From IMG/VR virus record IMGVR_UViG_3300020445_001256, positions 23,448-87,447 of that record: DNA of 64,000 nt; one strand, 5' to 3'. Source of the stretch: a virus. Below, piece after piece: positions 1 to 64,000 of the stretch. Numbering within the stretch: position 1 is the first letter of the stretch; each line of letters begins with the position of its first letter. The notes below the pieces were generated by a model. The model saw only the letters and a program-made list of their open reading frames with translations, was not told where the DNA came from and made no database searches. The position numbers and the translations under genes are program-made.

Positions 1-1
1 T

Positions 2-316
2 TATAAGATTGATCTAATCTTTACTGATGCTAAATTTGATGATACTATTGTTATTGATGGTGAACCTCACTATAGTAATTGTATTGGGTGTGATGCACCT
101 TGCGAATATAAATGTCCTATGGGATGTACAATGAACTTTGATCTTGTTGATTGGGAGAAGTGTTCTAATTTTGTAGATGTTCCTGAAGCATTTAAAGATC
201 TTGATAGTATTTGTAGGATATGTCAAGACAGTTGCCCTTATTCACAGGAGTTGACTAAAAGAATCCTCGAAATTAACCCTCGTTACGGAGAACGTATTCA
301 TGCCACATTTACATAG
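2..316 (+). CDS. C-terminal fragment of a cysteine-rich, possibly Fe-S, protein (5' end outside window)
   Basis: The reading frame is open from the first bases to the stop at 314-316, so the start lies upstream; the internal ATG at 119 would cut through the cysteine cluster and is not the start. The visible 104 residues contain CIGCDAPC followed by KCPMGC, and later CRICQDSCP. These CxxC/CxxxC groupings resemble ligands of iron-sulfur or zinc centres. Between and after them are acidic, aromatic segments (LVDWEKC, PEAFKDLD). The family is not recognisable from the fragment. The frame overlaps the next gene by 17 nt, so it belongs to the same operon as the oxygenases downstream. A reductase or radical-type partner of those enzymes is possible but is only inference. 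Confidence 0.7.
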   Translation, partial: YKIDLIFTDAKFDDTIVIDGEPHYSNCIGCDAPCEYKCPMGCTMNFDLVDWEKCSNFVDVPEAFKDLDSICRICQDSCPYSQELTKRILEINPRYGERIHATFT

Positions 317-953
317 ATGGAATCAACCTAAAGGTAATAATCCATTTGCACCTGAATTTGATATATCTTTATGGGTTGATGAATTACCTGATGTTTTAAT
401 TGATGAGTTATTAGGTTTAGTTAAGAAACATGAGGAAGAAGGATTATTTGATAATGATAGATGGGAACATTATAATATATTTCAATGGGAAGGGTTTGCT
501 GTAAAAGAATTACAAGAGATGATACTAACATCTTATGAAGCATTTTGTAATTCTCTACACATAGAGAAAGAAGAAAGAATATGGGTTAGAGGTTGGGTAT
601 ATCCTCAGAAACCAGAGATAAAAGTTAAACGAAGAATGAATATAGGTAGACACCAACACGCAATGCACGAGAACGCATTTCTAAGTGGTGTGTTAAATAT
701 GCAGGATCATTTTATTGGTACTGATTATGATATACCTTATGTTGGATGGACAGGTATAGGTAGTAAGAAAGGTAGATTAACACTTGCACCATCATCATTA
801 CCTCATGCAGTTAAAGCATTAAGATATGAAGATACTGATAGATATACTATTGCATTTGATTTAATAACACAGAAAGGAATGGATCATTTCTGGTTCTCTA
901 AGTTAGATAGAGATACATCAAAAGATCCTTTGAATTTAGCGATTGAGTTGTGA
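300..953 (+). CDS. putative 2-oxoglutarate/Fe(II)-dependent oxygenase
   Basis: The 217-aa protein has the layout of the phage 2OG-Fe(II) oxygenase family (TIGR02466-like double-stranded beta-helix). A His cluster HQHAMHEN at residues 118-125 leads into LSGVLNM. About 45 residues later comes SSLPHAV (His169), and then R181 in RYTIAFDL, the usual position of the 2-oxoglutarate-binding Arg. Such enzymes hydroxylate proteins, nucleic acids or small molecules; the substrate here is unknown. The family usually shows HxD/E or HxH as the first metal pair, and which of His118, 120 and 123 binds iron cannot be settled by eye. It starts inside the preceding gene and ends in a GTGA overlap with the next oxygenase, implying translational coupling. 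Confidence 0.75.
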   Translation: MPHLHRWNQPKGNNPFAPEFDISLWVDELPDVLIDELLGLVKKHEEEGLFDNDRWEHYNIFQWEGFAVKELQEMILTSYEAFCNSLHIEKEERIWVRGWVYPQKPEIKVKRRMNIGRHQHAMHENAFLSGVLNMQDHFIGTDYDIPYVGWTGIGSKKGRLTLAPSSLPHAVKALRYEDTDRYTIAFDLITQKGMDHFWFSKLDRDTSKDPLNLAIEL

Positions 954-1570
954 ACACACAGTTATTAGATAATGGATTCTTATTAGTTAAGAACTTTGTT
1001 CATGTTGACTTAGCAAATAGTCTGTATCGTGAGTTAGTTGATACTGGTCAGACTAGATTGCATTTCTTAGACAATGAATTTCATGGACCTTGTTATAACT
1101 ATCAGTCACCAAAAGCATCACAAGAGTTATTATTCTATCTCTTACATAACATGGTAGATATAGTTGGAGAATCATTATTTCCAACTTATTCATACATGAG
1201 ATTATATAAACATAATGCTTTTTTAAATCCTCATACAGATAGACCTGCATGTGAGGTATCATTAACTGTACATCTAGGATCAGATAAAGAGTGGGAGTTT
1301 GGTATAAGAAACTATCGTAATAATAATGAGTTTAATGTAGTATTAGATCAAGGAGATGCAGTGATATATCTGGGATGTGTAGCACCACACTGGAGAAATG
1401 GTAAGTATAGTGGTGAGAATTTTGCACAGTGTTTCTTACATTACGTTAGAAGTAGAGGTCCAATGTCGTGGTGTATTAATGATATTAATAGATCATTACC
1501 AGAGGGTGATTGGGAGGATGAATTGAAGAAGGAGTATGACAATATACTAGGTGGCACACAACCGTCCTAA
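950..1570 (+). CDS. putative 2-oxoglutarate/Fe(II)-dependent hydroxylase (prolyl-4-hydroxylase-like)
   Basis: The 206-aa protein has a classical facial triad: PHTDRPACE gives His95-x-Asp97, and APHWRNGKY gives the distal His147. The strand FLHYVR that usually closes the fold follows. The segment SYMRLYKHNAFLNPHTD matches the pattern 'Y..G..L..H.D' of prolyl-hydroxylase-type and phage 2OG oxygenases. The start is GTG at 950, overlapping the TGA of the previous oxygenase; no better ATG exists in this frame. Two adjacent, coupled oxygenases of different subtypes suggest successive or complementary modification steps, but the substrate cannot be inferred. Confidence 0.78.
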   Translation: MNTQLLDNGFLLVKNFVHVDLANSLYRELVDTGQTRLHFLDNEFHGPCYNYQSPKASQELLFYLLHNMVDIVGESLFPTYSYMRLYKHNAFLNPHTDRPACEVSLTVHLGSDKEWEFGIRNYRNNNEFNVVLDQGDAVIYLGCVAPHWRNGKYSGENFAQCFLHYVRSRGPMSWCINDINRSLPEGDWEDELKKEYDNILGGTQPS

Positions 1571-1613
1571 TCCCTAAAAATTGTGATAGACTACATGGGT
1601 CACAGTAATTATC

Positions 1614-1868
1614 ATGCCATCTTTTACACTAACATGCACAGATGAAGACTCTACGGTAACAACTAAGGAGTTTAAGTCTGCATACCTACAAGAAGTTGTA
1701 GAAAAAACAGGAGACTTCCTTAGAGGAGTTGGATACTATTTTGATGATTTAACTATCGTTAAAGTAGATGAGGAGACTATTGAAGATGATGATGAATCTT
1801 ATGAGGAGTATGATCCTATTACAAGTACACATTCTATCATTGATCCGTCATACCTTAATAAAGACTAA
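1614..1868 (+). CDS. small acidic conserved phage protein
   Basis: This 84-aa protein starts MPSFTLTCTDEDSTVTT and is strongly acidic in its C-terminal half (DEETIEDDDESYEEYD). I recognise the style of a small protein common in T4-like cyanophages but know no function. It has no membrane segment or metal motif. It is separated from the oxygenases by 43 nt and followed by an inverted-repeat promoter region, so it is probably the last gene of the first operon. Confidence 0.75.
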   Translation: MPSFTLTCTDEDSTVTTKEFKSAYLQEVVEKTGDFLRGVGYYFDDLTIVKVDEETIEDDDESYEEYDPITSTHSIIDPSYLNKD

Positions 1869-1874
1869 AGATCT

Positions 1875-1916
1875 ATAGGGGATTCGTTGACAGAAATGAG
1901 TCCCCTATGCTAATAT
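1875..1916 (+). promoter_or_regulatory. promoter with -35 box in the loop of an inverted repeat
   Basis: An 8-bp perfect inverted repeat, ATAGGGGA (1875-1882) and TCCCCTAT (1901-1908), brackets a consensus -35 box TTGACA at 1887-1892. A -10-like TAATAT follows at 1911-1916 after an 18-bp spacer. The hairpin has no U-run, so it may be an operator, a weak terminator for the upstream gene, or both. Confidence 0.5.
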
Positions 1917-1951
1917 ATACAGATGTAGTTCAGTAATACTGAAGAGTATCA

Positions 1952-2143
1952 ATGGGTAAGACTTTTCGCCGAGGTGGTAACGAACGAGGTTACTATTCTC
2001 CAGGAAAATCATTACGGGACAAGCGTCAAAAAGGAACAAATCGCACATCTAAATGGGAGGAATCTTATGACTACAATCAACCCAAAGGACATAATCACCC
2101 TAAAAAAAGAGCAACCAACACCGAGGAATTCGGTGATGTTTGA
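1952..2143 (+). CDS. small basic protein
   Basis: The 63-aa protein begins MGKTFRRGGNERGYY and is rich in Lys, Arg, Gly and Asn, with a basic tail HPKKRATNTEE. Its charge would suit nucleic-acid contact, but there is no recognisable domain. It lies 36 nt downstream of the -10 box. Its last 77 nt overlap the next gene out of frame, which is unusual even for this compact genome; the Shine-Dalgarno of the next gene lies inside its coding sequence. Confidence 0.6.
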   Translation: MGKTFRRGGNERGYYSPGKSLRDKRQKGTNRTSKWEESYDYNQPKGHNHPKKRATNTEEFGDV

Positions 2144-2228
2144 AGATGATGGGTTAGATTATGAAGATCAGATGTATGATGACGCTTCATTTGATGGAGT
2201 AGAAATTGAGTACACAGCAACATACTAA
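2067..2228 (+). CDS. small acidic protein overlapping the previous gene
   Basis: The start is ATG 2067 rather than an ATG at 1974, because GGGAGG sits 6-7 nt before 2067 and the residues before it look unlike phage coding. The 53-aa product has a basic N-terminal half (DIITLKKEQPTPRN) and an acidic, Tyr-rich C-terminal half (FEDDGLDYEDQMYDD). Its stop overlaps the next start (TAATG). The function is unknown. Confidence 0.6.
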   Translation: MTTINPKDIITLKKEQPTPRNSVMFEDDGLDYEDQMYDDASFDGVEIEYTATY

Positions 2229-2422
2229 TGAAAGACCAAGGATCAATAGCAGATAACGAGTCCAAAGACCAGAAATGGAACCGAGGACTTGATATTTGTA
2301 TCGAATCAATCCATAAAGCAGATCCCGCTTTGCGTGGATGTGCTCATAATCAGAAGTGTTTCCATGAAATGATGGAAATACGTGATAAAATACTAGAGTA
2401 TACACATTCGTTGAGGAGATGA
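2228..2422 (+). CDS. small hypothetical protein
   Basis: The 64-aa product is mixed-charge and probably helical, with a Cys/His-rich centre (GLDICIESIHK, GCAHNQKCFHEMMEI). The C-x6-C-x-H spacing is not a standard zinc motif. It starts in a TAATG overlap and ends in an ATGA overlap, so it is translated as part of the 1.95-3.26 kb operon. Confidence 0.65.
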   Translation: MKDQGSIADNESKDQKWNRGLDICIESIHKADPALRGCAHNQKCFHEMMEIRDKILEYTHSLRR

Positions 2423-2622
2423 TTGGTCTTTACTCTCAACTATTAAACAAGGATCAAAAAATGATCGTAAAAGATGCTCTAATCATGTATGTCTGTCAAT
2501 TACAGAAACAATACTTTAGAGACAATGTTATTCCTATGGAAGAGTATCAACGTAGGATGGCAGAAATAGACGATCTAACTGACAAATTACACCTTAAGGA
2601 TCTTTATAAACATGACCGTTGA
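2419..2622 (+). CDS. small helical hypothetical protein
   Basis: The 67-aa, Met/Gln/Leu-rich sequence (ALIMYVCQLQKQYF, RRMAEIDDLTDKL) looks entirely alpha-helical. It has no recognisable domain. It overlaps the upstream gene by 4 nt (ATGA) and the downstream oxygenase by 11 nt. Confidence 0.65.
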   Translation: MIGLYSQLLNKDQKMIVKDALIMYVCQLQKQYFRDNVIPMEEYQRRMAEIDDLTDKLHLKDLYKHDR

Positions 2623-3256
2623 AATGTTTTCTCCTCGTTGGTATTATAAGGGTAAAATTACCTTAGAAAACCAACAGGAAATTGAACGTAGTTTTTCTGA
2701 GTTTATGGACTTAGAAAAGAACTTTATTAATCCTGATAACATTAATGGTGAACTATTAACATCATATAGTTTACCAACTAATGATACAGCACCTTGGGAA
2801 AGGTGGTTAGAATTTATTAAACCATGTCTATCTGAACTGGTAGAAGAATTAAAACCTAAGAGAGATATAGAAATAGTTCCTCAAGAGGCATGGATTAATC
2901 GTTATCAAAGAGGACACTATCAAGAGTATCATTGTCATTCTGTTCAGCATTGTAATCTTGCAGCAGTATATTTTTATAGATTAGAAGGTGGATGTACTAA
3001 CTTCAAATTCTATAATAATCAACATGCAGCATATAAAGCATGTGGATTAGATGATATGTTTGATATACCAACAGCAGCAACTATAACACCTAAAGTACAA
3101 CAAGGTGATATAATTATATTCCCTGCACATTATCCTCATTTAGTATCACCTAATAAGAGTGATTTTGAACGTGTAACATTTAGTGCAAACTTTGATGTCG
3201 TGCCAGCACGTAATCTGTCACATGGTGCAGTAGGAAAGGACTTAGATCTGATATAA
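2612..3256 (+). CDS. putative 2-oxoglutarate/Fe(II)-dependent oxygenase
   Basis: The 214-aa protein matches the phage 2OG-Fe(II) oxygenase pattern (TIGR02466-like). QEYHCHS supplies His107-x-His109, followed by the strand LAAVYFYRLEGG. The C-terminal half has GDIIIFPAHYPHLVSP with the distal His176, then ERVTFSANFDV with Arg187 as the likely co-substrate ligand. The spacing and length fit the family. It is the third oxygenase within 3.3 kb and is coupled to small genes of unknown function. The substrate is not inferable. Confidence 0.8.
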   Translation: MTVEMFSPRWYYKGKITLENQQEIERSFSEFMDLEKNFINPDNINGELLTSYSLPTNDTAPWERWLEFIKPCLSELVEELKPKRDIEIVPQEAWINRYQRGHYQEYHCHSVQHCNLAAVYFYRLEGGCTNFKFYNNQHAAYKACGLDDMFDIPTAATITPKVQQGDIIIFPAHYPHLVSPNKSDFERVTFSANFDVVPARNLSHGAVGKDLDLI

Positions 3257-3261
3257 TAGGA

Positions 3262-3744
3262 TTGAGTTCAAAGATAGTTATGAAATTGCGACCAACTAAG
3301 CAAGATGTGATCTTGAATCATACTTATACTTTCGAGTGTGATGCTACATTTGGTACACTATCTCAAGAGAGAGTTTATAAACTATTCACAGATGGTAGGA
3401 GAGCATCAGGATTCTTAGAATTACAATTAGAAGATTGGTTTGAAGGTCTTGAATTTGTAGATGGTAAAGGATATGACCATATCAATCATTTGGTAGAGGG
3501 TCAACTGTATGATGCTAAATGTTTTACTAGACATGGTGCTAAATTCTGTCCTAGTGTTATGTTAGGTGCAGGTAGATCAGTTGATGAAGAGAAACTATGG
3601 GAACATGCTATGGATATGATTTATATCTTTACAGATGTAGTATCATTTCCTGAAGTAAGAGTTAGATTTGTTAAAGGATCTGATCTTACACAATATACAA
3701 ACGGATCAATTCCATTCGGAGATCGTGATGATTTATTTGGATGA
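3262..3744 (+). CDS. possible PD-(D/E)XK-type endonuclease upstream of a DNA methyltransferase
   Basis: The 160-aa protein (TTG start at 3262; ATG at 3280 is the alternative, giving 154 aa) has no family I can name with certainty. The stretch GKGYDHI (Asp72), then EGQLYDAKCF (Asp84-x-Lys86) places an Asp about 12 residues before a D-x-K, as in PD-(D/E)XK nuclease cores. It continues with a conserved-looking GAGRSVDEEKLWEHA. It overlaps the following DNA methyltransferase by 17 nt. The pairing of a short nuclease-like protein with a methyltransferase suggests a compact type II restriction-modification pair. This is inference from motif and context; it could equally be an uncharacterised conserved phage protein. 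Confidence 0.5.
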   Translation: MSSKIVMKLRPTKQDVILNHTYTFECDATFGTLSQERVYKLFTDGRRASGFLELQLEDWFEGLEFVDGKGYDHINHLVEGQLYDAKCFTRHGAKFCPSVMLGAGRSVDEEKLWEHAMDMIYIFTDVVSFPEVRVRFVKGSDLTQYTNGSIPFGDRDDLFG

Positions 3745-4516
3745 TTGTATTGATGGTATGAAACAATTAGCAGATCAATCTGTTGATGCTGTTGTTACAT
3801 CACCACCTTATAATTTAAACATTAAGTATAACAAATACAATGATAAAAAACCAAGAGATAAGTATATCTCATGGATAGAAGATGTGTTTGTTGAATGTAA
3901 ACGTGTACTGAAAGATAATGGTCACCTATTTGTTAATATGGGATACTCAAATGTAGATCCTACGATAGGGTTAGAGGTCATGTTTGCAATTAAAAATACA
4001 TATAATTTACAAAATAATATAGTTTGGGTTAAGTCTATTCATGTAAATAACAAGACGAGTGGACATTTTAAACCTATCAATAGTAAACGCTATTTGTGTC
4101 CTACTTGGGAGAATTTGTTTCACTTTACCAAAGATGGTAATGTAGAAATAGATAGACTATCTGTTGGTGTTAAGTATGAATATTATGAAGCAAATATTCG
4201 TGGTAATAATACGATTGAGAACAAACCTAATTTAAGGGACAAAGGTAATACTTGGTTCATACCATATGAGACTATTAATAGTAAAGAATTGCGTGGTAAA
4301 CATCCTGCTACTTTTCCAGTTAAATTAGCAGAGGATTGTATTAAACTAACAGGCATAGATTGTGGTGTAGTTCTTGATCCTTTCATGGGAACAGGTAGTA
4401 CTGGATTAGCAGCAAATAATTTAGGTTGGAGTTACATAGGGTATGAAATAGATGAAGATTATGTTAAGTTTGCTGAAAATAGGATAAATGGAGGGTTGAC
4501 TTCTATATTAAAATGA
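3728..4516 (+). CDS. DNA methyltransferase, N4-cytosine/N6-adenine, beta class
   Basis: The 262-aa protein carries the catalytic motif IV as TSPPYNL (residues 24-30) near its N-terminus. The AdoMet-binding motif I is near its C-terminus as DPFMGTGSTGLAA (from residue 217), followed by IGYEIDEDYVKFAENRI. Motif IV before motif I defines the beta class of amino-methyltransferases. ATG 3728 is preferred over an ATG at 3668 because CGGAG lies about 7 nt upstream and the extra 20 residues do not look like the family. The target site is unknown. It overlaps the possible endonuclease gene upstream. It may protect phage DNA from host or phage-encoded restriction, or mark it for regulation. Confidence 0.88.
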   Translation: MIYLDDCIDGMKQLADQSVDAVVTSPPYNLNIKYNKYNDKKPRDKYISWIEDVFVECKRVLKDNGHLFVNMGYSNVDPTIGLEVMFAIKNTYNLQNNIVWVKSIHVNNKTSGHFKPINSKRYLCPTWENLFHFTKDGNVEIDRLSVGVKYEYYEANIRGNNTIENKPNLRDKGNTWFIPYETINSKELRGKHPATFPVKLAEDCIKLTGIDCGVVLDPFMGTGSTGLAANNLGWSYIGYEIDEDYVKFAENRINGGLTSILK

Positions 4517-4524
4517 TATATAAT
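4496..4524 (+). promoter_or_regulatory. sigma70-type promoter
   Basis: TTGACT (4496-4501) and TATAAT (4519-4524) are separated by exactly 17 bp. The promoter overlaps the end of the methyltransferase gene and would drive the gene at 4603 with a leader of about 70 nt. Confidence 0.6.
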
Positions 4525-4602
4525 ACTACCAATGAGATTCGTGGAAGTTAAACCAAACTGAAGCAATTTCAAAAGTTAAATCAAACTTATCGAGGACATA
4601 TT

Positions 4603-5721
4603 ATGTCGAAAGCACTAGAGGTGGGACAATGGTATACTTTACCTGGAATCCCAGATGTAGAAATAGCGGTATTAATTACCAAAGCATTTTTAAAATATCC
4701 TGAGTGGATAACTCAGAGAGATACAGAGAACAGACTTAAGAAGAAAGGTGTTATAGATCACCTAAGAAAACTATTTCCTACTCATCATATTGTAGCAGTT
4801 GGAGAATTAACTGAAAAGGATGATTGGGAAGATGAAGTATATGAAGCAGGTCATACTTGGCGACTTGATGCTAACACAAGAGCAAAAGTATGGGAAAGAG
4901 GTTTATCAAATGAACTTCCTAAAGGTGTACTAGCAGTTAAATTTAAAGGTAAAACTTTAACAGATATAAGGAATATTTACTGGGCATTTGATAACCCAAC
5001 AGCAGCAGAGATAGCAGCAGAAGTTGTTACTGGATGTCTTAAATCTCTTGGTATAGATTTACTTACTAAGAAGTTTAGGGATGGACAATTTGTTACTTCT
5101 CTATCATATTGTTGTAAATTTGATGCACCAGATGTATATGGTAGTAAAGGATTATGGTCTGAACCTGATGATGATTCAGTAACTATAACTGAATACAAAA
5201 GGACTCAAACTTTACATGCAGTTAGAGATTATGCTGATACAATTAAGGCAGTTGATGAACTATTATCTAAGACTGGAATTATATCACATTTCGATCAAAC
5301 ATTCCTAACAGCACTATTCTTATTCCATAGAAAGTACGGTTGCTTTGATGATAATGTAACTAACCTATGTTTAAACCTTACAGGTAGACTTAAGGATGAA
5401 GATGGTGAACAGTTATTAATAGCAACTGCACCAAATCCAAGTGCTAAGTTAAATGCTACTGGATGGATTGATAGGGAAAATACTAAATCATTCTCTAATT
5501 ATAAAGAGCAATGTGTTATTCAAGACAGAGGAAAAATGGAAGGTTTCTATCAAGGAGTGCCATTCTTTACCTACTGGTTATCAATCGCATCACAAAATGG
5601 TCTTAAGCACAGACAAAATAAAGGTGCAAAAGGCGGTTATACCAACTGGTTTGAAGGTACATTCCTTAAGACTAATAAGAAAGCAGTGCTTGAAAAACTA
5701 GAGAAATCACTGTCAATCTAG
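4603..5721 (+). CDS. conserved phage protein of unknown function, 372 aa
   Basis: This full-length 372-aa protein has its own promoter and a convincing coding pattern, but no family I recognise. The N-terminal region has ITQRDTENRLKKKGVIDHL and THHIVAVGELTEKDDWED. The centre has a helical AFDNPTAAEIAAEVVTGCL, and the C-terminal third has VPFFTYWLSIASQNGLKHR. It shows no signal peptide, membrane segment or catalytic signature. The length and single-gene transcription unit suggest a distinct role. The 'DNP-x-AAE' stretch is reminiscent of replication or partition-associated phage proteins, but I would not assign a function. Confidence 0.8.
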   Translation: MSKALEVGQWYTLPGIPDVEIAVLITKAFLKYPEWITQRDTENRLKKKGVIDHLRKLFPTHHIVAVGELTEKDDWEDEVYEAGHTWRLDANTRAKVWERGLSNELPKGVLAVKFKGKTLTDIRNIYWAFDNPTAAEIAAEVVTGCLKSLGIDLLTKKFRDGQFVTSLSYCCKFDAPDVYGSKGLWSEPDDDSVTITEYKRTQTLHAVRDYADTIKAVDELLSKTGIISHFDQTFLTALFLFHRKYGCFDDNVTNLCLNLTGRLKDEDGEQLLIATAPNPSAKLNATGWIDRENTKSFSNYKEQCVIQDRGKMEGFYQGVPFFTYWLSIASQNGLKHRQNKGAKGGYTNWFEGTFLKTNKKAVLEKLEKSLSI

Positions 5722-5723
5722 AA

Positions 5724-5766
5724 ACTGTCCACTAAATCCCCATTTCATCCTGATCTGGGGTATATT
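5724..5766 (+). promoter_or_regulatory. intergenic half-element, small hairpin and -10-like box
   Basis: Immediately after the stop codon lies ACTGTCCACTAAATCCCC (5724-5741), which matches the right half of the repeated upstream element seen at 9.9, 10.95 and 13.7 kb. A 5-bp hairpin CCCCA (5738-5742)/TGGGG (5756-5760) abuts TATATT (5761-5766). It likely ends the upstream unit and starts the small-gene unit at 5787. Confidence 0.45.
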
Positions 5767-5786
5767 AATATTGTTGAGAAATTCCT

Positions 5787-5972
5787 ATGAAATTCTTTTC
5801 TGCCAAGACACAAATCTATGGCATTAAAAAAGCACTCAAAGCGAGTGAACGTGATCCATTTCTTTATAATGAAGAAGAGATCATTAAATTAAAAACTTCT
5901 CTTCGCAAATTGCGTGAAGAGCAAGAACAAACCCGACAAATTCAAAACGGAGGATTTGGTTATGACGTTTAA
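5787..5972 (+). CDS. small basic coiled-coil-like protein
   Basis: The 61-aa protein has a short N-terminal segment (MKFFSAKTQIYGIKK) and then a charged helix with heptad-like spacing (IIKLKTSLRKLREEQEQTR). It is probably a small helical protein. No function is recognisable. It overlaps the next gene by 11 nt. Confidence 0.65.
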   Translation: MKFFSAKTQIYGIKKALKASERDPFLYNEEEIIKLKTSLRKLREEQEQTRQIQNGGFGYDV

Positions 5973-6096
5973 AAAGATTAATGTCGAATACGATCAAGAT
6001 TTTGACAACTGTCAAGAACAAGAAGATGATTGGGTTTCTTCAGTAATAGGAACTGAAGATGATGCAATTTATGATGTTCTTGCGGAGATTAAATGA
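5962..6096 (+). CDS. small acidic protein
   Basis: ATG 5962 is chosen because GGAGG lies 8 nt upstream; an in-frame ATG at 5914 lies deep inside the previous gene without such a site. The 44-aa product is acidic with repeated Asp/Glu clusters (YDQDFDNCQEQEDDW). It ends in an ATGA overlap with the next gene. The function is unknown. Confidence 0.6.
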   Translation: MTFKKINVEYDQDFDNCQEQEDDWVSSVIGTEDDAIYDVLAEIK

Positions 6097-6287
6097 CAAC
6101 AATTCCACGCAAATTGAAGATGCTACTTGACTCTTATGATGAGGGTATTCTTGATTCAGATGGTCAAGTAGAAATGGCACAGTTCTTAATAGATTGTGAC
6201 CTACACAATGAGTTATTACAGTATCAGAAACTATGTGATTATTTGATCGCTGAAGGTTACTGTTATGATGTACATCAGGAGGCATAA
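6093..6287 (+). CDS. small conserved cyanophage-type protein
   Basis: The 64-aa sequence contains SDGQVEMAQFLIDCDL and CDYLIAEGYCYD, a pattern I associate with a small helical protein found repeatedly in T4-like cyanophages and possibly linked to DUF7417-type proteins. No function is known to me. It is coupled by overlaps on both sides. Confidence 0.7.
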   Translation: MTTIPRKLKMLLDSYDEGILDSDGQVEMAQFLIDCDLHNELLQYQKLCDYLIAEGYCYDVHQEA

Positions 6288-6649
6288 TGAATACTTACGA
6301 AGTCCTATTACAACGTGAAATTGGTATTAATAAGACCGTATTTGTTCACGATTGTTATTATGAAGATGAAGCAAGATTGCTTGCTGAATCTCAATATGGA
6401 CTTCCAGTATTAAGAGTATTGTATAAAGGACAATCTAATAATAGCAGTGTTAATGATGTTCCTGAACCCTATTATGGTGGCACTTGGTTATCAACAATAG
6501 GGTCAGGAAATAGTTCTATTACTAATATATTAGCATTACCATTTGGTATCTTAATTATTATATTATTAATAGAATTTTGGTGGTGGTTTGTTGCTATAAC
6601 TTGCATAGGAGTTGGGTGGAGAACATATCAATATATCAAAGACGACTAG
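6287..6649 (+). CDS. small membrane protein
   Basis: The 120-aa protein has a soluble N-terminal domain of about 75 residues (TYEVLLQREIGINKTVFV, then EDEARLLAESQYG). A strongly hydrophobic segment at about residues 82-108 (ILIIILLIEFWWWFVAI) is followed by a short basic or polar tail WRTYQYIKDD. This predicts a membrane-anchored protein, probably with one long or two short passes. It is the last gene of the coupled 5.8-6.65 kb unit. A role in host envelope modification would be speculation. Confidence 0.7.
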   Translation: MNTYEVLLQREIGINKTVFVHDCYYEDEARLLAESQYGLPVLRVLYKGQSNNSSVNDVPEPYYGGTWLSTIGSGNSSITNILALPFGILIIILLIEFWWWFVAITCIGVGWRTYQYIKDD

Positions 6650-6776
6650 GCATTTATTTTTGTTAATATGATGTCGATATTCTGACAATAATATAATAAA
6701 TAGTGGTAGAATTAAGGATAACAAGATGAACTGAAAACTCTCTTGATTATGGTTCAAAGTTACTTAGGAGTTGGAT

Positions 6777-6944
6777 ATGTCACATAACATAATGTCTTAC
6801 AATCATTTGGCACACTGGAAACATGGTGTAAACGAAATCCCTGAATATCAGGATCAATTACTGGACGATTACTTTGAGTGCCTAATAGATTGTGAAGACA
6901 ATCAATCTAGTTGTAGGAGGGTATGTAAGGAAATTCTTATGTGA
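6777..6944 (+). CDS. small conserved protein with paired cysteines
   Basis: This short gene of 55 aa begins MSHNIMSYNHLAHWKHG. It ends with an acidic and Cys-rich helix (DDYFECLIDCEDNQSSC, then RRVCKEIL). ECLIDC...CRRVC gives C-x3-C and C-x3-C spacings that suit a disulfide-linked helical hairpin. A Shine-Dalgarno AGGAG precedes the ATG. The 127-nt gap upstream holds an AT-rich segment with ATAATAAATAG near 6690, a possible late-type promoter. A strong terminator follows directly. Confidence 0.72.
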   Translation: MSHNIMSYNHLAHWKHGVNEIPEYQDQLLDDYFECLIDCEDNQSSCRRVCKEILM

Positions 6945-6964
6945 CCAATTACTAAATTCTATAA

Positions 6965-6990
6965 AAGAGGGTTTACAGACCCTCTTTTTT
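6965..6990 (+). terminator. Rho-independent terminator
   Basis: Arms AAGAGGG and CCCTCTT enclose a loop of about 8 nt and are followed by a run of T to 6990. It ends the transcript of the small gene at 6777. Confidence 0.85.
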
Positions 6991-7000
6991 ATGTTATAAT
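6972..7000 (+). promoter_or_regulatory. promoter whose -35 box is the terminator loop
   Basis: TTTACA (6972-6977) lies in the loop of the terminator hairpin, and TATAAT (6995-7000) follows after exactly 17 bp. The -10 box is just beyond the T-run. The site would restart transcription for the methyltransferase at 7091. Confidence 0.6.
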
Positions 7001-7022
7001 GTATTTGAATAATATCATTATT

Positions 7023-7094
7023 ATGTGGTACATTATTTTCTGGACAGCAATTACTATGTTCATACTTGTTAAAGTAGGTGCATTTAAGAAATGA
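7023..7094 (+). CDS. possible 23-aa membrane peptide
   Basis: A very short frame starting at ATG 7023 encodes a hydrophobic peptide (IIFWTAITMFILVKVG) with a basic end (FKK). Its stop overlaps the methyltransferase start as ATGA. It may be a small membrane protein or a coupling leader peptide for the methyltransferase. The length alone gives weak support. Confidence 0.35.
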   Translation: MWYIIFWTAITMFILVKVGAFKK

Positions 7095-8059
7095 AAGATA
7101 CAATATTATTTGGAGATTGTCGCAAGACATTATCAGCATTTCTACCAAATAGTGCTCGTATGTGTGTAACAAGTCCACCATATTACGGACTAAGAGATTA
7201 TGGTGGAGAAGATAATCAAATAGGTTTAGAACAATCACCAGAAGAATATGTTAATGAGATGGTGAAAGTATTCAGAGAAGTTAGAAATATATTGACTGAA
7301 GATGGAACACTATGGTTAAACATAGGTGATAGTTATTACAACTATCGTCCTGGTAAGGGTGCTAATTACCCTAAGCAAAGTGTTAGTGAGACTAGACAAG
7401 ATTTACCTACTAATAGTAACAAACGTGCTAACAAATTAGAGGGACTAAAAGAGAAAGATTTAATCGGTATTCCTTGGATGTTAGCATTTGCATTACGAGC
7501 AGATGGATGGTACTTAAGGCAAGATATTATATGGCATAAACCTAATCCAATGCCTGAAAGTGTAAGAGATAGATGCACTAAAGCACATGAATATATGTTC
7601 CTCTTAAGTAAGAATAAGCATTACTATTATGATAATGATGCTATTAAAGAACCAGCAAAAGATTGGGGAACCAGAGATAGAACTAACGGCAAATATCATA
7701 ATGAGGGAACAGGATTACAACCTCATTCTGGTCTCACTAAATCATATCCAAAGAAGAATAAACGTAGTGTATGGAGTATAACTAAGAAACCATATAAGGG
7801 TGCTCATTTTGCTACTTTCCCACCTGAATTAATCATCCCATGTATTAAAGCAGGTTCAGCACTAAATGATACTATCATTGACCCATTTATGGGATCTGGA
7901 ACTACTGCAATGGTAGCAAAATCATTAGGTAGGTATTACTTAGGGTGCGAATTACACGAGGATTATGGTCATTTAATAGAGCAGAGAGTGAGAGAATATC
8001 ATGTGCCAACTGACAAAGTGGTACATAATGGACTGACAACCCTCTTGGATCGTGTATAA
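7091..8059 (+). CDS. DNA methyltransferase, N4-cytosine/N6-adenine type (second copy)
   Basis: The 322-aa protein has motif IV TSPPYYGLRDYG from residue 27, then IGLEQSPEEYVNEMV and TLWLNIGDSYY, which are typical of the N4/N6 DNA methylase family. Near the C-terminus is DPFMGSGTTAMVAKSLG (from residue 264), the AdoMet motif, followed by YLGCELHEDY. The motif order is again IV before I. It is clearly different from the methyltransferase at 3728: it is longer and has different TSPPY context and target region, so a different recognition site is likely. No nuclease gene adjoins it. It is preceded by a terminator/promoter composite. Confidence 0.9.
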   Translation: MKDTILFGDCRKTLSAFLPNSARMCVTSPPYYGLRDYGGEDNQIGLEQSPEEYVNEMVKVFREVRNILTEDGTLWLNIGDSYYNYRPGKGANYPKQSVSETRQDLPTNSNKRANKLEGLKEKDLIGIPWMLAFALRADGWYLRQDIIWHKPNPMPESVRDRCTKAHEYMFLLSKNKHYYYDNDAIKEPAKDWGTRDRTNGKYHNEGTGLQPHSGLTKSYPKKNKRSVWSITKKPYKGAHFATFPPELIIPCIKAGSALNDTIIDPFMGSGTTAMVAKSLGRYYLGCELHEDYGHLIEQRVREYHVPTDKVVHNGLTTLLDRV

Positions 8060-8060
8060 T
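8033..8060 (+). promoter_or_regulatory. promoter inside the end of the methyltransferase gene
   Basis: CTGACA (8033-8038) and TATAAT (8055-8060) are spaced 16 bp apart. The predicted transcription start is around 8067, almost exactly at the base of the long inverted repeat that follows, so the RNA would begin with that structure. Confidence 0.55.
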
Positions 8061-8064
8061 AGAA

Positions 8065-8169
8065 GAGCGAAACAGTTAAGGGATCACTGAGTTTGGATCT
8101 AGTCTGACTTAGAAGCAGACACATGACGATTCAGTAATTGACTACCCTCAGTCCCTTAATGTTTCGCTC
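8065..8169 (+). ncRNA. highly structured leader RNA or small RNA of unknown class
   Basis: GAGCGAAACA (8065-8074) pairs with TGTTTCGCTC (8160-8169). After a bulged G, TTAAGGG (8076-8082) pairs with CCCTTAA (8153-8159), and ACTGAG (8086-8091) pairs with CTCAGT (8147-8152). This makes about 23 base pairs with two small bulges. Inside, GTCTG (8102-8106)/CAGAC (8116-8120) forms a hairpin, and TAGTC (8100-8104)/GACTA (8140-8144) is a competing pairing. No U-run follows, so it is not a simple terminator. It sits in the 5' leader of the basic protein gene at 8195. I do not recognise the class. Confidence 0.6.
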
Positions 8170-8194
8170 ACTTATAAACTTGCATTATTATTAC

Positions 8195-8473
8195 ATGCCA
8201 ACAGCATCTACAGCGAAGAAAGTATCAACAACTCCTCGCAAAAGACGCACAAGAAAAGCAACAACTACTAAGAAAGTTGCTCCACTAAATACAACAGTCG
8301 CTAGACCAATCGTGTCCGAAACTGTTAAGGAACAACCTAAAGTTCAAGAAGTTGTTACTATTAAGTCACTTAAAGATTATCCTCGTGATGGATTATCTCT
8401 TGTAATTCTTCCTCTATTATATCTCGAAGCATTTACAAAAGAGATCCTTAAAGCAACAGGGACAATCAAGTAA
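8195..8473 (+). CDS. basic histone-tail-like small protein
   Basis: ATG 8195 is used; an in-frame ATG at 8138 would lie inside the structured leader. The 92-aa product has a Lys/Arg/Thr-rich N-terminal tail (STTPRKRRTRKATTTKK), which resembles histone H1-like or nucleoid-associated tails. The C-terminal half is hydrophobic (GLSLVILPLLYLEAFTKEI). This suggests a protein that binds nucleic acid or an acidic partner through its tail and anchors or oligomerises through its C-terminus. No family is recognised. It has its own promoter, structured 5' leader and terminator, so it is a monocistronic unit likely to be individually regulated. Confidence 0.75.
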   Translation: MPTASTAKKVSTTPRKRRTRKATTTKKVAPLNTTVARPIVSETVKEQPKVQEVVTIKSLKDYPRDGLSLVILPLLYLEAFTKEILKATGTIK

Positions 8474-8505
8474 CTGTCCACTAAACCCCCACAAGGGGGT
8501 TTTTT
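8473..8505 (+). terminator. Rho-independent terminator overlapping a repeated half-element
   Basis: AACCCCC and GGGGGTT arms with an ACAA loop (8484-8501) are followed by six T to 8505. The bases just upstream, ACTGTCCACTAAACCCCC (8473-8490), nearly duplicate those at 5724-5741. A TATATT/TATAAAT-rich stretch follows at 8511-8521 and may be the promoter of the helicase unit. Confidence 0.85.
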
Positions 8506-8608
8506 ATTGCTATATTATAAATGTTGAGGCATCCGTAAGACAGGCAAGGGTGAGTAAACAATTCAGAAGGATCTTAAATGACCTTGTATTGAACGAGGTG
8601 ATCGCACT

Positions 8609-9937
8609 GTGGAAAACTCTTTAAGTCGAACCTCTGCAAACATAAGTCCTCAACACTTATTAAATTTACATTATGAAGGAGATTTCCATTTGAAAGACAC
8701 ATTGAGACCTCACCAGTTGCGTGCCTATAACTCAATGAGTCAGGCAAATCATGGTCAAATTGTAATACCTACTGGTGGTGGTAAAACATTTATTATGATA
8801 GCAGATTGCGATAGGATACTATCAACTAATGGAAGACCTCACAAGACATTTGTTGTAGTTGCACCTCGCATATTACTTGCTAATCAGTTATCTGATGAGT
8901 TTGAATCTGCTCTTAATAATGTTAGTATTGCACACGTACATAGTGGTGAAACACATCATTTTAGCACCACAGATCACAGATTTTTAACACACTGGGATAG
9001 CACAACTATCAGTGATAAGATTATATTTACTACCTATCATTCACTTCACAGAGTATTAGATAGTATGGTAGATATTGATAGAATATATTTTGATGAAGCA
9101 CATAATGGCACTGGTAAATCATTCTTTAAGCAGATAAAAAGAGTTGCTGATTTACAAATATCACGTTTCTTTTTTACTGCTACTCCTCGTATTGCACGCT
9201 CTAAGAATAACATTAGTGCGGAAAGAGGTATGAATAATGCGGAAGTTTGGGGTAATATATTAGAACAAACAACAGCACAGGAGTTAATAGATAGTGGCAC
9301 TATCTTATACCCTAAAGTTATACCATTTGAGAACGATAGAGAGAGAACTAAGTTAAACGCACATGAAGTAGATAGTGATAACTTAAAGGACATACTTACC
9401 AACATAACTGATAACAATCCAAAGGTACTTGTGAGTGCTCCAACAACAAGAATACTATGGAATATGCTCTCACAAACTGATATTAAAGACTGGTTACATG
9501 AGAGAGAATATAACATTTTACACATCACATCTAAGCATGGTGCTATCATTAATGGTAAGAAAGTTGGTAGAGAAGAGTTCTTCAAATTGCTTACAAAATG
9601 GGGTAAAGATGATACTAAGAAGATGATAGTCTTCCATTATAGTATACTATCAGAGGGCATAAATGTTCCTGGTTTGACTCATTCAGTGATGCTAAGAAAT
9701 CTACCTAATATTGAAATGGCACAGACAATAGGTAGAATAATTAGAATACATGAGAAGGACAAAGTTGCAATGAAAGAGGGTAAAATACCTGCTGGTCAGT
9801 ATAACTTATACCATAAAAGTCATGGTCAAATATGTGTTCCAGTATCAGGTAAATACGGTCAAAGAATAGCAAAAAGGTTGCAATCTGTCGTTTCATATAT
9901 CTTTATAGAGGGTATTCCACCAGTTGCATATGTTTAG
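8609..9937 (+). CDS. SF2 DEAD/DEAH-box ATP-dependent helicase
   Basis: The 442-aa protein has the Q-like LRPHQLRAY, Walker A IPTGGGKT (residues 53-60), motif Ia VVVAPRILLANQ, and Walker B FDEAH (161-165). Motif III is TATPR (190-194), and motifs V/VI are SEGINVPG and AQTIGRIIR. It is a helicase related to the restriction-helicase/UvsW branch; the length is near phage UvsW proteins, but its sequence resembles the broader phage DEAD-like helicases more, so I leave it unnamed. GTG 8609 with an upstream GAGGTG is the start. It may remodel replication or recombination intermediates. It has no fused nuclease domain. It lies just before the cluster of small genes. Confidence 0.88.
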   Translation: MENSLSRTSANISPQHLLNLHYEGDFHLKDTLRPHQLRAYNSMSQANHGQIVIPTGGGKTFIMIADCDRILSTNGRPHKTFVVVAPRILLANQLSDEFESALNNVSIAHVHSGETHHFSTTDHRFLTHWDSTTISDKIIFTTYHSLHRVLDSMVDIDRIYFDEAHNGTGKSFFKQIKRVADLQISRFFFTATPRIARSKNNISAERGMNNAEVWGNILEQTTAQELIDSGTILYPKVIPFENDRERTKLNAHEVDSDNLKDILTNITDNNPKVLVSAPTTRILWNMLSQTDIKDWLHEREYNILHITSKHGAIINGKKVGREEFFKLLTKWGKDDTKKMIVFHYSILSEGINVPGLTHSVMLRNLPNIEMAQTIGRIIRIHEKDKVAMKEGKIPAGQYNLYHKSHGQICVPVSGKYGQRIAKRLQSVVSYIFIEGIPPVAYV

Positions 9938-9938
9938 T

Positions 9939-10000
9939 GTGACAGTACGAGTAGTGTCTACTATTTTCCCCATTGTCCCTAAAATCGACTATTATATAAG
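9939..10000 (+). promoter_or_regulatory. repeated upstream element, copy 1, with promoter
   Basis: GTGACAGT (9939-9946) and GTGTCTAC (9954-9961) are followed by TTTTCCCC, a TTATATAAG -10-like region near 9992-10000, and AGAGTAAAC (9999-10007). The distance from the first box to AGAGTAAAC is 60 bp, identical to copy 2. It begins directly after the helicase stop. Confidence 0.6.
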
Positions 10001-10022
10001 AGTAAACCAAATAACGGAGTTT

Positions 10023-10142
10023 ATGACCACACTTTCCAAAGAAGTTTATCAACAGTTGGTTAATCCAACTCCAGTCATTAAGTATTACTTTTTGACTCCT
10101 CAGAGTGTTACTAACCCTAAGAATACTAGGAGGACAAAATGA
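10023..10142 (+). CDS. very small hypothetical protein
   Basis: ATG 10023 follows ACGGAG and lies downstream of promoter copy 1. The longer in-frame reading from 9924 would run through the promoter and is rejected. The 39-aa product (LSKEVYQQLVNPTPVIKYYF) has no recognisable domain. It overlaps the next gene by 4 nt, with a good Shine-Dalgarno (TAGGAGG) for that gene inside its 3' end. Confidence 0.6.
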   Translation: MTTLSKEVYQQLVNPTPVIKYYFLTPQSVTNPKNTRRTK

Positions 10143-10348
10143 AAACATTTATCTATTCATTTCGCATAGTATGTGAAAACAATGATGAACCAAATCCTGT
10201 TCATTTATGTGAAGAAATACAAGCATATTTGAACAGTAATTTATCATATTATGATGATGCAATGGATCAACATATTAATGCTGAGGTTGTGGGTTATAAT
10301 GTAGAAGTAGATCAATTTAATCCATTTATTGCAGAGGAGGAGTATTAA
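10139..10348 (+). CDS. small acidic protein
   Basis: This 69-aa protein (FIYSFRIVCENNDEPNP, then HLCEEIQAYLNSNL) is acidic at the C-terminus. It resembles a small alpha/beta fold, but no family is known to me. It is coupled on both sides; TAATG links it to the next gene. Confidence 0.68.
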   Translation: MKTFIYSFRIVCENNDEPNPVHLCEEIQAYLNSNLSYYDDAMDQHINAEVVGYNVEVDQFNPFIAEEEY

Positions 10349-10524
10349 TGAACAATCTTGATTTCCTATCACAAGTATTAGAAGATTTCTGCCTTAATTA
10401 TGACTTAGAGTTTATGAGTGCAGATGATATTTTATACGGTGATTGTGATAATAAATTAGATGATAACCAGAAAGATTGGTTGAGAAACTATATCGAAGTC
10501 TGGGATACTATTGTGAACTTATGA
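10348..10524 (+). CDS. small acidic helical protein
   Basis: A short gene of 58 aa begins MNNLDFLSQVLEDFC and continues with DDNQKDWLRNYIEVWD. It is acidic and mostly helical, of unknown function. The start overlaps the previous stop, a GGAGGAG Shine-Dalgarno lies just upstream, and the stop overlaps the next ATG (ATGA). Confidence 0.65.
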   Translation: MNNLDFLSQVLEDFCLNYDLEFMSADDILYGDCDNKLDDNQKDWLRNYIEVWDTIVNL

Positions 10525-10742
10525 TAGTATTACGCATACATGAGAATAACACTGGAACGATTAATTTCGATTCAGAAGAACAATTAGAGGCATGGATTGA
10601 TGCTCCTAATTATGAACAAGTACAATGGGAATACACTAATGAAGATGTATTTCATAGGACATATTTTGTAGAACGTAACATTAACTCATTCACCCCAACT
10701 TCGGAGGACATTTCTAATGCAATCTGGAACAAATATGCGTAG
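10521..10742 (+). CDS. small hypothetical protein
   Basis: ATG 10521 in an ATGA overlap is chosen over an in-frame start at 10476 that lies inside the previous gene. The 73-aa product (INFDSEEQLEAWIDAPNY, VFHRTYFVERNIN) is acidic and aromatic. No function is recognisable. Confidence 0.65.
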   Translation: MIVLRIHENNTGTINFDSEEQLEAWIDAPNYEQVQWEYTNEDVFHRTYFVERNINSFTPTSEDISNAIWNKYA

Positions 10743-10950
10743 CAATCTAATCATCACACCAAAGACTTCAGCATCTATTGAGTTAGATAGCGACCAAATT
10801 AGCACTCTATTGTATATCATAGAGGGATATTGTCAAGGTGATGATTACATTGAAGGAACTGATTTTGGTAATGATTGTGATAAGTTAGTGGAGATATTAG
10901 AGCACGCAAGTGAAACAATACCACTAGAAGATGATCCATGTTGGCAATAG
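10717..10950 (+). CDS. small acidic hypothetical protein
   Basis: ATG 10717 has GGAGG 8 nt upstream and overlaps the previous gene by 26 nt; ATG 10735 is the alternative. The 77-aa product has a hydrophobic helix (QISTLLYIIEGYCQG) and an acidic tail. It is the last gene of the operon driven by promoter copy 1, and promoter copy 2 starts right after its stop. Confidence 0.65.
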   Translation: MQSGTNMRSNLIITPKTSASIELDSDQISTLLYIIEGYCQGDDYIEGTDFGNDCDKLVEILEHASETIPLEDDPCWQ

Positions 10951-10951
10951 T

Positions 10952-11011
10952 GTGACAGTACAATTACTGTCTACTTTTTTCCCATTTGACTCTATTATGC
11001 CTTATTATAAT
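10952..11011 (+). promoter_or_regulatory. repeated upstream element, copy 2, with promoter
   Basis: GTGACAGT (10952-10959) and CTGTCTAC (10967-10974) start 15 bp apart. TTTTTTCCC follows, with TATAAT at 11006-11011 and AGAGTAAAC at 11012-11020. The layout and tail match copy 1. Confidence 0.7.
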
Positions 11012-11037
11012 AGAGTAAACAACAAAACTTTTATTTT

Positions 11038-11517
11038 ATGACTCTTACATCAGTTGAATTCAGAGAAGAACTTCAGGGTAAACTTGAAGACAATGTATTA
11101 CTTTGGACTGAAGGATTATGTGATGCTCTTGAAAAGAATTACTTTGATTATCACCTTAGAATGATAACAAATAACTCTACAAGATACACTGAAGGAGAGT
11201 TATCAGAGTATGCACAATCTCAGTTAGATGCTATTAACAATGGCACTGCTAATTTGATGAAGTTTAAGATAGTTACTGGACGTAAGTATCACAAAATTAT
11301 ACAACAAGACTACGATACATTTCAAGATAGAAATGAATATAGGGATGGCAGTGTTCATGCCTTTGTTGATAAGAAAACTGGTGAAGTTTATAAACCAGCA
11401 AGTTGGAAATCTCCCGCAAAACATGTTAGATATGATATGAGAATTATCAAACATAGGGAGTATTTACATAACTCACAGAATACAGGTTGGGCAGGTGGTT
11501 ATCTCTATATGAGATAA
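11038..11517 (+). CDS. conserved cyanophage protein, 159 aa
   Basis: The C-terminal half GRKYHKI, SVHAFVDKKTGEVYKPASW, KHVRYDMR and WAGGYLY is a pattern I recognise as a conserved protein of T4-like cyanophages without an assigned function. The N-terminal half is helical and acidic. It is the first gene after promoter copy 2 and the longest in the small-gene cluster. It has no membrane or metal motif. Confidence 0.8.
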   Translation: MTLTSVEFREELQGKLEDNVLLWTEGLCDALEKNYFDYHLRMITNNSTRYTEGELSEYAQSQLDAINNGTANLMKFKIVTGRKYHKIIQQDYDTFQDRNEYRDGSVHAFVDKKTGEVYKPASWKSPAKHVRYDMRIIKHREYLHNSQNTGWAGGYLYMR

Positions 11518-11555
11518 TCTTCCCCCTCTAAGTATCATTCATTCACCCTAATTAC

Positions 11556-11699
11556 ATGTCTACATTAACAATCACCGACTACGAATCAAATCTACTATTT
11601 GATATGTTGTACACAACAATTTCAGAGTTTAATGATGGAGAATATCCTGTAGAACTTGACACATTGTTCACCAAATTACAGGATGCAAAGTTACAATGA
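11556..11699 (+). CDS. very small hypothetical protein
   Basis: A 47-aa gene starting MSTLTITDYESNLLFD is amphipathic and acidic, ending in an ATGA overlap with the next gene. The CCCCCTCTAAG and TTCACCC stretch before it shows no clear Shine-Dalgarno. The function is unknown. Confidence 0.6.
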   Translation: MSTLTITDYESNLLFDMLYTTISEFNDGEYPVELDTLFTKLQDAKLQ

Positions 11700-11878
11700 A
11701 ACTCTTTATTTCAGACGGTAAATGTTATCGTAATCACAAGTATCAGAAGAGAAGATTAAGTAAAGCAGATCACATCTATCTAATTAAAACAACAAATTGG
11801 AAGGATATTATCTGGACATACTTCTCAGAAATCGAAGACGATTTCAGACTCTTAAATTCACCTTACTCCCCTAATTAA
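11696..11878 (+). CDS. small basic hypothetical protein
   Basis: The 60-aa protein has a basic N-terminal half (KCYRNHKYQKRRLSK) and an aromatic middle (NWKDIIWTYFSE). It may contact nucleic acid, but no domain is recognised. It begins in an ATGA overlap with the gene before. Confidence 0.55.
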   Translation: MKLFISDGKCYRNHKYQKRRLSKADHIYLIKTTNWKDIIWTYFSEIEDDFRLLNSPYSPN

Positions 11879-11879
11879 C

Positions 11880-12257
11880 ATGACTAACTATCAACAAACA
11901 GCAAACCCAAATGCAACAAATAGTGAGTTAGATGCTAAGGTTATTGTTAAAGTACCTGACCTAAATTCACTACAATTAGATGAAGTTAGAGAGCAATATG
12001 CAGAGATAGTTCTTGATAGAATGGACTATAAAGATCTAGAGCAATATGTATATGATTCTCTATCAGATTACTACGGTAAAATGACACAAACTGAACTAAG
12101 AGAACATATTGTTGAAATGGAAAATAGTGGTGATCCCACTGATAACTTATTTGATGAATTAGCAGAGAATGTAACAATTAGGGATTTGATGAAAGAGAAA
12201 GATAGTGACGAAGATAACACATGTATGCAAACATTTATTCCAGGATTCCATGACTAA
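11880..12257 (+). CDS. acidic hypothetical protein, 125 aa
   Basis: A polar N-terminus (NYQQTANPNATNSELD) is followed by acidic helices (LDEVREQYAEIVLDRM, LREHIVEMENSG). It is probably all-helical. The function is unknown. It overlaps the next gene by 8 nt. Confidence 0.7.
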   Translation: MTNYQQTANPNATNSELDAKVIVKVPDLNSLQLDEVREQYAEIVLDRMDYKDLEQYVYDSLSDYYGKMTQTELREHIVEMENSGDPTDNLFDELAENVTIRDLMKEKDSDEDNTCMQTFIPGFHD

Positions 12258-12450
12258 ACTAACATATAGTGACTCTCCATTCTTCTCAAATTGGAGTCAA
12301 AGTTACTTCACTAATTTAACATTAGATCAGCACATTGCTAACAACAACTGGTTTATGACTACACTCACTATGTTAAAAGATGATGGTGTATTATATGTCC
12401 CAGTTCTTGATAAGAACTTCAACAGATTAGGGGAGGAAATTAATGACTAA
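12250..12450 (+). CDS. small hypothetical protein
   Basis: ATG 12250 is preferred because an earlier in-frame ATG at 12205 lies within the previous gene. The 66-aa product (SDSPFFSNWSQSYFTNL, MLKDDGVLYVPVLDKNF) resembles small conserved cyanophage proteins with a 'DDGVL.VP...FN..G' ending. It overlaps the zinc-ribbon gene by 8 nt. Confidence 0.68.
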   Translation: MTKLTYSDSPFFSNWSQSYFTNLTLDQHIANNNWFMTTLTMLKDDGVLYVPVLDKNFNRLGEEIND

Positions 12451-12604
12451 CGTCACAAAGTACACTCGTGCAGGTGTTAGTGGGAAACAAATAGTATGCC
12501 CACAATGTAACAACGAAGCAAGAGTATTTCACTTCAGTTGGAGTGCATTAACCTGTCAATCTTGCAAACAAAGTATTAACAAACCCGATTGGATTCTTAC
12601 CTAA
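12443..12604 (+). CDS. zinc-ribbon protein
   Basis: This short 53-aa gene has CPQC (starting near residue 19) and CQSC about 20 residues later, the four cysteines of a zinc ribbon. The surrounding residues (YTRAGVSGKQIV, FHFSWSALTC) match a small zinc-ribbon protein I associate with cyanophages. Such proteins usually bind nucleic acid or transcription machinery; the target is unknown. GGGGAGG precedes the start. Confidence 0.78.
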   Translation: MTNVTKYTRAGVSGKQIVCPQCNNEARVFHFSWSALTCQSCKQSINKPDWILT

Positions 12605-12605
12605 A

Positions 12606-12752
12606 ATGACATACTACACAGTCGAAACTGACCTATTTACTGTTGACTTTAAGGATGAATATACATACCTTAATTGTCTATTAGCAGCAAAAGATTTAGG
12701 TGTCAATTTAGATCATTACCTACTAGAATTTCAACTAGAAGATGATGATTAA
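12606..12752 (+). CDS. very small acidic protein
   Basis: The 48-aa gene encodes TYYTVETDLFTVDFKDE and an acidic tail LEFQLEDDD. The alternating hydrophobic pattern suggests a small beta/alpha fold. It starts 1 nt after the zinc-ribbon gene ends and is the last gene of that operon. No function is known. Confidence 0.62.
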   Translation: MTYYTVETDLFTVDFKDEYTYLNCLLAAKDLGVNLDHYLLEFQLEDDD

Positions 12753-12810
12753 CCATGATATTTGACTCACTAAATGTTGTCAACTGGTCTTGTGTCACTC
12801 TTCAAACAGG

Positions 12811-12834
12811 CACAAGATCGCTTGATTTTTGCCC
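12811..12834 (+). repeat. 24-bp direct repeat, copy A, ahead of a small gene
   Basis: Positions 12811-12834 (CACAAGATCGCTTG, then a T-run and GCCC) are identical to 13053-13076. Downstream lie CATAAT (12848-12853) and TATAAAG, a likely -10 region, ahead of the gene at 12882. The repeat probably carries the -35/upstream part of a promoter (TTGATT). Confidence 0.7.
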
Positions 12835-12881
12835 CATTTTATGAGATCATAATAGTATAAAGAAATTTGATTTAAACTATT

Positions 12882-13043
12882 ATGAGATATTCAGTTCACT
12901 GCCCATCCGCACCCTTCGAGAATTCAAGTTTTGTTAATCTTGACGATTGTTGGGGTTTATGCCTCGATTTATCCGAAGAGTATGGATATGCTGAGGTCAG
13001 ATATGGTGCTTGCGTCATGGGATCCTACACTAATGGACAGTAG
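12882..13043 (+). CDS. small Cys-containing protein
   Basis: The 53-aa gene reads MRYSVHCPSAPFENSSF, then LDDCWGLCLDLSEEYG and AEVRYGACVMGSY. The pattern and the dedicated promoter support it; an overlapping ORF in another frame (from 12931) has poor composition and is rejected. Four cysteines might form disulfides or bind metal, but the spacing fits no standard motif. It is flanked by the two copies of the 24-bp repeat. Confidence 0.65.
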   Translation: MRYSVHCPSAPFENSSFVNLDDCWGLCLDLSEEYGYAEVRYGACVMGSYTNGQ

Positions 13044-13052
13044 ACAAACTGC

Positions 13053-13092
13053 CACAAGATCGCTTGATTTTTGCCCAAATCTGTGCTATATT
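13053..13092 (+). promoter_or_regulatory. 24-bp repeat, copy B, with promoter
   Basis: Positions 13053-13076 repeat 12811-12834 exactly. Within it TTGATT serves as -35, and TATATT (13087-13092) follows after 17 bp as the -10. It drives the gene at 13128. Confidence 0.62.
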
Positions 13093-13127
13093 AAGAACAT
13101 AATCAAGGACAACACAATTTTAATTTT

Positions 13128-13436
13128 ATGACTACTATGACTAAATCTTTATTTTCACAATCTATCAATCTATGTGATGATTATCTCGGATTTGAGTGGA
13201 CTCAATCCACTCGTACTTCTATGTTTGATGTATATCGTAGAGAGAACGATTTAGACGGTTCTCTTGCTATCTACCACTATGGTAATGATGTCTTCAAAGT
13301 AAGAACAATGTCTTACACTTATGACGGTTGCACTAAAGGTGACCAGATTGATTTAGGCACTTTCGATAACATTTTAGATGCACAAGATTGTGCAGAAGAT
13401 TATCTTAAAGATCTTCTAATGTCTCAAGGTGTTTAA
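13128..13436 (+). CDS. hypothetical protein, 102 aa
   Basis: The 102-aa protein includes SLAIYHYGNDVFKVRTMSY, DQIDLGTFDNILDAQDC and EDYLKDLL. It looks like a compact alpha/beta domain. It is known to me only as a typical small phage protein. It has its own promoter (repeat copy B). Confidence 0.7.
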   Translation: MTTMTKSLFSQSINLCDDYLGFEWTQSTRTSMFDVYRRENDLDGSLAIYHYGNDVFKVRTMSYTYDGCTKGDQIDLGTFDNILDAQDCAEDYLKDLLMSQGV

Positions 13437-13469
13437 CACCTTCCCAGTAAACTTTCATTTCTTTTTATT

Positions 13470-13718
13470 ATGCAATTAACTTCAATCGGTGGATCTATGG
13501 TAATAGATTACTACCCAACAAAATCAATCTTCACTAATAAGATTATTGATGAAGTCTTCCTTAAGGTAGTAACATTTAAGGGTAAGACTATGAAAAAAAG
13601 TGTTATCGAAGGTCAGGCATATACTGACGAGTTAGTATCATATAAGGATCACGATTATGCGATCACAATTAACACTAAACGTCCCGCACAGTTTATATCA
13701 GATAGACGATATGCGTGA
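13470..13718 (+). CDS. small basic hypothetical protein
   Basis: The 82-aa protein is rich in beta-forming residues and lysine (IDEVFLKVVTFKGKTMKK, SYKDHDYAITINTKRP). No domain is recognised. Its TGA stop lies inside the first box of promoter copy 3. Confidence 0.65.
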   Translation: MQLTSIGGSMVIDYYPTKSIFTNKIIDEVFLKVVTFKGKTMKKSVIEGQAYTDELVSYKDHDYAITINTKRPAQFISDRRYA

Positions 13719-13772
13719 CAGTGTACAAAGTGTCCACATTTTCCCCTAAACTATCATTTTAACCCTTATAAT
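13715..13772 (+). promoter_or_regulatory. repeated upstream element, copy 3, with promoter
   Basis: GTGACAGT (13715-13722) and GTGTCCAC (13730-13737), again 15 bp start to start, are followed by TTTTCCCC and TATAAT at 13767-13772. The first box overlaps the stop codon of the preceding gene. Confidence 0.7.
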
Positions 13773-13797
13773 AAAGTATACCAAACAAATCAGACTT

Positions 13798-14079
13798 ATG
13801 ACCAAAACTTCAAAGATAATGCAGAGAATTCTGCAAGTTGAGAATTTCCAGAATGTCGCATGTGTATGTGCTAACTGGCAAGAATTCGTTCAAGAATTAA
13901 GCGAGTGGGGTGTATATGGGTGTGCTAAAATAGATTTTGATGATGAAGATCTTGACGTTTCATTATTAGATAGATTCATCAAATCTGAAAATGGATATGA
14001 AAGAACTGGTGACGATTGGAACCTTATCTATGACAATGGTAAAACACTTGTTAATAACTATGGAGGTATCTTCGCATGA
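13798..14079 (+). CDS. acidic hypothetical protein, 93 aa
   Basis: The sequence has a helical N-terminus (KIMQRILQVENFQNVACV) and an acidic centre (DFDDEDLDVSLLDRF). It is the first gene of the operon under promoter copy 3. It has no known family. It overlaps the next gene by 4 nt. Confidence 0.68.
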   Translation: MTKTSKIMQRILQVENFQNVACVCANWQEFVQELSEWGVYGCAKIDFDDEDLDVSLLDRFIKSENGYERTGDDWNLIYDNGKTLVNNYGGIFA

Positions 14080-14312
14080 ATAGTTTACAAGAATTCGTTG
14101 ATTATGTGTGGTCATTCTATTCACCTAACAGCGATCTTTATCCTATTAAAGGATTAACAAAGGCAGACATATTTGATGCCTTTTATGTATACAAACATAG
14201 ACTATTACACACCCAAAATGATAATTTTACTTGGGGTTACGGTGATAGTTTAGACAGAGAAAGAGTAAGAGATATTATATTAGAATTACCACAATTTACC
14301 TTTGGAGGATAA
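14076..14312 (+). CDS. small hypothetical protein
   Basis: The 78-aa protein contains LQEFVDYVWSFYSP, GLTKADIFDAFYVYKHR and SLDRERVRDIILEL. It is helical. The function is unknown. The GGAGG inside its last codons serves the next gene, which starts 1 nt after its stop. Confidence 0.65.
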   Translation: MNSLQEFVDYVWSFYSPNSDLYPIKGLTKADIFDAFYVYKHRLLHTQNDNFTWGYGDSLDRERVRDIILELPQFTFGG

Positions 14313-14313
14313 C

Positions 14314-14496
14314 ATGAGCACATTACAAAACGAATCAATTCTTGAAACTTTACATGATGAAGTTTGGGAAGAGTTTAGAATACATAACAAACTAACTGAT
14401 GACCAATTAAATGAACTTTGTTGGGCAAATGAGTCAGGCACGTTATTAGCAATCGAAAAAGAAGTTGAAAAGCGTTTTGAGGATTTATGCCAATGA
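14314..14496 (+). CDS. small acidic helical protein
   Basis: ATG 14314 (with GGAGG 5 nt upstream) is preferred over an upstream in-frame TTG at 14302. The 60-aa product is acidic and helical (ILETLHDEVWEEFRIHN, LLAIEKEVEKRFEDL). No function is known. It overlaps the next gene by 4 nt. Confidence 0.65.
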   Translation: MSTLQNESILETLHDEVWEEFRIHNKLTDDQLNELCWANESGTLLAIEKEVEKRFEDLCQ

Positions 14497-14651
14497 TTAA
14501 CACAAAAGAAACAAAGTACGACCTCTACGATATATTCACACCAGATGAATTGCAACAGGTTACTGACATTTTTCTTGAAGCATATTGCAGGAAAAGTGGT
14601 ATTGAACCAGAGGTATTTGAAATTGAAACTAACATTATTGTGGAGGATTAA
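14493..14651 (+). CDS. very small acidic protein
   Basis: A 52-aa gene starts in an ATGA overlap: MINTKETKYDLYDIFTPDEL, then TDIFLEAYCRKSGIE. It is acidic and helical, of unknown function. Its last codons contain GGAGG for the gene at 14654. Confidence 0.62.
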   Translation: MINTKETKYDLYDIFTPDELQQVTDIFLEAYCRKSGIEPEVFEIETNIIVED

Positions 14652-14653
14652 CC

Positions 14654-14881
14654 ATGTATAAAAGTGAACAATTCGGGCGAATCTTCTGGATAGATGATAA
14701 CAATGATTTCAAATCATGCCCACTAAATGTAGATGGAACTGGTGATTTTACATGCGAAGATTATGTATGTGAATGGACAGAATGGGAGGGAGTTAATTAT
14801 GAAATTCTCTTTAATATCCATCAGTCATGTGTACTTAACAAGAACAATTACGCAGGTTCATTAACAATTAATGGAGTATAA
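14654..14881 (+). CDS. small hypothetical protein
   Basis: The 75-aa protein has FGRIFWIDDNNDFKSCPLN and DYVCEWTEWEGVNYE. It is aromatic and acidic, probably a beta-sheet domain. It resembles small cyanophage proteins with no function. It is coupled to the previous gene by a 2-nt gap. Confidence 0.65.
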   Translation: MYKSEQFGRIFWIDDNNDFKSCPLNVDGTGDFTCEDYVCEWTEWEGVNYEILFNIHQSCVLNKNNYAGSLTINGV

Positions 14882-14978
14882 CTATCTACCACGTTATAAC
14901 ATAGATAGAGAAGATCTTCTCACTATTTGTGGATCGCCGCCGATATTTTTTACACTATGTCACTACATCCCCATCTAA
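14871..14978 (+). CDS. possible 35-aa peptide
   Basis: The frame from ATG 14871 overlaps the end of the previous gene and encodes EYNYLPRYNIDREDLL followed by a hydrophobic, Pro-rich tail. The support is the coupling position only; there is no Shine-Dalgarno. It may be chance. Confidence 0.25.
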   Translation: MEYNYLPRYNIDREDLLTICGSPPIFFTLCHYIPI

Positions 14979-15043
14979 TTGTCTGGAACTTAATGACAAC
15001 GGCATACGACAGTTTACGTTATGAAGAGATAAACAAACCCACT

Positions 15044-15196
15044 ATGACTTACCTCGATTTGTTAAAACAATTACATGAACTTCCAAAAGAAAAGTTACAA
15101 CAAACCGTCACAATCTACGACAAAGATTGTGAAGAATTCATCCCCACAGATAGCACACTATATGTCAAGAATGACAGGGCATATTTGCAAATCTAA
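15044..15196 (+). CDS. small conserved cyanophage-type protein
   Basis: The 50-aa reading from ATG 15044 (TYLDLLKQLHELPKEKL, QTVTIYDKDCEEFIP) matches the style of a small cyanophage protein beginning 'MTYLELL'. The same frame is open upstream to 14927, with in-frame ATGs at 14957 and 14993. A longer protein is possible, but those added residues look unlike the conserved part. Confidence 0.62.
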   Translation: MTYLDLLKQLHELPKEKLQQTVTIYDKDCEEFIPTDSTLYVKNDRAYLQI

Positions 15197-15217
15197 TTGT
15201 TACTCAGGGGTGATAAT

Positions 15218-15475
15218 ATGAGCAAGAAATATGATTTTAAACGAGGTGAACTTATCACTGTTAATGGTGAACAAGGGAGGATAAATTGCATTAATAAAGA
15301 ATATTTTACCCTAACGATTAGAGAGTGGAAAGATGAAAACAAGTTAGGAGGATTAGGGCAAGTTAATTTATTAGTTTATCGTTCATATTGGGATGATATT
15401 GTTTATCACGAACGAGAGAATGTAGAGGGCAATTCTTATCACTCACAGCAATACAGATATGAGGATGTACAATGA
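15218..15475 (+). CDS. hypothetical protein, 85 aa
   Basis: ATG 15218 follows AGGGGTG. The product has KYDFKRGELITVNGEQGRI and FTLTIREWKDEN, suggesting a small beta-barrel-like fold, then a Tyr/Ser/His-rich C-terminus. The function is unknown. It overlaps the next small gene by 4 nt. Confidence 0.62.
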   Translation: MSKKYDFKRGELITVNGEQGRINCINKEYFTLTIREWKDENKLGGLGQVNLLVYRSYWDDIVYHERENVEGNSYHSQQYRYEDVQ

Positions 15476-15612
15476 AACAATTACCAGACGATTACAACTA
15501 TAAAAATGTTACTCACGGAGAACAGATTAACTACGTCTGGATAACATTAAAGGAACTCGTAATTATGCAATGGGAGTATATACGAAAAGAAGGATTATGG
15601 AGGAGTTATTAA
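15472..15612 (+). CDS. very small hypothetical protein, possibly a truncated gene
   Basis: The 46-aa reading (QLPDDYNYKNVTHGEQINY, VWITLKELVIMQWEY) starts in an ATGA overlap and looks coding at first. Its C-terminal part lies where another frame (LDNIKGTRNYAMGVYTK) reads like the natural continuation. I suspect it is the N-terminal remnant of a frameshifted gene. Confidence 0.45.
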   Translation: MKQLPDDYNYKNVTHGEQINYVWITLKELVIMQWEYIRKEGLWRSY

Positions 15613-15747
15613 CAACTATGTGGAAAACTTACGTGAATTTGTGGAAACAATTAAATGGTAATATAAATCTAGTAGTGTTTACTTTAGTGTGGAAAAACCT
15701 GTGGAGAAAGTGTTGCCTTAGCACGCAGATTACCGACTTGTCAATAA
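15531..15747 (+). pseudogene. frameshifted remnant of a small protein gene
   Basis: Protein-like sequence passes through three frames. LDNIKGTRNYAMGVYTK (15537-15587) gives way to KKDYGGVINNYVENLREF and VETIKW in another frame, closed by TAA at 15659-15661. YKSSSVYFSVEKPVEKV follows in that same frame, and then ALARRLPTCQ in the third frame ends at 15747. Joined, these segments make one coherent small protein. Any single frame gives poor composition, including the 70-aa ORF from 15570, which is Trp/Asn/Leu-rich. One stop and two shifts suggest decay. Sequencing error is an alternative, but long genes elsewhere in the window are intact. Confidence 0.5.
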
Positions 15748-15851
15748 CATTTAATAAACTGCAATATTCTGGGAGTTACTAACACAAACTGCCGAGAAGT
15801 ATTGCCACAGTTAGTATAAAGAAATAGGCAGGGGTCTCTCAGGGGGGTTAT

Positions 15852-15912
15852 GTGACAGTGGGGAAAGTGTCCACTAGTTACTGACAACAACCTCAAAATA
15901 CTGTATTATAAT
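15852..15912 (+). promoter_or_regulatory. repeated upstream element, copy 4, with promoter
   Basis: GTGACAGT (15852-15859) and GTGTCCAC (15867-15874), with the same 15-bp phase, lie ahead of TATAAT at 15907-15912. The TTTTCCCC part is degenerate in this copy. The 104 nt between the pseudogene and this element hold no ORF I would support. Confidence 0.68.
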
Positions 15913-15937
15913 AGTATAAACAAACAAAGGACAATCT

Positions 15938-16255
15938 ATGAGAGTTATTGAAAAGAACATGTGCAGAGCGATTTCTAACAAGAAACCCTTCTCATCTTCC
16001 AACACTTCAGTAACATTTTCCGCAGACAATTCTCAAGCATTTGTTTATCTTCACGGCAACCACATTGCAACGGTAAGTGATAACAATCTCCAGATATTTG
16101 ATGGGGGTTGGCAATCAAATACCACGAAAAGTAGGTTGAACTCGTTATTAGAAACCTTCACAGGATTAGGAAGAGGTTTGTATCAACGAAACTGGGAATG
16201 GTTCGTACAAAGTAACAACAACCCCTTCTATTCTGGAATGATTCTTAATACTTGA
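15938..16255 (+). CDS. conserved cyanophage protein, 105 aa
   Basis: The sequence (MRVIEKNMCRAISNKK, VYLHGNHIATV, LQIFDGGWQSNTTKSRLN, RNWEWFV) matches a small protein I recognise as widespread in T4-like cyanophages, function unknown. It has a beta-rich N-terminal half and a helical C-terminal half. It is a single-gene unit between promoter copy 4 and the strong terminator at 16281. Confidence 0.82.
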   Translation: MRVIEKNMCRAISNKKPFSSSNTSVTFSADNSQAFVYLHGNHIATVSDNNLQIFDGGWQSNTTKSRLNSLLETFTGLGRGLYQRNWEWFVQSNNNPFYSGMILNT

Positions 16256-16280
16256 CAAGATAAACAGTTAGTGTTATAAT
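16252..16280 (+). promoter_or_regulatory. perfect-consensus sigma70 promoter abutting a terminator
   Basis: TTGACA (16252-16257), a 17-bp spacer and TATAAT (16275-16280) match the bacterial consensus exactly. The first base of the terminator hairpin follows the -10 box directly, so the expected start near 16287 lies inside the 5' arm of the hairpin. Confidence 0.8.
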
Positions 16281-16306
16281 AGAGGGGTAAATAACCCCTC
16301 TTTTTT
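16281..16306 (+). terminator. Rho-independent terminator
   Basis: AGAGGGGT (16281-16288) pairs with ACCCCTCT (16294-16301) around a 5-nt loop, followed by six T ending at 16306. It terminates the gene at 15938. A transcript starting at the overlapping promoter would lack most of the 5' arm. Confidence 0.88.
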
Positions 16307-16505
16307 AATGTAAACTAACAAATAGTCACCCACTATATGTAAAGAAAGCAGGTCAAATCGCAGTCCTGGTGGGGGTTTTCGCCTTTCTTGGCGGCCCTTA
16401 ATATAAAACCGATAGAGACCCTAACCTACAAAGGTTCCCCAGAGAGAGATATATTATGAACTATTCATGTCTTCTCTATATAAAAAAATCCCCCAGTAAA
16501 AAAAG
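16307..16505 (+). other. 199-bp non-coding region, possible leader or small RNA
   Basis: No convincing ORF or tRNA is seen. It follows the consensus promoter and contains local hairpins: CAGG/CCTG around 16351-16371, CGCC/GGCG around a TTTCTT loop near 16380-16393, and AACCT/AGGTT around 16423-16436. It is more GC-rich than its surroundings in the first half. It could be a leader for the gene at 16506 or an independent RNA. Confidence 0.35.
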
Positions 16506-16718
16506 ATGTCCTTAGAGTTTTCACAAACATTCCAAGATGATCGCACTAGATGCCTTGAGCATCTTGTACGTAAGGAAGGTTTTTTAGATACGAGAATGTA
16601 TGAATGTTCCCAACAAGCCGTTGAAAGTGGTGTATGTAAAGATGTTGAGGCACTATATACCTTGTGGGATGAATGGAAAGTAAAATTCCCTACCCCACAA
16701 GTAGTAAATCGCCTTTGA
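16506..16718 (+). CDS. small hypothetical protein, 70 aa
   Basis: The sequence (FSQTFQDDRTRCLEHLV, RMYECSQQAVESGVCKD) is helical with three cysteines; no family is recognised. The A-rich AAAAAAAG before its ATG is a weak ribosome site. It ends 5 nt before the AbrB-like gene. Confidence 0.6.
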   Translation: MSLEFSQTFQDDRTRCLEHLVRKEGFLDTRMYECSQQAVESGVCKDVEALYTLWDEWKVKFPTPQVVNRL

Positions 16719-16723
16719 ATATA

Positions 16724-16894
16724 ATGAGTAAAAGATTCACAACACAGTTGGATGAAGACGATTACGGCGATCTTGTTCTTACGATTCCATACGATATTTG
16801 TGAAGAGTTAGGTTGGAATACAGAAACACCTCTACAATATGATGTCAATGAACAGGGGTTCCATCTTAAGAAACAAGAAGAAGAGAAGCAGTAA
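16724..16894 (+). CDS. AbrB/SpoVT-like small DNA-binding protein (putative)
   Basis: ATG 16724 gives a 56-aa product. KRFTTQLDEDDYGDLVLTIP followed by DICEELGW, an amphipathic strand and NEQGFHLKK has the strand-helix-strand outline of a swapped-hairpin AbrB/MazE fold ('G.L.L.IP..i...LGw..Gd.l...'). Such proteins usually dimerise and bind DNA as transition-state regulators or antitoxins. No toxin gene is apparent beside it. An in-frame ATG at 16673 overlaps the previous gene and is rejected. Confidence 0.6.
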   Translation: MSKRFTTQLDEDDYGDLVLTIPYDICEELGWNTETPLQYDVNEQGFHLKKQEEEKQ

Positions 16895-16896
16895 TC

Positions 16897-17079
16897 ATGA
16901 TCTATGTACTATACAATGATCAACATGAACAGCAAGGAGAGTTTTCCACAGTCGAAACATTAGAGACTTATATGGATAACATTCGTGAACATCGTGATGA
17001 ACGTTGGCCTAAGACACCAAGGATGACTTGTTTTGATTATATTAAGTCAATTGGTTGGTCATTTGATATCAAAGTATAA
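16897..17079 (+). CDS. small hypothetical protein, 60 aa
   Basis: The protein reads YVLYNDQHEQQGEFSTVETL, then NIREHRDERWPKTPRM and SIGWSFDIKV. A beta-hairpin plus helix layout is likely. The function is unknown. Its last base is the first base of the oxygenase start (TAATG). Confidence 0.65.
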   Translation: MIYVLYNDQHEQQGEFSTVETLETYMDNIREHRDERWPKTPRMTCFDYIKSIGWSFDIKV

Positions 17080-17675
17080 TGAATATCTTCCCTAGTATTA
17101 TTCATCGTATCGATATTCCTGATTACGGTGATATAAAAGGCAGCCTTATAGGTCAATGTTTGAAGGAGCGTGCCTTGGATCCACAAGGAATAAAGAAATC
17201 AAATTGTGGCGGGTGGCATTCGAGGACTGATATACATCAAGACGATAATAATATAATAAAAGATACTATATTTGACCATGTTGCATGGTATTTCTCTAGT
17301 AATAAGATTCTTAAGGAAGATACTAGACTAGAATTTACTGCTATGTGGACTATGATTAATGGAAAGAATAGTTATAATGAGTACCATATGCATTCTGGAT
17401 CTGATATAGCAGGTGTATTTTGGATTAAAGCACCTGAAGGTTCTGGAAATCTATATTTTACTTCTCCACAGGCATATGCTTACTTTGCTGAAGAGAGACA
17501 TTATAGTGAAGAGTATAAAGAAAAGAATAATTTTTATTCAGGTTATTGGTTTCCTCCTACTGAAGGACGTATTATAATGTTCCCATCAGCACTTTATCAT
17601 TCAGTTAAACCAAATACACAAGATTTAGATCGTATATCAGTATCCTTTAATATTACATTATCAACTGATACATAA
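17079..17675 (+). CDS. putative 2-oxoglutarate/Fe(II)-dependent oxygenase
   Basis: The 198-aa protein has the TIGR02466-type arrangement. It starts with NIFPSIIHRIDIPD. NEYHMHSGSDIAGVFWI supplies His103-x-His105. EGRIIMFPSALYHSVKP follows with the distal His174, and DRISVSFNI provides Arg185. The length and spacing match the family. It is followed 23 nt later by a ferredoxin gene. 2OG oxygenases do not normally need ferredoxin, so the neighbourhood does not prove a redox link. Confidence 0.85.
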   Translation: MNIFPSIIHRIDIPDYGDIKGSLIGQCLKERALDPQGIKKSNCGGWHSRTDIHQDDNNIIKDTIFDHVAWYFSSNKILKEDTRLEFTAMWTMINGKNSYNEYHMHSGSDIAGVFWIKAPEGSGNLYFTSPQAYAYFAEERHYSEEYKEKNNFYSGYWFPPTEGRIIMFPSALYHSVKPNTQDLDRISVSFNITLSTDT

Positions 17676-17698
17676 TATAGTATCTTGCAATACAACTT

Positions 17699-17995
17699 AT
17701 GGCAACCTTTAATGTTACGCTGATTGATAAGGAAGGTGAATCTACTACGTTCGAGTGTGCAGAAGACGAATATATACTAGACAAGGCAGATGATGCAGGT
17801 GTTGATGCTCCTTACTCATGTCGTGCTGGTGCATGTTCTACATGTGCAGGTAAGGTATTAGAGGGTACTGTTAATCAAGAGGAACAATCTTTCCTCGATG
17901 ATGATCAAGTAGAAGAAGGATTTGTATTAACATGTGTTGCATATCCAACTTCTGATGTTATAATACGTTTAGGCGAGGAGGAAAACATTTACTAA
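17699..17995 (+). CDS. petF: plant-type [2Fe-2S] ferredoxin
   Basis: The 98-aa protein has the full cluster-binding signature. [11 protein letters not shown] gives Cys41, Cys46 and Cys49, and VLTCVAYP gives Cys79, with the usual acidic faces ([22 protein letters not shown]). It matches cyanobacterial photosynthetic ferredoxin in length and motif. Phage ferredoxins in this group are thought to redirect host photosynthetic electrons, for example to bilin reductases or ribonucleotide reduction; no such partner lies in this window. It overlaps the next gene by 1 nt. Confidence 0.95.
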
Positions 17996-18222
17996 TGGCA
18001 ATCCACATGAGAGAACAGTTACTTAGAGCAGTTTTAGCACATGCTCAAGGTGAAATTGAAAAACATAAGGTAAACGTCAATGTTTACTTAGAAAATCCTG
18101 CTGGTATTGGAGAACATTCCGATATTACAGAGGCAATACAGACAGAATTAGACAAAATTGCTCGTTATCATGACCAGATAGAGGTAATTAACAAGTATTT
18201 TAGGTCACCTTCGAGTAATTGA
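17995..18222 (+). CDS. small conserved helical protein, 75 aa
   Basis: The sequence (REQLLRAVLAHAQGEIEKH, VNVYLENPAGIGEHSDI, EAIQTELDKIARYHDQIE) is a helix-loop-helix layout I associate with a small conserved cyanophage protein. No function is known. It is coupled to the ferredoxin gene by a TAATG overlap. Confidence 0.75.
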   Translation: MAIHMREQLLRAVLAHAQGEIEKHKVNVNVYLENPAGIGEHSDITEAIQTELDKIARYHDQIEVINKYFRSPSSN

Positions 18223-18266
18223 AGTTCCCATTCTGCAAATCCTACTGTCTGGTCATAGGAGGTAAA

Positions 18267-18347
18267 GTGAAACGCTGGTTCCCTCCTATCGATCTGGCAA
18301 CTACTCAGGATAAAATTGACAATTTAACACGAAGAGGTTATTGGTAA
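18267..18347 (+). CDS. very small hypothetical protein
   Basis: GTG 18267 has a near-perfect AGGAGGT 3 nt before it. The 26-aa product KRWFPPIDLATTQDKI ends LTRRGYW. A longer version from TTG 18219 (42 aa, overlapping the upstream stop) is possible. Its stop overlaps the next ATG (TAATG), which supports real translation. Confidence 0.5.
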   Translation: MKRWFPPIDLATTQDKIDNLTRRGYW

Positions 18348-18493
18348 TGGATAAAGGTGAGATTATAAGTGAGTTACTTACACTTACTGCACTATTAGGT
18401 GGTACTATGCAGAGAAGAGAGGTATTCGATTCCACTGGTAGAACATCTAAGAAAATTATTATTGAGTATGATGTCGAACAAACAAAACGTTGA
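18347..18493 (+). CDS. small hypothetical protein, 48 aa
   Basis: The sequence (DKGEIISELLTLTALLG, STGRTSKKIIIEYDVE) has a hydrophobic helix followed by a strand. The function is unknown. It overlaps the next gene by 23 nt. Confidence 0.6.
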   Translation: MDKGEIISELLTLTALLGGTMQRREVFDSTGRTSKKIIIEYDVEQTKR

Positions 18494-18710
18494 TCCTTGG
18501 CAAGATAATCAAGAAGCACATGATGCAATTAACATGTGTCTTGAAGCAATCGCTGGTAGGTTAGTAGAGATAGAAAAAAGGATCCAAGAGATGCCTACAC
18601 CAGATAAAACCTACTATAAACCATCAGATGAGGACAAAGATCTCGATTTATTCCAAAATTTCACTAAAATTTACGAAAAACTAGACAAAATTGAGAAAAA
18701 AGTGCTATAA
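18471..18710 (+). CDS. small helical protein, possible coiled coil
   Basis: ATG 18471 (or the adjacent ATG 18468) is used; an earlier in-frame ATG at 18399 lies within the previous gene. The 79-aa product has NMCLEAIAGRLVEIEKR and FTKIYEKLDKIEKKVL, two amphipathic helices with heptad spacing. It is probably an oligomeric coiled-coil protein of unknown role. Confidence 0.68.
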   Translation: MSNKQNVDPWQDNQEAHDAINMCLEAIAGRLVEIEKRIQEMPTPDKTYYKPSDEDKDLDLFQNFTKIYEKLDKIEKKVL

Positions 18711-18711
18711 T
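18706..18711 (+). promoter_or_regulatory. -10 promoter box
   Basis: TATAAT at 18706-18711 overlaps the stop of the upstream gene. A weak -35-like TAGACA lies about 18 bp upstream. It would drive the 18.76-19.87 kb set of genes. Confidence 0.4.
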
Positions 18712-18762
18712 AAGCATATATGTGGCGAGCGATCCACAAATTAACGTAATTTAAGGTATTTT

Positions 18763-18909
18763 ATGGCAAAATCCGTTGCTTGGGGCTCAGATAAGAACTA
18801 TATTGAGCCTATACCCAAGAAAACCCGCCAAGGACGTTCTGCAAGAACAAAACTTGCAGCGACTTCACGAAACCATGCACAAAAGAAGTATAGAGGACAA
18901 GGAAAATGA
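18763..18909 (+). CDS. small conserved basic cyanophage protein
   Basis: This 48-aa gene (AKSVAWGSDKNYIEPIPKK, TRQGRSARTK, KKYRGQGK) is a small, strongly basic protein whose sequence pattern I recognise from T4-like cyanophages. No function is established; the charge suggests RNA or DNA binding. It overlaps the next gene by 4 nt. Confidence 0.8.
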   Translation: MAKSVAWGSDKNYIEPIPKKTRQGRSARTKLAATSRNHAQKKYRGQGK

Positions 18910-19109
18910 TTCATTTTGCAGCAGCATCACTAGATCTTAACGAGGCATGGAACCTCTCTTGGGGAGAAGGTATCCAATTCATACTAGTACTTGCTTTTGT
19001 CTATTGGTTGAAGGTAAAAATTGATACACGAGCTGGTCTCGGAAAGAAGAAGCTAAGACAATTAAAAGGTGTTATAATAGAGGCAATTAAAGAAGCCAAC
19101 AATGAGTGA
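18906..19109 (+). CDS. small membrane protein, 67 aa
   Basis: A hydrophobic segment (GIQFILVLAFVYWLKVKI, about residues 22-39) sits between a short N-terminal part and a basic helix (GLGKKKLRQLKGVIIEAIKE). One transmembrane pass with a basic cytoplasmic tail is predicted. The function is unknown. It overlaps genes on both sides. Confidence 0.75.
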   Translation: MIHFAAASLDLNEAWNLSWGEGIQFILVLAFVYWLKVKIDTRAGLGKKKLRQLKGVIIEAIKEANNE

Positions 19110-19251
19110 AGAATTTAATCGAATTGCTAATGCACTTGAAAGAATTGCTAATTCTTTAGAACATTTGCATATTGAACAGATCGATCATGCTCACATAGAT
19201 GACATCGGTGAGATACATGGTGATGTTATTACTCATCCTAAGCAATTTTGA
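19102..19251 (+). CDS. small helical His-rich protein, 49 aa
   Basis: The sequence (EEFNRIANALERIANSLEHL) has repeated I/L heptads and then a His/Asp-rich tail (HIEQIDHAHIDDIGEIHGD) that could bind a divalent metal. It is a probable coiled coil. It overlaps the membrane protein gene upstream by 8 nt and the oxygenase downstream by 4 nt. Confidence 0.65.
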   Translation: MSEEFNRIANALERIANSLEHLHIEQIDHAHIDDIGEIHGDVITHPKQF

Positions 19252-19874
19252 GACCAAATAAGACCGATTTTAACCTTTTTCCCACTCCAGTAACCCATTG
19301 GAGGGGATTATTAAAGACTATAGAGGTTCAACCTATAGTCGATTTTTGTAAGGACTACCAATCAGGTCAACATAATATGTTAGAAGGGGACGCAGTATGC
19401 TCTAGTGGCAGTACACGTCCTCTTTCTCATACAGACAGTATTTTAAATGAGATAGATAAAACCCTTGGTCTAGACCTTTCTGAGGCATTAGAGGACGTTT
19501 TAAACAGGTATGCGAAGCAATACGGCATACAACCAGTAACTTTGACTAATAGTTGGTTTAACCTCCAATCTGAAGGGAGTGTCTTAAGACAACATAATCA
19601 CCCCTTTAGTGTAATATCTGCTGCATTATTTGTTAATGCACCTAAGAATTGTAGTAAATTATATTTTGAAAATCCAAATCCTCATATAGAGTTTAATTAT
19701 AGGTTGGATGAGAAGGGAAGAGATGAAAGTTTATATGAATATTGGCATTTTGAACCAGAATCAGGAGATTTAGTGATATTTCCATCATGGTTAAAGCATG
19801 GATCAATGTATGAAAAGAATAATAGTACTGATCGACTAGTCATAAGCGTGAACGCAGTTAGGAAAACCGACTAA
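19248..19874 (+). CDS. putative 2-oxoglutarate/Fe(II)-dependent oxygenase
   Basis: The 208-aa protein is a clear TIGR02466-type member. It has NLFPTPVTHWRG at the start and NSWFNLQSEGSVLRQHNHPF with His116-x-His118. The strand SAALFVNAP is followed by GDLVIFPSWLKHGSM with His184 and DRLVISVNA with Arg196. The start is TTG 19248, overlapping the previous TGA (TTGA). The first in-frame ATG is about 128 nt later and would remove the conserved N-terminal motif. It lies directly upstream of the SET protein and baseplate genes. The substrate is unknown. Confidence 0.85.
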   Translation: MRPNKTDFNLFPTPVTHWRGLLKTIEVQPIVDFCKDYQSGQHNMLEGDAVCSSGSTRPLSHTDSILNEIDKTLGLDLSEALEDVLNRYAKQYGIQPVTLTNSWFNLQSEGSVLRQHNHPFSVISAALFVNAPKNCSKLYFENPNPHIEFNYRLDEKGRDESLYEYWHFEPESGDLVIFPSWLKHGSMYEKNNSTDRLVISVNAVRKTD

Positions 19875-19902
19875 ATAGTAAGATAGTTATAATGTAGTTG
19901 TG

Positions 19903-20184
19903 ATGTATAAGGCACTGCCCGATGGATTATTCATCAATGAAAGTTCTATTGCTGGTCAAGGTATCTTTACCCGTGTAGCAATAGATGTTGGCACTGAACT
20001 TGGTATGTCTCATCTTATTATTGATAATGAGATTATTAGGACACCGTTAGGAGGGTTTATTAACCATTCTGACCATCCAAATTGTGAAAAATATCTGATA
20101 GATAATCGATATTATGTGCGAGTGATTAGACCAGTTGTTCCAATGGAAGAATTGTTTCTTAAGTACACATTTTATACTGTTTAA
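19903..20184 (+). CDS. SET-domain protein (putative protein-lysine methyltransferase)
   Basis: The 93-aa protein (ATG 19903; GTG 19900 also possible) is a minimal SET domain. GQGIFTRVAIDVGTEL is the N-terminal SET strand, GGFINHSDHPNCEKY carries the hallmark NHS-x3-PNC (residues 54-61), and the end VVPMEELFLKYTFY matches the 'GEEL...Y' closing motif with Tyr. SET enzymes methylate lysines using AdoMet. No pre- or post-SET regions are present. It sits immediately before gp25, so a structural-protein or host target is possible. A box ACTAAATA (19870-19877) and TATAAT (19888-19893) upstream may form a promoter. Confidence 0.82.
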   Translation: MYKALPDGLFINESSIAGQGIFTRVAIDVGTELGMSHLIIDNEIIRTPLGGFINHSDHPNCEKYLIDNRYYVRVIRPVVPMEELFLKYTFYTV

Positions 20185-20603
20185 TGGCATTAAAAGAAGT
20201 TTCTGGTAAGAAAGTAAACTTATCCCGTGCATTTAAAGATATTGCATTTGGGTTAAAACGTAATAGTATTACGAAGGATAGTGGTGTCGTTAAGAATGAG
20301 AATGCTATTAAACAAGCAATAAGGTGTTTAGTTCTTACACAAAAGGGAGAAAGATTGTTTCAACCCGATATTGGGTGTGCAGTATTTGAACTCTTGTTTG
20401 AACCCTTAGATCTTATGACTGCTGATGCAGTTAGAGATGAGATAATAAATACTCTTAATCAGTATGAGCCTAGAATTAGTCTAATCGATGTTACTGTTAA
20501 CGTATCAGAAGTCTATAGTAGATTTGATGTTACTGTAGAATATCGCATAGTTGGACAACCTATCGTTGAATCTGTCGATTTCGTATTAAAGAGACCTGAA
20601 TAA
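20184..20603 (+). CDS. 25: baseplate wedge protein gp25
   Basis: The 139-aa protein matches the GPW/gp25 family. The segments NENAIKQAIRCLVLTQKGER, LFQPDIGCAVFELLFEP and DEIINTLNQYEPRI correspond to the conserved core, and the length is close to T4 gp25 (about 132 aa). In T4 gp25 sits in the wedge and nucleates the sheath. It overlaps the SET gene and gene 6 by 1 nt each. Confidence 0.93.
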   Translation: MALKEVSGKKVNLSRAFKDIAFGLKRNSITKDSGVVKNENAIKQAIRCLVLTQKGERLFQPDIGCAVFELLFEPLDLMTADAVRDEIINTLNQYEPRISLIDVTVNVSEVYSRFDVTVEYRIVGQPIVESVDFVLKRPE

Positions 20604-22603
20604 TGCAACCGAATAATCTTACAGCATTAGATTTTACCGATGTTAAAGCATCTATTAAGTCCTATTTGAGGACTCGTGAAGAGTTTACTGATTATGACTT
20701 CGATGGAGCAGCATTATCGTATCTAATCGATGTATTAGCGTATAATACCTATTATACGTCATTTAATGCTAATATGTCATTAAATGAAGCGTTTTTACCT
20801 TCTGCTACAGTTAGAGACAATATTGTAAATATTGCAAAATTACTAAATTATGTTCCACGTTCTATTATTGCATCCCAAGCAACTATAAATTTAGACGTTC
20901 AAACAACGCAAACAAGTAATTCATATCCAAGTACTATTACCCTTGCTAAAGGACCAGTAGTATCTGGTGGTAAGTATTTCTTCAATGTCGTTGCACCTAC
21001 TACTGCATCTGTTGATTCTGTTACAGGAAAGGCGACTTTAAGTGATCTTGTAGTTAGACAAGGATCTATAGTTTCATTTTCTTATATTGTTAATACTTTC
21101 CAACAACAGACTTATGTAATCCCTTCTCCTAACTGCGATATTAGCACTTTAAGTATTAGGGTAAAAGCAAACGAATCTTCAACAACATCTGATTTATACA
21201 ATAGAGTAGACACAGTAACTAATCTTACCGCTACTTCAAGGATATTCTTCCTCTCTGAGGGTGAAGATATGCGTTATGAGGTTAAATTTGGTGATGATAG
21301 TATAGGTCGTGCTTTAAAAGATGGAGAAGTTGTTACTCTTGAGTACCTAGTTACGGATGGTGCTGAAGCAAATGACATCAATAGACTCTCATTTATTGGT
21401 CAAATTAGCGATTCTTTAGGAGGATCTTACACTGCATCCGATACTACGCTCACAATTGTCAATAAATCTCAATTAGGAGCCGCAGCTGAGTCGGTTGAAT
21501 CTATTAAATACAATGCTCCACGGTATTATTCTTCTCAATATAGAGCAGTTACCGCACAAGATTACGCTTTAATTACTAAAAAGGTATATGATAACGCAGA
21601 TTCTGTAGTTGCATATGGTGGAGATTCATTGAATCCTCCAATTTACGGAAAAGTATACATTGCTATCAGAACTAAAACAGGATCATTACTCAATGATCAG
21701 ACTAAAAAGACTATTGCTGCTTCACTTAGGAACTATGCAATGGCATCTATTGACCCTGTAGTCATTGATCCAGAGAATATTTTCATATATCCTAAAGTTT
21801 TTGTTTCATATGATACAGGATGCGGATCTGATACATCAACAATTAAGACTAATGTGTCAAATGCTATTACTGATTGGGCTAGTCAAACACAAATAAACAA
21901 TTTTAATTCTACCTTTAGATCACAGGAGTTTGAAAAAGCGGTTACATTGGCAGACAAATGTGTAACTGACGTTTCACTTCAGACAACTATTCTAAGGTAC
22001 ATTAATCCAATTACCAACTCAACCAACACATATACCATTTCTACTGGTTCAGCACTCTATAACAGTGCTCCTAGTTCGACTGATGTTACATCTACAACTA
22101 CAACAAAAGAACCAATCTTGTTATCTGGATCGTTTAGAACTTCTGACAGACCAGGTATTGATCAACAATTTGAAGATGATGGTTTTGGTAAGTTAAAAAC
22201 CTTCTATAATACTGGAACTAGAAAGGTTTACACTAACACTAGTGCGGGTACAGTAAATTATGACACTGGAACAATTGCTTTTGGACCAGTTAATATAATT
22301 GGATCTGGATCTAACGTATCAACAACTGCAGTTACAATCACTGATTCCACTACTGGTGTTGGTAGTGTTAGTGATGCATCGTTGCTTCCTACTGGATTAC
22401 AGATTCCTGTTCAGTTTATTCCTGCGAACTCTAGTAGCATTCCTGCTTCTACACCAGGAACTATTATTAATATCGTTTTACCAGAAATAACAGTCGCTGC
22501 AATTGGAACGACTCCACCTCCTACTATCCCACTAAATAGTTTGACACCAACAATCTTTGATCAAACACCATCAACGGTTGCAGTCACATCCAGTTCATCA
22601 TAA
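20603..22603 (+). CDS. 6: baseplate wedge protein gp6
   Basis: The 666-aa protein is near the length of T4 gp6. It starts NLTALDFTDVKASIKSYL and contains YDFDGAALSYLIDVLAYNT and SLNEAFLPSATVRDNI, the J-like/gp6 N-terminal signature. FGDDSIGRALKDGEVVTLEY and ESIKYNAPRYYSSQYRAVTA are also typical of gp6/gpJ baseplate proteins. gp6 forms the inner ring of wedges with gp25 and gp53 in T4. The last 150 residues are Ser/Thr/Pro-rich, ending in SSSS. It lies 12 nt before the giant gene. Confidence 0.93.
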   Translation: MQPNNLTALDFTDVKASIKSYLRTREEFTDYDFDGAALSYLIDVLAYNTYYTSFNANMSLNEAFLPSATVRDNIVNIAKLLNYVPRSIIASQATINLDVQTTQTSNSYPSTITLAKGPVVSGGKYFFNVVAPTTASVDSVTGKATLSDLVVRQGSIVSFSYIVNTFQQQTYVIPSPNCDISTLSIRVKANESSTTSDLYNRVDTVTNLTATSRIFFLSEGEDMRYEVKFGDDSIGRALKDGEVVTLEYLVTDGAEANDINRLSFIGQISDSLGGSYTASDTTLTIVNKSQLGAAAESVESIKYNAPRYYSSQYRAVTAQDYALITKKVYDNADSVVAYGGDSLNPPIYGKVYIAIRTKTGSLLNDQTKKTIAASLRNYAMASIDPVVIDPENIFIYPKVFVSYDTGCGSDTSTIKTNVSNAITDWASQTQINNFNSTFRSQEFEKAVTLADKCVTDVSLQTTILRYINPITNSTNTYTISTGSALYNSAPSSTDVTSTTTTKEPILLSGSFRTSDRPGIDQQFEDDGFGKLKTFYNTGTRKVYTNTSAGTVNYDTGTIAFGPVNIIGSGSNVSTTAVTITDSTTGVGSVSDASLLPTGLQIPVQFIPANSSSIPASTPGTIINIVLPEITVAAIGTTPPPTIPLNSLTPTIFDQTPSTVAVTSSSS

Positions 22604-22615
22604 TTAGAGCATTAG

Positions 22616-25600
22616 ATGACAAGTATCAATAAGGTTTCACAGGCAGTCAATAGACAGACTCCCGAATTTGTAGAGCAGGATTATCCTCTCTTTAATAAGT
22701 TTCTTGAGTATTATTATCAATCTCAGGAAAAAACAGGTCTAGGACAGAATATTCTTAATAACTTCCTTGGTTATTTGGATATTGATAAACTAGACATTAG
22801 CATTCTGGATGGTGCAACGAAGGTAGTAGAATCAATAAGTGCGACAGACGATATAATAATTGTAGAGAGTGTTGATCAATTTCTTGAGAACGATGGTTCT
22901 GTTCTCATAGGTGATGAAGTAATTTACTATGAAAAAGCACAAGCTGGACCCAATATTGCTCTAAGTCCAGGTGTTTCTTATGATCAGGTTAAATTAAAGT
23001 GGATTAACCTTGCAAGTCCATTAATGAGTTTTGATGGGTCTAGACAATCTTTCCCATTAACATCTCAAGATAATCCTATTGCTCCACCTTCTGTGCAGCA
23101 TTTGATTGTTAGTAATTACGGTAAGGTTTTAATTCCTGGTACAGACTATAGTGTCGAAGGAACAAATATAATATTCACTACTGCTCCTAGAACTAGAATA
23201 CCTGCTGATGATGCGTCATCAACTTATATTACTTACTTAAACGGTTTTAATGAGAATACGATTGTTGCTTTAGACAATCTTTCTGGTAGTTTTGGTGAAA
23301 GTAAGAGACAATTTACTATTACTAGATCTGGTGCAAGATATGAACCTATTGCTGATGAATATGTTCTTGCAATTTATGATAATCGTCTATTAACTCCAAA
23401 AGTAGACTTTTTCATCGATGGTGATCAATTTATCTTCTTAACAGCACCATTAAACGGTAGATTCCTTTCATTATTCTCTATTGAAGCACCTATTCCTTCT
23501 TTTGGTGCTGGTGCTGTAGGTTATGCACGTATTAGTGATACTGGAACTCTAACTGGTATTTCTATTAGTAAAAATGGTACTGGATATAAGTCTGAGTATC
23601 CTCCAAAGATTTCTATTAATACTGAGAATGGTAGCGGTGCTTCTGCTTCTGCTTTAGTTAATGGTCTTAAGAGTATTGCACTATTAGAAGGTGGTCAGGG
23701 ATATAGTAGCACTAATCCACCTGTAGTTCAAGTTCAAGCACCTACTGCTGTAGGAGCAACTGCAGCAACTGTTTCTGCGACTGTTACTAATGGTGCTGTC
23801 AGTGCTCTTACAATCACTAATTCTGGTTCTGGATATACATTCACACCTAGAATCACTTTCAGGCAACCAGGAGGTGCTGTACTAGGCACTCCAACCGTTG
23901 TTAATGGACAGATTACTGCAGTAAGTATTACTAGTTCTGGTTTTGGATATACAACTGTTCCAACAGTCTATATTGATGAACCAACTGGTACAAATCCAAT
24001 TAAAGCAGCGTTCCAAGCAGTTTTAAGTAGTGATGGTGAAATTACATCCATTAACATTTTAAATGCTGGTCAAGGGTATACATCTACTCCTAGAATGGCA
24101 GTTATTGACCCAGTAGGTGCTCAAGTTCTTGAAACTACTGTTGATAATCAAGGTAGAGTAACAAATATTGAACTTTTAAGTGGTGGTGTAGGTTATAGTG
24201 ATGTTCCTTCTGTTTATATCGTAGATAACAGAACTGATGCTACTGGTGCATATGCTGGTGGAACTGGTGCTATAGCAACTGCATCAATCTTCAATGGTCA
24301 GATTACAGATATTAATATTAGTGCTTTTGGTGGAGGATACAGTCAATCTGCTCCTCCCGTGGTTGTTATTCAAGCACCTCCTGCTGCTGAAGCATCTGCG
24401 GAGATTGGTTTAAATGAAGTTACTGGTTTTACAGTAAATCAAGCTGGTAGCGGATATCAGAAGGCACAATTGACTGGATGTGCTCGTGCTGCGTCTTCTA
24501 TTACTTCTTATACGGAAAGTGGTAACGCAATATTTACAAATAATACTATTGCATCTGCACATGCGGTAGATGAACCAATTAAGTGCTTAGATGCGTTATT
24601 TGTTAAGAGATTACTTGACAAGTACACAGAACAGTATTTACCAGATGTTCCTACATTAGATTACTCTAAAATTGATGTTAGAACAGCAATTAAGACAATT
24701 AAGGACTTTTATAGTTCTAAAGGAACATCATATAGTATTGGATATCTCTTTAAACTACTTTATGGTGAGACAGTTAGTATATCTTATCCTAAAGATCAGA
24801 TAATCAAACCATCTGCTGCAACATGGTCTATTGACACTATTTTGCGTGCTACTTTAGTTAGTGGTGATCCTACAGATATTCAAGACGGTCTTTTAACCCA
24901 AGAAGCGGATATTGCTGACCTTAATGTTAAAGAAGCAAGTGCTCTTGTAGAAAATTATATTTCAATTAGAACATCACAAGTTACCATATATGAATTAGTT
25001 CTTTCCGAAGAAACTATTGCGGGAACCTTTATTGTTCCTTATAAGACAAAATTAGCAGAACCGCTTAATAAAACTGAATCTATTATTACTGTTGACTCTA
25101 CAATTGGTTGGCCTGAAAGAAACGGTGAATTTATTATTGGTAGTTCAACTGATACTAGAGAAATTGTTCAATATAAGGAAAAATCATTAAACCAGTTCAT
25201 TGAGTGTACTAGATCAGTAAATGGTGTAGTTGAGGACTGGGATTCTGCTACAGAGGTAAAATCTAACTTTAATGTTTACATTAATAAGGGAACTCCTCAA
25301 GAAGTGGTGATGAATATTGTTGGTATCGTTGATGCTCAACAAACAACTCTTACTGATACTGGATCTTACTACTTACCTGGTGATAAATTAACAGTTTCTA
25401 AGTTAGGTGGAACAGGAACTACTCCTGAACTTACAACTTGGTTGTATAACGTTAAAAAATTAATCGAAGTTACTTCTGTAGCATTTGGTGGTATTAATAA
25501 CCAATCCGCGACTATTACTTGTAAGAATGATCACGGTCTTTTGGTAGGAGATCAGGTAACCATCTATGGTGCTAACCCAATCCTTTATAATGGAACATTT

Positions 25601-28600
25601 CTTGTAACATCTAGAGATAGTGATACTGTTTTCCAATATGCATTACCTCAACCTGCTACTGTTATCCCACAGGGTAATATTCTGGTATCTATTGACCTTA
25701 ACAAAGGTAAATCTACTAGTACTGCAATAAACAATGCTATTAGTCCTTATACGACTAACGTTCAGAACTCATTCTTTAACGACAATTACGTTTATCTTGC
25801 TTCTACTGGTATTCCAAACTATAATATTGGACCTTTCCCAGGATCAGCACTTCTTCCTGGTAACCAAAGAAAATTAACAAGATTCCCTAAAATACCTACT
25901 ACAATTTCTACAAAGGACTTAATTGGTGCTGGTCCAATTGGAACTTGGGTAAATGGTGTTTCTGTATGGTCTTATAAGTCAAGTTTAACTAAGACATTTG
26001 GTGCTATAACAAGTATTGGCATTACAAATGCTGGTTCAGGTTATGATGCTGCTTCTCCTCCTGCTATTACAATTTCTGGTGGTGGAGGTTCTGGTGCTAC
26101 TGCTTCCGTAGTTGTTGACGGTGCTATCAGTGAAGTTACTGTAACTACTGGTGGATCTGATTATACATCCTCACCATTGGTCTCTATAGTCGGTGGAGGA
26201 GGGTCTGGAGCTGCTGCAACCGCTATTATTACTAAAGGTGTTGTTTCACGTATTCTAATCAATTCTGGTGGAACTGGATATACTTCACAACCTCAAATTA
26301 CTATTGTAGGTGGAGGTGGTTCTGGTGCTGCTGCTACCGCATCTGTTAGAGGTCCGATTAAAACTATTAACGTTGCTTCTGGTGGTTCCGCATACACATC
26401 TAAACCTAGTGTTACTTTAAGTTCTGGTTCTGGTGCTGTTGCACAAGCAATTGTACAGAATGGACGTATTATATCAATTGCTATTATATCTGCTGGATCT
26501 GGATATACTACTGCTCCTGAAATTACTATTCAAGGTGATGGTTTTGGTGCAGTTGCTAGAGCAACTATTGACGTTGATGGAGAAAATGCTGGTAGAGTTA
26601 CTAATATTGAGATTATTAACCGAGGTATTGGATATCTTCAAGGAACTACTATTATTAATCTAGATTCAGTTGGATCTTCTGCATTATTCAGTGCAAATGT
26701 ATTTGAGTGGACTTATAACTTACAATCAACCGCAACTTTAGACTCTGCAAAGGGTGGTGTATTTGAAGGATATAATAATCAGTATGGTGGTGAATATGCC
26801 CACCTTTCTAACCCACAAACACTAAGATATATCTTAGGTGATAACCTTTATGAGTCAAACACTGGTACAATCCTAGAAAAAGAGGATTCTGTTGTTCACT
26901 CACCTATTATTGGTTGGGCATTTGATGGTAACCCAATTTATGGTCCTTATGGATATTCTGATCCAACTGACCAAGGTTCTGTAATAACTAGATTGAGTAC
27001 TTCATACAGGGTTAAACCTGCTCTTATATATGATGCTGCAACTAATCCATACCCAGTTAGAACTGATGGACCTTTACTTACGGATACAGATAGTAATGGA
27101 ACTCTATTGTATCCATATGGTTCTTTCGTTGAAGACTACGAATATGTTTTTGGACTAGGGGATCTAGACCAATATAATGGTCGTTTTTGTAAAACACCTG
27201 ATTATCCAACTGGTAGATATTGCTATTTTGTTACTATTGACAATACTACTGCTGGTAATCCTGAATTCCCATATGTTTTAGGACCAAGTTTCAACTCTGT
27301 TGTAGATAAGTGGAATTTAAGCACTTCTGCTGTTCAGCAGAACATTCCTACTGGTGTTGTCCGTTATAGAGACCCATATGAGAATGTTGACATTGATGTA
27401 TCAAGAGCACCTAATGTTTCTACAAATGCTCTTACAACTGAATCTGGAGATATAATCTTATTTGAAGTAGAAGATGAAGATAGAAGTGGTGTAATAGATC
27501 AGATAGAAACTGATGATCCAGATCAAATGTTTGAAGAATCACCTTTACAGTTATTTGATTACTTCCCTAAAGTAACATTTGACTCTAAAGTTGATATTGA
27601 AGTAGAAACTATCACTAAATTTGAAGATGCTTCTGTAAATGGATTTACTATTGAAAACCCAGGTATTAACTATCAGGTTAATGACCGTTTAGAATTTGAT
27701 AATACTGGTACTGATGGTACTGGTGTTTCTGCTCGTGTTTCTAGAATTAAGGGTGAAGCAGTTGAAAGTTATAGTTTTGAAAACATTAGTGGAGAGAATT
27801 TTGGTGTTTTAAAGACTACAGAACCTCATAACCTAGTAATTGGTGATAGTGTCTTTGTGACATATAATCCAATAATGAATAATACGAACAAGACCTTTAC
27901 TGTTCGTCAATTCAAAGGTATTGAAGAAATTGTTATTAATCAGACTGGTTCTGGTTATAATTCTGATATTCCTCCAACAATTACTATTGATAGTGCTACT
28001 GGAAGTGGTGGAGAATTACAAGCAGTTGTAACTTCTGTTGGAGCAATCGAGACTGTTAATATTATTAATTCAGGTTCTGGATACACAACTAATCCTCGTG
28101 TTATTCTTTCACATCCACAGGTGTTTAAGAAAGCAGATTACTATGTTTCTAAGATTGATAATAACAACTATGTTAAAGTAAATGACGTTGTTATTAATGA
28201 AAATAAAGAAATCTTTATTTGTGGTAAAACAAAGGATACTAATGGTAACGAAATTGGTTTTGTTTCTAAATTATCTGCAACTGGTGTTAAAGAATGGGAG
28301 AAAAATTTAGAACTTACTGGTGGTGGACAATATTGTGAATTCCAAAAACTTTATGTTGATGGAAATGATGTTTGGGTTGTTGGTAACAATAGACCAAATA
28401 GTAATCTTTTAGATTCATATAACCCAGATATTATTCTAGCCAAGTACACTCAAGCATCAAATGGTCTTAGTGCAACACTAGGATTCCAGAAAGGATATGC
28501 TGGTATTTCTGGTTCTACTCGTTCTGATAGTGTAACTGCAATTACTAAACTTTCTGATACTAGATTTGTTATAGGTGGTTATACAAATACAAACTCAACT

Positions 28601-31600
28601 AATCCTTTTGATGCATATATTGCTCTTATTGATACAACAGGTAATTTTGCACTTAAGAGAAAGGTTGCAGGTACTACTACTTCAGAAAAAATTACTGGAT
28701 TAGTTGTTAATGCTGGTAATGTTTATTTCTCTGTAGAGAGTGCTGCAAGTCCTAATGCTACTGCTATTGATCTTGGATTAGGTAAAGCAACAATTGGTAC
28801 TAGTGCAATTACTATTGATTATGTTAAAACATATTCAAATACTTCATATTCATTCTTAGATTCTAGTATTTGTATTGATGAATTTAATGAAATTTATTTA
28901 ACTGCAACTTGCAGACTTAAGGCAAATAATACAACAAAGAATAGTTTCTGGGTTGGTAAAACAGATATTGATGGTAATCTTATTTGGAACTATAGGTATC
29001 AGATACCTAATGAAAGTGGCACAGAATATGCAATTCAAGCAGTAAGTAAGACTGCAATTGATGTTTTTGGTGATCTTAACGTTGGTGTTACTTTAACAAG
29101 TGGAATTAACGGTCTTAAGACTGCAAGATCCTTTAAGATTGGTTATAGTGGTAATCTTAAGGAACATTCATCTAATCTCTTCAATCTTAATAATGTTGAA
29201 GGTGTTACTATTAATTCGTTAGATGTTGATAATTCTGGTGATGTTCATCTATATGGTCAATCTTCTTGGAATAGAAATGAATTCTTATTACCATTCACAG
29301 GTGGAGCAACAACAGATACAACTGGTCATTATACTCCAACTATAGTAACTACAGGAGGTTCATTAAGTTATGAAAATACTGTCCAAGGTGGATATGCAAA
29401 AATACTCGGATCTCAACTTGCAAGTCCAACTGTCTGGGAAAATGCTTACATTAAGTTCCCAGCTGCGGATCTTGGGACTAAACTTGCTGACGATTGGACT
29501 ATAGAATTCTTCCTTTATAGGGATAGTTCAAATAGTAATGTATTCAGTCAAAATGAAGAAACTCTAATTTCTATTGGTGATGCAACAGTCACAACTGGTG
29601 GTCTTTGGTTATACTTTGAAATTAGTACTGGTAAGATTGGATTAGCAGTTACTAATAATACTACTGCTTTAAATGCTGGAAGTGCTCAACTTAGCACAGC
29701 AACCACAATATATGCTACTAATACTTGGCAAACTATTGGATTAAAGAAAGAAGGAAATATATTTACTGTTTATAGTAATGGTATTCAAGTAATTCAATCT
29801 ACAGTTCCTGATACTTCATTAGGTAGTAAAGATTTAGTTATTGGTAATATTTCTGGTAGAAGTGGAACTCTTAATAACTGGCGTTCAAATGAACAGGGTC
29901 AATACCATGTTGATAACTTACGTTTGAGAAACAGAGCAGTTACACCAACTGTTCCTAGTGATATTGGTGTTTTACCTCTTGCTGGAGCATTTTCAATTGG
30001 ATATAATTGGGAAGATGATGCTTGGTTTACTACTAACTTAAACAAGTTTGATTATATTGATTACACTGGTATTGGTATTAAAGTTGATAAGAATGCTGAT
30101 GCTGCAAGAGTTGGTACTTATACAGAAAGAACTAATACTAAGTTAGGATTTATTAGAGCAGATGAAATAGGAACTACTATTACTCCTACATCACTTACTG
30201 TTGTAACAACAGGATTTGCATTAGCTGATGCTGGATTCCAAGGTTTAGACTTTGATGATGCCACTATAACAATGGCTCAAGATACTGAGACTATGACCTA
30301 TACTCAGGACGTATGGAGTTCTAGAACTGCTACTGTTCCTTCACCAGGTTCTCAGAAGTTATCTGTATCTGCTGTAGTTAAAGACAAATACTATTTCAAA
30401 GTAACTAATACTATAAAAATTGATAATGTTCAAGAACTTACTCTAAATCAGGCGTTTAATTTTACTACAGGAACAAAATTAAGACTTAATAATAATGCAG
30501 GAACCTTTGTTAATAGTGGATACATTATCAGACAGGATACTACTAATAATAAAATATATCTTGCAATTAATAATAATGCTTGGTCTAATGATCTAAACAC
30601 AGGTAACTTAGTTACAGAACAGTTTAGTGAGCAAAGCACTTATGGTATTGTTGGACCTATTCCTGCTGATGTTAATGAAATTGTAGGATATACATTTGCT
30701 CAGGTTAACAATACAACTCCTGGAACATTTGATATTGATCTTGATGATTATAATTTAAGTGGTACTGGTTATAATGCAGGTGGTGGACAAGACCTTGATA
30801 GTTATGCTAAGTTTAAACCTTATTCTGATAATGATTATTCAGTAAGAATTGATGAAGTTACTACTGGATCACCATATATCGTTGGTTCTGTTATTAATAT
30901 TACCGATAGTAATATTTCATATAATGCTGCTTATTCTACTGCACAAATTACTGGTTTAACTGCAGTTACCAAAATTACATTAGTTGCAAATCTAACTAAG
31001 ATTCTTCAAGTTAGTGCAGTATCTAATAGTGATGAAGTTTATGTAATTACTGGAACAAGTCATTACCTTTCTGCAGGTGAGATGATTTATGTTGATGGTA
31101 ACCCAACAGAGAACAGTCTTGACGAGTATGATGGTGCATTTGCTGTTAATTCTGTTGTAAGTCCATTAGAATTTACATATAAACTAAAACAGGTAGCAAC
31201 TACTTCTCCTGCTACATCAGCAGGTAGCGTTAACATATTTGTTAAATCTCCTGTATTGAAGATGTATTATGGTCACCAGTACATCTTTGACATGAGTCAT
31301 AGTTCATTACTTGGTGGTAACTTATCATTCTCTAAAGATAACCTATACAAACTTGAATATTCATTCAACTCAATTGAAAGAACTGGAACTCCTGGTGTAA
31401 GTGGAGAAGGTGTTCCTACACCTATAGTTAAGTTAAAAGTTGATGATAATATTTTAACTAACATATCATACTACTTTGATCCTTCAAGAATTGGAGCAGA
31501 TTCTCCAATTAATCCTTCTAGTTACCTAGATGTTACTAATTCTCCATATAAGGGAACATTCTCAATTAGTTCTGTTGCTGGTGCAACAATTACTCGTGGT

Positions 31601-34600
31601 GCTGATACATTCAAATTCCCTCTATTAGATGAACCAGAAGGTGATGCTGAAGTATCTCAGACAACTTATAGTACAAGTTCTGTTAAAGCAGTTGGATCTA
31701 TATCTGATGTTCGTATTGTCAACTCTGGTGGATTCTACACTAGACTACCAATTGTAAGTAGTATTACTTCTACAAGACAGATTGAAAGAGTTGCTATTGA
31801 GGATCCAGGTACTGAATATGCTAATGGTGTTTATAACGCTGTTCCTATTGCTGGTAATGGTGAAGGTGGATTAGTTGAAATTACTGTTGCTGATGGATTA
31901 GACAGTGAAGGTGTAACTATTCCAGGTCAAATTCAAGCAGTTACAGTTACTTCTCCAGGTAAAAATTATACTACTGCATCAATTGATATTGAAGCAATAC
32001 CTGGTATTCTTGGAGCAGGATTAACTGGTTCTGGTGCTAAATTAACTGTTGTTATTCCAAATGCAGGTACTCAGGCATCTATCTTTACTAAGGCAGATAA
32101 AGTTGGTAAGATTAAGAAACTTAAGAATAATAACTTTGGTTATGATTATCCTCATGACTATACACTACGCCCTGAGATTTCGTTCCCAATAAACGCACAG
32201 CTTACTTCTACAAGTATTCTTTCTAGTATTACTGTTACAAATCCAGGTTCTGGATATTCACAAGCACCTGCTGTTGTAATTACAGGTGGTGGTGGATCTG
32301 GTGCAACTGCAGAATCATCTATTAAGAATGGTAGATTAGACATAATCATTGTTAAGGATCCAGGTGCTGGATATTCTTCTACACCAACTGTTTCACTTAA
32401 GTCTTCATTCAACTATGTTGTTAACCTTGACTTAGGTCTTTTACAGTTTGCTTTCCCACATGGTATTACAAATGGTGCTGCTGTAACTTTAAACGTAGTT
32501 GATACAGGAGATGGTGCTGATTTCCCACTTGCTGCTGGTGCTGTTGGTCGTCTTAATGGAACTACTACTTATTATGCAATTTCTGGTGCTGCAAATTCAC
32601 TAGAAAATGACCAATTAAAACTTGCTCTTACTGCAGCAAATGCTGAATTAGGTGACGCTCTTTCCTTTGTTAACGCTGGTGAAGGTCGTCAACAAGTATT
32701 AACTGAATCATTTGGTGGTTCTGCTACTGCAAACGTTATCACTTCTACTTTCTTAGAAGGAGAACTTGTTTATCAAGGTGATTCATTAGATACTGCAACT
32801 GCTACTGGATACGTTTCTACTAACCAAGGTTGGCAGATTGGACCTAGAATTCTTAAGATTGTTGATTATACTGGAACTTTCGCAGAGACACAAAAGGTTA
32901 CTGGTGTTATTTCTAAGTCTTCAGGTACTATTAGTGATTTAAATATTGCTCGTGGTGTTCTTGAAATTGGTTCTATCACTAAAACTACTGGTCAATTCAT
33001 TGATGATGTTGGTAAACCATCTGAGATTATTCAGAAGATCCAAGACTCTTACTATTATCAGGACTTCTCTTATGCTATTAAGTCTGCTGTTTCTATTAGT
33101 GAGTGGAAAGAGATTCTTATTAAGAACGTTCACCCTGCATCATTTAAGGTATTTGGTGAGTTAAATCTATCTGATTATGGATTTATTCCAAATAAAGATA
33201 CAGATTTCCAACTTACTAAGTCTGTTGAACTTGCAAGAGAAGCGATTGTTCCAAATATTCAAAGTTTTGCTCTTGTAGAACCAATTTACTCAGAATTTAA
33301 TAATACAGAGGTTTTATTCCGTCAGAAGAGATTGACATCTTCTGAGAACATTTTGACTTCTGTTGTACAGAGAATTGATGATATTTCTGGTCAATTTGAT
33401 GGTGAGAAGATTGCATTCCCTCTAACAGTTGATGGCAACACCGTTGTTGCTAACGCTAATCAGTTAATGATTGTTTTGAATGGTATTGTTCAGAACCCTG
33501 GAACTGCATTTGAGATTCAAGGTGATTCTATCGTCTTTAGTGAACCACCACAACCACCTGCAAGTGTTAAGTATGTTAATATTAAAATATCACAGATTGC
33601 AATTGTAAGTAATACATTTACTAACCAAAGTGGTATTTTCCCAAGTCCAGGTAATGTTTTAACTGGAACAAACTCTGGTGCTAAATTGACTGTAACTTCT
33701 GTTGTTGGTGATACTATATTTGGTTTCATTACAGAAGGAACATTTATTGCTGCAGAAAACGTAACTGTTAGTGCAACTGGATTTAGTGCTAACTTAGATG
33801 TTCAAAGTAATGTTTCTAATATTGGATTATTCCAGTATGGAGAACAAGTTAAGAACTTAACTAATGATACTGCTAAAGTAGAACAGATTAACCTACAAAG
33901 AGGTTTGGAAAATGCATTAGCACAATTACGTTATACAGTTGGTCCTTCTACAACTTCAATAGAAGTAGTTCCTGATGGATCAACTACAGATGGTCCTGTT
34001 CCTGCTGGAACATTTACAACCAGTACAAGTTATCAACTTGGATCTGAAGTTGTTACTGTTACTAATATTGTTGATGGAAATGATTCAACAACTCTAACAG
34101 TTAGCAGAGGACAAAATGGAACAGTTGCTGTTTCACATCAAGAAGATTTCCCAATTTACGGAACTGTTATTGCAGTAACAGATGAACTTACTTTAAGTAA
34201 GACTGCTGGAACATATAAGTCTACTCCAGGTCTATTTGATATTCAATTAAATGATGTTATTATTGGTGCTAAATCTGGTGTTGTTGCTCGTGTTACTCAA
34301 ACAAGTGCATATCAAGATCCTACAACTCAAGAATTTATAAGTCAGGTTAATATTTCTGAAGGATCATCATTCTTTGGTCTATTGATGAATAGAATTTCAT
34401 CTACATCATATCCAAATATTGTTCTTGATGATATTTCTAAATCACAAGTTAGTGTTGTTCAGTATACTGATAATACTACTGCTTTCAACTCACAGTTCCC
34501 TGCTAATGAACAACTTAATAATATCGTAGTTCCTTATGATAATCTAGTTGGTGGACCTATTCAAGAGAATGAAACTATTAGAAATTACAAACTTAAGTAT

Positions 34601-37600
34601 GGTGGAAATACTGGTGAATTTATTGCTGGAGAAGGTGCGAGAGCAAGAAAACTTTCTTACATCAATCCTAAAGGTGATGGATTCTTTGCTAAAGGTCAAG
34701 TACTTAGAACTCAAGATACTAAAGCAGAAGTTCTTGGATTTAATCAGGCAGATCAGGTAATCTATCTTGGTAAAGTTGGTAGAACAAAGGCAAATGGTCA
34801 AGACTACCATATCCCATCATTCTCCAATAGTGCTCAACTGGATACCACAGTCAAATACTATGGAACTGCTTCATTACAATTAGCAGCAGCAACTAACGAT
34901 TATGTCACTATTCCTTCTTCAAGTGAATTTGCTTTTGGAACAGGTGCATTTACTATAGATCTAATGTTGCGTCCTGCTGCATCTTCTATAAGTGGAACTG
35001 CTACTATACTTGATATGAGAGCATCTGCTGCGAATGAAGTTGCTGGTAGACTATACTTACAAGCAGGTCAAGTTCGTTGGAACGTTAATAATGCTGATAT
35101 AGTTACTTCTGGTGCTACAGCTCTTACTGCAGATACTTGGGTTTATGTTTCCATTATGAAGTCTGGTACAACAACTAAGATTTTATTAAATGGAGTTGAA
35201 GCAGGTACAGCAACAGATAACACAACATATGTTGCAAAACCAATTAGATTAGGTTCTGATTATGCTGGTGCTAATAGTTTAACTGGATTCATTGATGAAT
35301 TAAGAGTATCTAATACTAACCGTCATCAAACAATTCCATTTACTCCTCAGAATGGTATTTGGCAGGGTGATGCTAATACTAAGTTATTATTACACTTTGA
35401 TGGTGCTGATGCTCAGACATGGACTGAAGATTGGTCTGGTGCAGAAGGATTTACTGCTGGTGAAGACTTTAATAATGATGCTATAATAGCTTCAACTCGT
35501 TCTTCTAATGCTACTCCTGGAGGATTTACTGGTAATACTCAAAGATATTATGATGCTGCTGATTTAATTCTTCTTAATAAGGAATTCCTTGCTCAAGAAG
35601 TTGTTTATATTCTTAAAGAAAGACATCCTCATCACACTGTTAAGGGTAGTGAAGTTGATTGTGAAGATGATGTTCGTGATGTATTAGATGCTATTATTTC
35701 TGACCTTCGTAATGGAACAAATAATAAGATCTGGGATGCATCTTCATACTATGTTGATAGAACATCATCTCCAATCGTATTGAAGTTTGTTTCTAATGAA
35801 GTTGATGAAGTAGTTTACACTTATGACAAACTTGAGGAAATGCTCAAGTATATTGTTAATAATACTCTTTGGGATGTTCAAGGTGATCATGGTTTAGTAC
35901 AGAAGACTGATTCTACTATTACAGAAGCTAGTGGTTTAACCACACAAACCTTCCAGCCTACTGCTGCTGCATATGATGCAGAAAGTGGTTATATGGTATT
36001 GACTGCTTCTGGACATGGTATGAGAGCAGAAAGAGGAATTACTGCAACTGGTGCTAGTTATACTGCAACAACAGGTGTTTTACAATTAACCGTTGCTACT
36101 ACCACATTTAGTGTATCTACTGCAACTTATGACCATACAACTGGTGTTATGGTCATAACAATTGGTTCTCATAGTTTGACAACCAATGATAATATTAGAA
36201 TTGCCACTGGTGGAATTACATTTAGTTGTAACAACGGTGGAGTTAGTACTGGTGCATATCCTCGTGCAAATGGTGCTAATACAGAGAGTGGTGCTGACTA
36301 TGCATACGATAGATGGCTTCCAATCCTTGCTGTAGGTGCAACAACTATTACTGTTAATGTTAATGGTGGTAAGGGTGCTATTAGTCATGCCTTTGCACAC
36401 ACATATTCAACTTCTTCTGCAGGATGTATTACTGCTGGTCATGGTCTTAATGAGGGAGATAGAATCAAGTTTGATCCTAATTCTCTTGTAATGAATTGCA
36501 CCTCTGATGGTAATACAGTTAATCAGAGTTATCCAAGACCTGATGATCCTGCTGCTCAAGGTTGGTTAGAAGTTATAGAAAATACTAGTACTACATTTGA
36601 TGTAAACGTTGGTAAATCACCTACTGTAAATTATACAGCAAGTGCTGGAACTTATGATGCTGATACTGGTTTCTTAACCATGAATATTGGTCAGCATAAC
36701 CTAAGAACTAGTAGAAAGTATACTGCAACTAATGCTGATTACACTGCATCTTCAGGTGCAATGAAGATCACTATTGGTGATAATATTGATGTTCATGATG
36801 CAAGTTATGTTGCTAAGAATGGTTTATTAAAATTAAATATTGGTCATCACAACTTCAAACAAGGTAGTTTAGTTAAGATTGCTCCTAACTCACTATTCTT
36901 TACATGTAGTATGGATGATCATCAATCAGTTCATGCATATCCAAGATCATCTGATCCTGTTTACAATGATGATATTGAAGTTATTGATATAACTGATGAT
37001 ACTATTACTGTTGATGTGGGAACATCTCCAGAAGTTTCATATACACCTACTGGTGCAACTTATAACACCTCTACAGGTGACATGGTTCTTACCATTGGTG
37101 CTCATAGTTTAGCTGCTGGAACTAGTATAAGACTTTTAGATGAATCTATAGCATTCAGTTGTAGTTTTGGTAGTGGTGGTACTAGTTCATATCCTCGTCC
37201 TACAGTAGACACTAAGAATGTTCAAACAGCATCTTATAATCCTCAAAGTGGTATATTATCCGTAACAACCACTGCTGCACATAACTTAACTGGTCCTACT
37301 GCTAAGAATGTTACTGATGCTACTTACAATGCATCTACAGGTATTTTACAATTAGAATCTGCTGGTCATGGATTTAGTCTTGGTGATAAGATAAGAATTA
37401 AAGATGATGCTTTAGTGTTTACTTGCACTAAAGATGGAAATGCAACAAACCATACATATCCAAGATCAACTGATCCTGTAAGTGGTCAATGGTTGACTAT
37501 TGTTGCTAAAGCAACTGATACGATTGATCTTCAAGTTGGTGCTTCTAAGATTGGTTTAAATGAATTTGCTCATACATGGGCTGGTGGTACTGCAAGTAAT

Positions 37601-40600
37601 GCTATTGAAAAAGCAAATGATGTAATTAAGATTGTTGATGAGTCATTAACATTTACTTGTGCTATGGATAATAATGGCACTAACCATTTGTATCCACGTT
37701 CAACTGACCCAATTAGCGGTAGATGGTTAATTATTGAGAATGTTGCATCAACTACTTTCGATGTTCAAGTTTTAGATAACGCTCCTTCTACTAACACATC
37801 TGCTCACACATTTGTTACTGCTACAACTGGTGCTATTCAAGCTAAGAGAGACCCTGCTCAAGGAACTGCACTTCCAATTACTGCTGTAGGTGCAACAACT
37901 ATTACTGTTAACGTTACCCCTGTTACTTCATATAGTTCAACAACTCATACATTCCAGTCTGCATCTCAAGGTGCTGTTAAGGTTGGTGGTGATTACACTC
38001 ATAAATTTGTAGATGCTGCCTCTGGTGCTATTATTCCTAATCACGGATTCTATACTGGTGATAGAATTATGTTTGAGGAAGGATCATTAGTCTTTACTTG
38101 TGGTATGGATAGTGATGCTACTAGACATGCATATCCAAGAGAAAGTGATCCATTCTATAATAAATGGTTGCCAATTAGTAGTGTAACTACAAATACTTTT
38201 AATGTTAATGTTGGAACAACTACTAATACACAATTTACACCTACTGGAGGAACCTACGATGGAACCACAGGTAAATTAGGTATTACTATTGGTGCTCACA
38301 CACTTGAAGTTGGTCAACATATTAAGATTGCTACTGGTGGAATTTCATTCACTTGTGCAATGGATGGTGGTACTGCTGTTAAGGCATATCCTCGTGCAAC
38401 TGATCCAGCAGACGGTGTTACTCTTCCAATTCTTGAAAGAACTGATACTACTATTACTGTTGATGTTGGTCAATCACCTTATGTTTACTTTGATGTTTCT
38501 GCTGCTACCTACAACCCAACATCGGGTGTCATGGTACTTACAATTGGAGATCATGGATTAACTGCTAATACAAGTATTAGACTTAAAGATAATTCATTAA
38601 CCTTTAGTTGTGATAATGGTGGTGTTGGAACTGGAACTTATCCTAGATCAAGTAATGACTACGTTTATCAGAAAGCAATTAATATTGATTCTGTAACTGA
38701 TACTACAATCACAATTAATGTTAATGGTGGTCAAGGTGCTATTACTAACACCAATGCTCATACATTTGTAAGTGCTTTACCTGGAGCAGTTATTGCTGGT
38801 GGTGCTTGGGCTCATACTTATTCAACTGCTGCATCAAATGCAATTTCAGTTGGTGGTAACTATACTCATAACTTTAAATCTGCAACTCCTGGTGGCATAG
38901 TAAGAGCTGGTGAGACTATTAGAATTGCTAAAGATGGTATTTCATTCAAGTGTTCACAAGATGGATATCAAACAATTCATTCATATCCTAGAACAGATGA
39001 TCCTGGATATAACACTTCTCTACCAATCTATAATGATGGAACATCTTATACTGCATCTAATGCAGCATATAATGCATCGACTGGAGAGATGGTTATCACT
39101 ATTAATTCACATGGATTTACAACCAGTGATCAAATTAGAATCGAAAATAATTCACTAACATTTACTTGTGTTAAGGATAGTAATACATCTATCCATAGTT
39201 ATCCTAGAGATAACGATCCTTATGTTCGTAGATGGTTGAGAGTTAGTGCTGTTACTGAAAATACATTCACTGTAAATGTAGGTAAGGCATCATCCTCAAC
39301 ACAACAGTACGCACACACATTTGCTAGTGCTGCTAAGAATGGTATTACCAAACGTGATAATACTGTTACAGTTAACGTTGGTGCTACTCCAACTAAGAGT
39401 TTCACACCGACTGCATCAACTTATAATCCTTCAACTGGTGCTTTAGCATTAACTATTGGATCACATAGTCTACCAGCTCCAACCACACATACACCAACTG
39501 ATGTTGCATATAATCCAACAACAGGTATTATGACTCTTACTATTAATGGTCATAACTTCTCTAATGGTGAAAAGGTTAAGATTGCTGATGGTGGATTGAA
39601 ATTAAGTTGTGCATTTGGTGGTGCTTCAGGTGGTGCTGCACAGAAAGATTACCCACGTTCAACTGACCCAATTAGCGGTAAGTGGATTCCTATTTCTGGT
39701 GTAACTACAAATACATTTGATGTTCAAGTTCTAGATGTAATTCCTTCTACAAATACTGACACTCATTCATTCGTATCTGCTGTTACTGGATGTGTAAGTA
39801 AAGCAAATTCAACAGTTAAGATTGCTGAGAATTCACTAGTTTATAAGTGTGCTGAAGATAGTAATGCTACTGAACATGCTTATCCAAGAAGCAACGTTGC
39901 TACTCATACAGCAGGACCAGGAACAAATTATAATCCTGTTACAGGTGTTCTAAAACTTAGTGTTCCTACAGAAAGTCATACACCTTCCACAGCAACATAT
40001 AACCCAACAACGGGTGATATGGTTCTAACTCTAGATTCAACTTCTGGAACATTTAATGTTTCTAATGCAACTTATAACACCTCTACAGGTGATATGGTAC
40101 TTACTATTGGATCTCATAGTTTAACCACATCAAATAGAATTAAACTTAAAGAAGGATCTTTGAAGTTTGCATGTAACTTTGCTAATGATAATTATCAGAC
40201 TGCAAAAGCATATCCAAGAGCTTCAGGTGCTAATACTACTAATGGTGCTGACTATGCATATAATACATTCTTACCAATTACCGCAGCTGATGCTACAACT
40301 ATTACTGTCAATGTTAATGGTGGTCAAGGTGCTATCAGTAACAATAATCAGCATAACTTCTTAACTGCTGATGCTGGTGCAGTTATTGTTGGTCATGGAC
40401 TAGAAGTTGGTGATAGAATTAAGATTGCTGATGAATCATTAACCTTTAGTTGTGATAATGGTGGTGTTGGAAATGGTTCATATCCTAGATCATCTAATGA
40501 CTATGTTTATCGTAAGTGGATTAGAATTAGAGCAGTAACTGGAACTACTATTACTGTTAATGTTAACGGTGGACAAGGTGCTATTACCAATACTAATGCT

Positions 40601-43600
40601 CATACATTTGTATCTGCTACTGCTAATTGTATAACCTCTGGTCATGGAATGACTAATGGGTCTCCAATTAAGATTGCTGATAGTTCACTATCATTCAGTT
40701 GCACTGAAGGTAGTGGTGGTACATATGCATACCCAAGAGCAACTGACCCAGTTTCTAAGAGATGGTTATTCATCAATAATGTAACTGATTCATCATTCGA
40801 TGTTAATGTTCTAGATACAATTCCTTCAACCAATGTAACTACACATACATGGATTAGTGCTGTTGCTAATGGTATTATTGAAGGTGATCCTATTGTCGGA
40901 CAAGCAGTTCCTGTTGAATCTGTAACTTCTACAACTATTACAATTAATCCTCTTGATGGTGATGTTCCAACTAATACATCTGCTCATACATTTGAGAAGT
41001 TAAACACATATCAATTCCAACCATCTGCTATTACTTACACTCCATCGACAGGTGTAATGTCAGTAACTTCAACAGCTCATAAGATTGAAGAAAATGATAA
41101 GATCTTTATTAAGGATAATTCACTTTCATTCAAGTGTAATATGGGTGATGATGCTGGTATTCATACTTATCCTCGTGAGTCAGATCCAGTTTCTAATAAG
41201 TGGATCACTGCTACCAATGTAACTGCAAATACATTTGATGTTAATGTTGGTGCTACACCTAATATCTTCTTCACTCCTTCCGATGCGACATATAATCCAA
41301 CAACAGGTATTATGTCACTTACGATTGGTAATCACGATCTAAGACCTGGTAGTAGTGTTAAGTTAAGTCAAGAATCATTAACATTTAAGTGTGCTCATGA
41401 TTCATATGCAACTAACCATTCATATCCAAGAAATACAATATTAACTCACACACCAACTGATGCTGATTATCATCCTGATACAGGTATCATGACATTGACT
41501 GTCAATAATCATAAGATGGGTGATGGTGATTGGGTCAAGATTGCTGATGGTGCTGTAACATTCAAATGCACATATGGTGCTGGTGTTCATACATGGACTG
41601 GTGGTACTGCAACTGGTGCTGTTCAAGTTCAAGAAGCAGGTTTAGGAAACTTTGATGTTACTGGTGCTGACTATAATGCCTTAACAGGTGATATGGTATT
41701 GACAGTTGGATCTCATTCAATTACAACTGGTAACACAGTTAAGATTGTTGCTAACTCATTAACATTCAGTTGTGATCTTGATGCTAACGCAACGAACCAC
41801 ACATATCCTCGTGCAACTGACCCTGCATATGATACTGCTCTTGCAATATCTGCTGTAAGTGGTACAACAATTACAGTTAACGTTGGTGTAAGTTCACCTG
41901 GAACTGCATATCCTCGTGCTTCTGATCCTGTTAGTGGTAAGTGGATTAAGGTATCTAATACAACTACAAATACATTTGATGTTCAACTTTTAGACATCGT
42001 TCCTTCAACAAACACAAGTATTCATACATTTGTTTCTGCTGTTACTAATGGAATTAGTCAGAAGAAAGATAGTGCTTATGATTCTCCAATTGAGATTGTT
42101 GATACTACTGCTACAACTATTGATCTTAAAGTTGTTAAGAAATTACCTTCAACAAACACAACCAATCATATATTTGTATCTGCTGCATCTAATGCGGTCA
42201 TATCTGGTGGTTCATATACACACACCTTTGTTACAGCAGACCCAGATGCTATTACTAGATCTATAGTACATACTGGTGGTAATTATAATCATGTATTTAC
42301 ATCATCCTTGACTGATGGTGTAATAACTGGTGGTAACTATGTTCACACCTTTGTATCTGCTGAAACTAACGGTATTAAATGTGCTGGTGATTCAGTTTAT
42401 CTAACTCCTGGATCACTTACATTTAAGTGTGCTCAGGATAATTATGATAGACCTACTGCATATCCTAGAACCACAGATCCTTCTTACAATCAACTATTAG
42501 AAATTAAAGAGGTAACTGGTGATACATTTACTATTGATGTTGGTGCTGCTGCAGATAAGAATCAATATGCTCATACATGGGTAAGTTCTGCACAGGGTGC
42601 TGTTAAGAAGTCTGATTACAATCTTAGAGATTGCACAGATGTATTCACTACAGTTGGTAACTTAGTTGACATACTTACAGATACACTAACAAATGCTAAT
42701 GCAACTCCTGTTGTTGATCATCTAGCAAGTGTTACTAAGGTTACACCACCTTATAAGTTCTACGGTGCAACTGTTGATGCATTTAATGAGACTCCATTCC
42801 CAGTATCATATCATAGTTCTGCTAACGATATTATCGTTACAAATCAAATTGATGAAGATACTCAATATAGATTCCGTGATGCTGCATACTTAGTTCGTGC
42901 AAATGCTGGTGTTATCGTTGATAAGGCATCATATGATATGCTTCAACGTTATCCAGATCTTGCTATTAGTATGCCAAGAAATGCTAATGGAACATCTACA
43001 GATGGTACTGTTCGTTGTAAGCAAGATTTACTTGAGATCGTTACTGCAATTGCTACTGATCTTGAAAATGGTGGTAACTTACAGACACTAAAAGCTGCTA
43101 AGTTCTATATCGGTGTTAACGGTGGATTACAGCATATTCGTTTACAAGTATTCCAATCTGCATACGCACATACTCGCCTTGGAGTTTATCTTAAGCAAGC
43201 AATTACAGGTGATTTAACATACGATAATACTGATAATATTATTGTTCGTGACTGGGGTATTACTGATAATAGTAGTTCTGGTAACTGTGCTAATGTTCAA
43301 ACTGCTATTGACACATTAATTACATCAGTTAATGATTTAATCGCACCTACAGATAGTGATTACGCACTTGCTGCAGATAGACTTTACTTCAATAAGGACT
43401 TCATTGCTGAAGAAATTACTGGTCTTACAACCGCATACTTCACTTATGATTTGAATGGTGTTAATTATTCAGCACTTACATATCCTGGATCTACTGGAGA
43501 AACCACATGTCGTAGAGACCTTAAGTTAATCTTAGATGGTATTATATCTGATTTACAAACTGGTGGTAATGAAAGTACTATTATTGCAATGGAGACATAT

Positions 43601-46600
43601 TTGAGTGCTACATTACAAATTGAGCAAGTTGATGATGAATTAGCAGCAACTATCTACGCTATTGATAGACTAAGACATATCGGTGAATTTGCTATTAAGG
43701 ATAAAGTATTCTCACAAAATGAAGGATCAGGTGCTGCTGATGAATATGAAGCAGTTCATACTAACAGAGCAGAATATAGAGATGGATTAAGTGCAACTAA
43801 TAATATCCTCAATCCTGTTTATCATTACCGTGATCTTTGCGATATCGCAATTAATATTCTCGCTCCTGGTGGTAAGGCAGCAAGAAGTGCTGTTAAGCAA
43901 CTTAAGTACAACCAAAATTACTATAAGGAAGAATTAACTACTCTTGTTAATTCACAGTTTGGTGCTGGATCTTGGACTTATAATACATTCATTGATGAAA
44001 TGGTTGGTAATACTGTCCATGACATCATTACAACTGACTTTAATAAGACAAGAATTGCTTACACTATACAATTATCTAATACATTCAATGAATATGTTGC
44101 TGGAGAAACTATTGTTTCTAGTAACAATGGTAAAGCAACTGTTCTAGAGTGGAATAGTGATGAAGAGATATTATATGTTTCTTCATGGACTGGTAATAAG
44201 TTTGAACCAACTCAGATATTAATTGGTGCAGATTCTAATGCATACGGAACTGTTGCTGCTAATGGAGTTAGTGCTCCATATACTTGGTATACAGAACCTG
44301 CTAATCTTAAAGCTATTAATTCTGCAAGATTAATTACTTCTAATATTGCTGGTCAAATTGCTGGAACTAATATAGCATCTAACTCAGAAAACTTTACAAC
44401 TGGATGGACAAATACAGGTACGTCTGTATCTGCAGATCAACTTGATTCACCAGATAGCACAGCTACTGCAGATAAGATAATTGCTACTGCTGTTGCAGGT
44501 GAACACTTTATTCATCAAAACTTCTCTATTAGTGCTTTTGAAACATTTGATAGTGATGCAGTTAAGTTTGATAACACTAATGAAACATTTGACACTGGTG
44601 CTGTTGGAACTGCTCAATCTCAGCAGTATACATTCTCAGTCTTCTTGAAGAAGGGTGAATTTAATAGAGTTCGTGTTCAAATGGGTCTTGATACTGGAGC
44701 TGCTGGTGAACAGTTAGCATTCTTCGATCTTAACCTTACAGATGGAACATTTGGTGGAATATTCACTCCTGGTAATGGTATTACGATTGATGCTTTTGGA
44801 ACTATTCCTTATGGTAATGGTTGGTATAGAGCATACATTACAGGTACATTCTCCTTCGGATTTGGTGAAATTAGACCACTAATTTATGTTAGAGATGCTG
44901 CAGGTAATGCTCAGTATACTGGTGACGGTAGTTCTGGAGTATATGTTTGGGGTATGAAACTCTTTAAGGGTATTCTTGATCCTTATCAATCTGCTGCTGG
45001 TCAGGTATTCTATGCTGATACAGAGTATAACATTAAGACTTACGCATTAGATCTATTACAAGATTATATGATTAAGGCACTTACAGGATCTCTAATATCA
45101 CCTTCCACAAACTCAGGATTCTATTCATACTTTGATAATACACTTGATACTGATTATAAGTATCGCTCAATTGAAAGATTAGTTAGATATAACTTAAATA
45201 TTATTCGCGAACAATTAACAGTTGATAGTTACTATACAACTCTTACTACAACGAATGGAGTTTCTATTCCTACTAAGACTTATGGAACTAGAAGTATTCC
45301 CGCAGGTATTACTGGTGGACTACAAAATTCAATTTATGTTTATGGACTTCAAAGTGATGCTAATGCTGAAATTGAAGAAATTAGTGAGAACTCAGGTAAG
45401 GTTGTTCAAGTTTACCAGAGATTTAGAATTGATGGTGATATAACTGACGGTCCATTCACTATGAATGAAGTAGTTGCTAAACTCGGTAATAATTCTATTA
45501 CTGGTGTTGTTTATGGATACCATTTTGATGAGAACTACAAGTACCTAGATGTTAAAGTTACTGCTGGTCCTTGGGCAGTTACAGACCAAGTTGTTGGTGC
45601 TACTAACTCAACTACTGCACAGATCAGTGCTATAGAAGATAGACTTCATATCATTGATGTTAAGGGACAATTTGAGAATGATATCCCATTCAAGGGTTAT
45701 GCAAGTTCTGCTACAGCATCACCTACTGGTTACATTAAGGCAGAAGCTTCTATAACAGATAACACTGGTGGAACATTAACCGTTGATACTGAATCATTAA
45801 CAGGAACATTTGAAGCAACATCTGTTGTTTACCCATCATCTTCGAGACAATATATAGACGTATCTAAATACGCTGGTCTTGATATAACGGTTGGTGATAG
45901 AATTGCTTCGGGTGGATATAAGAGATTTGGTATTTCTGTTCTAAGTGGACTTAATAGTTTCACTCAAGGTAATAGACTTTATAAGGTTGTTTCTGGTATT
46001 CAAGATCCTCTCACATACGGTATTATCACTGAAGTTGATCTTGATAATAGTTACATCTATGTCGCAGAATACCAAGGAACATTTACGCAGGGTGATGTTA
46101 TAGGTGACTATGGCACAAATGCTTCGTTCCCGATTGGTTACGCAACAATTCTAACGATTGTTACTACTCAAGGTGCTGCTGCAGGACTCGTACAGGATAT
46201 TCGTGATATTGCTCTGAATAAGAGAATATATCTCACAGACGTAGCAGGAACATTTGACGATAAAGATTTCATTATCGGTCCTGACGCTTACAGGTCTGTA
46301 GTTCTTGGAATCACTGAAATTAAGGCACGTGTTAAGCGTTCCTTCAAGGGATTTGATGGAACTACAACTACGTTCCCACTAACAATTAATACAGGAACAT
46401 CTTACTTACCTGATCCTGCAGGTCATATGTTAATATTCCTTAATGGTATATTACAACCTCCAGGCGCAACTAACGCATATACAGCGTTCTCCAACCAGAT
46501 TCAGTTTACTGAAGCACCAGAACTAGGTGCATCCTTCACAGGATTCTACGTTGGTAAATTGAGACAGTTGGATGATATATCCTTCGAGTTTGACTCCTTA

Positions 46601-47260
46601 CGTCAGTCATTCAACCTCAAGCGTAATGAAGTGTTCTACTCATTGACTCTAACTGAAGGTGTTCAGTCCAGTACAATTCTTCCAGAAAATAATATCATTT
46701 GTTCTCTTAATGGTGTTATTCAGGAACCAGGCGTAGGTTTCGAGATCGTTGGTTCTAGAATCATCTTCTCTGAGATTCCTCGTGTAGGATCAACATTCGT
46801 AGCATTCTCCTACGTTGGTTCTGAGGCAGACGTTGATGCTGCTGAAGTTGTTCCACCTATCGAACCTGGTGACTTTATTGACATCCAAGGTGAGACTTCA
46901 GACAGAGAAGTTGCTGTTATTGAATCTTCAAACTCTCTAATCACTTATGATTACTTGGGTTCTGTATTCGGTAAAGACGCACAAGGTCAAGCAAATATTA
47001 CTTCAGGAACTATTGATACTGTTCAGGTTACATCAGGTGGATCTGGTTATACAACTAGACCAACTGTCAGACTTGATTCTATATCTGGTTTTGATGGTAA
47101 CGTTAAGGCACTAGTCGGTGTTGCTGGTGTTGAGATTAATAATACTGGTTCAGGATATCAAACTCCTAACGTTGCAGTTGAAACTGTAGTGGATGATAAT
47201 TGGACTGCACCTGATCTTTCACTATACGGTGAAGAAGAGGTAGACCCCGAAACCCCATAA
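22616..47260 (+). CDS. giant baseplate/tail adhesion protein, 8,214 aa
   Basis: One uninterrupted frame of 24,645 bp follows gp6, the place of the T4 gene 7 equivalent. Approximate order by residue: 1-720 baseplate-like N-terminus, with 'SGYT...P.V.I' glycine-rich repeats (312-622) and a helical unit VDVRTAIKTIKDFYSSKGTS-like around 685-719. Then more Gly repeats (1132-1345), a YHYH domain (1422-1562; GWAFDGNPIYGPYGY) and a beta-propeller-like region (1840-2220). LamG-like domains lie at 2250-2440 and 4072-4265. 'NGI-Q-PG' modules are at 3600-3650 and 7905-8080. A long YPR repeat block spans 4445-6669. Helical 'CRRDL...ISDLQTGGN' modules and a carbohydrate-binding-like domain (7252-7459) precede the end. 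It is likely a virion protein for wedge structure and host adhesion. It has no signal peptide. The exact T4 counterpart is not provable here. Confidence 0.9.
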   Translation: MTSINKVSQAVNRQTPEFVEQDYPLFNKFLEYYYQSQEKTGLGQNILNNFLGYLDIDKLDISILDGATKVVESISATDDIIIVESVDQFLENDGSVLIGDEVIYYEKAQAGPNIALSPGVSYDQVKLKWINLASPLMSFDGSRQSFPLTSQDNPIAPPSVQHLIVSNYGKVLIPGTDYSVEGTNIIFTTAPRTRIPADDASSTYITYLNGFNENTIVALDNLSGSFGESKRQFTITRSGARYEPIADEYVLAIYDNRLLTPKVDFFIDGDQFIFLTAPLNGRFLSLFSIEAPIPSFGAGAVGYARISDTGTLTGISISKNGTGYKSEYPPKISINTENGSGASASALVNGLKSIALLEGGQGYSSTNPPVVQVQAPTAVGATAATVSATVTNGAVSALTITNSGSGYTFTPRITFRQPGGAVLGTPTVVNGQITAVSITSSGFGYTTVPTVYIDEPTGTNPIKAAFQAVLSSDGEITSINILNAGQGYTSTPRMAVIDPVGAQVLETTVDNQGRVTNIELLSGGVGYSDVPSVYIVDNRTDATGAYAGGTGAIATASIFNGQITDINISAFGGGYSQSAPPVVVIQAPPAAEASAEIGLNEVTGFTVNQAGSGYQKAQLTGCARAASSITSYTESGNAIFTNNTIASAHAVDEPIKCLDALFVKRLLDKYTEQYLPDVPTLDYSKIDVRTAIKTIKDFYSSKGTSYSIGYLFKLLYGETVSISYPKDQIIKPSAATWSIDTILRATLVSGDPTDIQDGLLTQEADIADLNVKEASALVENYISIRTSQVTIYELVLSEETIAGTFIVPYKTKLAEPLNKTESIITVDSTIGWPERNGEFIIGSSTDTREIVQYKEKSLNQFIECTRSVNGVVEDWDSATEVKSNFNVYINKGTPQEVVMNIVGIVDAQQTTLTDTGSYYLPGDKLTVSKLGGTGTTPELTTWLYNVKKLIEVTSVAFGGINNQSATITCKNDHGLLVGDQVTIYGANPILYNGTFLVTSRDSDTVFQYALPQPATVIPQGNILVSIDLNKGKSTSTAINNAISPYTTNVQNSFFNDNYVYLASTGIPNYNIGPFPGSALLPGNQRKLTRFPKIPTTISTKDLIGAGPIGTWVNGVSVWSYKSSLTKTFGAITSIGITNAGSGYDAASPPAITISGGGGSGATASVVVDGAISEVTVTTGGSDYTSSPLVSIVGGGGSGAAATAIITKGVVSRILINSGGTGYTSQPQITIVGGGGSGAAATASVRGPIKTINVASGGSAYTSKPSVTLSSGSGAVAQAIVQNGRIISIAIISAGSGYTTAPEITIQGDGFGAVARATIDVDGENAGRVTNIEIINRGIGYLQGTTIINLDSVGSSALFSANVFEWTYNLQSTATLDSAKGGVFEGYNNQYGGEYAHLSNPQTLRYILGDNLYESNTGTILEKEDSVVHSPIIGWAFDGNPIYGPYGYSDPTDQGSVITRLSTSYRVKPALIYDAATNPYPVRTDGPLLTDTDSNGTLLYPYGSFVEDYEYVFGLGDLDQYNGRFCKTPDYPTGRYCYFVTIDNTTAGNPEFPYVLGPSFNSVVDKWNLSTSAVQQNIPTGVVRYRDPYENVDIDVSRAPNVSTNALTTESGDIILFEVEDEDRSGVIDQIETDDPDQMFEESPLQLFDYFPKVTFDSKVDIEVETITKFEDASVNGFTIENPGINYQVNDRLEFDNTGTDGTGVSARVSRIKGEAVESYSFENISGENFGVLKTTEPHNLVIGDSVFVTYNPIMNNTNKTFTVRQFKGIEEIVINQTGSGYNSDIPPTITIDSATGSGGELQAVVTSVGAIETVNIINSGSGYTTNPRVILSHPQVFKKADYYVSKIDNNNYVKVNDVVINENKEIFICGKTKDTNGNEIGFVSKLSATGVKEWEKNLELTGGGQYCEFQKLYVDGNDVWVVGNNRPNSNLLDSYNPDIILAKYTQASNGLSATLGFQKGYAGISGSTRSDSVTAITKLSDTRFVIGGYTNTNSTNPFDAYIALIDTTGNFALKRKVAGTTTSEKITGLVVNAGNVYFSVESAASPNATAIDLGLGKATIGTSAITIDYVKTYSNTSYSFLDSSICIDEFNEIYLTATCRLKANNTTKNSFWVGKTDIDGNLIWNYRYQIPNESGTEYAIQAVSKTAIDVFGDLNVGVTLTSGINGLKTARSFKIGYSGNLKEHSSNLFNLNNVEGVTINSLDVDNSGDVHLYGQSSWNRNEFLLPFTGGATTDTTGHYTPTIVTTGGSLSYENTVQGGYAKILGSQLASPTVWENAYIKFPAADLGTKLADDWTIEFFLYRDSSNSNVFSQNEETLISIGDATVTTGGLWLYFEISTGKIGLAVTNNTTALNAGSAQLSTATTIYATNTWQTIGLKKEGNIFTVYSNGIQVIQSTVPDTSLGSKDLVIGNISGRSGTLNNWRSNEQGQYHVDNLRLRNRAVTPTVPSDIGVLPLAGAFSIGYNWEDDAWFTTNLNKFDYIDYTGIGIKVDKNADAARVGTYTERTNTKLGFIRADEIGTTITPTSLTVVTTGFALADAGFQGLDFDDATITMAQDTETMTYTQDVWSSRTATVPSPGSQKLSVSAVVKDKYYFKVTNTIKIDNVQELTLNQAFNFTTGTKLRLNNNAGTFVNSGYIIRQDTTNNKIYLAINNNAWSNDLNTGNLVTEQFSEQSTYGIVGPIPADVNEIVGYTFAQVNNTTPGTFDIDLDDYNLSGTGYNAGGGQDLDSYAKFKPYSDNDYSVRIDEVTTGSPYIVGSVINITDSNISYNAAYSTAQITGLTAVTKITLVANLTKILQVSAVSNSDEVYVITGTSHYLSAGEMIYVDGNPTENSLDEYDGAFAVNSVVSPLEFTYKLKQVATTSPATSAGSVNIFVKSPVLKMYYGHQYIFDMSHSSLLGGNLSFSKDNLYKLEYSFNSIERTGTPGVSGEGVPTPIVKLKVDDNILTNISYYFDPSRIGADSPINPSSYLDVTNSPYKGTFSISSVAGATITRGADTFKFPLLDEPEGDAEVSQTTYSTSSVKAVGSISDVRIVNSGGFYTRLPIVSSITSTRQIERVAIEDPGTEYANGVYNAVPIAGNGEGGLVEITVADGLDSEGVTIPGQIQAVTVTSPGKNYTTASIDIEAIPGILGAGLTGSGAKLTVVIPNAGTQASIFTKADKVGKIKKLKNNNFGYDYPHDYTLRPEISFPINAQLTSTSILSSITVTNPGSGYSQAPAVVITGGGGSGATAESSIKNGRLDIIIVKDPGAGYSSTPTVSLKSSFNYVVNLDLGLLQFAFPHGITNGAAVTLNVVDTGDGADFPLAAGAVGRLNGTTTYYAISGAANSLENDQLKLALTAANAELGDALSFVNAGEGRQQVLTESFGGSATANVITSTFLEGELVYQGDSLDTATATGYVSTNQGWQIGPRILKIVDYTGTFAETQKVTGVISKSSGTISDLNIARGVLEIGSITKTTGQFIDDVGKPSEIIQKIQDSYYYQDFSYAIKSAVSISEWKEILIKNVHPASFKVFGELNLSDYGFIPNKDTDFQLTKSVELAREAIVPNIQSFALVEPIYSEFNNTEVLFRQKRLTSSENILTSVVQRIDDISGQFDGEKIAFPLTVDGNTVVANANQLMIVLNGIVQNPGTAFEIQGDSIVFSEPPQPPASVKYVNIKISQIAIVSNTFTNQSGIFPSPGNVLTGTNSGAKLTVTSVVGDTIFGFITEGTFIAAENVTVSATGFSANLDVQSNVSNIGLFQYGEQVKNLTNDTAKVEQINLQRGLENALAQLRYTVGPSTTSIEVVPDGSTTDGPVPAGTFTTSTSYQLGSEVVTVTNIVDGNDSTTLTVSRGQNGTVAVSHQEDFPIYGTVIAVTDELTLSKTAGTYKSTPGLFDIQLNDVIIGAKSGVVARVTQTSAYQDPTTQEFISQVNISEGSSFFGLLMNRISSTSYPNIVLDDISKSQVSVVQYTDNTTAFNSQFPANEQLNNIVVPYDNLVGGPIQENETIRNYKLKYGGNTGEFIAGEGARARKLSYINPKGDGFFAKGQVLRTQDTKAEVLGFNQADQVIYLGKVGRTKANGQDYHIPSFSNSAQLDTTVKYYGTASLQLAAATNDYVTIPSSSEFAFGTGAFTIDLMLRPAASSISGTATILDMRASAANEVAGRLYLQAGQVRWNVNNADIVTSGATALTADTWVYVSIMKSGTTTKILLNGVEAGTATDNTTYVAKPIRLGSDYAGANSLTGFIDELRVSNTNRHQTIPFTPQNGIWQGDANTKLLLHFDGADAQTWTEDWSGAEGFTAGEDFNNDAIIASTRSSNATPGGFTGNTQRYYDAADLILLNKEFLAQEVVYILKERHPHHTVKGSEVDCEDDVRDVLDAIISDLRNGTNNKIWDASSYYVDRTSSPIVLKFVSNEVDEVVYTYDKLEEMLKYIVNNTLWDVQGDHGLVQKTDSTITEASGLTTQTFQPTAAAYDAESGYMVLTASGHGMRAERGITATGASYTATTGVLQLTVATTTFSVSTATYDHTTGVMVITIGSHSLTTNDNIRIATGGITFSCNNGGVSTGAYPRANGANTESGADYAYDRWLPILAVGATTITVNVNGGKGAISHAFAHTYSTSSAGCITAGHGLNEGDRIKFDPNSLVMNCTSDGNTVNQSYPRPDDPAAQGWLEVIENTSTTFDVNVGKSPTVNYTASAGTYDADTGFLTMNIGQHNLRTSRKYTATNADYTASSGAMKITIGDNIDVHDASYVAKNGLLKLNIGHHNFKQGSLVKIAPNSLFFTCSMDDHQSVHAYPRSSDPVYNDDIEVIDITDDTITVDVGTSPEVSYTPTGATYNTSTGDMVLTIGAHSLAAGTSIRLLDESIAFSCSFGSGGTSSYPRPTVDTKNVQTASYNPQSGILSVTTTAAHNLTGPTAKNVTDATYNASTGILQLESAGHGFSLGDKIRIKDDALVFTCTKDGNATNHTYPRSTDPVSGQWLTIVAKATDTIDLQVGASKIGLNEFAHTWAGGTASNAIEKANDVIKIVDESLTFTCAMDNNGTNHLYPRSTDPISGRWLIIENVASTTFDVQVLDNAPSTNTSAHTFVTATTGAIQAKRDPAQGTALPITAVGATTITVNVTPVTSYSSTTHTFQSASQGAVKVGGDYTHKFVDAASGAIIPNHGFYTGDRIMFEEGSLVFTCGMDSDATRHAYPRESDPFYNKWLPISSVTTNTFNVNVGTTTNTQFTPTGGTYDGTTGKLGITIGAHTLEVGQHIKIATGGISFTCAMDGGTAVKAYPRATDPADGVTLPILERTDTTITVDVGQSPYVYFDVSAATYNPTSGVMVLTIGDHGLTANTSIRLKDNSLTFSCDNGGVGTGTYPRSSNDYVYQKAINIDSVTDTTITINVNGGQGAITNTNAHTFVSALPGAVIAGGAWAHTYSTAASNAISVGGNYTHNFKSATPGGIVRAGETIRIAKDGISFKCSQDGYQTIHSYPRTDDPGYNTSLPIYNDGTSYTASNAAYNASTGEMVITINSHGFTTSDQIRIENNSLTFTCVKDSNTSIHSYPRDNDPYVRRWLRVSAVTENTFTVNVGKASSSTQQYAHTFASAAKNGITKRDNTVTVNVGATPTKSFTPTASTYNPSTGALALTIGSHSLPAPTTHTPTDVAYNPTTGIMTLTINGHNFSNGEKVKIADGGLKLSCAFGGASGGAAQKDYPRSTDPISGKWIPISGVTTNTFDVQVLDVIPSTNTDTHSFVSAVTGCVSKANSTVKIAENSLVYKCAEDSNATEHAYPRSNVATHTAGPGTNYNPVTGVLKLSVPTESHTPSTATYNPTTGDMVLTLDSTSGTFNVSNATYNTSTGDMVLTIGSHSLTTSNRIKLKEGSLKFACNFANDNYQTAKAYPRASGANTTNGADYAYNTFLPITAADATTITVNVNGGQGAISNNNQHNFLTADAGAVIVGHGLEVGDRIKIADESLTFSCDNGGVGNGSYPRSSNDYVYRKWIRIRAVTGTTITVNVNGGQGAITNTNAHTFVSATANCITSGHGMTNGSPIKIADSSLSFSCTEGSGGTYAYPRATDPVSKRWLFINNVTDSSFDVNVLDTIPSTNVTTHTWISAVANGIIEGDPIVGQAVPVESVTSTTITINPLDGDVPTNTSAHTFEKLNTYQFQPSAITYTPSTGVMSVTSTAHKIEENDKIFIKDNSLSFKCNMGDDAGIHTYPRESDPVSNKWITATNVTANTFDVNVGATPNIFFTPSDATYNPTTGIMSLTIGNHDLRPGSSVKLSQESLTFKCAHDSYATNHSYPRNTILTHTPTDADYHPDTGIMTLTVNNHKMGDGDWVKIADGAVTFKCTYGAGVHTWTGGTATGAVQVQEAGLGNFDVTGADYNALTGDMVLTVGSHSITTGNTVKIVANSLTFSCDLDANATNHTYPRATDPAYDTALAISAVSGTTITVNVGVSSPGTAYPRASDPVSGKWIKVSNTTTNTFDVQLLDIVPSTNTSIHTFVSAVTNGISQKKDSAYDSPIEIVDTTATTIDLKVVKKLPSTNTTNHIFVSAASNAVISGGSYTHTFVTADPDAITRSIVHTGGNYNHVFTSSLTDGVITGGNYVHTFVSAETNGIKCAGDSVYLTPGSLTFKCAQDNYDRPTAYPRTTDPSYNQLLEIKEVTGDTFTIDVGAAADKNQYAHTWVSSAQGAVKKSDYNLRDCTDVFTTVGNLVDILTDTLTNANATPVVDHLASVTKVTPPYKFYGATVDAFNETPFPVSYHSSANDIIVTNQIDEDTQYRFRDAAYLVRANAGVIVDKASYDMLQRYPDLAISMPRNANGTSTDGTVRCKQDLLEIVTAIATDLENGGNLQTLKAAKFYIGVNGGLQHIRLQVFQSAYAHTRLGVYLKQAITGDLTYDNTDNIIVRDWGITDNSSSGNCANVQTAIDTLITSVNDLIAPTDSDYALAADRLYFNKDFIAEEITGLTTAYFTYDLNGVNYSALTYPGSTGETTCRRDLKLILDGIISDLQTGGNESTIIAMETYLSATLQIEQVDDELAATIYAIDRLRHIGEFAIKDKVFSQNEGSGAADEYEAVHTNRAEYRDGLSATNNILNPVYHYRDLCDIAINILAPGGKAARSAVKQLKYNQNYYKEELTTLVNSQFGAGSWTYNTFIDEMVGNTVHDIITTDFNKTRIAYTIQLSNTFNEYVAGETIVSSNNGKATVLEWNSDEEILYVSSWTGNKFEPTQILIGADSNAYGTVAANGVSAPYTWYTEPANLKAINSARLITSNIAGQIAGTNIASNSENFTTGWTNTGTSVSADQLDSPDSTATADKIIATAVAGEHFIHQNFSISAFETFDSDAVKFDNTNETFDTGAVGTAQSQQYTFSVFLKKGEFNRVRVQMGLDTGAAGEQLAFFDLNLTDGTFGGIFTPGNGITIDAFGTIPYGNGWYRAYITGTFSFGFGEIRPLIYVRDAAGNAQYTGDGSSGVYVWGMKLFKGILDPYQSAAGQVFYADTEYNIKTYALDLLQDYMIKALTGSLISPSTNSGFYSYFDNTLDTDYKYRSIERLVRYNLNIIREQLTVDSYYTTLTTTNGVSIPTKTYGTRSIPAGITGGLQNSIYVYGLQSDANAEIEEISENSGKVVQVYQRFRIDGDITDGPFTMNEVVAKLGNNSITGVVYGYHFDENYKYLDVKVTAGPWAVTDQVVGATNSTTAQISAIEDRLHIIDVKGQFENDIPFKGYASSATASPTGYIKAEASITDNTGGTLTVDTESLTGTFEATSVVYPSSSRQYIDVSKYAGLDITVGDRIASGGYKRFGISVLSGLNSFTQGNRLYKVVSGIQDPLTYGIITEVDLDNSYIYVAEYQGTFTQGDVIGDYGTNASFPIGYATILTIVTTQGAAAGLVQDIRDIALNKRIYLTDVAGTFDDKDFIIGPDAYRSVVLGITEIKARVKRSFKGFDGTTTTFPLTINTGTSYLPDPAGHMLIFLNGILQPPGATNAYTAFSNQIQFTEAPELGASFTGFYVGKLRQLDDISFEFDSLRQSFNLKRNEVFYSLTLTEGVQSSTILPENNIICSLNGVIQEPGVGFEIVGSRIIFSEIPRVGSTFVAFSYVGSEADVDAAEVVPPIEPGDFIDIQGETSDREVAVIESSNSLITYDYLGSVFGKDAQGQANITSGTIDTVQVTSGGSGYTTRPTVRLDSISGFDGNVKALVGVAGVEINNTGSGYQTPNVAVETVVDDNWTAPDLSLYGEEEVDPETP
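35940..42620 (+). repeat. intragenic tandem repeat block (YPR repeats) in the giant gene
   Basis: About 2,230 residues consist of degenerate units. Each typically has ATYNPTTGDMVLTIG-SHSL, then 'IKIADNSLTFSC', a 'YPR..DP..GKWLPI' turn, 'V..TTITVNVG' and 'AHTFVSA'. YPR occurs 21 times. Some units are partial, joined at the same breakpoints. Two copies (about 38,600-38,780 and 40,440-40,620) share SSNDYVY and NGGQGAITNTNAHTFVSA; another pair (36,270 and 40,230) shares GADYAY. This indicates growth by internal duplication. Confidence 0.9.
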
Positions 47261-47263
47261 ATA
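47256..47263 (+). promoter_or_regulatory. late promoter box CATAAATA
   Basis: CATAAATA overlaps the stop of the giant gene and lies 22 nt before the next ATG. It matches the T4-like late promoter pattern (TATAAATA; NATAAATA in cyanophages). Confidence 0.72.
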
Positions 47264-47285
47264 ACTAAAAAAATAGTAGTGAGTA

Positions 47286-48512
47286 ATGGCTAAACAACTA
47301 TTAAGTCTTGGTACTAATGCTAACGACAACACGGGGGATACTCTCCGTGCTGGCGGTGATAAAGTTAATGACAATTTCAATGAACTATATACTGCTCTAG
47401 GTAATGGTACAGATTTAACCATTAGTCTCGCTTCTGCAGGTAGTGGTCAGGTATTACGTTATAATGGAACAAACTTTGTTGCTTCCGATTATTTAAATCT
47501 AACATCTGCTTTAGATGTTAATAGTAACTCAATCATATCATCTTCCAATGGTAATATTAATATTGCTCCTAATGGAACTGGTAATGTAACTATTGGTAAT
47601 GGTAGTATTACTAATACCTTTAACGGAACTGATGGAACGATTGATTTTCCAACTAAAGTAAAATATAAAAATGAATTCAGCACACTTGCTGGTGCTCCTG
47701 CTGCTGCAACATACACAGGATATTTCTTTACAGTTGATGGTGATGACAACCCATATGTAAACATTAATATTACTGCTGGTGGTGCTGGTGATGTGCAAGC
47801 AAAAGTTTTAACACAGTATTCTAGTGTTGATCTTTTAAAAGATATTGATATTACTACTGCAGCACCTACTGAGGGACAAGTTCTAAAGTGGAGTGTTAGT
47901 GGAGGTAAATTTGTTCCTGGTGATGATGCTGCTGGTGCTAGTCAACAAAACCTATGGGCAACTGTTGGTGGTGATACTGGTACAACAAGTGCTAATACTA
48001 CAACAGATACATTAACCATTGCTGGTGGAACTAATATTGCAACAGCAGTATCTGGTGATACACTCACAGTAAACTTTGATGGTACACTTGTTACAACATT
48101 AGCATCTTTAACGGACGTTGATGTTTCTAGTGTTGTTCAAGGTGATTCTTTATTTTGGAATGGAACAAATTGGACTAAAACAAGAAGTCCTATTACATGG
48201 TGGGAGTTAGGTTCTAACGGAAGCACAGACTATACTTTTGATGGACCTGGATTTGCTTCTGCAACTAATGACCCAACTCTTTATGTGCATAGAGGTTTTA
48301 CCTATGCTTTTGATAATACTACAATGGGTGGTGCTCATCCATTTAGAGTACAGAGCACACAGGGTTTAACTGGAACTCCATATACTGCTGGTCAATCTGG
48401 TAGTGGAACTAGTGTTCTCTATTGGACTGTTCCTATGGATGCTCCAACAACACTGTATTATCAGTGTACACTCCATGCATCAATGCAAGGACAAATTAAC
48501 GTTGTAAGTTGA
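47286..48512 (+). CDS. short tail fibre-like protein with cupredoxin-like C-terminus
   Basis: The 408-aa protein begins LLSLGTNANDNTGDTLRAGG and DNFNELYTALG, an N-terminal module common to cyanophage fibres and appendage proteins. Low-complexity strand-rich repeats follow (NGNINIAPNGTGNVTIGNGS). The last 100 residues form a small domain. HPFRVQ is followed by LYYQCTLHASMQGQI, giving a His and a Cys-x2-His-x2-Met like a plastocyanin copper site. In plastocyanin the Met lies five residues after the His; here it is three, so copper binding is uncertain. It has its own late promoter. Confidence 0.8.
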   Translation: MAKQLLSLGTNANDNTGDTLRAGGDKVNDNFNELYTALGNGTDLTISLASAGSGQVLRYNGTNFVASDYLNLTSALDVNSNSIISSSNGNINIAPNGTGNVTIGNGSITNTFNGTDGTIDFPTKVKYKNEFSTLAGAPAAATYTGYFFTVDGDDNPYVNINITAGGAGDVQAKVLTQYSSVDLLKDIDITTAAPTEGQVLKWSVSGGKFVPGDDAAGASQQNLWATVGGDTGTTSANTTTDTLTIAGGTNIATAVSGDTLTVNFDGTLVTTLASLTDVDVSSVVQGDSLFWNGTNWTKTRSPITWWELGSNGSTDYTFDGPGFASATNDPTLYVHRGFTYAFDNTTMGGAHPFRVQSTQGLTGTPYTAGQSGSGTSVLYWTVPMDAPTTLYYQCTLHASMQGQINVVS

Positions 48513-48517
48513 TATAA

Positions 48518-51500
48518 ATGGCAAGAACTGTTCCTGGATCTGGTGCTGTAATTAACCCAATTTTCGATGAGACTTTTGGTGTTCGTGCAGTAGAAGTATT
48601 AAAAGGGGGATCTGGATACTCGGTATCCGACCCACCTAAACTTTCTGTGACTGGATGTGGAACTCCAGATGTAGAGGCATTATTATATCCAATTATCGAT
48701 TCTGATTCAGGAAAGATTATACATGTTAGGGTTCTGAATAGAGGTAGTGGATATGATCCTTTACGTTTACAAATTATCCCACAAGGAGAAACTCCTAATG
48801 TTGTAACATCATTTGATTTCAATAGAATATGGCAAACGCATCCTAACTCTACAACTACTGGTGCTTTTTCAGGAACTACTGATAGATTATTAATTGCATC
48901 AGACAATCATCCAAAACCTACTTGGACTCAAGCAGAGGCAGCACCAGGTGGTGGTCCTTTAGTTGATAGAACATTTAATCAAACCTTTGTTTTTAGAGGT
49001 GGTAAAGACGTTCCTAATAATGGTACTAGAGAAAATCAACAAGATAAGGTTGTAGGTATTTTAGCAAATGGTGGATTACTTCATACTCCTGAATGGGGTC
49101 CAGATGGTAATGCTCCTCCAGGACATTCTATTGATGCAGTTAAAAATAATTACGTTAAATCTAATGATGCATATGATGTTGTTACTGAAAACAATATCAA
49201 ATATTATCATTCAAACAAACTTATTAATGAATGGGAATTAAAAAATGGTGTATTTGATTGGGGATTATTAAGACCATTTACTTGGAATATTAAAGTTGAA
49301 TACGATAATATCATGTTGCAAGTTACTGATGTTGATGAAACATTAGGAACTATTACTGTTGGTAGATTAGTTGATGAAATTGCTGGAAATGCTAGAGGTG
49401 AAATTGCTAAAGTTGTTAGAAATAATCAAAACGTAGTTACTAGAATATATCTAAGAGACCTTTCTACATCTGCATCATTCTCTCAAGGTGACGGGTGTTT
49501 AGGATCTAACGGGTTTAATTTTAAAATTCAAGAAGTTCCTTTAGCATTTCCAACTGGGGTATTCTATATTGATTTTGGTACAGAAGCAAGTGAGTTTGGT
49601 TCATTTACTCCAGGAACCTATTATATGGCTCCTGAGAATATTAAAGTTCAAAGAAATTATTTGATTATTTGGAATCAATCTGATAGTTCTAATAGTCAAG
49701 GTGCTCAAGGGCATCCAATGAGATTTAGTACAACTCCAGATGGTCCTTTGAATCAAACTCCTGGTACACTTTATTATAAGAGCACTGGAGTAACAGAAGC
49801 ACCTGCGGCTGATTATGAAAATGAATATCAACCGCTATTCATTATGAATCAGGATGAATCAGCAAGAATTTATTACCATTGTGCTTACCATACACATATG
49901 TCTGGTTACACTGGTGATGAAGGATATATGATTTTTGATTCAACAGTTGATAACGATCCAAGACCAAATACTTATTATACTGATAATTTTTATCAAAGTG
50001 ATTCAAACAATCCTGCGACTATTGATCGTTCAAGACATACAGATGGACATTCTAAGATTCTTGGTATGTCATTTGATGGATATCCCATTTATGGTCCTTA
50101 TGGATATCTTTTAGGTGGTACTAGTATTATAACTACTACCCCCAGTTTAAGTTACTATGGTGGTCTTTTCTATCAGGTTGGTGATGGTTACCCAACTGTT
50201 GCTCAAACTGGATCTGGATCTGGTGCTGTTGTTAATATAACTGAAATTGGTACTTATCAGACTGGTGGAATTCAATCATTTACTATAGCTGAAGGTGGAA
50301 GTGGATATGCTGTTGGTGATAAAATTAGAATCCTTCATAAGTATGATGGAGCATTTGTATCTGGATATACGCATAGTTCTTGGAATGCTAATGGAGATAG
50401 AACTGCAGGAGTGTATGGTGAAGTTGGCACTGCGTCTGAATTCACAGTTCAAGCTTCATGGACTTCTGCTAATGGTATTGGTGGTAAACCTAAAGTTACT
50501 GTTGATGCTGATGGTTCTGTAAGTAATGTTACATTGGGTGGCAATGGACCTGAGGCGATACCTGGACCAGATGGTAATATGGGATATAATTATGTCGAAG
50601 ATGAGGTGATTACTATTCCTGGTAATTACATTGGTGGATCTTCTCCTGCAGGTGATATAGAAGTCAGAGTTGCTTGGGCTACTGATGATGATAGTGGAGT
50701 TGCTACTATTACTGCTATAGGTGCAGGGATTGGTAAAGAAACTTCAGGATATCGTTTAAAAACATCTTTGGAATTAGCTGGTAATAGACCTGCAGTTACA
50801 ACAGCAAGTACGGTAACTTATACAGTCACTTCTTCTAATGGAAAATATCTCTTCGATGGAGCTTCTCCATCATTCTTAAATCTAGAACGTGGTAAAACTT
50901 ATGTCTTTAACTTAAATAGTGCTACTAATGATAGTCAGCAATTATTGATAGGAATAAATGAAGATGGTTGGCATAGTCAAAACCCTGTTGTAATTGGAGA
51001 TACTACACAGTTATTTGGTGGACCAGGTATCACTTATACTATAGATGGTGCTACAGTATCATACACTGGTTATCTAACTGGATTTAACGGAGCAACGACA
51101 AGATCAATTACGTTCCAAGTTCCTGCAACTGCACCAGCAGCATTGTACTTGTTTGCATATACAACTGCTGATTATGGACTTAGAACTGTTCAAGATGGAT
51201 ATATTTTAGGAGATTTAATTGATGATAATATATTTGATGAATCTGTTCTTTGGGATAGTGGAACTGCTTATGTTATAGGTGAGACTGTAAAAAACTCATC
51301 TGATGTAATATACGAAGCAACTGCTGCTATTAATAGTGGAGGATCACAACCTGTTCATACTACTGGAACTACTAGTAATTGGAAGTTCCTTGGAAAGAAA
51401 GGATCTCTGGATGCTTATAATGGTAAATTCGCAGTAACCCCAGAATATCCTAATGGAACATATGCTTATTATATGATTGAGGATAGTAGTGGTAATCCTG

Positions 51501-53458
51501 TTTATCCATATGCTATTGGTCCAAGATATTATGGATCACCTTTATTTGAAGGTGACACACCACCACCAGCACCTACAATATTCCCAACTGTTGCAGAGGG
51601 TGATGTTGTTTTAAGTACTGATAATCCTGGACAAGTATCTTATATTAAGATGACTAAGAAAGGTGATAATTATTTTGGTGCTGCAACTGCAAGAATTTTA
51701 GGTGGTGAAGGAAGTGGTGCTACAGGAACACCTACTGTTCAAACAGTTACTGGTCTTTCATTAACTAATCAAGGTAGAAATTATGCAACTCCTCCAACAC
51801 TTATCTTTGAAGGTGGTGGTGGTCAAGGTGCTCAAGGTGCTGCTGAAGTTGATATATTAGGTAAGGTTACATCAATTAGTATTGTTAATCAAGGTGAGTA
51901 TTATGATGAACCTCCATATGTTTTAATTACTGGTGGCGGTGGATTAGGTGCTAAAGCAGAGGCAACTGTATCTCAAGGTAAAGTTACTGGTATTAATGTA
52001 ATAGAACCTGGTGATGGATATACTGGATCACCTAATGTTATCTTTACAAAACTTGTTAATCTTAAACGTAAGACAAGAGCAAGACAGGCATTTAACTCAT
52101 CTAATATATTCTTAACTGGTCTTGTTAAAACTGTTGCACCAGCAGATACTACGATATATGTTAATTCTACTGCTGCTTATCCAGGATCTGGTACTATTAT
52201 TCTTAATAGAGAAACTATTACCTACACTTCTAAAGGAGCAGGTAGATTTACTGGTGTAACCAGAGGTGTTAACTTTAATTACGACCAGAGAATTATTCTT
52301 GATGCTGGACAAAATGATTCTGAAGGTAATTCAACTTATCAATTCCAAGTTGGTGATAGAGTTATTAGAAAAGTTGAAAATGCTGCTAACAAGGTTGCTA
52401 AAGTATATGACTGGGATCCTTCAACTAGAGAATTATTAGTTGTATTTGAAATTGATGAATTAGCATTTATTGATGGTGGATTACCTTCTACAGAAGATGC
52501 AATCGTTCAGTTTGATGCTGGTGTTGCTGCTTCTGCTCCAAGTGGGTTCCAACCTCATGTTGTTTTACAAACAGCAAATGAAGTAGGGCAAGTTATACCA
52601 CTTTTAACTGCACCAACACTTACAACATTACAAGATGCAGCATTTGAAGATGATGATGAGAACTTGGGTACAGGTGATGGAATACCTGATCTTGTAAATA
52701 CAAGTACTGATTTTGAAAATCAAATTAGTCTTGATGGTGGTATCTATAGTTCACTATATGGTATTGAAGCAACTCAGGGTGGTCAAAACACTACTCTATT
52801 CCAAGTTGGTGATAATATTAAGGATGGTTCAATACCATTTAAATATGCCACTGTAGGGACTGCAGGTGCTCTTGCAGACGGTGTAGACCATACTGCACTA
52901 GTCAAACTATACCTTGATGCTAATAACGCTAATGGTCAAAGTTTCAGTGTTAATGAAGTTGTAACGGGTAATATCTCTGGAGTTATTGGAACTGTTGTTA
53001 CTTGGGATCCTGTAGAGGTAAGTCTTACTGTTAAGGATATTGTTCCTTATAATACAGGTGATGTTAATGTTGGTATAGGTGGTTATCTTTATAAATTCTC
53101 TGAGAAGGGTACTATAGTTGATTATTATGTTCAAACAGCAGGAACTAACTATACACAAACTCCAACACTAGCAGTTGAAAATATTGGTGATATACAAGCA
53201 ACAGGAACAGTTAATATGACCACTGCTGGTGACCAAGTTGCAAGTATTACTATAACTAACGGTGGTTATGGTATTACACAATCTGTTGATGGATCATATA
53301 ACCTTCATCCTACAGTAACATTTAATAATGGTGCAGGTGACACCACTGGTTCAGGTGCTAAAGCATATGCAATTATGGGTGGTGAAAACATCGTTGGTAA
53401 TGGTGGTGCGACTTATCGTATCAAATCAATTGAATATACTACACAGGTTCGTTCGTAA
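48518..53458 (+). CDS. large mosaic virion protein with split YHYH and cupredoxin-like domains, 1,646 aa
   Basis: 'GGSGYSVSDPP.L.VTG' Gly repeats open the protein and recur at about 1035-1180. A cupredoxin-like domain spans about 358-476 (HPMRFST ... YYHCAYHTHMSGYTGDEG). A YHYH domain begins at about 500 (HSKILGMSFDGYPIYGPYGY). It resumes only after insertions, first at about 742 (SGYRLKTSLELAGNRPAVT) and again at about 965-1010 (LDAYNGKFAVTPEYPNGTYA, PYAIGPRYYG). A second cupredoxin-like insert lies between. It starts 5 nt after the fibre gene. It is a likely adhesin or baseplate-decorating protein. YHYH domains are common in marine phage virion proteins, and their ligand is unknown. Confidence 0.85.
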   Translation: MARTVPGSGAVINPIFDETFGVRAVEVLKGGSGYSVSDPPKLSVTGCGTPDVEALLYPIIDSDSGKIIHVRVLNRGSGYDPLRLQIIPQGETPNVVTSFDFNRIWQTHPNSTTTGAFSGTTDRLLIASDNHPKPTWTQAEAAPGGGPLVDRTFNQTFVFRGGKDVPNNGTRENQQDKVVGILANGGLLHTPEWGPDGNAPPGHSIDAVKNNYVKSNDAYDVVTENNIKYYHSNKLINEWELKNGVFDWGLLRPFTWNIKVEYDNIMLQVTDVDETLGTITVGRLVDEIAGNARGEIAKVVRNNQNVVTRIYLRDLSTSASFSQGDGCLGSNGFNFKIQEVPLAFPTGVFYIDFGTEASEFGSFTPGTYYMAPENIKVQRNYLIIWNQSDSSNSQGAQGHPMRFSTTPDGPLNQTPGTLYYKSTGVTEAPAADYENEYQPLFIMNQDESARIYYHCAYHTHMSGYTGDEGYMIFDSTVDNDPRPNTYYTDNFYQSDSNNPATIDRSRHTDGHSKILGMSFDGYPIYGPYGYLLGGTSIITTTPSLSYYGGLFYQVGDGYPTVAQTGSGSGAVVNITEIGTYQTGGIQSFTIAEGGSGYAVGDKIRILHKYDGAFVSGYTHSSWNANGDRTAGVYGEVGTASEFTVQASWTSANGIGGKPKVTVDADGSVSNVTLGGNGPEAIPGPDGNMGYNYVEDEVITIPGNYIGGSSPAGDIEVRVAWATDDDSGVATITAIGAGIGKETSGYRLKTSLELAGNRPAVTTASTVTYTVTSSNGKYLFDGASPSFLNLERGKTYVFNLNSATNDSQQLLIGINEDGWHSQNPVVIGDTTQLFGGPGITYTIDGATVSYTGYLTGFNGATTRSITFQVPATAPAALYLFAYTTADYGLRTVQDGYILGDLIDDNIFDESVLWDSGTAYVIGETVKNSSDVIYEATAAINSGGSQPVHTTGTTSNWKFLGKKGSLDAYNGKFAVTPEYPNGTYAYYMIEDSSGNPVYPYAIGPRYYGSPLFEGDTPPPAPTIFPTVAEGDVVLSTDNPGQVSYIKMTKKGDNYFGAATARILGGEGSGATGTPTVQTVTGLSLTNQGRNYATPPTLIFEGGGGQGAQGAAEVDILGKVTSISIVNQGEYYDEPPYVLITGGGGLGAKAEATVSQGKVTGINVIEPGDGYTGSPNVIFTKLVNLKRKTRARQAFNSSNIFLTGLVKTVAPADTTIYVNSTAAYPGSGTIILNRETITYTSKGAGRFTGVTRGVNFNYDQRIILDAGQNDSEGNSTYQFQVGDRVIRKVENAANKVAKVYDWDPSTRELLVVFEIDELAFIDGGLPSTEDAIVQFDAGVAASAPSGFQPHVVLQTANEVGQVIPLLTAPTLTTLQDAAFEDDDENLGTGDGIPDLVNTSTDFENQISLDGGIYSSLYGIEATQGGQNTTLFQVGDNIKDGSIPFKYATVGTAGALADGVDHTALVKLYLDANNANGQSFSVNEVVTGNISGVIGTVVTWDPVEVSLTVKDIVPYNTGDVNVGIGGYLYKFSEKGTIVDYYVQTAGTNYTQTPTLAVENIGDIQATGTVNMTTAGDQVASITITNGGYGITQSVDGSYNLHPTVTFNNGAGDTTGSGAKAYAIMGGENIVGNGGATYRIKSIEYTTQVRS

Positions 53459-53462
53459 CCTT

Positions 53463-53470
53463 CATAAATA
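53463..53470 (+). promoter_or_regulatory. late promoter box CATAAATA
   Basis: CATAAATA lies 5 nt after the previous stop and 26 nt before the gp8 start, followed by AAGAGGA. It is the same octamer as at 47256 and 62743. Confidence 0.72.
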
Positions 53471-53496
53471 AACAAGAGGACAATAGTCACTAGGAA

Positions 53497-55029
53497 ATGG
53501 CAGCTCTATTAACTGATCAATTTAGAATTTTTTCAGCTCAAAAATTCATTAAAGCTCTTGAGGGTCCAGATGCAACCCAGAGCGACACGGCTGCGGGTGC
53601 AACGAGAGATCGTTTGTACTTGTTTATTGGAAGACCGCAAAGTTGGGACAATGAAAACTCGCCTCCACAGGCAGTTGATTCATTCTCAGAATTTTCTGGT
53701 GCTTATGATGATATGGTTTCTCTGAAGAGAGTCCTTGCTTCAGATACCGTTCAGGTGGTTCGTAGAATTGACTGGGTTTCTCCAGAACAAACTACTGGTG
53801 GATTAGGTTTTACCTATGACATGTATCGCCAAGACTATTCTCCTAGTAAAACTGCTGCATCTGGTGCTACTAAACTATATGATTCTGACTTTTACGTTGT
53901 AAACTCTCAGTATCAAGTATATAAGTGCATCTATAACGGAACTTCACCTTCCGATCCTAACGGAAAACCTTCGACTGTTGAACCAACTGGAACATCTACT
54001 TCAATTATTACCACTGGTGATGGTTATCGTTGGAAGTATATGTATACTATTCCTGTTGCATCAGTTCTTAAGTTCTTCTCTACAGACTATATGCCTGTCT
54101 TTACTAATGATTCTGTAAAGACAAATGCTGTTGCTGGTGAGATTGACACTGTAGTAATTAATGCTGCTGGAACTGGTTATAACAACGGAACTTATGATAA
54201 CGTTGCTATTAATGGTGACGGAACAGGTGGTCGAGTTTCCATCGTTGTTGACGGTGGTAAAGTCATTTCAGCAACTGTTACCTCTGGTGGTACTGGTTAT
54301 ACCTTTGGTAAAATTAGTGTTGATAATATAACTGGTATTGGAACAGGAACTGGTGGACAAGTTGATGTTATCATTCCTCCTCCTGGTGGTCATGGTTCTG
54401 ACGCAGTTGTAGAAATTGGTGCTTTCCGAGTTATGATTAACGCCAAACTCTCATATGATGAGGGTGCAGGTGACTTCCCGATTGATAACGACTATCGTCG
54501 TATTGGTCTAATTACTAATCCTTTAAAGTTTGGAACTGCAGAATTAATTGCAGACTTGACTGTTTCTGCTACTAAAGCAGCAATTTTCTCACCTACTTTC
54601 CAAGGTAATTACGTTCCTGATGAGATCATTACTCAAACACGTGTTGTTGGTGGAACCAACGTTACTGCTCGTGCAAGAGTTATTTCATGGAATGCAACAA
54701 CAAAAGTTTTGAAATACTATCAAAACTCTGTAGATGGTATCTTCCCTGAAGTTACTGGTACACAAAATGAGTTTGATGGATCTAACGTTATAAGTGGAGC
54801 GACATCTGGTGCAGCTGGTCAACCTGATGTTAACTTCCCTGCCGTCCCTAATTCTTCTTCTAGAACCATTAATAATACCGAGTATGACTTGGGTATGAAA
54901 TTTAATAATGGTTATGCAAAACCTGAAGTCGCTTCAAGTAGCGGTTCAGTTGTTTACATAGATAATAGGAGATCTATTAGTCGTGCAAACGACCAGGTAG
55001 AAGATATTAAAATCGTAATCGAGTTCTAA
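53497..55029 (+). CDS. 8: baseplate wedge protein gp8
   Basis: The 510-aa protein shares T4 gp8 landmarks. DRLYLFIGRPQSWDNEN is near the N-terminus. LASDTVQVVRRIDW, YQVYKCIYNGTSPSDPNGKP, TTGDGYRWKYMYTIP and YRRIGLITNPL follow. The C-terminal YIDNRRSISRANDQVEDIKI parallels the 'ENR..I.M..DQ.E.I' ending of T4 gp8. It is longer than T4 gp8 (334 aa) because a Gly-rich repeat domain of about 100 residues (INAAGTGYNNGTYDN onwards, residues about 210-310) is inserted. gp8 dimers join wedge proteins in T4. Confidence 0.9.
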   Translation: MAALLTDQFRIFSAQKFIKALEGPDATQSDTAAGATRDRLYLFIGRPQSWDNENSPPQAVDSFSEFSGAYDDMVSLKRVLASDTVQVVRRIDWVSPEQTTGGLGFTYDMYRQDYSPSKTAASGATKLYDSDFYVVNSQYQVYKCIYNGTSPSDPNGKPSTVEPTGTSTSIITTGDGYRWKYMYTIPVASVLKFFSTDYMPVFTNDSVKTNAVAGEIDTVVINAAGTGYNNGTYDNVAINGDGTGGRVSIVVDGGKVISATVTSGGTGYTFGKISVDNITGIGTGTGGQVDVIIPPPGGHGSDAVVEIGAFRVMINAKLSYDEGAGDFPIDNDYRRIGLITNPLKFGTAELIADLTVSATKAAIFSPTFQGNYVPDEIITQTRVVGGTNVTARARVISWNATTKVLKYYQNSVDGIFPEVTGTQNEFDGSNVISGATSGAAGQPDVNFPAVPNSSSRTINNTEYDLGMKFNNGYAKPEVASSSGSVVYIDNRRSISRANDQVEDIKIVIEF

Positions 55030-55032
55030 CGA

Positions 55033-58000
55033 ATGGCACAGAATACTAATTTAAACGTAACACCGTATTACGACGACTTTGATAAAGCAAAGAACTTTTA
55101 TCGAGTGTTATTCCGTCCTGGATTTCCAATACAGGCAAGAGAACTTACCAGTATGCAATCCATCCTGCAAAATCAGGTGGAGAATATGGGAACCCATATG
55201 TTCAAGGATGGAGCAATGGTCATTCCTGGGCAAATTGGTTACGATTTAGAAGTTGATGCGATTCAGGTTCAAGAGAGTTTCTTGGGTGCTGATGTAGAAA
55301 ATTATCGTTCTCAACTTACAGGAAAAATTATTACAGGTCTTACCTCTGGTGTTAAGGCTAAAGTTCTTTATAGTATTTCTGCTACTACTTCTGAAAAAGG
55401 TTATATTACTTTGTATCTAAAGTATATTGAATCTGGAACAGAGACAGGTGGTACTGAAAATACACAACAAACATTTATTAATAATGAGCAGTTAGTTACT
55501 GATACTGAGATTACTTTTGGAACCACTTTGATTGAAATTGGTTCACCATTTGCTCAGTTATTACCTACTGCTGCAATACAAACTGGTTCTGCTGCATATG
55601 TTCAAACTGGTGTTTACTTCATTAGAGGATTCTTTGTAGACGTTCCTTATCAATATATTCTCCTTGATCAGTATGGAAGCACACCAAAATACAGGATCGG
55701 TCTCGAAATTCTGGAATCGATCATCACCCCAGAAGATGACTTATCACTCAATGATAACGCTGCAGGAACATCTAATTATGCTGCTCCTGGTTCTCACAGG
55801 TTCAGAATAACTACTAACCTAGTTAAGAAATTACTTACAGATGAAGCAGATAAAGACTTTATAGAATTACTGCGTATTAATGGAGATAAAGTTGAGAAAT
55901 TAGTTGATCGTAGTGCATATGATGAACTAGAAAGATCACTTGCTACTAGAACTTATGAAGAGTCTGGTGACTATGTGGTTGATGATTTCCAAATCACAAT
56001 GCGTGAAAACTTAGATGATGGATTTAATAACGGTGTATATGCAACTGGTGATACTACTGCTGATGGTAATTCAGCAGCAGAAAATCTTTTTGCTGTTGAG
56101 TTTGGACCAGGTACTGCATATGTTAGAGGATATAGAATTAAAACTCTTGCTCCAACCTATGTTGACTTAGCAAAACCAAGAGATACAAACTCTGCACAAA
56201 ATACGATTGTTCCTTTTGAATTAGGAAACTATTCTAAAGTAACGAATACTTTTGGATTCTTAAACACTTCTGGTTCTACAATTTCTAATGCATATCAGAC
56301 AGTAGAATTACGTGATAGATTTACAGCAACTCCTGGTGACAGTGTAGGTAATCTAATTGGTTATGCTCGTGCTGCTTCACTTGAGTTTTTAACTAATCCA
56401 AATGGAACATTTGGTGATACTGATGACCAGTATAAACTACACATGTTTGATGTGCAGATGTTTACTGTTATTCAATTAGCATCTGCTCAAACTATTCAAA
56501 GTACTGCTGCTGATAATAGAGGATCTTTAATTGTTGGTAAAACAACTGGTGCTAGAGGTTATATAGTTGCTCCTATATCAAGTGCTACACATCTACAAGT
56601 GTATCAGGTTGAAGGGGTATTTGCAAAAGGTGAAATGGTCACTGTTGATGGTTTAGATAAAGATACCATTACTAATGTTCATACTTACCAATATTCTGAT
56701 ACTCGTCAAGTTCTTTCTAGAGATGAAAGCACTAGTAATGTAGAATTTACTGCTGATATTATTTTAGAAGATCTAAGAGGACTTCAAGGTATTACATTTA
56801 CATATGATGCTACGGGTGGTTCAGAGAAAATTACGGGAACAAATTCTAACTTTGCTGCTGATCTACGTGCTGGAGATAGAATCTACTTTAATGAAACTAA
56901 GTATGTTGACGTTGATTATGTAGACCCAACCAATTTAGCATCTGCTAATGGTTCTACTATCTTTAATTATTCAACTCAAGTAGCACTTGTAACTCCTGGT
57001 GGAGGTGGTGCTGCTCCTAGTGCAGGAACATATACACAGCTACTTCGTTATAGAGGTAAGTTACTTGAAGTTGATAAAGCAACTTTAATTAAGGAAATGC
57101 CTAAGCCTTATGTTAAGAGCATTTCTGATGAATCTATGATTGTTAGAAGAACGTTTGATAACCAAACTGTTTCTTCTAGTTCACTTTCAATTACTCTTCC
57201 TGAGAATGAACAGTTCCAAGCAATTACAGATGCTAATTATACTCTAACTGTAATGGGTGGATCTAATGGTACTTATCCTGTTGGCGATCAATTACCTGTT
57301 GATACTGTAAACTCTGGTGGTATAGGATATACTGCTTTTGCTGATCCAGCAACTAAGACTACTCTTAATATTTCAAACCTAACAAATATTACATCAGTTA
57401 AAGTTACTGCATCTATTTCTAAGAACGTTACAACTAAAAAGACAAAATCACCAACAAATATGTTTGTCTTGAAAGTTAATCAGAGTCAAGAGAATTTAGA
57501 TAAGATGAAATATGGTCTTACTTATTCTGGTGTATATGGAACTAGAATTGAAGATCAAGAATTATCTTTAGGATTAACAGATGTATTTAATGTTCATGCT
57601 GTATATGAATCCTTAGATGATCTTGATCCTGTAATTCCATCAGTTACTTTAGTTGAACCTGCTTTCTTTGCTAATAAGAGTATTGTTACTGGTAGAACTT
57701 CAAAGGCAAGAGCAAGAGTTGTTGATTTTAACTCAAGTACTTTAAAACTAACAGTTGTTTATCTAGAAGGTAAGTTTGTTTCTGGTGAAACATTAGATGG
57801 ACTTAATAGTAGTAATGTTGCTATTCAAGGTATTATTAATGACTCTGTAGGTTCTGTTATTGCTGGATCTAAAGTAATTACAGATCGTTATACTTTACAG
57901 AACGGTCAAACTGATTTCCTTTATGGTATATCTAAACTGACTAGAGAGAAAGGTGTTGCACAACCTATTAGAAAATTAAAAATAGTTTTAGATTACTATA

Positions 58001-61000
58001 CACATGCTGCAACTGGAGATTACTTCGGTGGTCAATCTTATCTTGATACTAACTATGCAGATATTCCATTCTACTCTGGTTTATTCTTACCTGATTTCTT
58101 AGATTTCCGTCCAGGTGTTAAAAACTTATTTGCAGGAACAGGTACTGTTGCATCACCAGCATATGTTCAGTTACCATCATTAGACTTTAGATCAAGAATC
58201 TTCCCAACTTCTGGTACACCTTCAGCAACGTTGTTTGATGTTCCTCAAGTTAATAGTGATTTTAGATGTGATTTTGATTGGTATTTGTCAAGGGTTGATA
58301 AAGTATTTGTTCTCCCTAGTGGTGAATTCCAGATCATTAAAGGTAAGTCTGCAGAGAATCCTACTGAACCAGATGATTTACAGGATGGTATGCTATTAGC
58401 AGTACTAAAGCATGATCCTTATACATTTGATACTTCTGACGATACTATTATCATAAAGTCTGATAATAAGAGATATACCATGAGAGATATTGGTAATATC
58501 GAAAATCGTCTTAATAATGTTGAGTATTATACATCACTTAACATGCTTGAATCAGATACATTTAATACTGAAGTTTTAGATTCATCTGGTAAGAGTCGTT
58601 TGAAGAATGGTTTTATTGTAGATGACTTTACAGATCATTCTAAATCTGACATGGAAGAAGAAGACTATAGTGCTTCATTGGATTATGAGTCAGGAACATG
58701 TCATGCTTCACACTATACTACTAATGTTTCTTTATTACTTGATAGTTCATTATCACAAAATGTCCAGCAAACTGGTCCTCTAATTACACTTCCATATGTT
58801 GAAGAGGCATTAATTATACAACCATATGCTTCTAGAGTTGAGAATGTAAACCCATTCAACGTTTTTGCTTATATTGGACGTATTGATTTAACTCCTGCAT
58901 CTGATGACTGGGTAGATACTAATCGTCTTCCAAGAAGAGTTACTAGTATTGAAGGTAACTTTAGAGCAACTAGAAGAAGACTTAATGTAGACCAAAATGG
59001 ATTTGCTCCAACACAATGGAGAGCATGGAGGACTACTTGGACAGGAACATCTCGTGGTAGTTGGAATAGATGGAGAGAGCATACTTTTGCTAACTTTGTT
59101 CCAGGTAGAGGTCGTCGTGTTCTTGGTAGTAGAACAACTACTACAACTCGTCGTCAAACAAGATCTGGTATTAGAACTAGAGTTGTACCAAGGATTGATA
59201 GAAGATCATTAGGAGATAGGATAGTATCAGAAACTTCAATACCGTGGATTAGGTCTAGGAACGTTGAAGTTGTTGTTGCTCGTATGAAGCCAAGAACTTC
59301 ATTCTTCTCATTCTTTGATGGTCAGAAGATTGATGATTATATGATTCCTAAAGTTATTGAACTTATTAAAAACTCTTCTACTGATAGTAGAACTAACTCA
59401 ACACCATTCGTGGTTGGAGAATTAGTTAGAGGTTTAACAAGTGGGTGTAGATTTAGAGTTGCTGCACCAAATGACTTCTACAAGTACAATCAGTATGATG
59501 ATACTGAGATGCCATCATCTTATGCATCTACTACAGCATTCTTAAATATTGATACTGAATCACTTGCTAGAAGAGCAGTAGGACGTTACTATGGTAACTT
59601 CCAAGTTGGTGAAGTTCTACTTGGACAATCTGGTGCAAGAGCAGTTGTTAAAGATCGTAGATCAGTTACAGATAGATTAGGGCAATGGAAGGGAGCATTC
59701 TTTATTCCAAATCCTAGAAATAGGTCTAATCCACGTTGGTCAACTGGTGATAGAACTCTAAGACTTACTACAAGTAAGACTGATTCTAGACTTCCAGGAG
59801 CAGTTTCTTCATCTGCAGAGACTGAGTACTCAGCAAAAGGAACACTTAGGAGAGTTCAAGAAAACGTATTAGCAGTTAGAAATGCTAGACTTGTAAGAGA
59901 CACAACAACACAAAGAAGAACTAGAAGATCAACTAGAACTGAAACTCGTCAGGTTGGTTGGTGGGATCCACTAGCACAATCATTCTTAATAACAGAAGAA
60001 GGTGGTACATTCATTACTTCAGTGGATGTATATTTCAACACTAAGGATACTAATATTCCGATCTCTATGCAGATCAGAACAATGGAAAATGGTTATCCAA
60101 CAACTACTATTCTCCCATTCTCTGATACTACAGTAACTCCTGATAATGTTCAGATCTCTGAAACTGGTGCTATTGCGACTAAGTTTACATTTAGAGCACC
60201 TGTTTATATTCCACAGTCTATTGAACATTGTTTTGTTCTATTCTCCGATTCCAACTCTTATCAGGTTTGGATTTCTAGAATGGGTGAATTGGATATTTCT
60301 GGAGACAGAACTATATCTGAACAGCCTTATGCTGGTGTTCTATTCAAATCACAGAACGCAACTACTTGGACAGCAGACCAATATGAAGATCTTAAGTTTA
60401 TTGTAAATAGAGCGAAGTTTACTACTGGTTTAAATTCTAGAGTTACACTTACCAATGCTCCTTTAGATGTAGGTAATAATGGTAAGATTACTTTAGCTCC
60501 TGATCCAATTCAAACTTATCAACCAGAGTTACAACTTAATACTGCAGCATCTAACTTAACTGATACACCGTTTACTATTGGTGCTCGTGTTTATCAGAAA
60601 CAGTCTCTTGCTCAAGGAACCATTACTGCGAAAGCAAATAAAGGTGGTGGTGGATTTACTCTAACCATTAATGATATTAGTGGCACTTGGGTTGATGCAC
60701 AAGCAATTGTGTCATCTAAGACCACTGGAACGATAACTCTAACAAGTACTTCTGGATATGCAGTTGGTGACGTAATTACTGGTGGAACTAGTAGCACTAC
60801 TTCTACAATTACTGCAGTAACCAATGCAACCACTTTGGCAGTTAATTATCTTTCTGGAGCATATACTAACGGTGAGACAGTAACTGGTGACGGTGCTGGA
60901 GGAGGAACTGCAAACCAATCAACAACAGTTCCTGGATCTGGAACTAATACTGTTCCTGCTGGAGACAGAGTAAGTTCTGCTACAGTTCAAGCAGCAACTC

Positions 61001-62247
61001 AATCAGGTTCTCCTACTTATGATACAGGTAATAGAAAGATTAGAGTAGCACATTCTGATCATGGTATGCATGACTTAGATAATAACGTTATCATTGAAGG
61101 TGCTATATCAGAAGTATCTGATACTTATCTAACATCTGCTATATCAGCATCTGATACTGCTGTTAATGTAAATGATGCTACGGCATTCCACAAAATCGTT
61201 AACGGTGCTGCAATTAGTGCATCCAATGTAGGATACATTAAGATTGAAGATGAGATCATGTCTTATTCAGCAATTAGTAATGATGGTAAAACTATTACAG
61301 TTCACGAAAGAGGACTTGATGGAACTACTGGTGTAACACATGCTGATGAATCTGTTGTTGAATGTTATAACCTTGATGGTATACCTCTAACAGAAATTAA
61401 TAAGACTCATGTTGCTATTGCTTCTCCTACACTTGATGGTTACGAGATAGCAACAACTTCTCTTGGTAGATTGGGTATAAGATCTGGTGGTGACGCAATT
61501 GTTGCAACTCAGAACGTTCAATACGAAATCTTAGTACCTCAGATTGAAAGAATGTTATTACCTAAGACAGATATTACTGCAAGGGTTAATACCATTACTG
61601 GTACATCTATCAATGATGGAACTACAATGGGACAAAACTCCTTTAGTAATACAGGAGAGTTTATAGATGTAAACTTAAGTGAAGATAATCCTTTTGATTC
61701 TCCTCAGTTGATTTGTTCTGAACAGAATGAGTCTGCAGAATTGAATGGTGCTAAGTCATTTAGAATGGATCTAACTATGATTAGTAGTTTAGCAACAGTA
61801 TCACCTGTTGTAGATACTGATAGAATGTCAATTACTACTGTAAGTCAAAGGATTAATAATCCTGCTAATGTTGATAGTGCTAAACTTGCTATTGGTGACG
61901 AACATGCTGCTGTTTATATTAGTAAGGTTGCAAGTCTTACTAATAACTCAACATCTATTAGGTTGATGTTTGCTGGATACCGTCCACCAAATACTTACAT
62001 AAAACCCCTATATAGAGTGCTCCCTGCTGGATCAACAGATCCTATAGAATCCTATGGATTTGAATGGTTCCCAACAGAAGGGGCTAAAATTCCTGAAACT
62101 ACTGAGTTGGAATTGTATAATGATTACGAGTATGAAGTAACTGGTTTGGACTTCACAGCATATCAAGTTAAACTTGTTCTTGTGTCTGCAAACCAAGCAT
62201 ATGCACCAACTCTTAAAGAACTCAGGGCAATCGCACTCGCTGTATAA
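55033..62247 (+). CDS. large virion structural protein with DUF4815 N-terminus, 2,404 aa
   Basis: The first 400 residues match DUF4815 (NVTPYYDDFDKAKNFYRVLF, GFPIQARELTSMQSILQNQV), typical of large baseplate/tail proteins in T4-like cyanophages and partly equivalent in position to T4 gp10. The middle has repeated 'GLTSGVKAKVL'-like small beta modules. An Arg/Trp-rich basic segment at about 1295-1420 (FRATRRRLNVD, GRGRRVLGSRTTTTTRR) is followed by WWDPLAQSFLITEEGG at about 1640, a strongly conserved signature in these proteins. The C-terminal portion is Ser/Thr-rich and ends YAPTLKELRAIALAV. It starts 4 nt after gp8 and ends in an overlap with the next gene. Confidence 0.88.
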   Translation: MAQNTNLNVTPYYDDFDKAKNFYRVLFRPGFPIQARELTSMQSILQNQVENMGTHMFKDGAMVIPGQIGYDLEVDAIQVQESFLGADVENYRSQLTGKIITGLTSGVKAKVLYSISATTSEKGYITLYLKYIESGTETGGTENTQQTFINNEQLVTDTEITFGTTLIEIGSPFAQLLPTAAIQTGSAAYVQTGVYFIRGFFVDVPYQYILLDQYGSTPKYRIGLEILESIITPEDDLSLNDNAAGTSNYAAPGSHRFRITTNLVKKLLTDEADKDFIELLRINGDKVEKLVDRSAYDELERSLATRTYEESGDYVVDDFQITMRENLDDGFNNGVYATGDTTADGNSAAENLFAVEFGPGTAYVRGYRIKTLAPTYVDLAKPRDTNSAQNTIVPFELGNYSKVTNTFGFLNTSGSTISNAYQTVELRDRFTATPGDSVGNLIGYARAASLEFLTNPNGTFGDTDDQYKLHMFDVQMFTVIQLASAQTIQSTAADNRGSLIVGKTTGARGYIVAPISSATHLQVYQVEGVFAKGEMVTVDGLDKDTITNVHTYQYSDTRQVLSRDESTSNVEFTADIILEDLRGLQGITFTYDATGGSEKITGTNSNFAADLRAGDRIYFNETKYVDVDYVDPTNLASANGSTIFNYSTQVALVTPGGGGAAPSAGTYTQLLRYRGKLLEVDKATLIKEMPKPYVKSISDESMIVRRTFDNQTVSSSSLSITLPENEQFQAITDANYTLTVMGGSNGTYPVGDQLPVDTVNSGGIGYTAFADPATKTTLNISNLTNITSVKVTASISKNVTTKKTKSPTNMFVLKVNQSQENLDKMKYGLTYSGVYGTRIEDQELSLGLTDVFNVHAVYESLDDLDPVIPSVTLVEPAFFANKSIVTGRTSKARARVVDFNSSTLKLTVVYLEGKFVSGETLDGLNSSNVAIQGIINDSVGSVIAGSKVITDRYTLQNGQTDFLYGISKLTREKGVAQPIRKLKIVLDYYTHAATGDYFGGQSYLDTNYADIPFYSGLFLPDFLDFRPGVKNLFAGTGTVASPAYVQLPSLDFRSRIFPTSGTPSATLFDVPQVNSDFRCDFDWYLSRVDKVFVLPSGEFQIIKGKSAENPTEPDDLQDGMLLAVLKHDPYTFDTSDDTIIIKSDNKRYTMRDIGNIENRLNNVEYYTSLNMLESDTFNTEVLDSSGKSRLKNGFIVDDFTDHSKSDMEEEDYSASLDYESGTCHASHYTTNVSLLLDSSLSQNVQQTGPLITLPYVEEALIIQPYASRVENVNPFNVFAYIGRIDLTPASDDWVDTNRLPRRVTSIEGNFRATRRRLNVDQNGFAPTQWRAWRTTWTGTSRGSWNRWREHTFANFVPGRGRRVLGSRTTTTTRRQTRSGIRTRVVPRIDRRSLGDRIVSETSIPWIRSRNVEVVVARMKPRTSFFSFFDGQKIDDYMIPKVIELIKNSSTDSRTNSTPFVVGELVRGLTSGCRFRVAAPNDFYKYNQYDDTEMPSSYASTTAFLNIDTESLARRAVGRYYGNFQVGEVLLGQSGARAVVKDRRSVTDRLGQWKGAFFIPNPRNRSNPRWSTGDRTLRLTTSKTDSRLPGAVSSSAETEYSAKGTLRRVQENVLAVRNARLVRDTTTQRRTRRSTRTETRQVGWWDPLAQSFLITEEGGTFITSVDVYFNTKDTNIPISMQIRTMENGYPTTTILPFSDTTVTPDNVQISETGAIATKFTFRAPVYIPQSIEHCFVLFSDSNSYQVWISRMGELDISGDRTISEQPYAGVLFKSQNATTWTADQYEDLKFIVNRAKFTTGLNSRVTLTNAPLDVGNNGKITLAPDPIQTYQPELQLNTAASNLTDTPFTIGARVYQKQSLAQGTITAKANKGGGGFTLTINDISGTWVDAQAIVSSKTTGTITLTSTSGYAVGDVITGGTSSTTSTITAVTNATTLAVNYLSGAYTNGETVTGDGAGGGTANQSTTVPGSGTNTVPAGDRVSSATVQAATQSGSPTYDTGNRKIRVAHSDHGMHDLDNNVIIEGAISEVSDTYLTSAISASDTAVNVNDATAFHKIVNGAAISASNVGYIKIEDEIMSYSAISNDGKTITVHERGLDGTTGVTHADESVVECYNLDGIPLTEINKTHVAIASPTLDGYEIATTSLGRLGIRSGGDAIVATQNVQYEILVPQIERMLLPKTDITARVNTITGTSINDGTTMGQNSFSNTGEFIDVNLSEDNPFDSPQLICSEQNESAELNGAKSFRMDLTMISSLATVSPVVDTDRMSITTVSQRINNPANVDSAKLAIGDEHAAVYISKVASLTNNSTSIRLMFAGYRPPNTYIKPLYRVLPAGSTDPIESYGFEWFPTEGAKIPETTELELYNDYEYEVTGLDFTAYQVKLVLVSANQAYAPTLKELRAIALAV

Positions 62248-62468
62248 TGGACGTACCTGTTAAAGACCACGCTGGATGGTTTCGTGATAATAGCGGAGCT
62301 ATCCAATGTGCTGATACCTCAACATATGATAAGTATATGAAGGGGTATAGAGCAGAACAAAAGAAACGGAAAGAATTTGTAGCTTTACAAAATGACGTTT
62401 CTGCGTTAAAATCAGATATGAGTGAGATAAAATCACTTTTACTAACGTTAGCTGACAAATCATCATGA
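62247..62468 (+). CDS. small conserved cyanophage protein, 73 aa
   Basis: The N-terminus VPVKDHAGWFRDNSGAIQC and the C-terminal coiled coil (LQNDVSALKSDMSEIKSLL) match a small conserved protein seen beside baseplate genes in T4-like cyanophages. The role is unknown; the coiled coil suggests oligomerisation or docking to the baseplate. It starts in a TAATG overlap and ends in an ATGA overlap. Confidence 0.8.
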   Translation: MDVPVKDHAGWFRDNSGAIQCADTSTYDKYMKGYRAEQKKRKEFVALQNDVSALKSDMSEIKSLLLTLADKSS

Positions 62469-62707
62469 CCACTGAACTGGAAAAGGTATCCCAAGATCAG
62501 ATGCTTTCCCAATTTAAGGAAAGATATCAAAAATGCATTGCTGAAAACCAGCAATTAGCAGCAAAAATTAAAGAAAATGAAGTCACAGCACTCAAGCTTC
62601 AGGGTGCTATTGAGGCATTGGAGTATTACAATCCACCGCAAGAAACGGCAGCACCAGAAATTCCTGCCGATGATGTAACGGATGGGTCTCCTGAATTAAC
62701 TGAATAA
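62465..62707 (+). CDS. small coiled-coil protein, 80 aa
   Basis: The 80-aa protein is a single predicted coiled coil (QFKERYQKCIAENQQLAAKI, EVTALKLQGAIEALEYY) followed by an acidic Pro-rich tail. It is coupled to the previous gene and terminated directly downstream. It is a probable structural or chaperone accessory; the family is not known to me. Confidence 0.75.
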   Translation: MTTELEKVSQDQMLSQFKERYQKCIAENQQLAAKIKENEVTALKLQGAIEALEYYNPPQETAAPEIPADDVTDGSPELTE

Positions 62708-62712
62708 TATCG

Positions 62713-62737
62713 AAGGGGGACGCAAGTCCCCTTTCTT
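62713..62737 (+). terminator. terminator hairpin with GCAA tetraloop
   Basis: AAGGGG-G-AC pairs with GTCCCCTT around a GCAA loop (GNRA type), followed by the imperfect T tract TTTCTT. It separates the small coiled-coil gene from the next late promoter. Confidence 0.8.
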
Positions 62738-62742
62738 AATGG

Positions 62743-62750
62743 CATAAATA
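62743..62750 (+). promoter_or_regulatory. late promoter box CATAAATA
   Basis: CATAAATA directly follows the terminator and lies 40 nt before the fibre ATG. It is the third copy of the identical octamer. Confidence 0.75.
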
Positions 62751-62790
62751 ACTTGGAAGCATGTTCCCATAGAGTTGTCTTAAAAATAAA

Positions 62791-64000
62791 ATGGCAAATA
62801 GAATTCAATTAAGAAGAGGTGGTGCTCAGGATTGGGCTAACTCTAACCCGACCCTAGCACAAGGTGAATTAGGTATTGAACTTGATACTGGTAGATTTAA
62901 AATAGGTGACGGTGTTACCGCTTGGAATACTTTACGGTATGAGCGTCCCGTAGAATCTACTTCTAATACTGCAAATACACTTGTACAAAGAGATGCTGAT
63001 GGTAACTTCTCTGCAGGAACTATCACATCAACCCTTATCGGTAATGCTTCAACTTCTTCAAGACTTGCATCTGCTAGACAGCTTACGTTATCAGATGACA
63101 TAGTAGGATCTGGTGTTTTTGATGGTTCTGCCAACCTCACTATATCTACTGGACTACAATTAATTTCAACTCTACCTCATTATGATGGAACTGCTAGTGC
63201 TTCTGCAACTTATACAAAGGTAACTGTAGACGCAAAAGGTAGAATTACAAATGCTTCCACACCTTCAACTCTTGCTGATTATAACCTTAATGGAACTGTA
63301 GAGGGATCATCAGCTCAACCATATGATTTAGACTTAGTTGCACTTTCTGGTCTTACTACTACTGGTATTATTGCTAGAACTAGTGGTGGTGCTATGTCAA
63401 CCAGAACCATTACTGGTACTGCTACAAGAATTGGTATGACCAATGGTAATGGTGTTTCTGGAAACCCAACTATTGACCTTATTACTACTGCAGTGCAAGC
63501 AGGTGATTATAATACAGAGTCTCTAACATCAGTATCTGGTGTTGGTAGTAACAGTGAACCATTTGGTACACAAACTGTAAACGCTACGAAATTTACAGTT
63601 GATGCATATGGTAGACTAACTAGTGCAACTAATGTACCTATTGCCACAGCAGTAGAAGGAACAGATGCAGCAGCATACAACGCAGGAACGACCTATTCCA
63701 GAGGTGATAAGATCACTAATGCGTCGAAACTTTATCAAGCCATTGCAGGTATCTCGGCAGGAGCTGGAGCACCTACTCATTCAGATACTAGTGATGCTGG
63801 ATCGTGGAGACACCTCGGTGCAGTTACGACAAAACAAAAAGGTCTCGCTTCCTTTGCTCAAGAAGATTTCGATGTATCTGCAGGGGGTCACGTTAGTCTC
63901 TCTGCTGCTGGTATTGACAATTCTCAATTACAAAACAGTAGAATTTCCTTTGCTGACGGCAACGCGAAAGAGGACTTCGACCTCGACCAAGAATTAACTG
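62791..64000 (+). CDS. tail fibre protein, N-terminal part (continues beyond window)
   Basis: The frame stays open from ATG 62791 to the end of the window (403 codons). RIQLRRGGAQDWANSNPTLA and DTGRFKIGDGVTAWNTLRY match the Mtd-type N-terminal trimerisation module found on many phage fibres. Repeating beta modules follow (LTLSDDIVGSGVFDGSANLT, KVTVDAKGRITNAS, KFTVDAYGRLTSATNVP). Near the edge, TYSRGDKITNASKLYQAIAG resembles a carbohydrate-binding 'Y..GD.V...G..Y.a' domain. It is a likely host-recognition fibre; the receptor-binding tip is outside the window. Confidence 0.88.
   Translation, partial: MANRIQLRRGGAQDWANSNPTLAQGELGIELDTGRFKIGDGVTAWNTLRYERPVESTSNTANTLVQRDADGNFSAGTITSTLIGNASTSSRLASARQLTLSDDIVGSGVFDGSANLTISTGLQLISTLPHYDGTASASATYTKVTVDAKGRITNASTPSTLADYNLNGTVEGSSAQPYDLDLVALSGLTTTGIIARTSGGAMSTRTITGTATRIGMTNGNGVSGNPTIDLITTAVQAGDYNTESLTSVSGVGSNSEPFGTQTVNATKFTVDAYGRLTSATNVPIATAVEGTDAAAYNAGTTYSRGDKITNASKLYQAIAGISAGAGAPTHSDTSDAGSWRHLGAVTTKQKGLASFAQEDFDVSAGGHVSLSAAGIDNSQLQNSRISFADGNAKEDFDLDQELT

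Follow-up and report, generated by a model that had tools for sequence, protein, structure and literature searches.

Gp7 of bacteriophage T4, a protein of 1,032 aa, is present in six copies in the baseplate wedge and initiates wedge assembly. Cyanophage records hold relatives of the gene described here with annotated lengths of 4,107 aa in DSL-LC03, 4,454 aa in P-HM2, 5,195 aa in P-SSM2 (as gp7), 6,180 aa in S-SM1, 6,395 aa in S-RIM8, 6,603 aa in P-RSM4, 6,817 aa in ACG-2014d, 7,041 aa in S-E7, 7,351 aa in P-TIM40 and 8,573 aa in P-RSM6, and the P-SSM4 record with its 7,312-aa gp7 was reportedly published in 2005. The S-SM1 orthologue is listed in its record as T4-GC969, a cluster that was detected by mass spectrometry in purified S-SM1 virions (PMC3037559). 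According to a 2020 paper, cyano- and pelagimyophages lack T4 gp7 and seem to have VrlC in its stead (PMC7029224). In the S-PM2d coexistence experiment, mutations were reported both in structural genes and in those of very large proteins (3,048-3,779 aa) whose function is unknown (PMC9910659). The gp7 of Anabaena phage A-1(L), a neck protein, is unrelated (PMC10966104). Among the matches listed, open-licence papers on giant phage genes give no account of the size of this family.

Here we describe a member of the family from an environmental virus record. What our report adds is the assignment of a candidate gp7 core, the dependence of gene length on one repeat array and a link between this array and tail-fibre genes, none of which is described in open-licence papers among the matches listed.

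The reading frame and its integrity

The window is the whole stretch of DNA that was analysed, 64,000 nucleotides of an 87,447-base virus record (IMGVR_UViG_3300020445_001256, positions 23,448 to 87,447) that is likely a genome fragment. An earlier note on this DNA had described one frame of 24,645 bp and 8,214 residues right after gp6, and we confirm this description, as a single open frame with an ATG start begins 12 nt beyond the end of gp6 (Table 1). The frame was also said to fill over a third of the window and to be far longer than T4 gene 7 at the comparable position, and the figures bear this out (38.5% of the window; 8,214 versus 1,032 aa). The product has a calculated mass of 876 kDa and a calculated pI of 4.7. 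The chance of such a frame is about 10^-272 under a simple mononucleotide model with this base composition, codon-position GC follows one pattern throughout the gene, the remaining two frames contain stops in every tile, and the proteins of relatives start at the same point. PHROG 701 matches along the gene in two pieces, scoring 7,566 bits over residues 3-4333 of the first and 3,652 bits in the second, and the gene sits between gp6 and a gp9-type connector as it does in PHROG 701 relatives.

Table 1. Features of the giant gene and its baseplate neighbours, with window coordinates
Feature	Position	Strand	Basis
gp25-type baseplate wedge protein	20184..20603	+	phrog_261; synteny with S-SM1 gp25
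gp6 baseplate wedge	20603..22603	+	PF21379, phrog_219
Giant gp7-like baseplate protein gene, 8,214 aa, PHROG 701 family	22616..47260	+	
N-terminal helices, residues 1-64, presumed part of gp7 core; low pLDDT; alone not significantly T4 gp7-like	22616..22807	+	
Insertion, residues ~126-615, not in P-HM2-type gp7; eight GxGY repeats and adaptor-like domain	22991..24460	+	
Beta domain, residues 214-294, like phage tail-fibre/tailspike N-terminal domains	23255..23497	+	CBA120 TSP4, Z 8.7
Putative gp7 core, residues 691-830: DFYSSKG helix and beta domain; matches T4-type gp7 730-840	24686..25105	+	
YHYH-family domain, residues 1365-1544, signature altered to RYCYF	26708..27247	+	Pfam
LamG/ConA-like domain 1, residues 2276-2443, slightly over Pfam cut-off	29441..29944	+	
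LamG/ConA-like domain 2, residues 4093-4236	34892..35323	+	Pfam
YPR repeat array, residues 4498-6661: 21 motifs, 26 HMM hits, 16 nearly full-length units	36107..42598	+	
Conserved C-terminal region, residues 7701-8214	45716..47257	+	
gp9/gp10-type wedge-fibre connector	47286..48512	+	PF07880, phrog_677
gp8-type wedge protein	53497..55029	+	phrog_438; synteny with S-SM1 gp8

A frame of this kind could be the product of chimeric joining or of wrongly expanded repeats. The earlier note had raised this worry; the record is environmental, repeats are a known hazard, and one relative (G010, L236/L237) has the gene split into one frame of 4,754 aa and another of 3,209 aa, owing either to a genuine frameshift or to an error in the sequence. 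When viral contigs were scanned with residues 1-800, 379 stretches were confirmed, and the best 80 of these 379 were kept. A search for both ends of the gene was made in 30 of the 80 kept records together with the window's own record, and both ends were present in 22 of these 31; in the remaining nine the frame runs off the contig end. With the single exception of G010, the two-ended records (21 of 22) join the ends in an uninterrupted frame, whose length lies between 6,180 and 9,131 aa, and the same design occurs in cultured isolates. An 8,217-aa copy on a separate 130-kb contig is colinear with the window protein in each tile of 200 aa, with identities of 78-98%. Comparison of these two copies gave dN/dS values of 0.048-0.364 in 21 of 21 tiles of 400 codons each, and thus the whole frame is under purifying selection. 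Inside the gene there are no exact repeats of at least 40 nt, the best internal nucleotide pair has 81% identity over 189 nt, and a search for tandem arrays found none. Because an independent colinear copy exists, 21 of 22 records preserve the frame, dN/dS is low in every tile and long exact repeats are lacking, we consider misassembly very unlikely, to the point of being scarcely credible. A 9.6-kb contig (L005) codes for residues 1-800 with 100% identity to the window.

Both ends of the protein were also searched against phage records, as had been proposed. Residues 1-800 are matched in 475 of 50,697 records and the last 514 residues in 313, with at least 80% of the query covered in 290 records in either case. 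The gene is an ordinary member of a known family that is already present in the P-SSM4 record. It is large, in keeping with the suggestion that it may be one of the larger phage genes, and has no singular rank, since the P-RSM6 protein and three of the 21 intact copies, all environmental (8,217, 8,384 and 9,131 aa), are longer; the gene is thus neither unique nor the largest. The longest copy that we met, of 9,131 aa (G007, L088/L089), carries 29 YPR motifs.

A 1,646-aa neighbour (48518-53458) matches both YHYH and PHROG 701 and therefore has modules in common with the giant gene, and a 2,404-aa DUF4815 protein (55033-62247) occupies the position of the S-SM1 VrlC protein. One stretch of the window holds four genes that match PF13759, a 2OG-Fe(II) oxygenase domain (300-953, 2612-3256, 17079-17675 and 19248-19874, the first of them under the Pfam cut-off), and two genes code for N6/N4-type DNA methylases (PF01555; 3668-4516 and 7091-8059). 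Promoter and terminator scans near the end of the giant gene gave results near shuffle level, and Rfam and tRNA searches found nothing.

A candidate gp7 core near the N-terminus

Both ends of the protein had been described in the earlier note as baseplate-like, a description that stands for the N-terminal end and gains no support for the C-terminal one. A profile of residues 612-830 with their relatives aligned to T4-type gp7 at hhalign 93.4% and an E value of 2.4e-7, the alignments behind such gp7-core profiles being shallow, and the same T4 profile set against the C-terminal region as a control gave hhalign 0.2%. The best solved relative of a profile covering residues 1-830 was likewise T4-type gp7, at a weak E value of 0.014, with residues 691-721 falling on gp7 730-760. 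In the core stretch phrog_26741 is matched by both T4 gp7 and the giant protein, and Pfam gave a short baseplate-wedge match in the latter. An AlphaFold2 model of residues 1-830 (mean pLDDT 67) retrieved with Foldseek the gp7-holding entries 9f4a, 5hx2 and 5iv5 as ranks 1-3 of 350,542 chains, with E values of 1e-4, 0.04 and 0.05, respectively; of these chains 5hx2_A is named gp7 and those of 9f4a and 5iv5 were judged to be gp7 by entry and length, and the global Foldseek scores of the model are poor (TM ~0.08). Residues 732-830 superpose on gp7 760-840 over 77-80 residues with VIA Z scores of 7.4-8.3 and an rmsd of 2.8-2.9, and the runner-up fold matches in this region are translation-factor barrels at 6.4. 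The sequence match and the fold match to gp7 are adjacent and in the same order. Profiles and predicted fold thus support the assignment of residues ~691-830 as the gp7 core.

The core appears to be interrupted. In distant, P-HM2-type relatives hardly any sequence separates an N-terminal segment of ~110 residues from the part that corresponds to residues ~620-830, and for this reason we interpret ~490 residues of the window protein as an insertion; in the underlying alignment of N-termini the distant members were entered as two rows each. The helical part preceding the insertion is less gp7-like. Helices are predicted at residues 17-53, the helical part of the core is modelled at low confidence (pLDDT 30-44), the first 125 residues alone reach hhalign 0.6% against T4 gp7, and P-HM2-type N-termini used as the query align with T4 gp7 at 69.6% over only 29 columns. 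The Pfam families Gp7_helical, Gp7_5th and Gp7_6th reach the cut-off in T4 gp7 and do not reach it in the giant protein, and phrog_964, the PHROG of T4 gp7, has no match to the giant protein. Given this weak helical half and the lack of Pfam gp7 and phrog_964 matches, the protein is filed as a gp7 core with foreign additions and, as far as these comparisons go, it is not a T4-type gp7 over its whole length. The C-terminal region is conserved; no solved relative of it was found and no relation to T4 gp7, and its candidacy as a second gp7-like end was rejected on these grounds.

A different reading is that gp7 is missing from this phage and a VrlC-like protein is present instead, with the giant protein being merely a fibre or adhesin. 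Much of the giant protein is indeed adhesin-like, and the absence of gp7 from cyano- and pelagimyophages is in print (PMC7029224). However, a gp7 core is found by profile and by predicted fold at the gp7 position, and the DUF4815 protein at the VrlC position matches no gp7 family at E 0.001. We regard the loss of gp7 as decidedly improbable, and our profiles and models do not support the statement of its absence for this gene. The gp7 core would accordingly lie within a protein that is labelled hypothetical or structural in records and is passed over by the paper that makes this statement, and the records read assign proteins with this core to the separately numbered cyanophage clusters T4-GC 969, 643, 397, 507, 1204 and 107.

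Added domains and the YPR repeat array

Beyond the core, the earlier note had listed YHYH, LamG-like, repeat, propeller-like and carbohydrate-binding-like sections. Pfam and HMM searches recovered the YHYH section, two LamG-like domains and the repeats; the propeller-like and carbohydrate-binding-like stretches have no convincing Pfam match and therefore stay unconfirmed. The YHYH match (PF14240) has an E value of 1.1e-27 and a score of 97.8 bits against a cut-off of 25, and leaves the first 47 profile positions uncovered. YHYH domains have been proposed to be tail-associated metal-dependent hydrolases that use three histidines and an aspartate (PMC7824862). The matched stretch of the window protein contains only His1396 and His1428, and the last residue of the motif is phenylalanine in 26 of 30 proteins, these being the ones in which the pattern located the motif. 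Within the insertion, the beta domain has CBA120 TSP4 as its best match with an rmsd of 3.2 over 70 residues. Regional dN/dS, calculated from two close copies, is 0.13-0.14 in residues 1-1850, 2480-4080 and 7450-8214, 0.24 over the entire array, and highest, at 0.33 each, in 1850-2480 and 7250-7450. Such a pattern would be expected with contact between the host and some of the outer modules.

The YPR array was delineated with a repeat HMM, after self-BLASTP of the whole protein gave no rows, and its unit is ~85-100 aa long. Residues 1-4200 and 6690-8214 are colinear in 14 of 14 relatives compared; the array differs. Among 24 members protein length follows 6,162 + 98.5 x YPR count (r 0.991), and among 22 close members it follows 6,055 + 103.9 x YPR count (r 0.997), the fitted members having between 1 and 29 motifs. 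The correlation is 0.989 over 17 members without near copies and 0.983 over 25 with P-RSM6 included. These fits leave out the cut copies G018 and P-TIM40 as well as P-HM2, DSL-LC03, S-SSM7a and S-SSM7b, which are not colinear, and take the motif counts of G016 and G029 from clipped copies; P-TIM40, with 7,351 aa annotated and 6 YPR motifs in 7,332 aa, would exceed the fitted length by ~600 aa. Most of the variation in length between the fitted members is explained by the number of YPR copies. Much of the size of these giant genes is thereby traced to one repeat array.

For 127 nearly full units from 11 non-redundant proteins, the best match lies in the array of another phage in 121 cases, elsewhere in the same array in 6 and in the adjacent unit in none. 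The array therefore looks old and not freshly duplicated, with the proviso that the larger pool of other arrays favours such a result. A two-unit YPR model is confident (mean pLDDT 87.9). Its fold matches in the PDB are all below Z 6, with endosialidase stretches (Z 5.8-5.9) and E1-enzyme domains at the top, and Foldseek gave no PDB match at E 0.001; a likeness to the endosialidase barrel or to E1 enzymes, at Z 5-6 and tied with others, is a mere hint. A PDB profile match of the YPR pair to iota-carbonic anhydrase (E 0.0009) was set aside, as it covers only 41 residues and this fold is not among the best 50 fold matches listed in either search. The best named matches among viral models belong to baseplate, structural and fibre proteins of cyanophages. 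Of the phage records searched, 314 contain the repeat (by organism name, Synechococcus 235, Cyanophage 49, Prochlorococcus 22 and Marine virus 8), and annotated cyanophage tail-fibre genes are among the genes that carry it.

Such an array might passively space or stiffen the baseplate and have no part in binding. The variation in copy number would be compatible with this, no ligand site was identified and the fold matches are weak, but the recurrence of the repeat in tail-fibre genes speaks for more than spacing, and we find a purely passive array doubtful.

Proposed role and comparison with known systems

We think it probable that the giant gene is the cyanophage counterpart of T4 gp7, forming a wedge anchor that carries a host-contacting arm of beta domains. 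The position of the gene after gp6 and before genes of the gp9/10 and gp8 types supports the anchor. The first ~830 residues would contain the gp7 core that pairs with gp6 in the wedge, interrupted by the inserted block with its GxGY repeats and its adaptor-like domain, the latter lying near the anchor. By analogy with T4, the core may dock on gp6 in the same way and the protein may be present in six copies per virion. After the core, the chain would exit the baseplate as an arm composed mostly of beta domains, including YHYH, LamG and the YPR array, with the lectin-like and YPR modules further out contacting the host surface. We base the reading of this part as an arm on the YPR repeats in tail-fibre genes, the LamG domains and the highest regional dN/dS of 0.33. 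The arm might bind surface glycans or carry fibres.

One could also suppose that the gene yields a polyprotein, that is, one chain whose cleavage would leave the gp7 part and the array part to act separately. S-SSM7 encodes in separate genes what corresponds to residues 1 to ~3600 and what corresponds to the array with the C-terminus, so that the array half can stand as a protein of its own; on the other hand, 21 of 22 records retain a single frame, and we hold a cut chain to be rather improbable. A more speculative extension of the preferred anchor-and-arm reading, which we offer tentatively, is that the arm is adhesive, gp7-anchored and adjustable in length. Lineages would gain or lose YPR units common to tail-fibre genes and thereby change its reach or the number of its binding modules, and the arm would stand in for part of the tail-pin and short-fibre apparatus of T4. 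If the arm does bind hosts, the number of repeats would be a simple character to compare with host range among viruses that are abundant in the ocean.

T4 gp7 likewise follows gp6 and has the core motif and the following beta domain in common with the giant protein. However, ~640 residues precede the core in T4 gp7, whereas in the giant protein the core is at the start, has an interruption of ~490 residues and is followed by ~7,400 more. S-SM1 (SSM1_102) and P-RSM4 (PRSM4_106) have the same gene order as the window, and their proteins are colinear with the window protein over residues 1-4200 and 6690-8214, identity being ~70-90% for the majority of tiles within 1-2000 and 2600-3600 and lower elsewhere; they carry 2 and 6 YPR motifs, respectively, versus 21 in the window. 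The P-SSM4 gp7, annotated as baseplate wedge initiator, is an orthologue with 73% identity at both ends that has 11 YPR motifs and is ~900 aa shorter. The P-RSM6 protein (CPXG_00128) also lies beside gp6 and is similar in size, with 19 YPR motifs of which 18 are within the array region and one is at residue ~733, but it is more distant, at mostly 24-64% identity with several tiles unmatched around 2001-2300 and 7001-7500. S-SSM7 (L105, 3765-22859) differs in having two genes, both annotated gp7, of 3,007 and 3,001 aa with a 340-aa structural gene in between and without the ~490-aa core insertion; the former corresponds to portions of residues 1 to ~3600, the latter to the array together with the C-terminus, and between them they span much of both halves of the giant protein. 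Finally, PHM1_097 of P-HM1 (3,676 aa) has the YPR module in common with the giant gene and is a different gene, annotated as a tail fibre.
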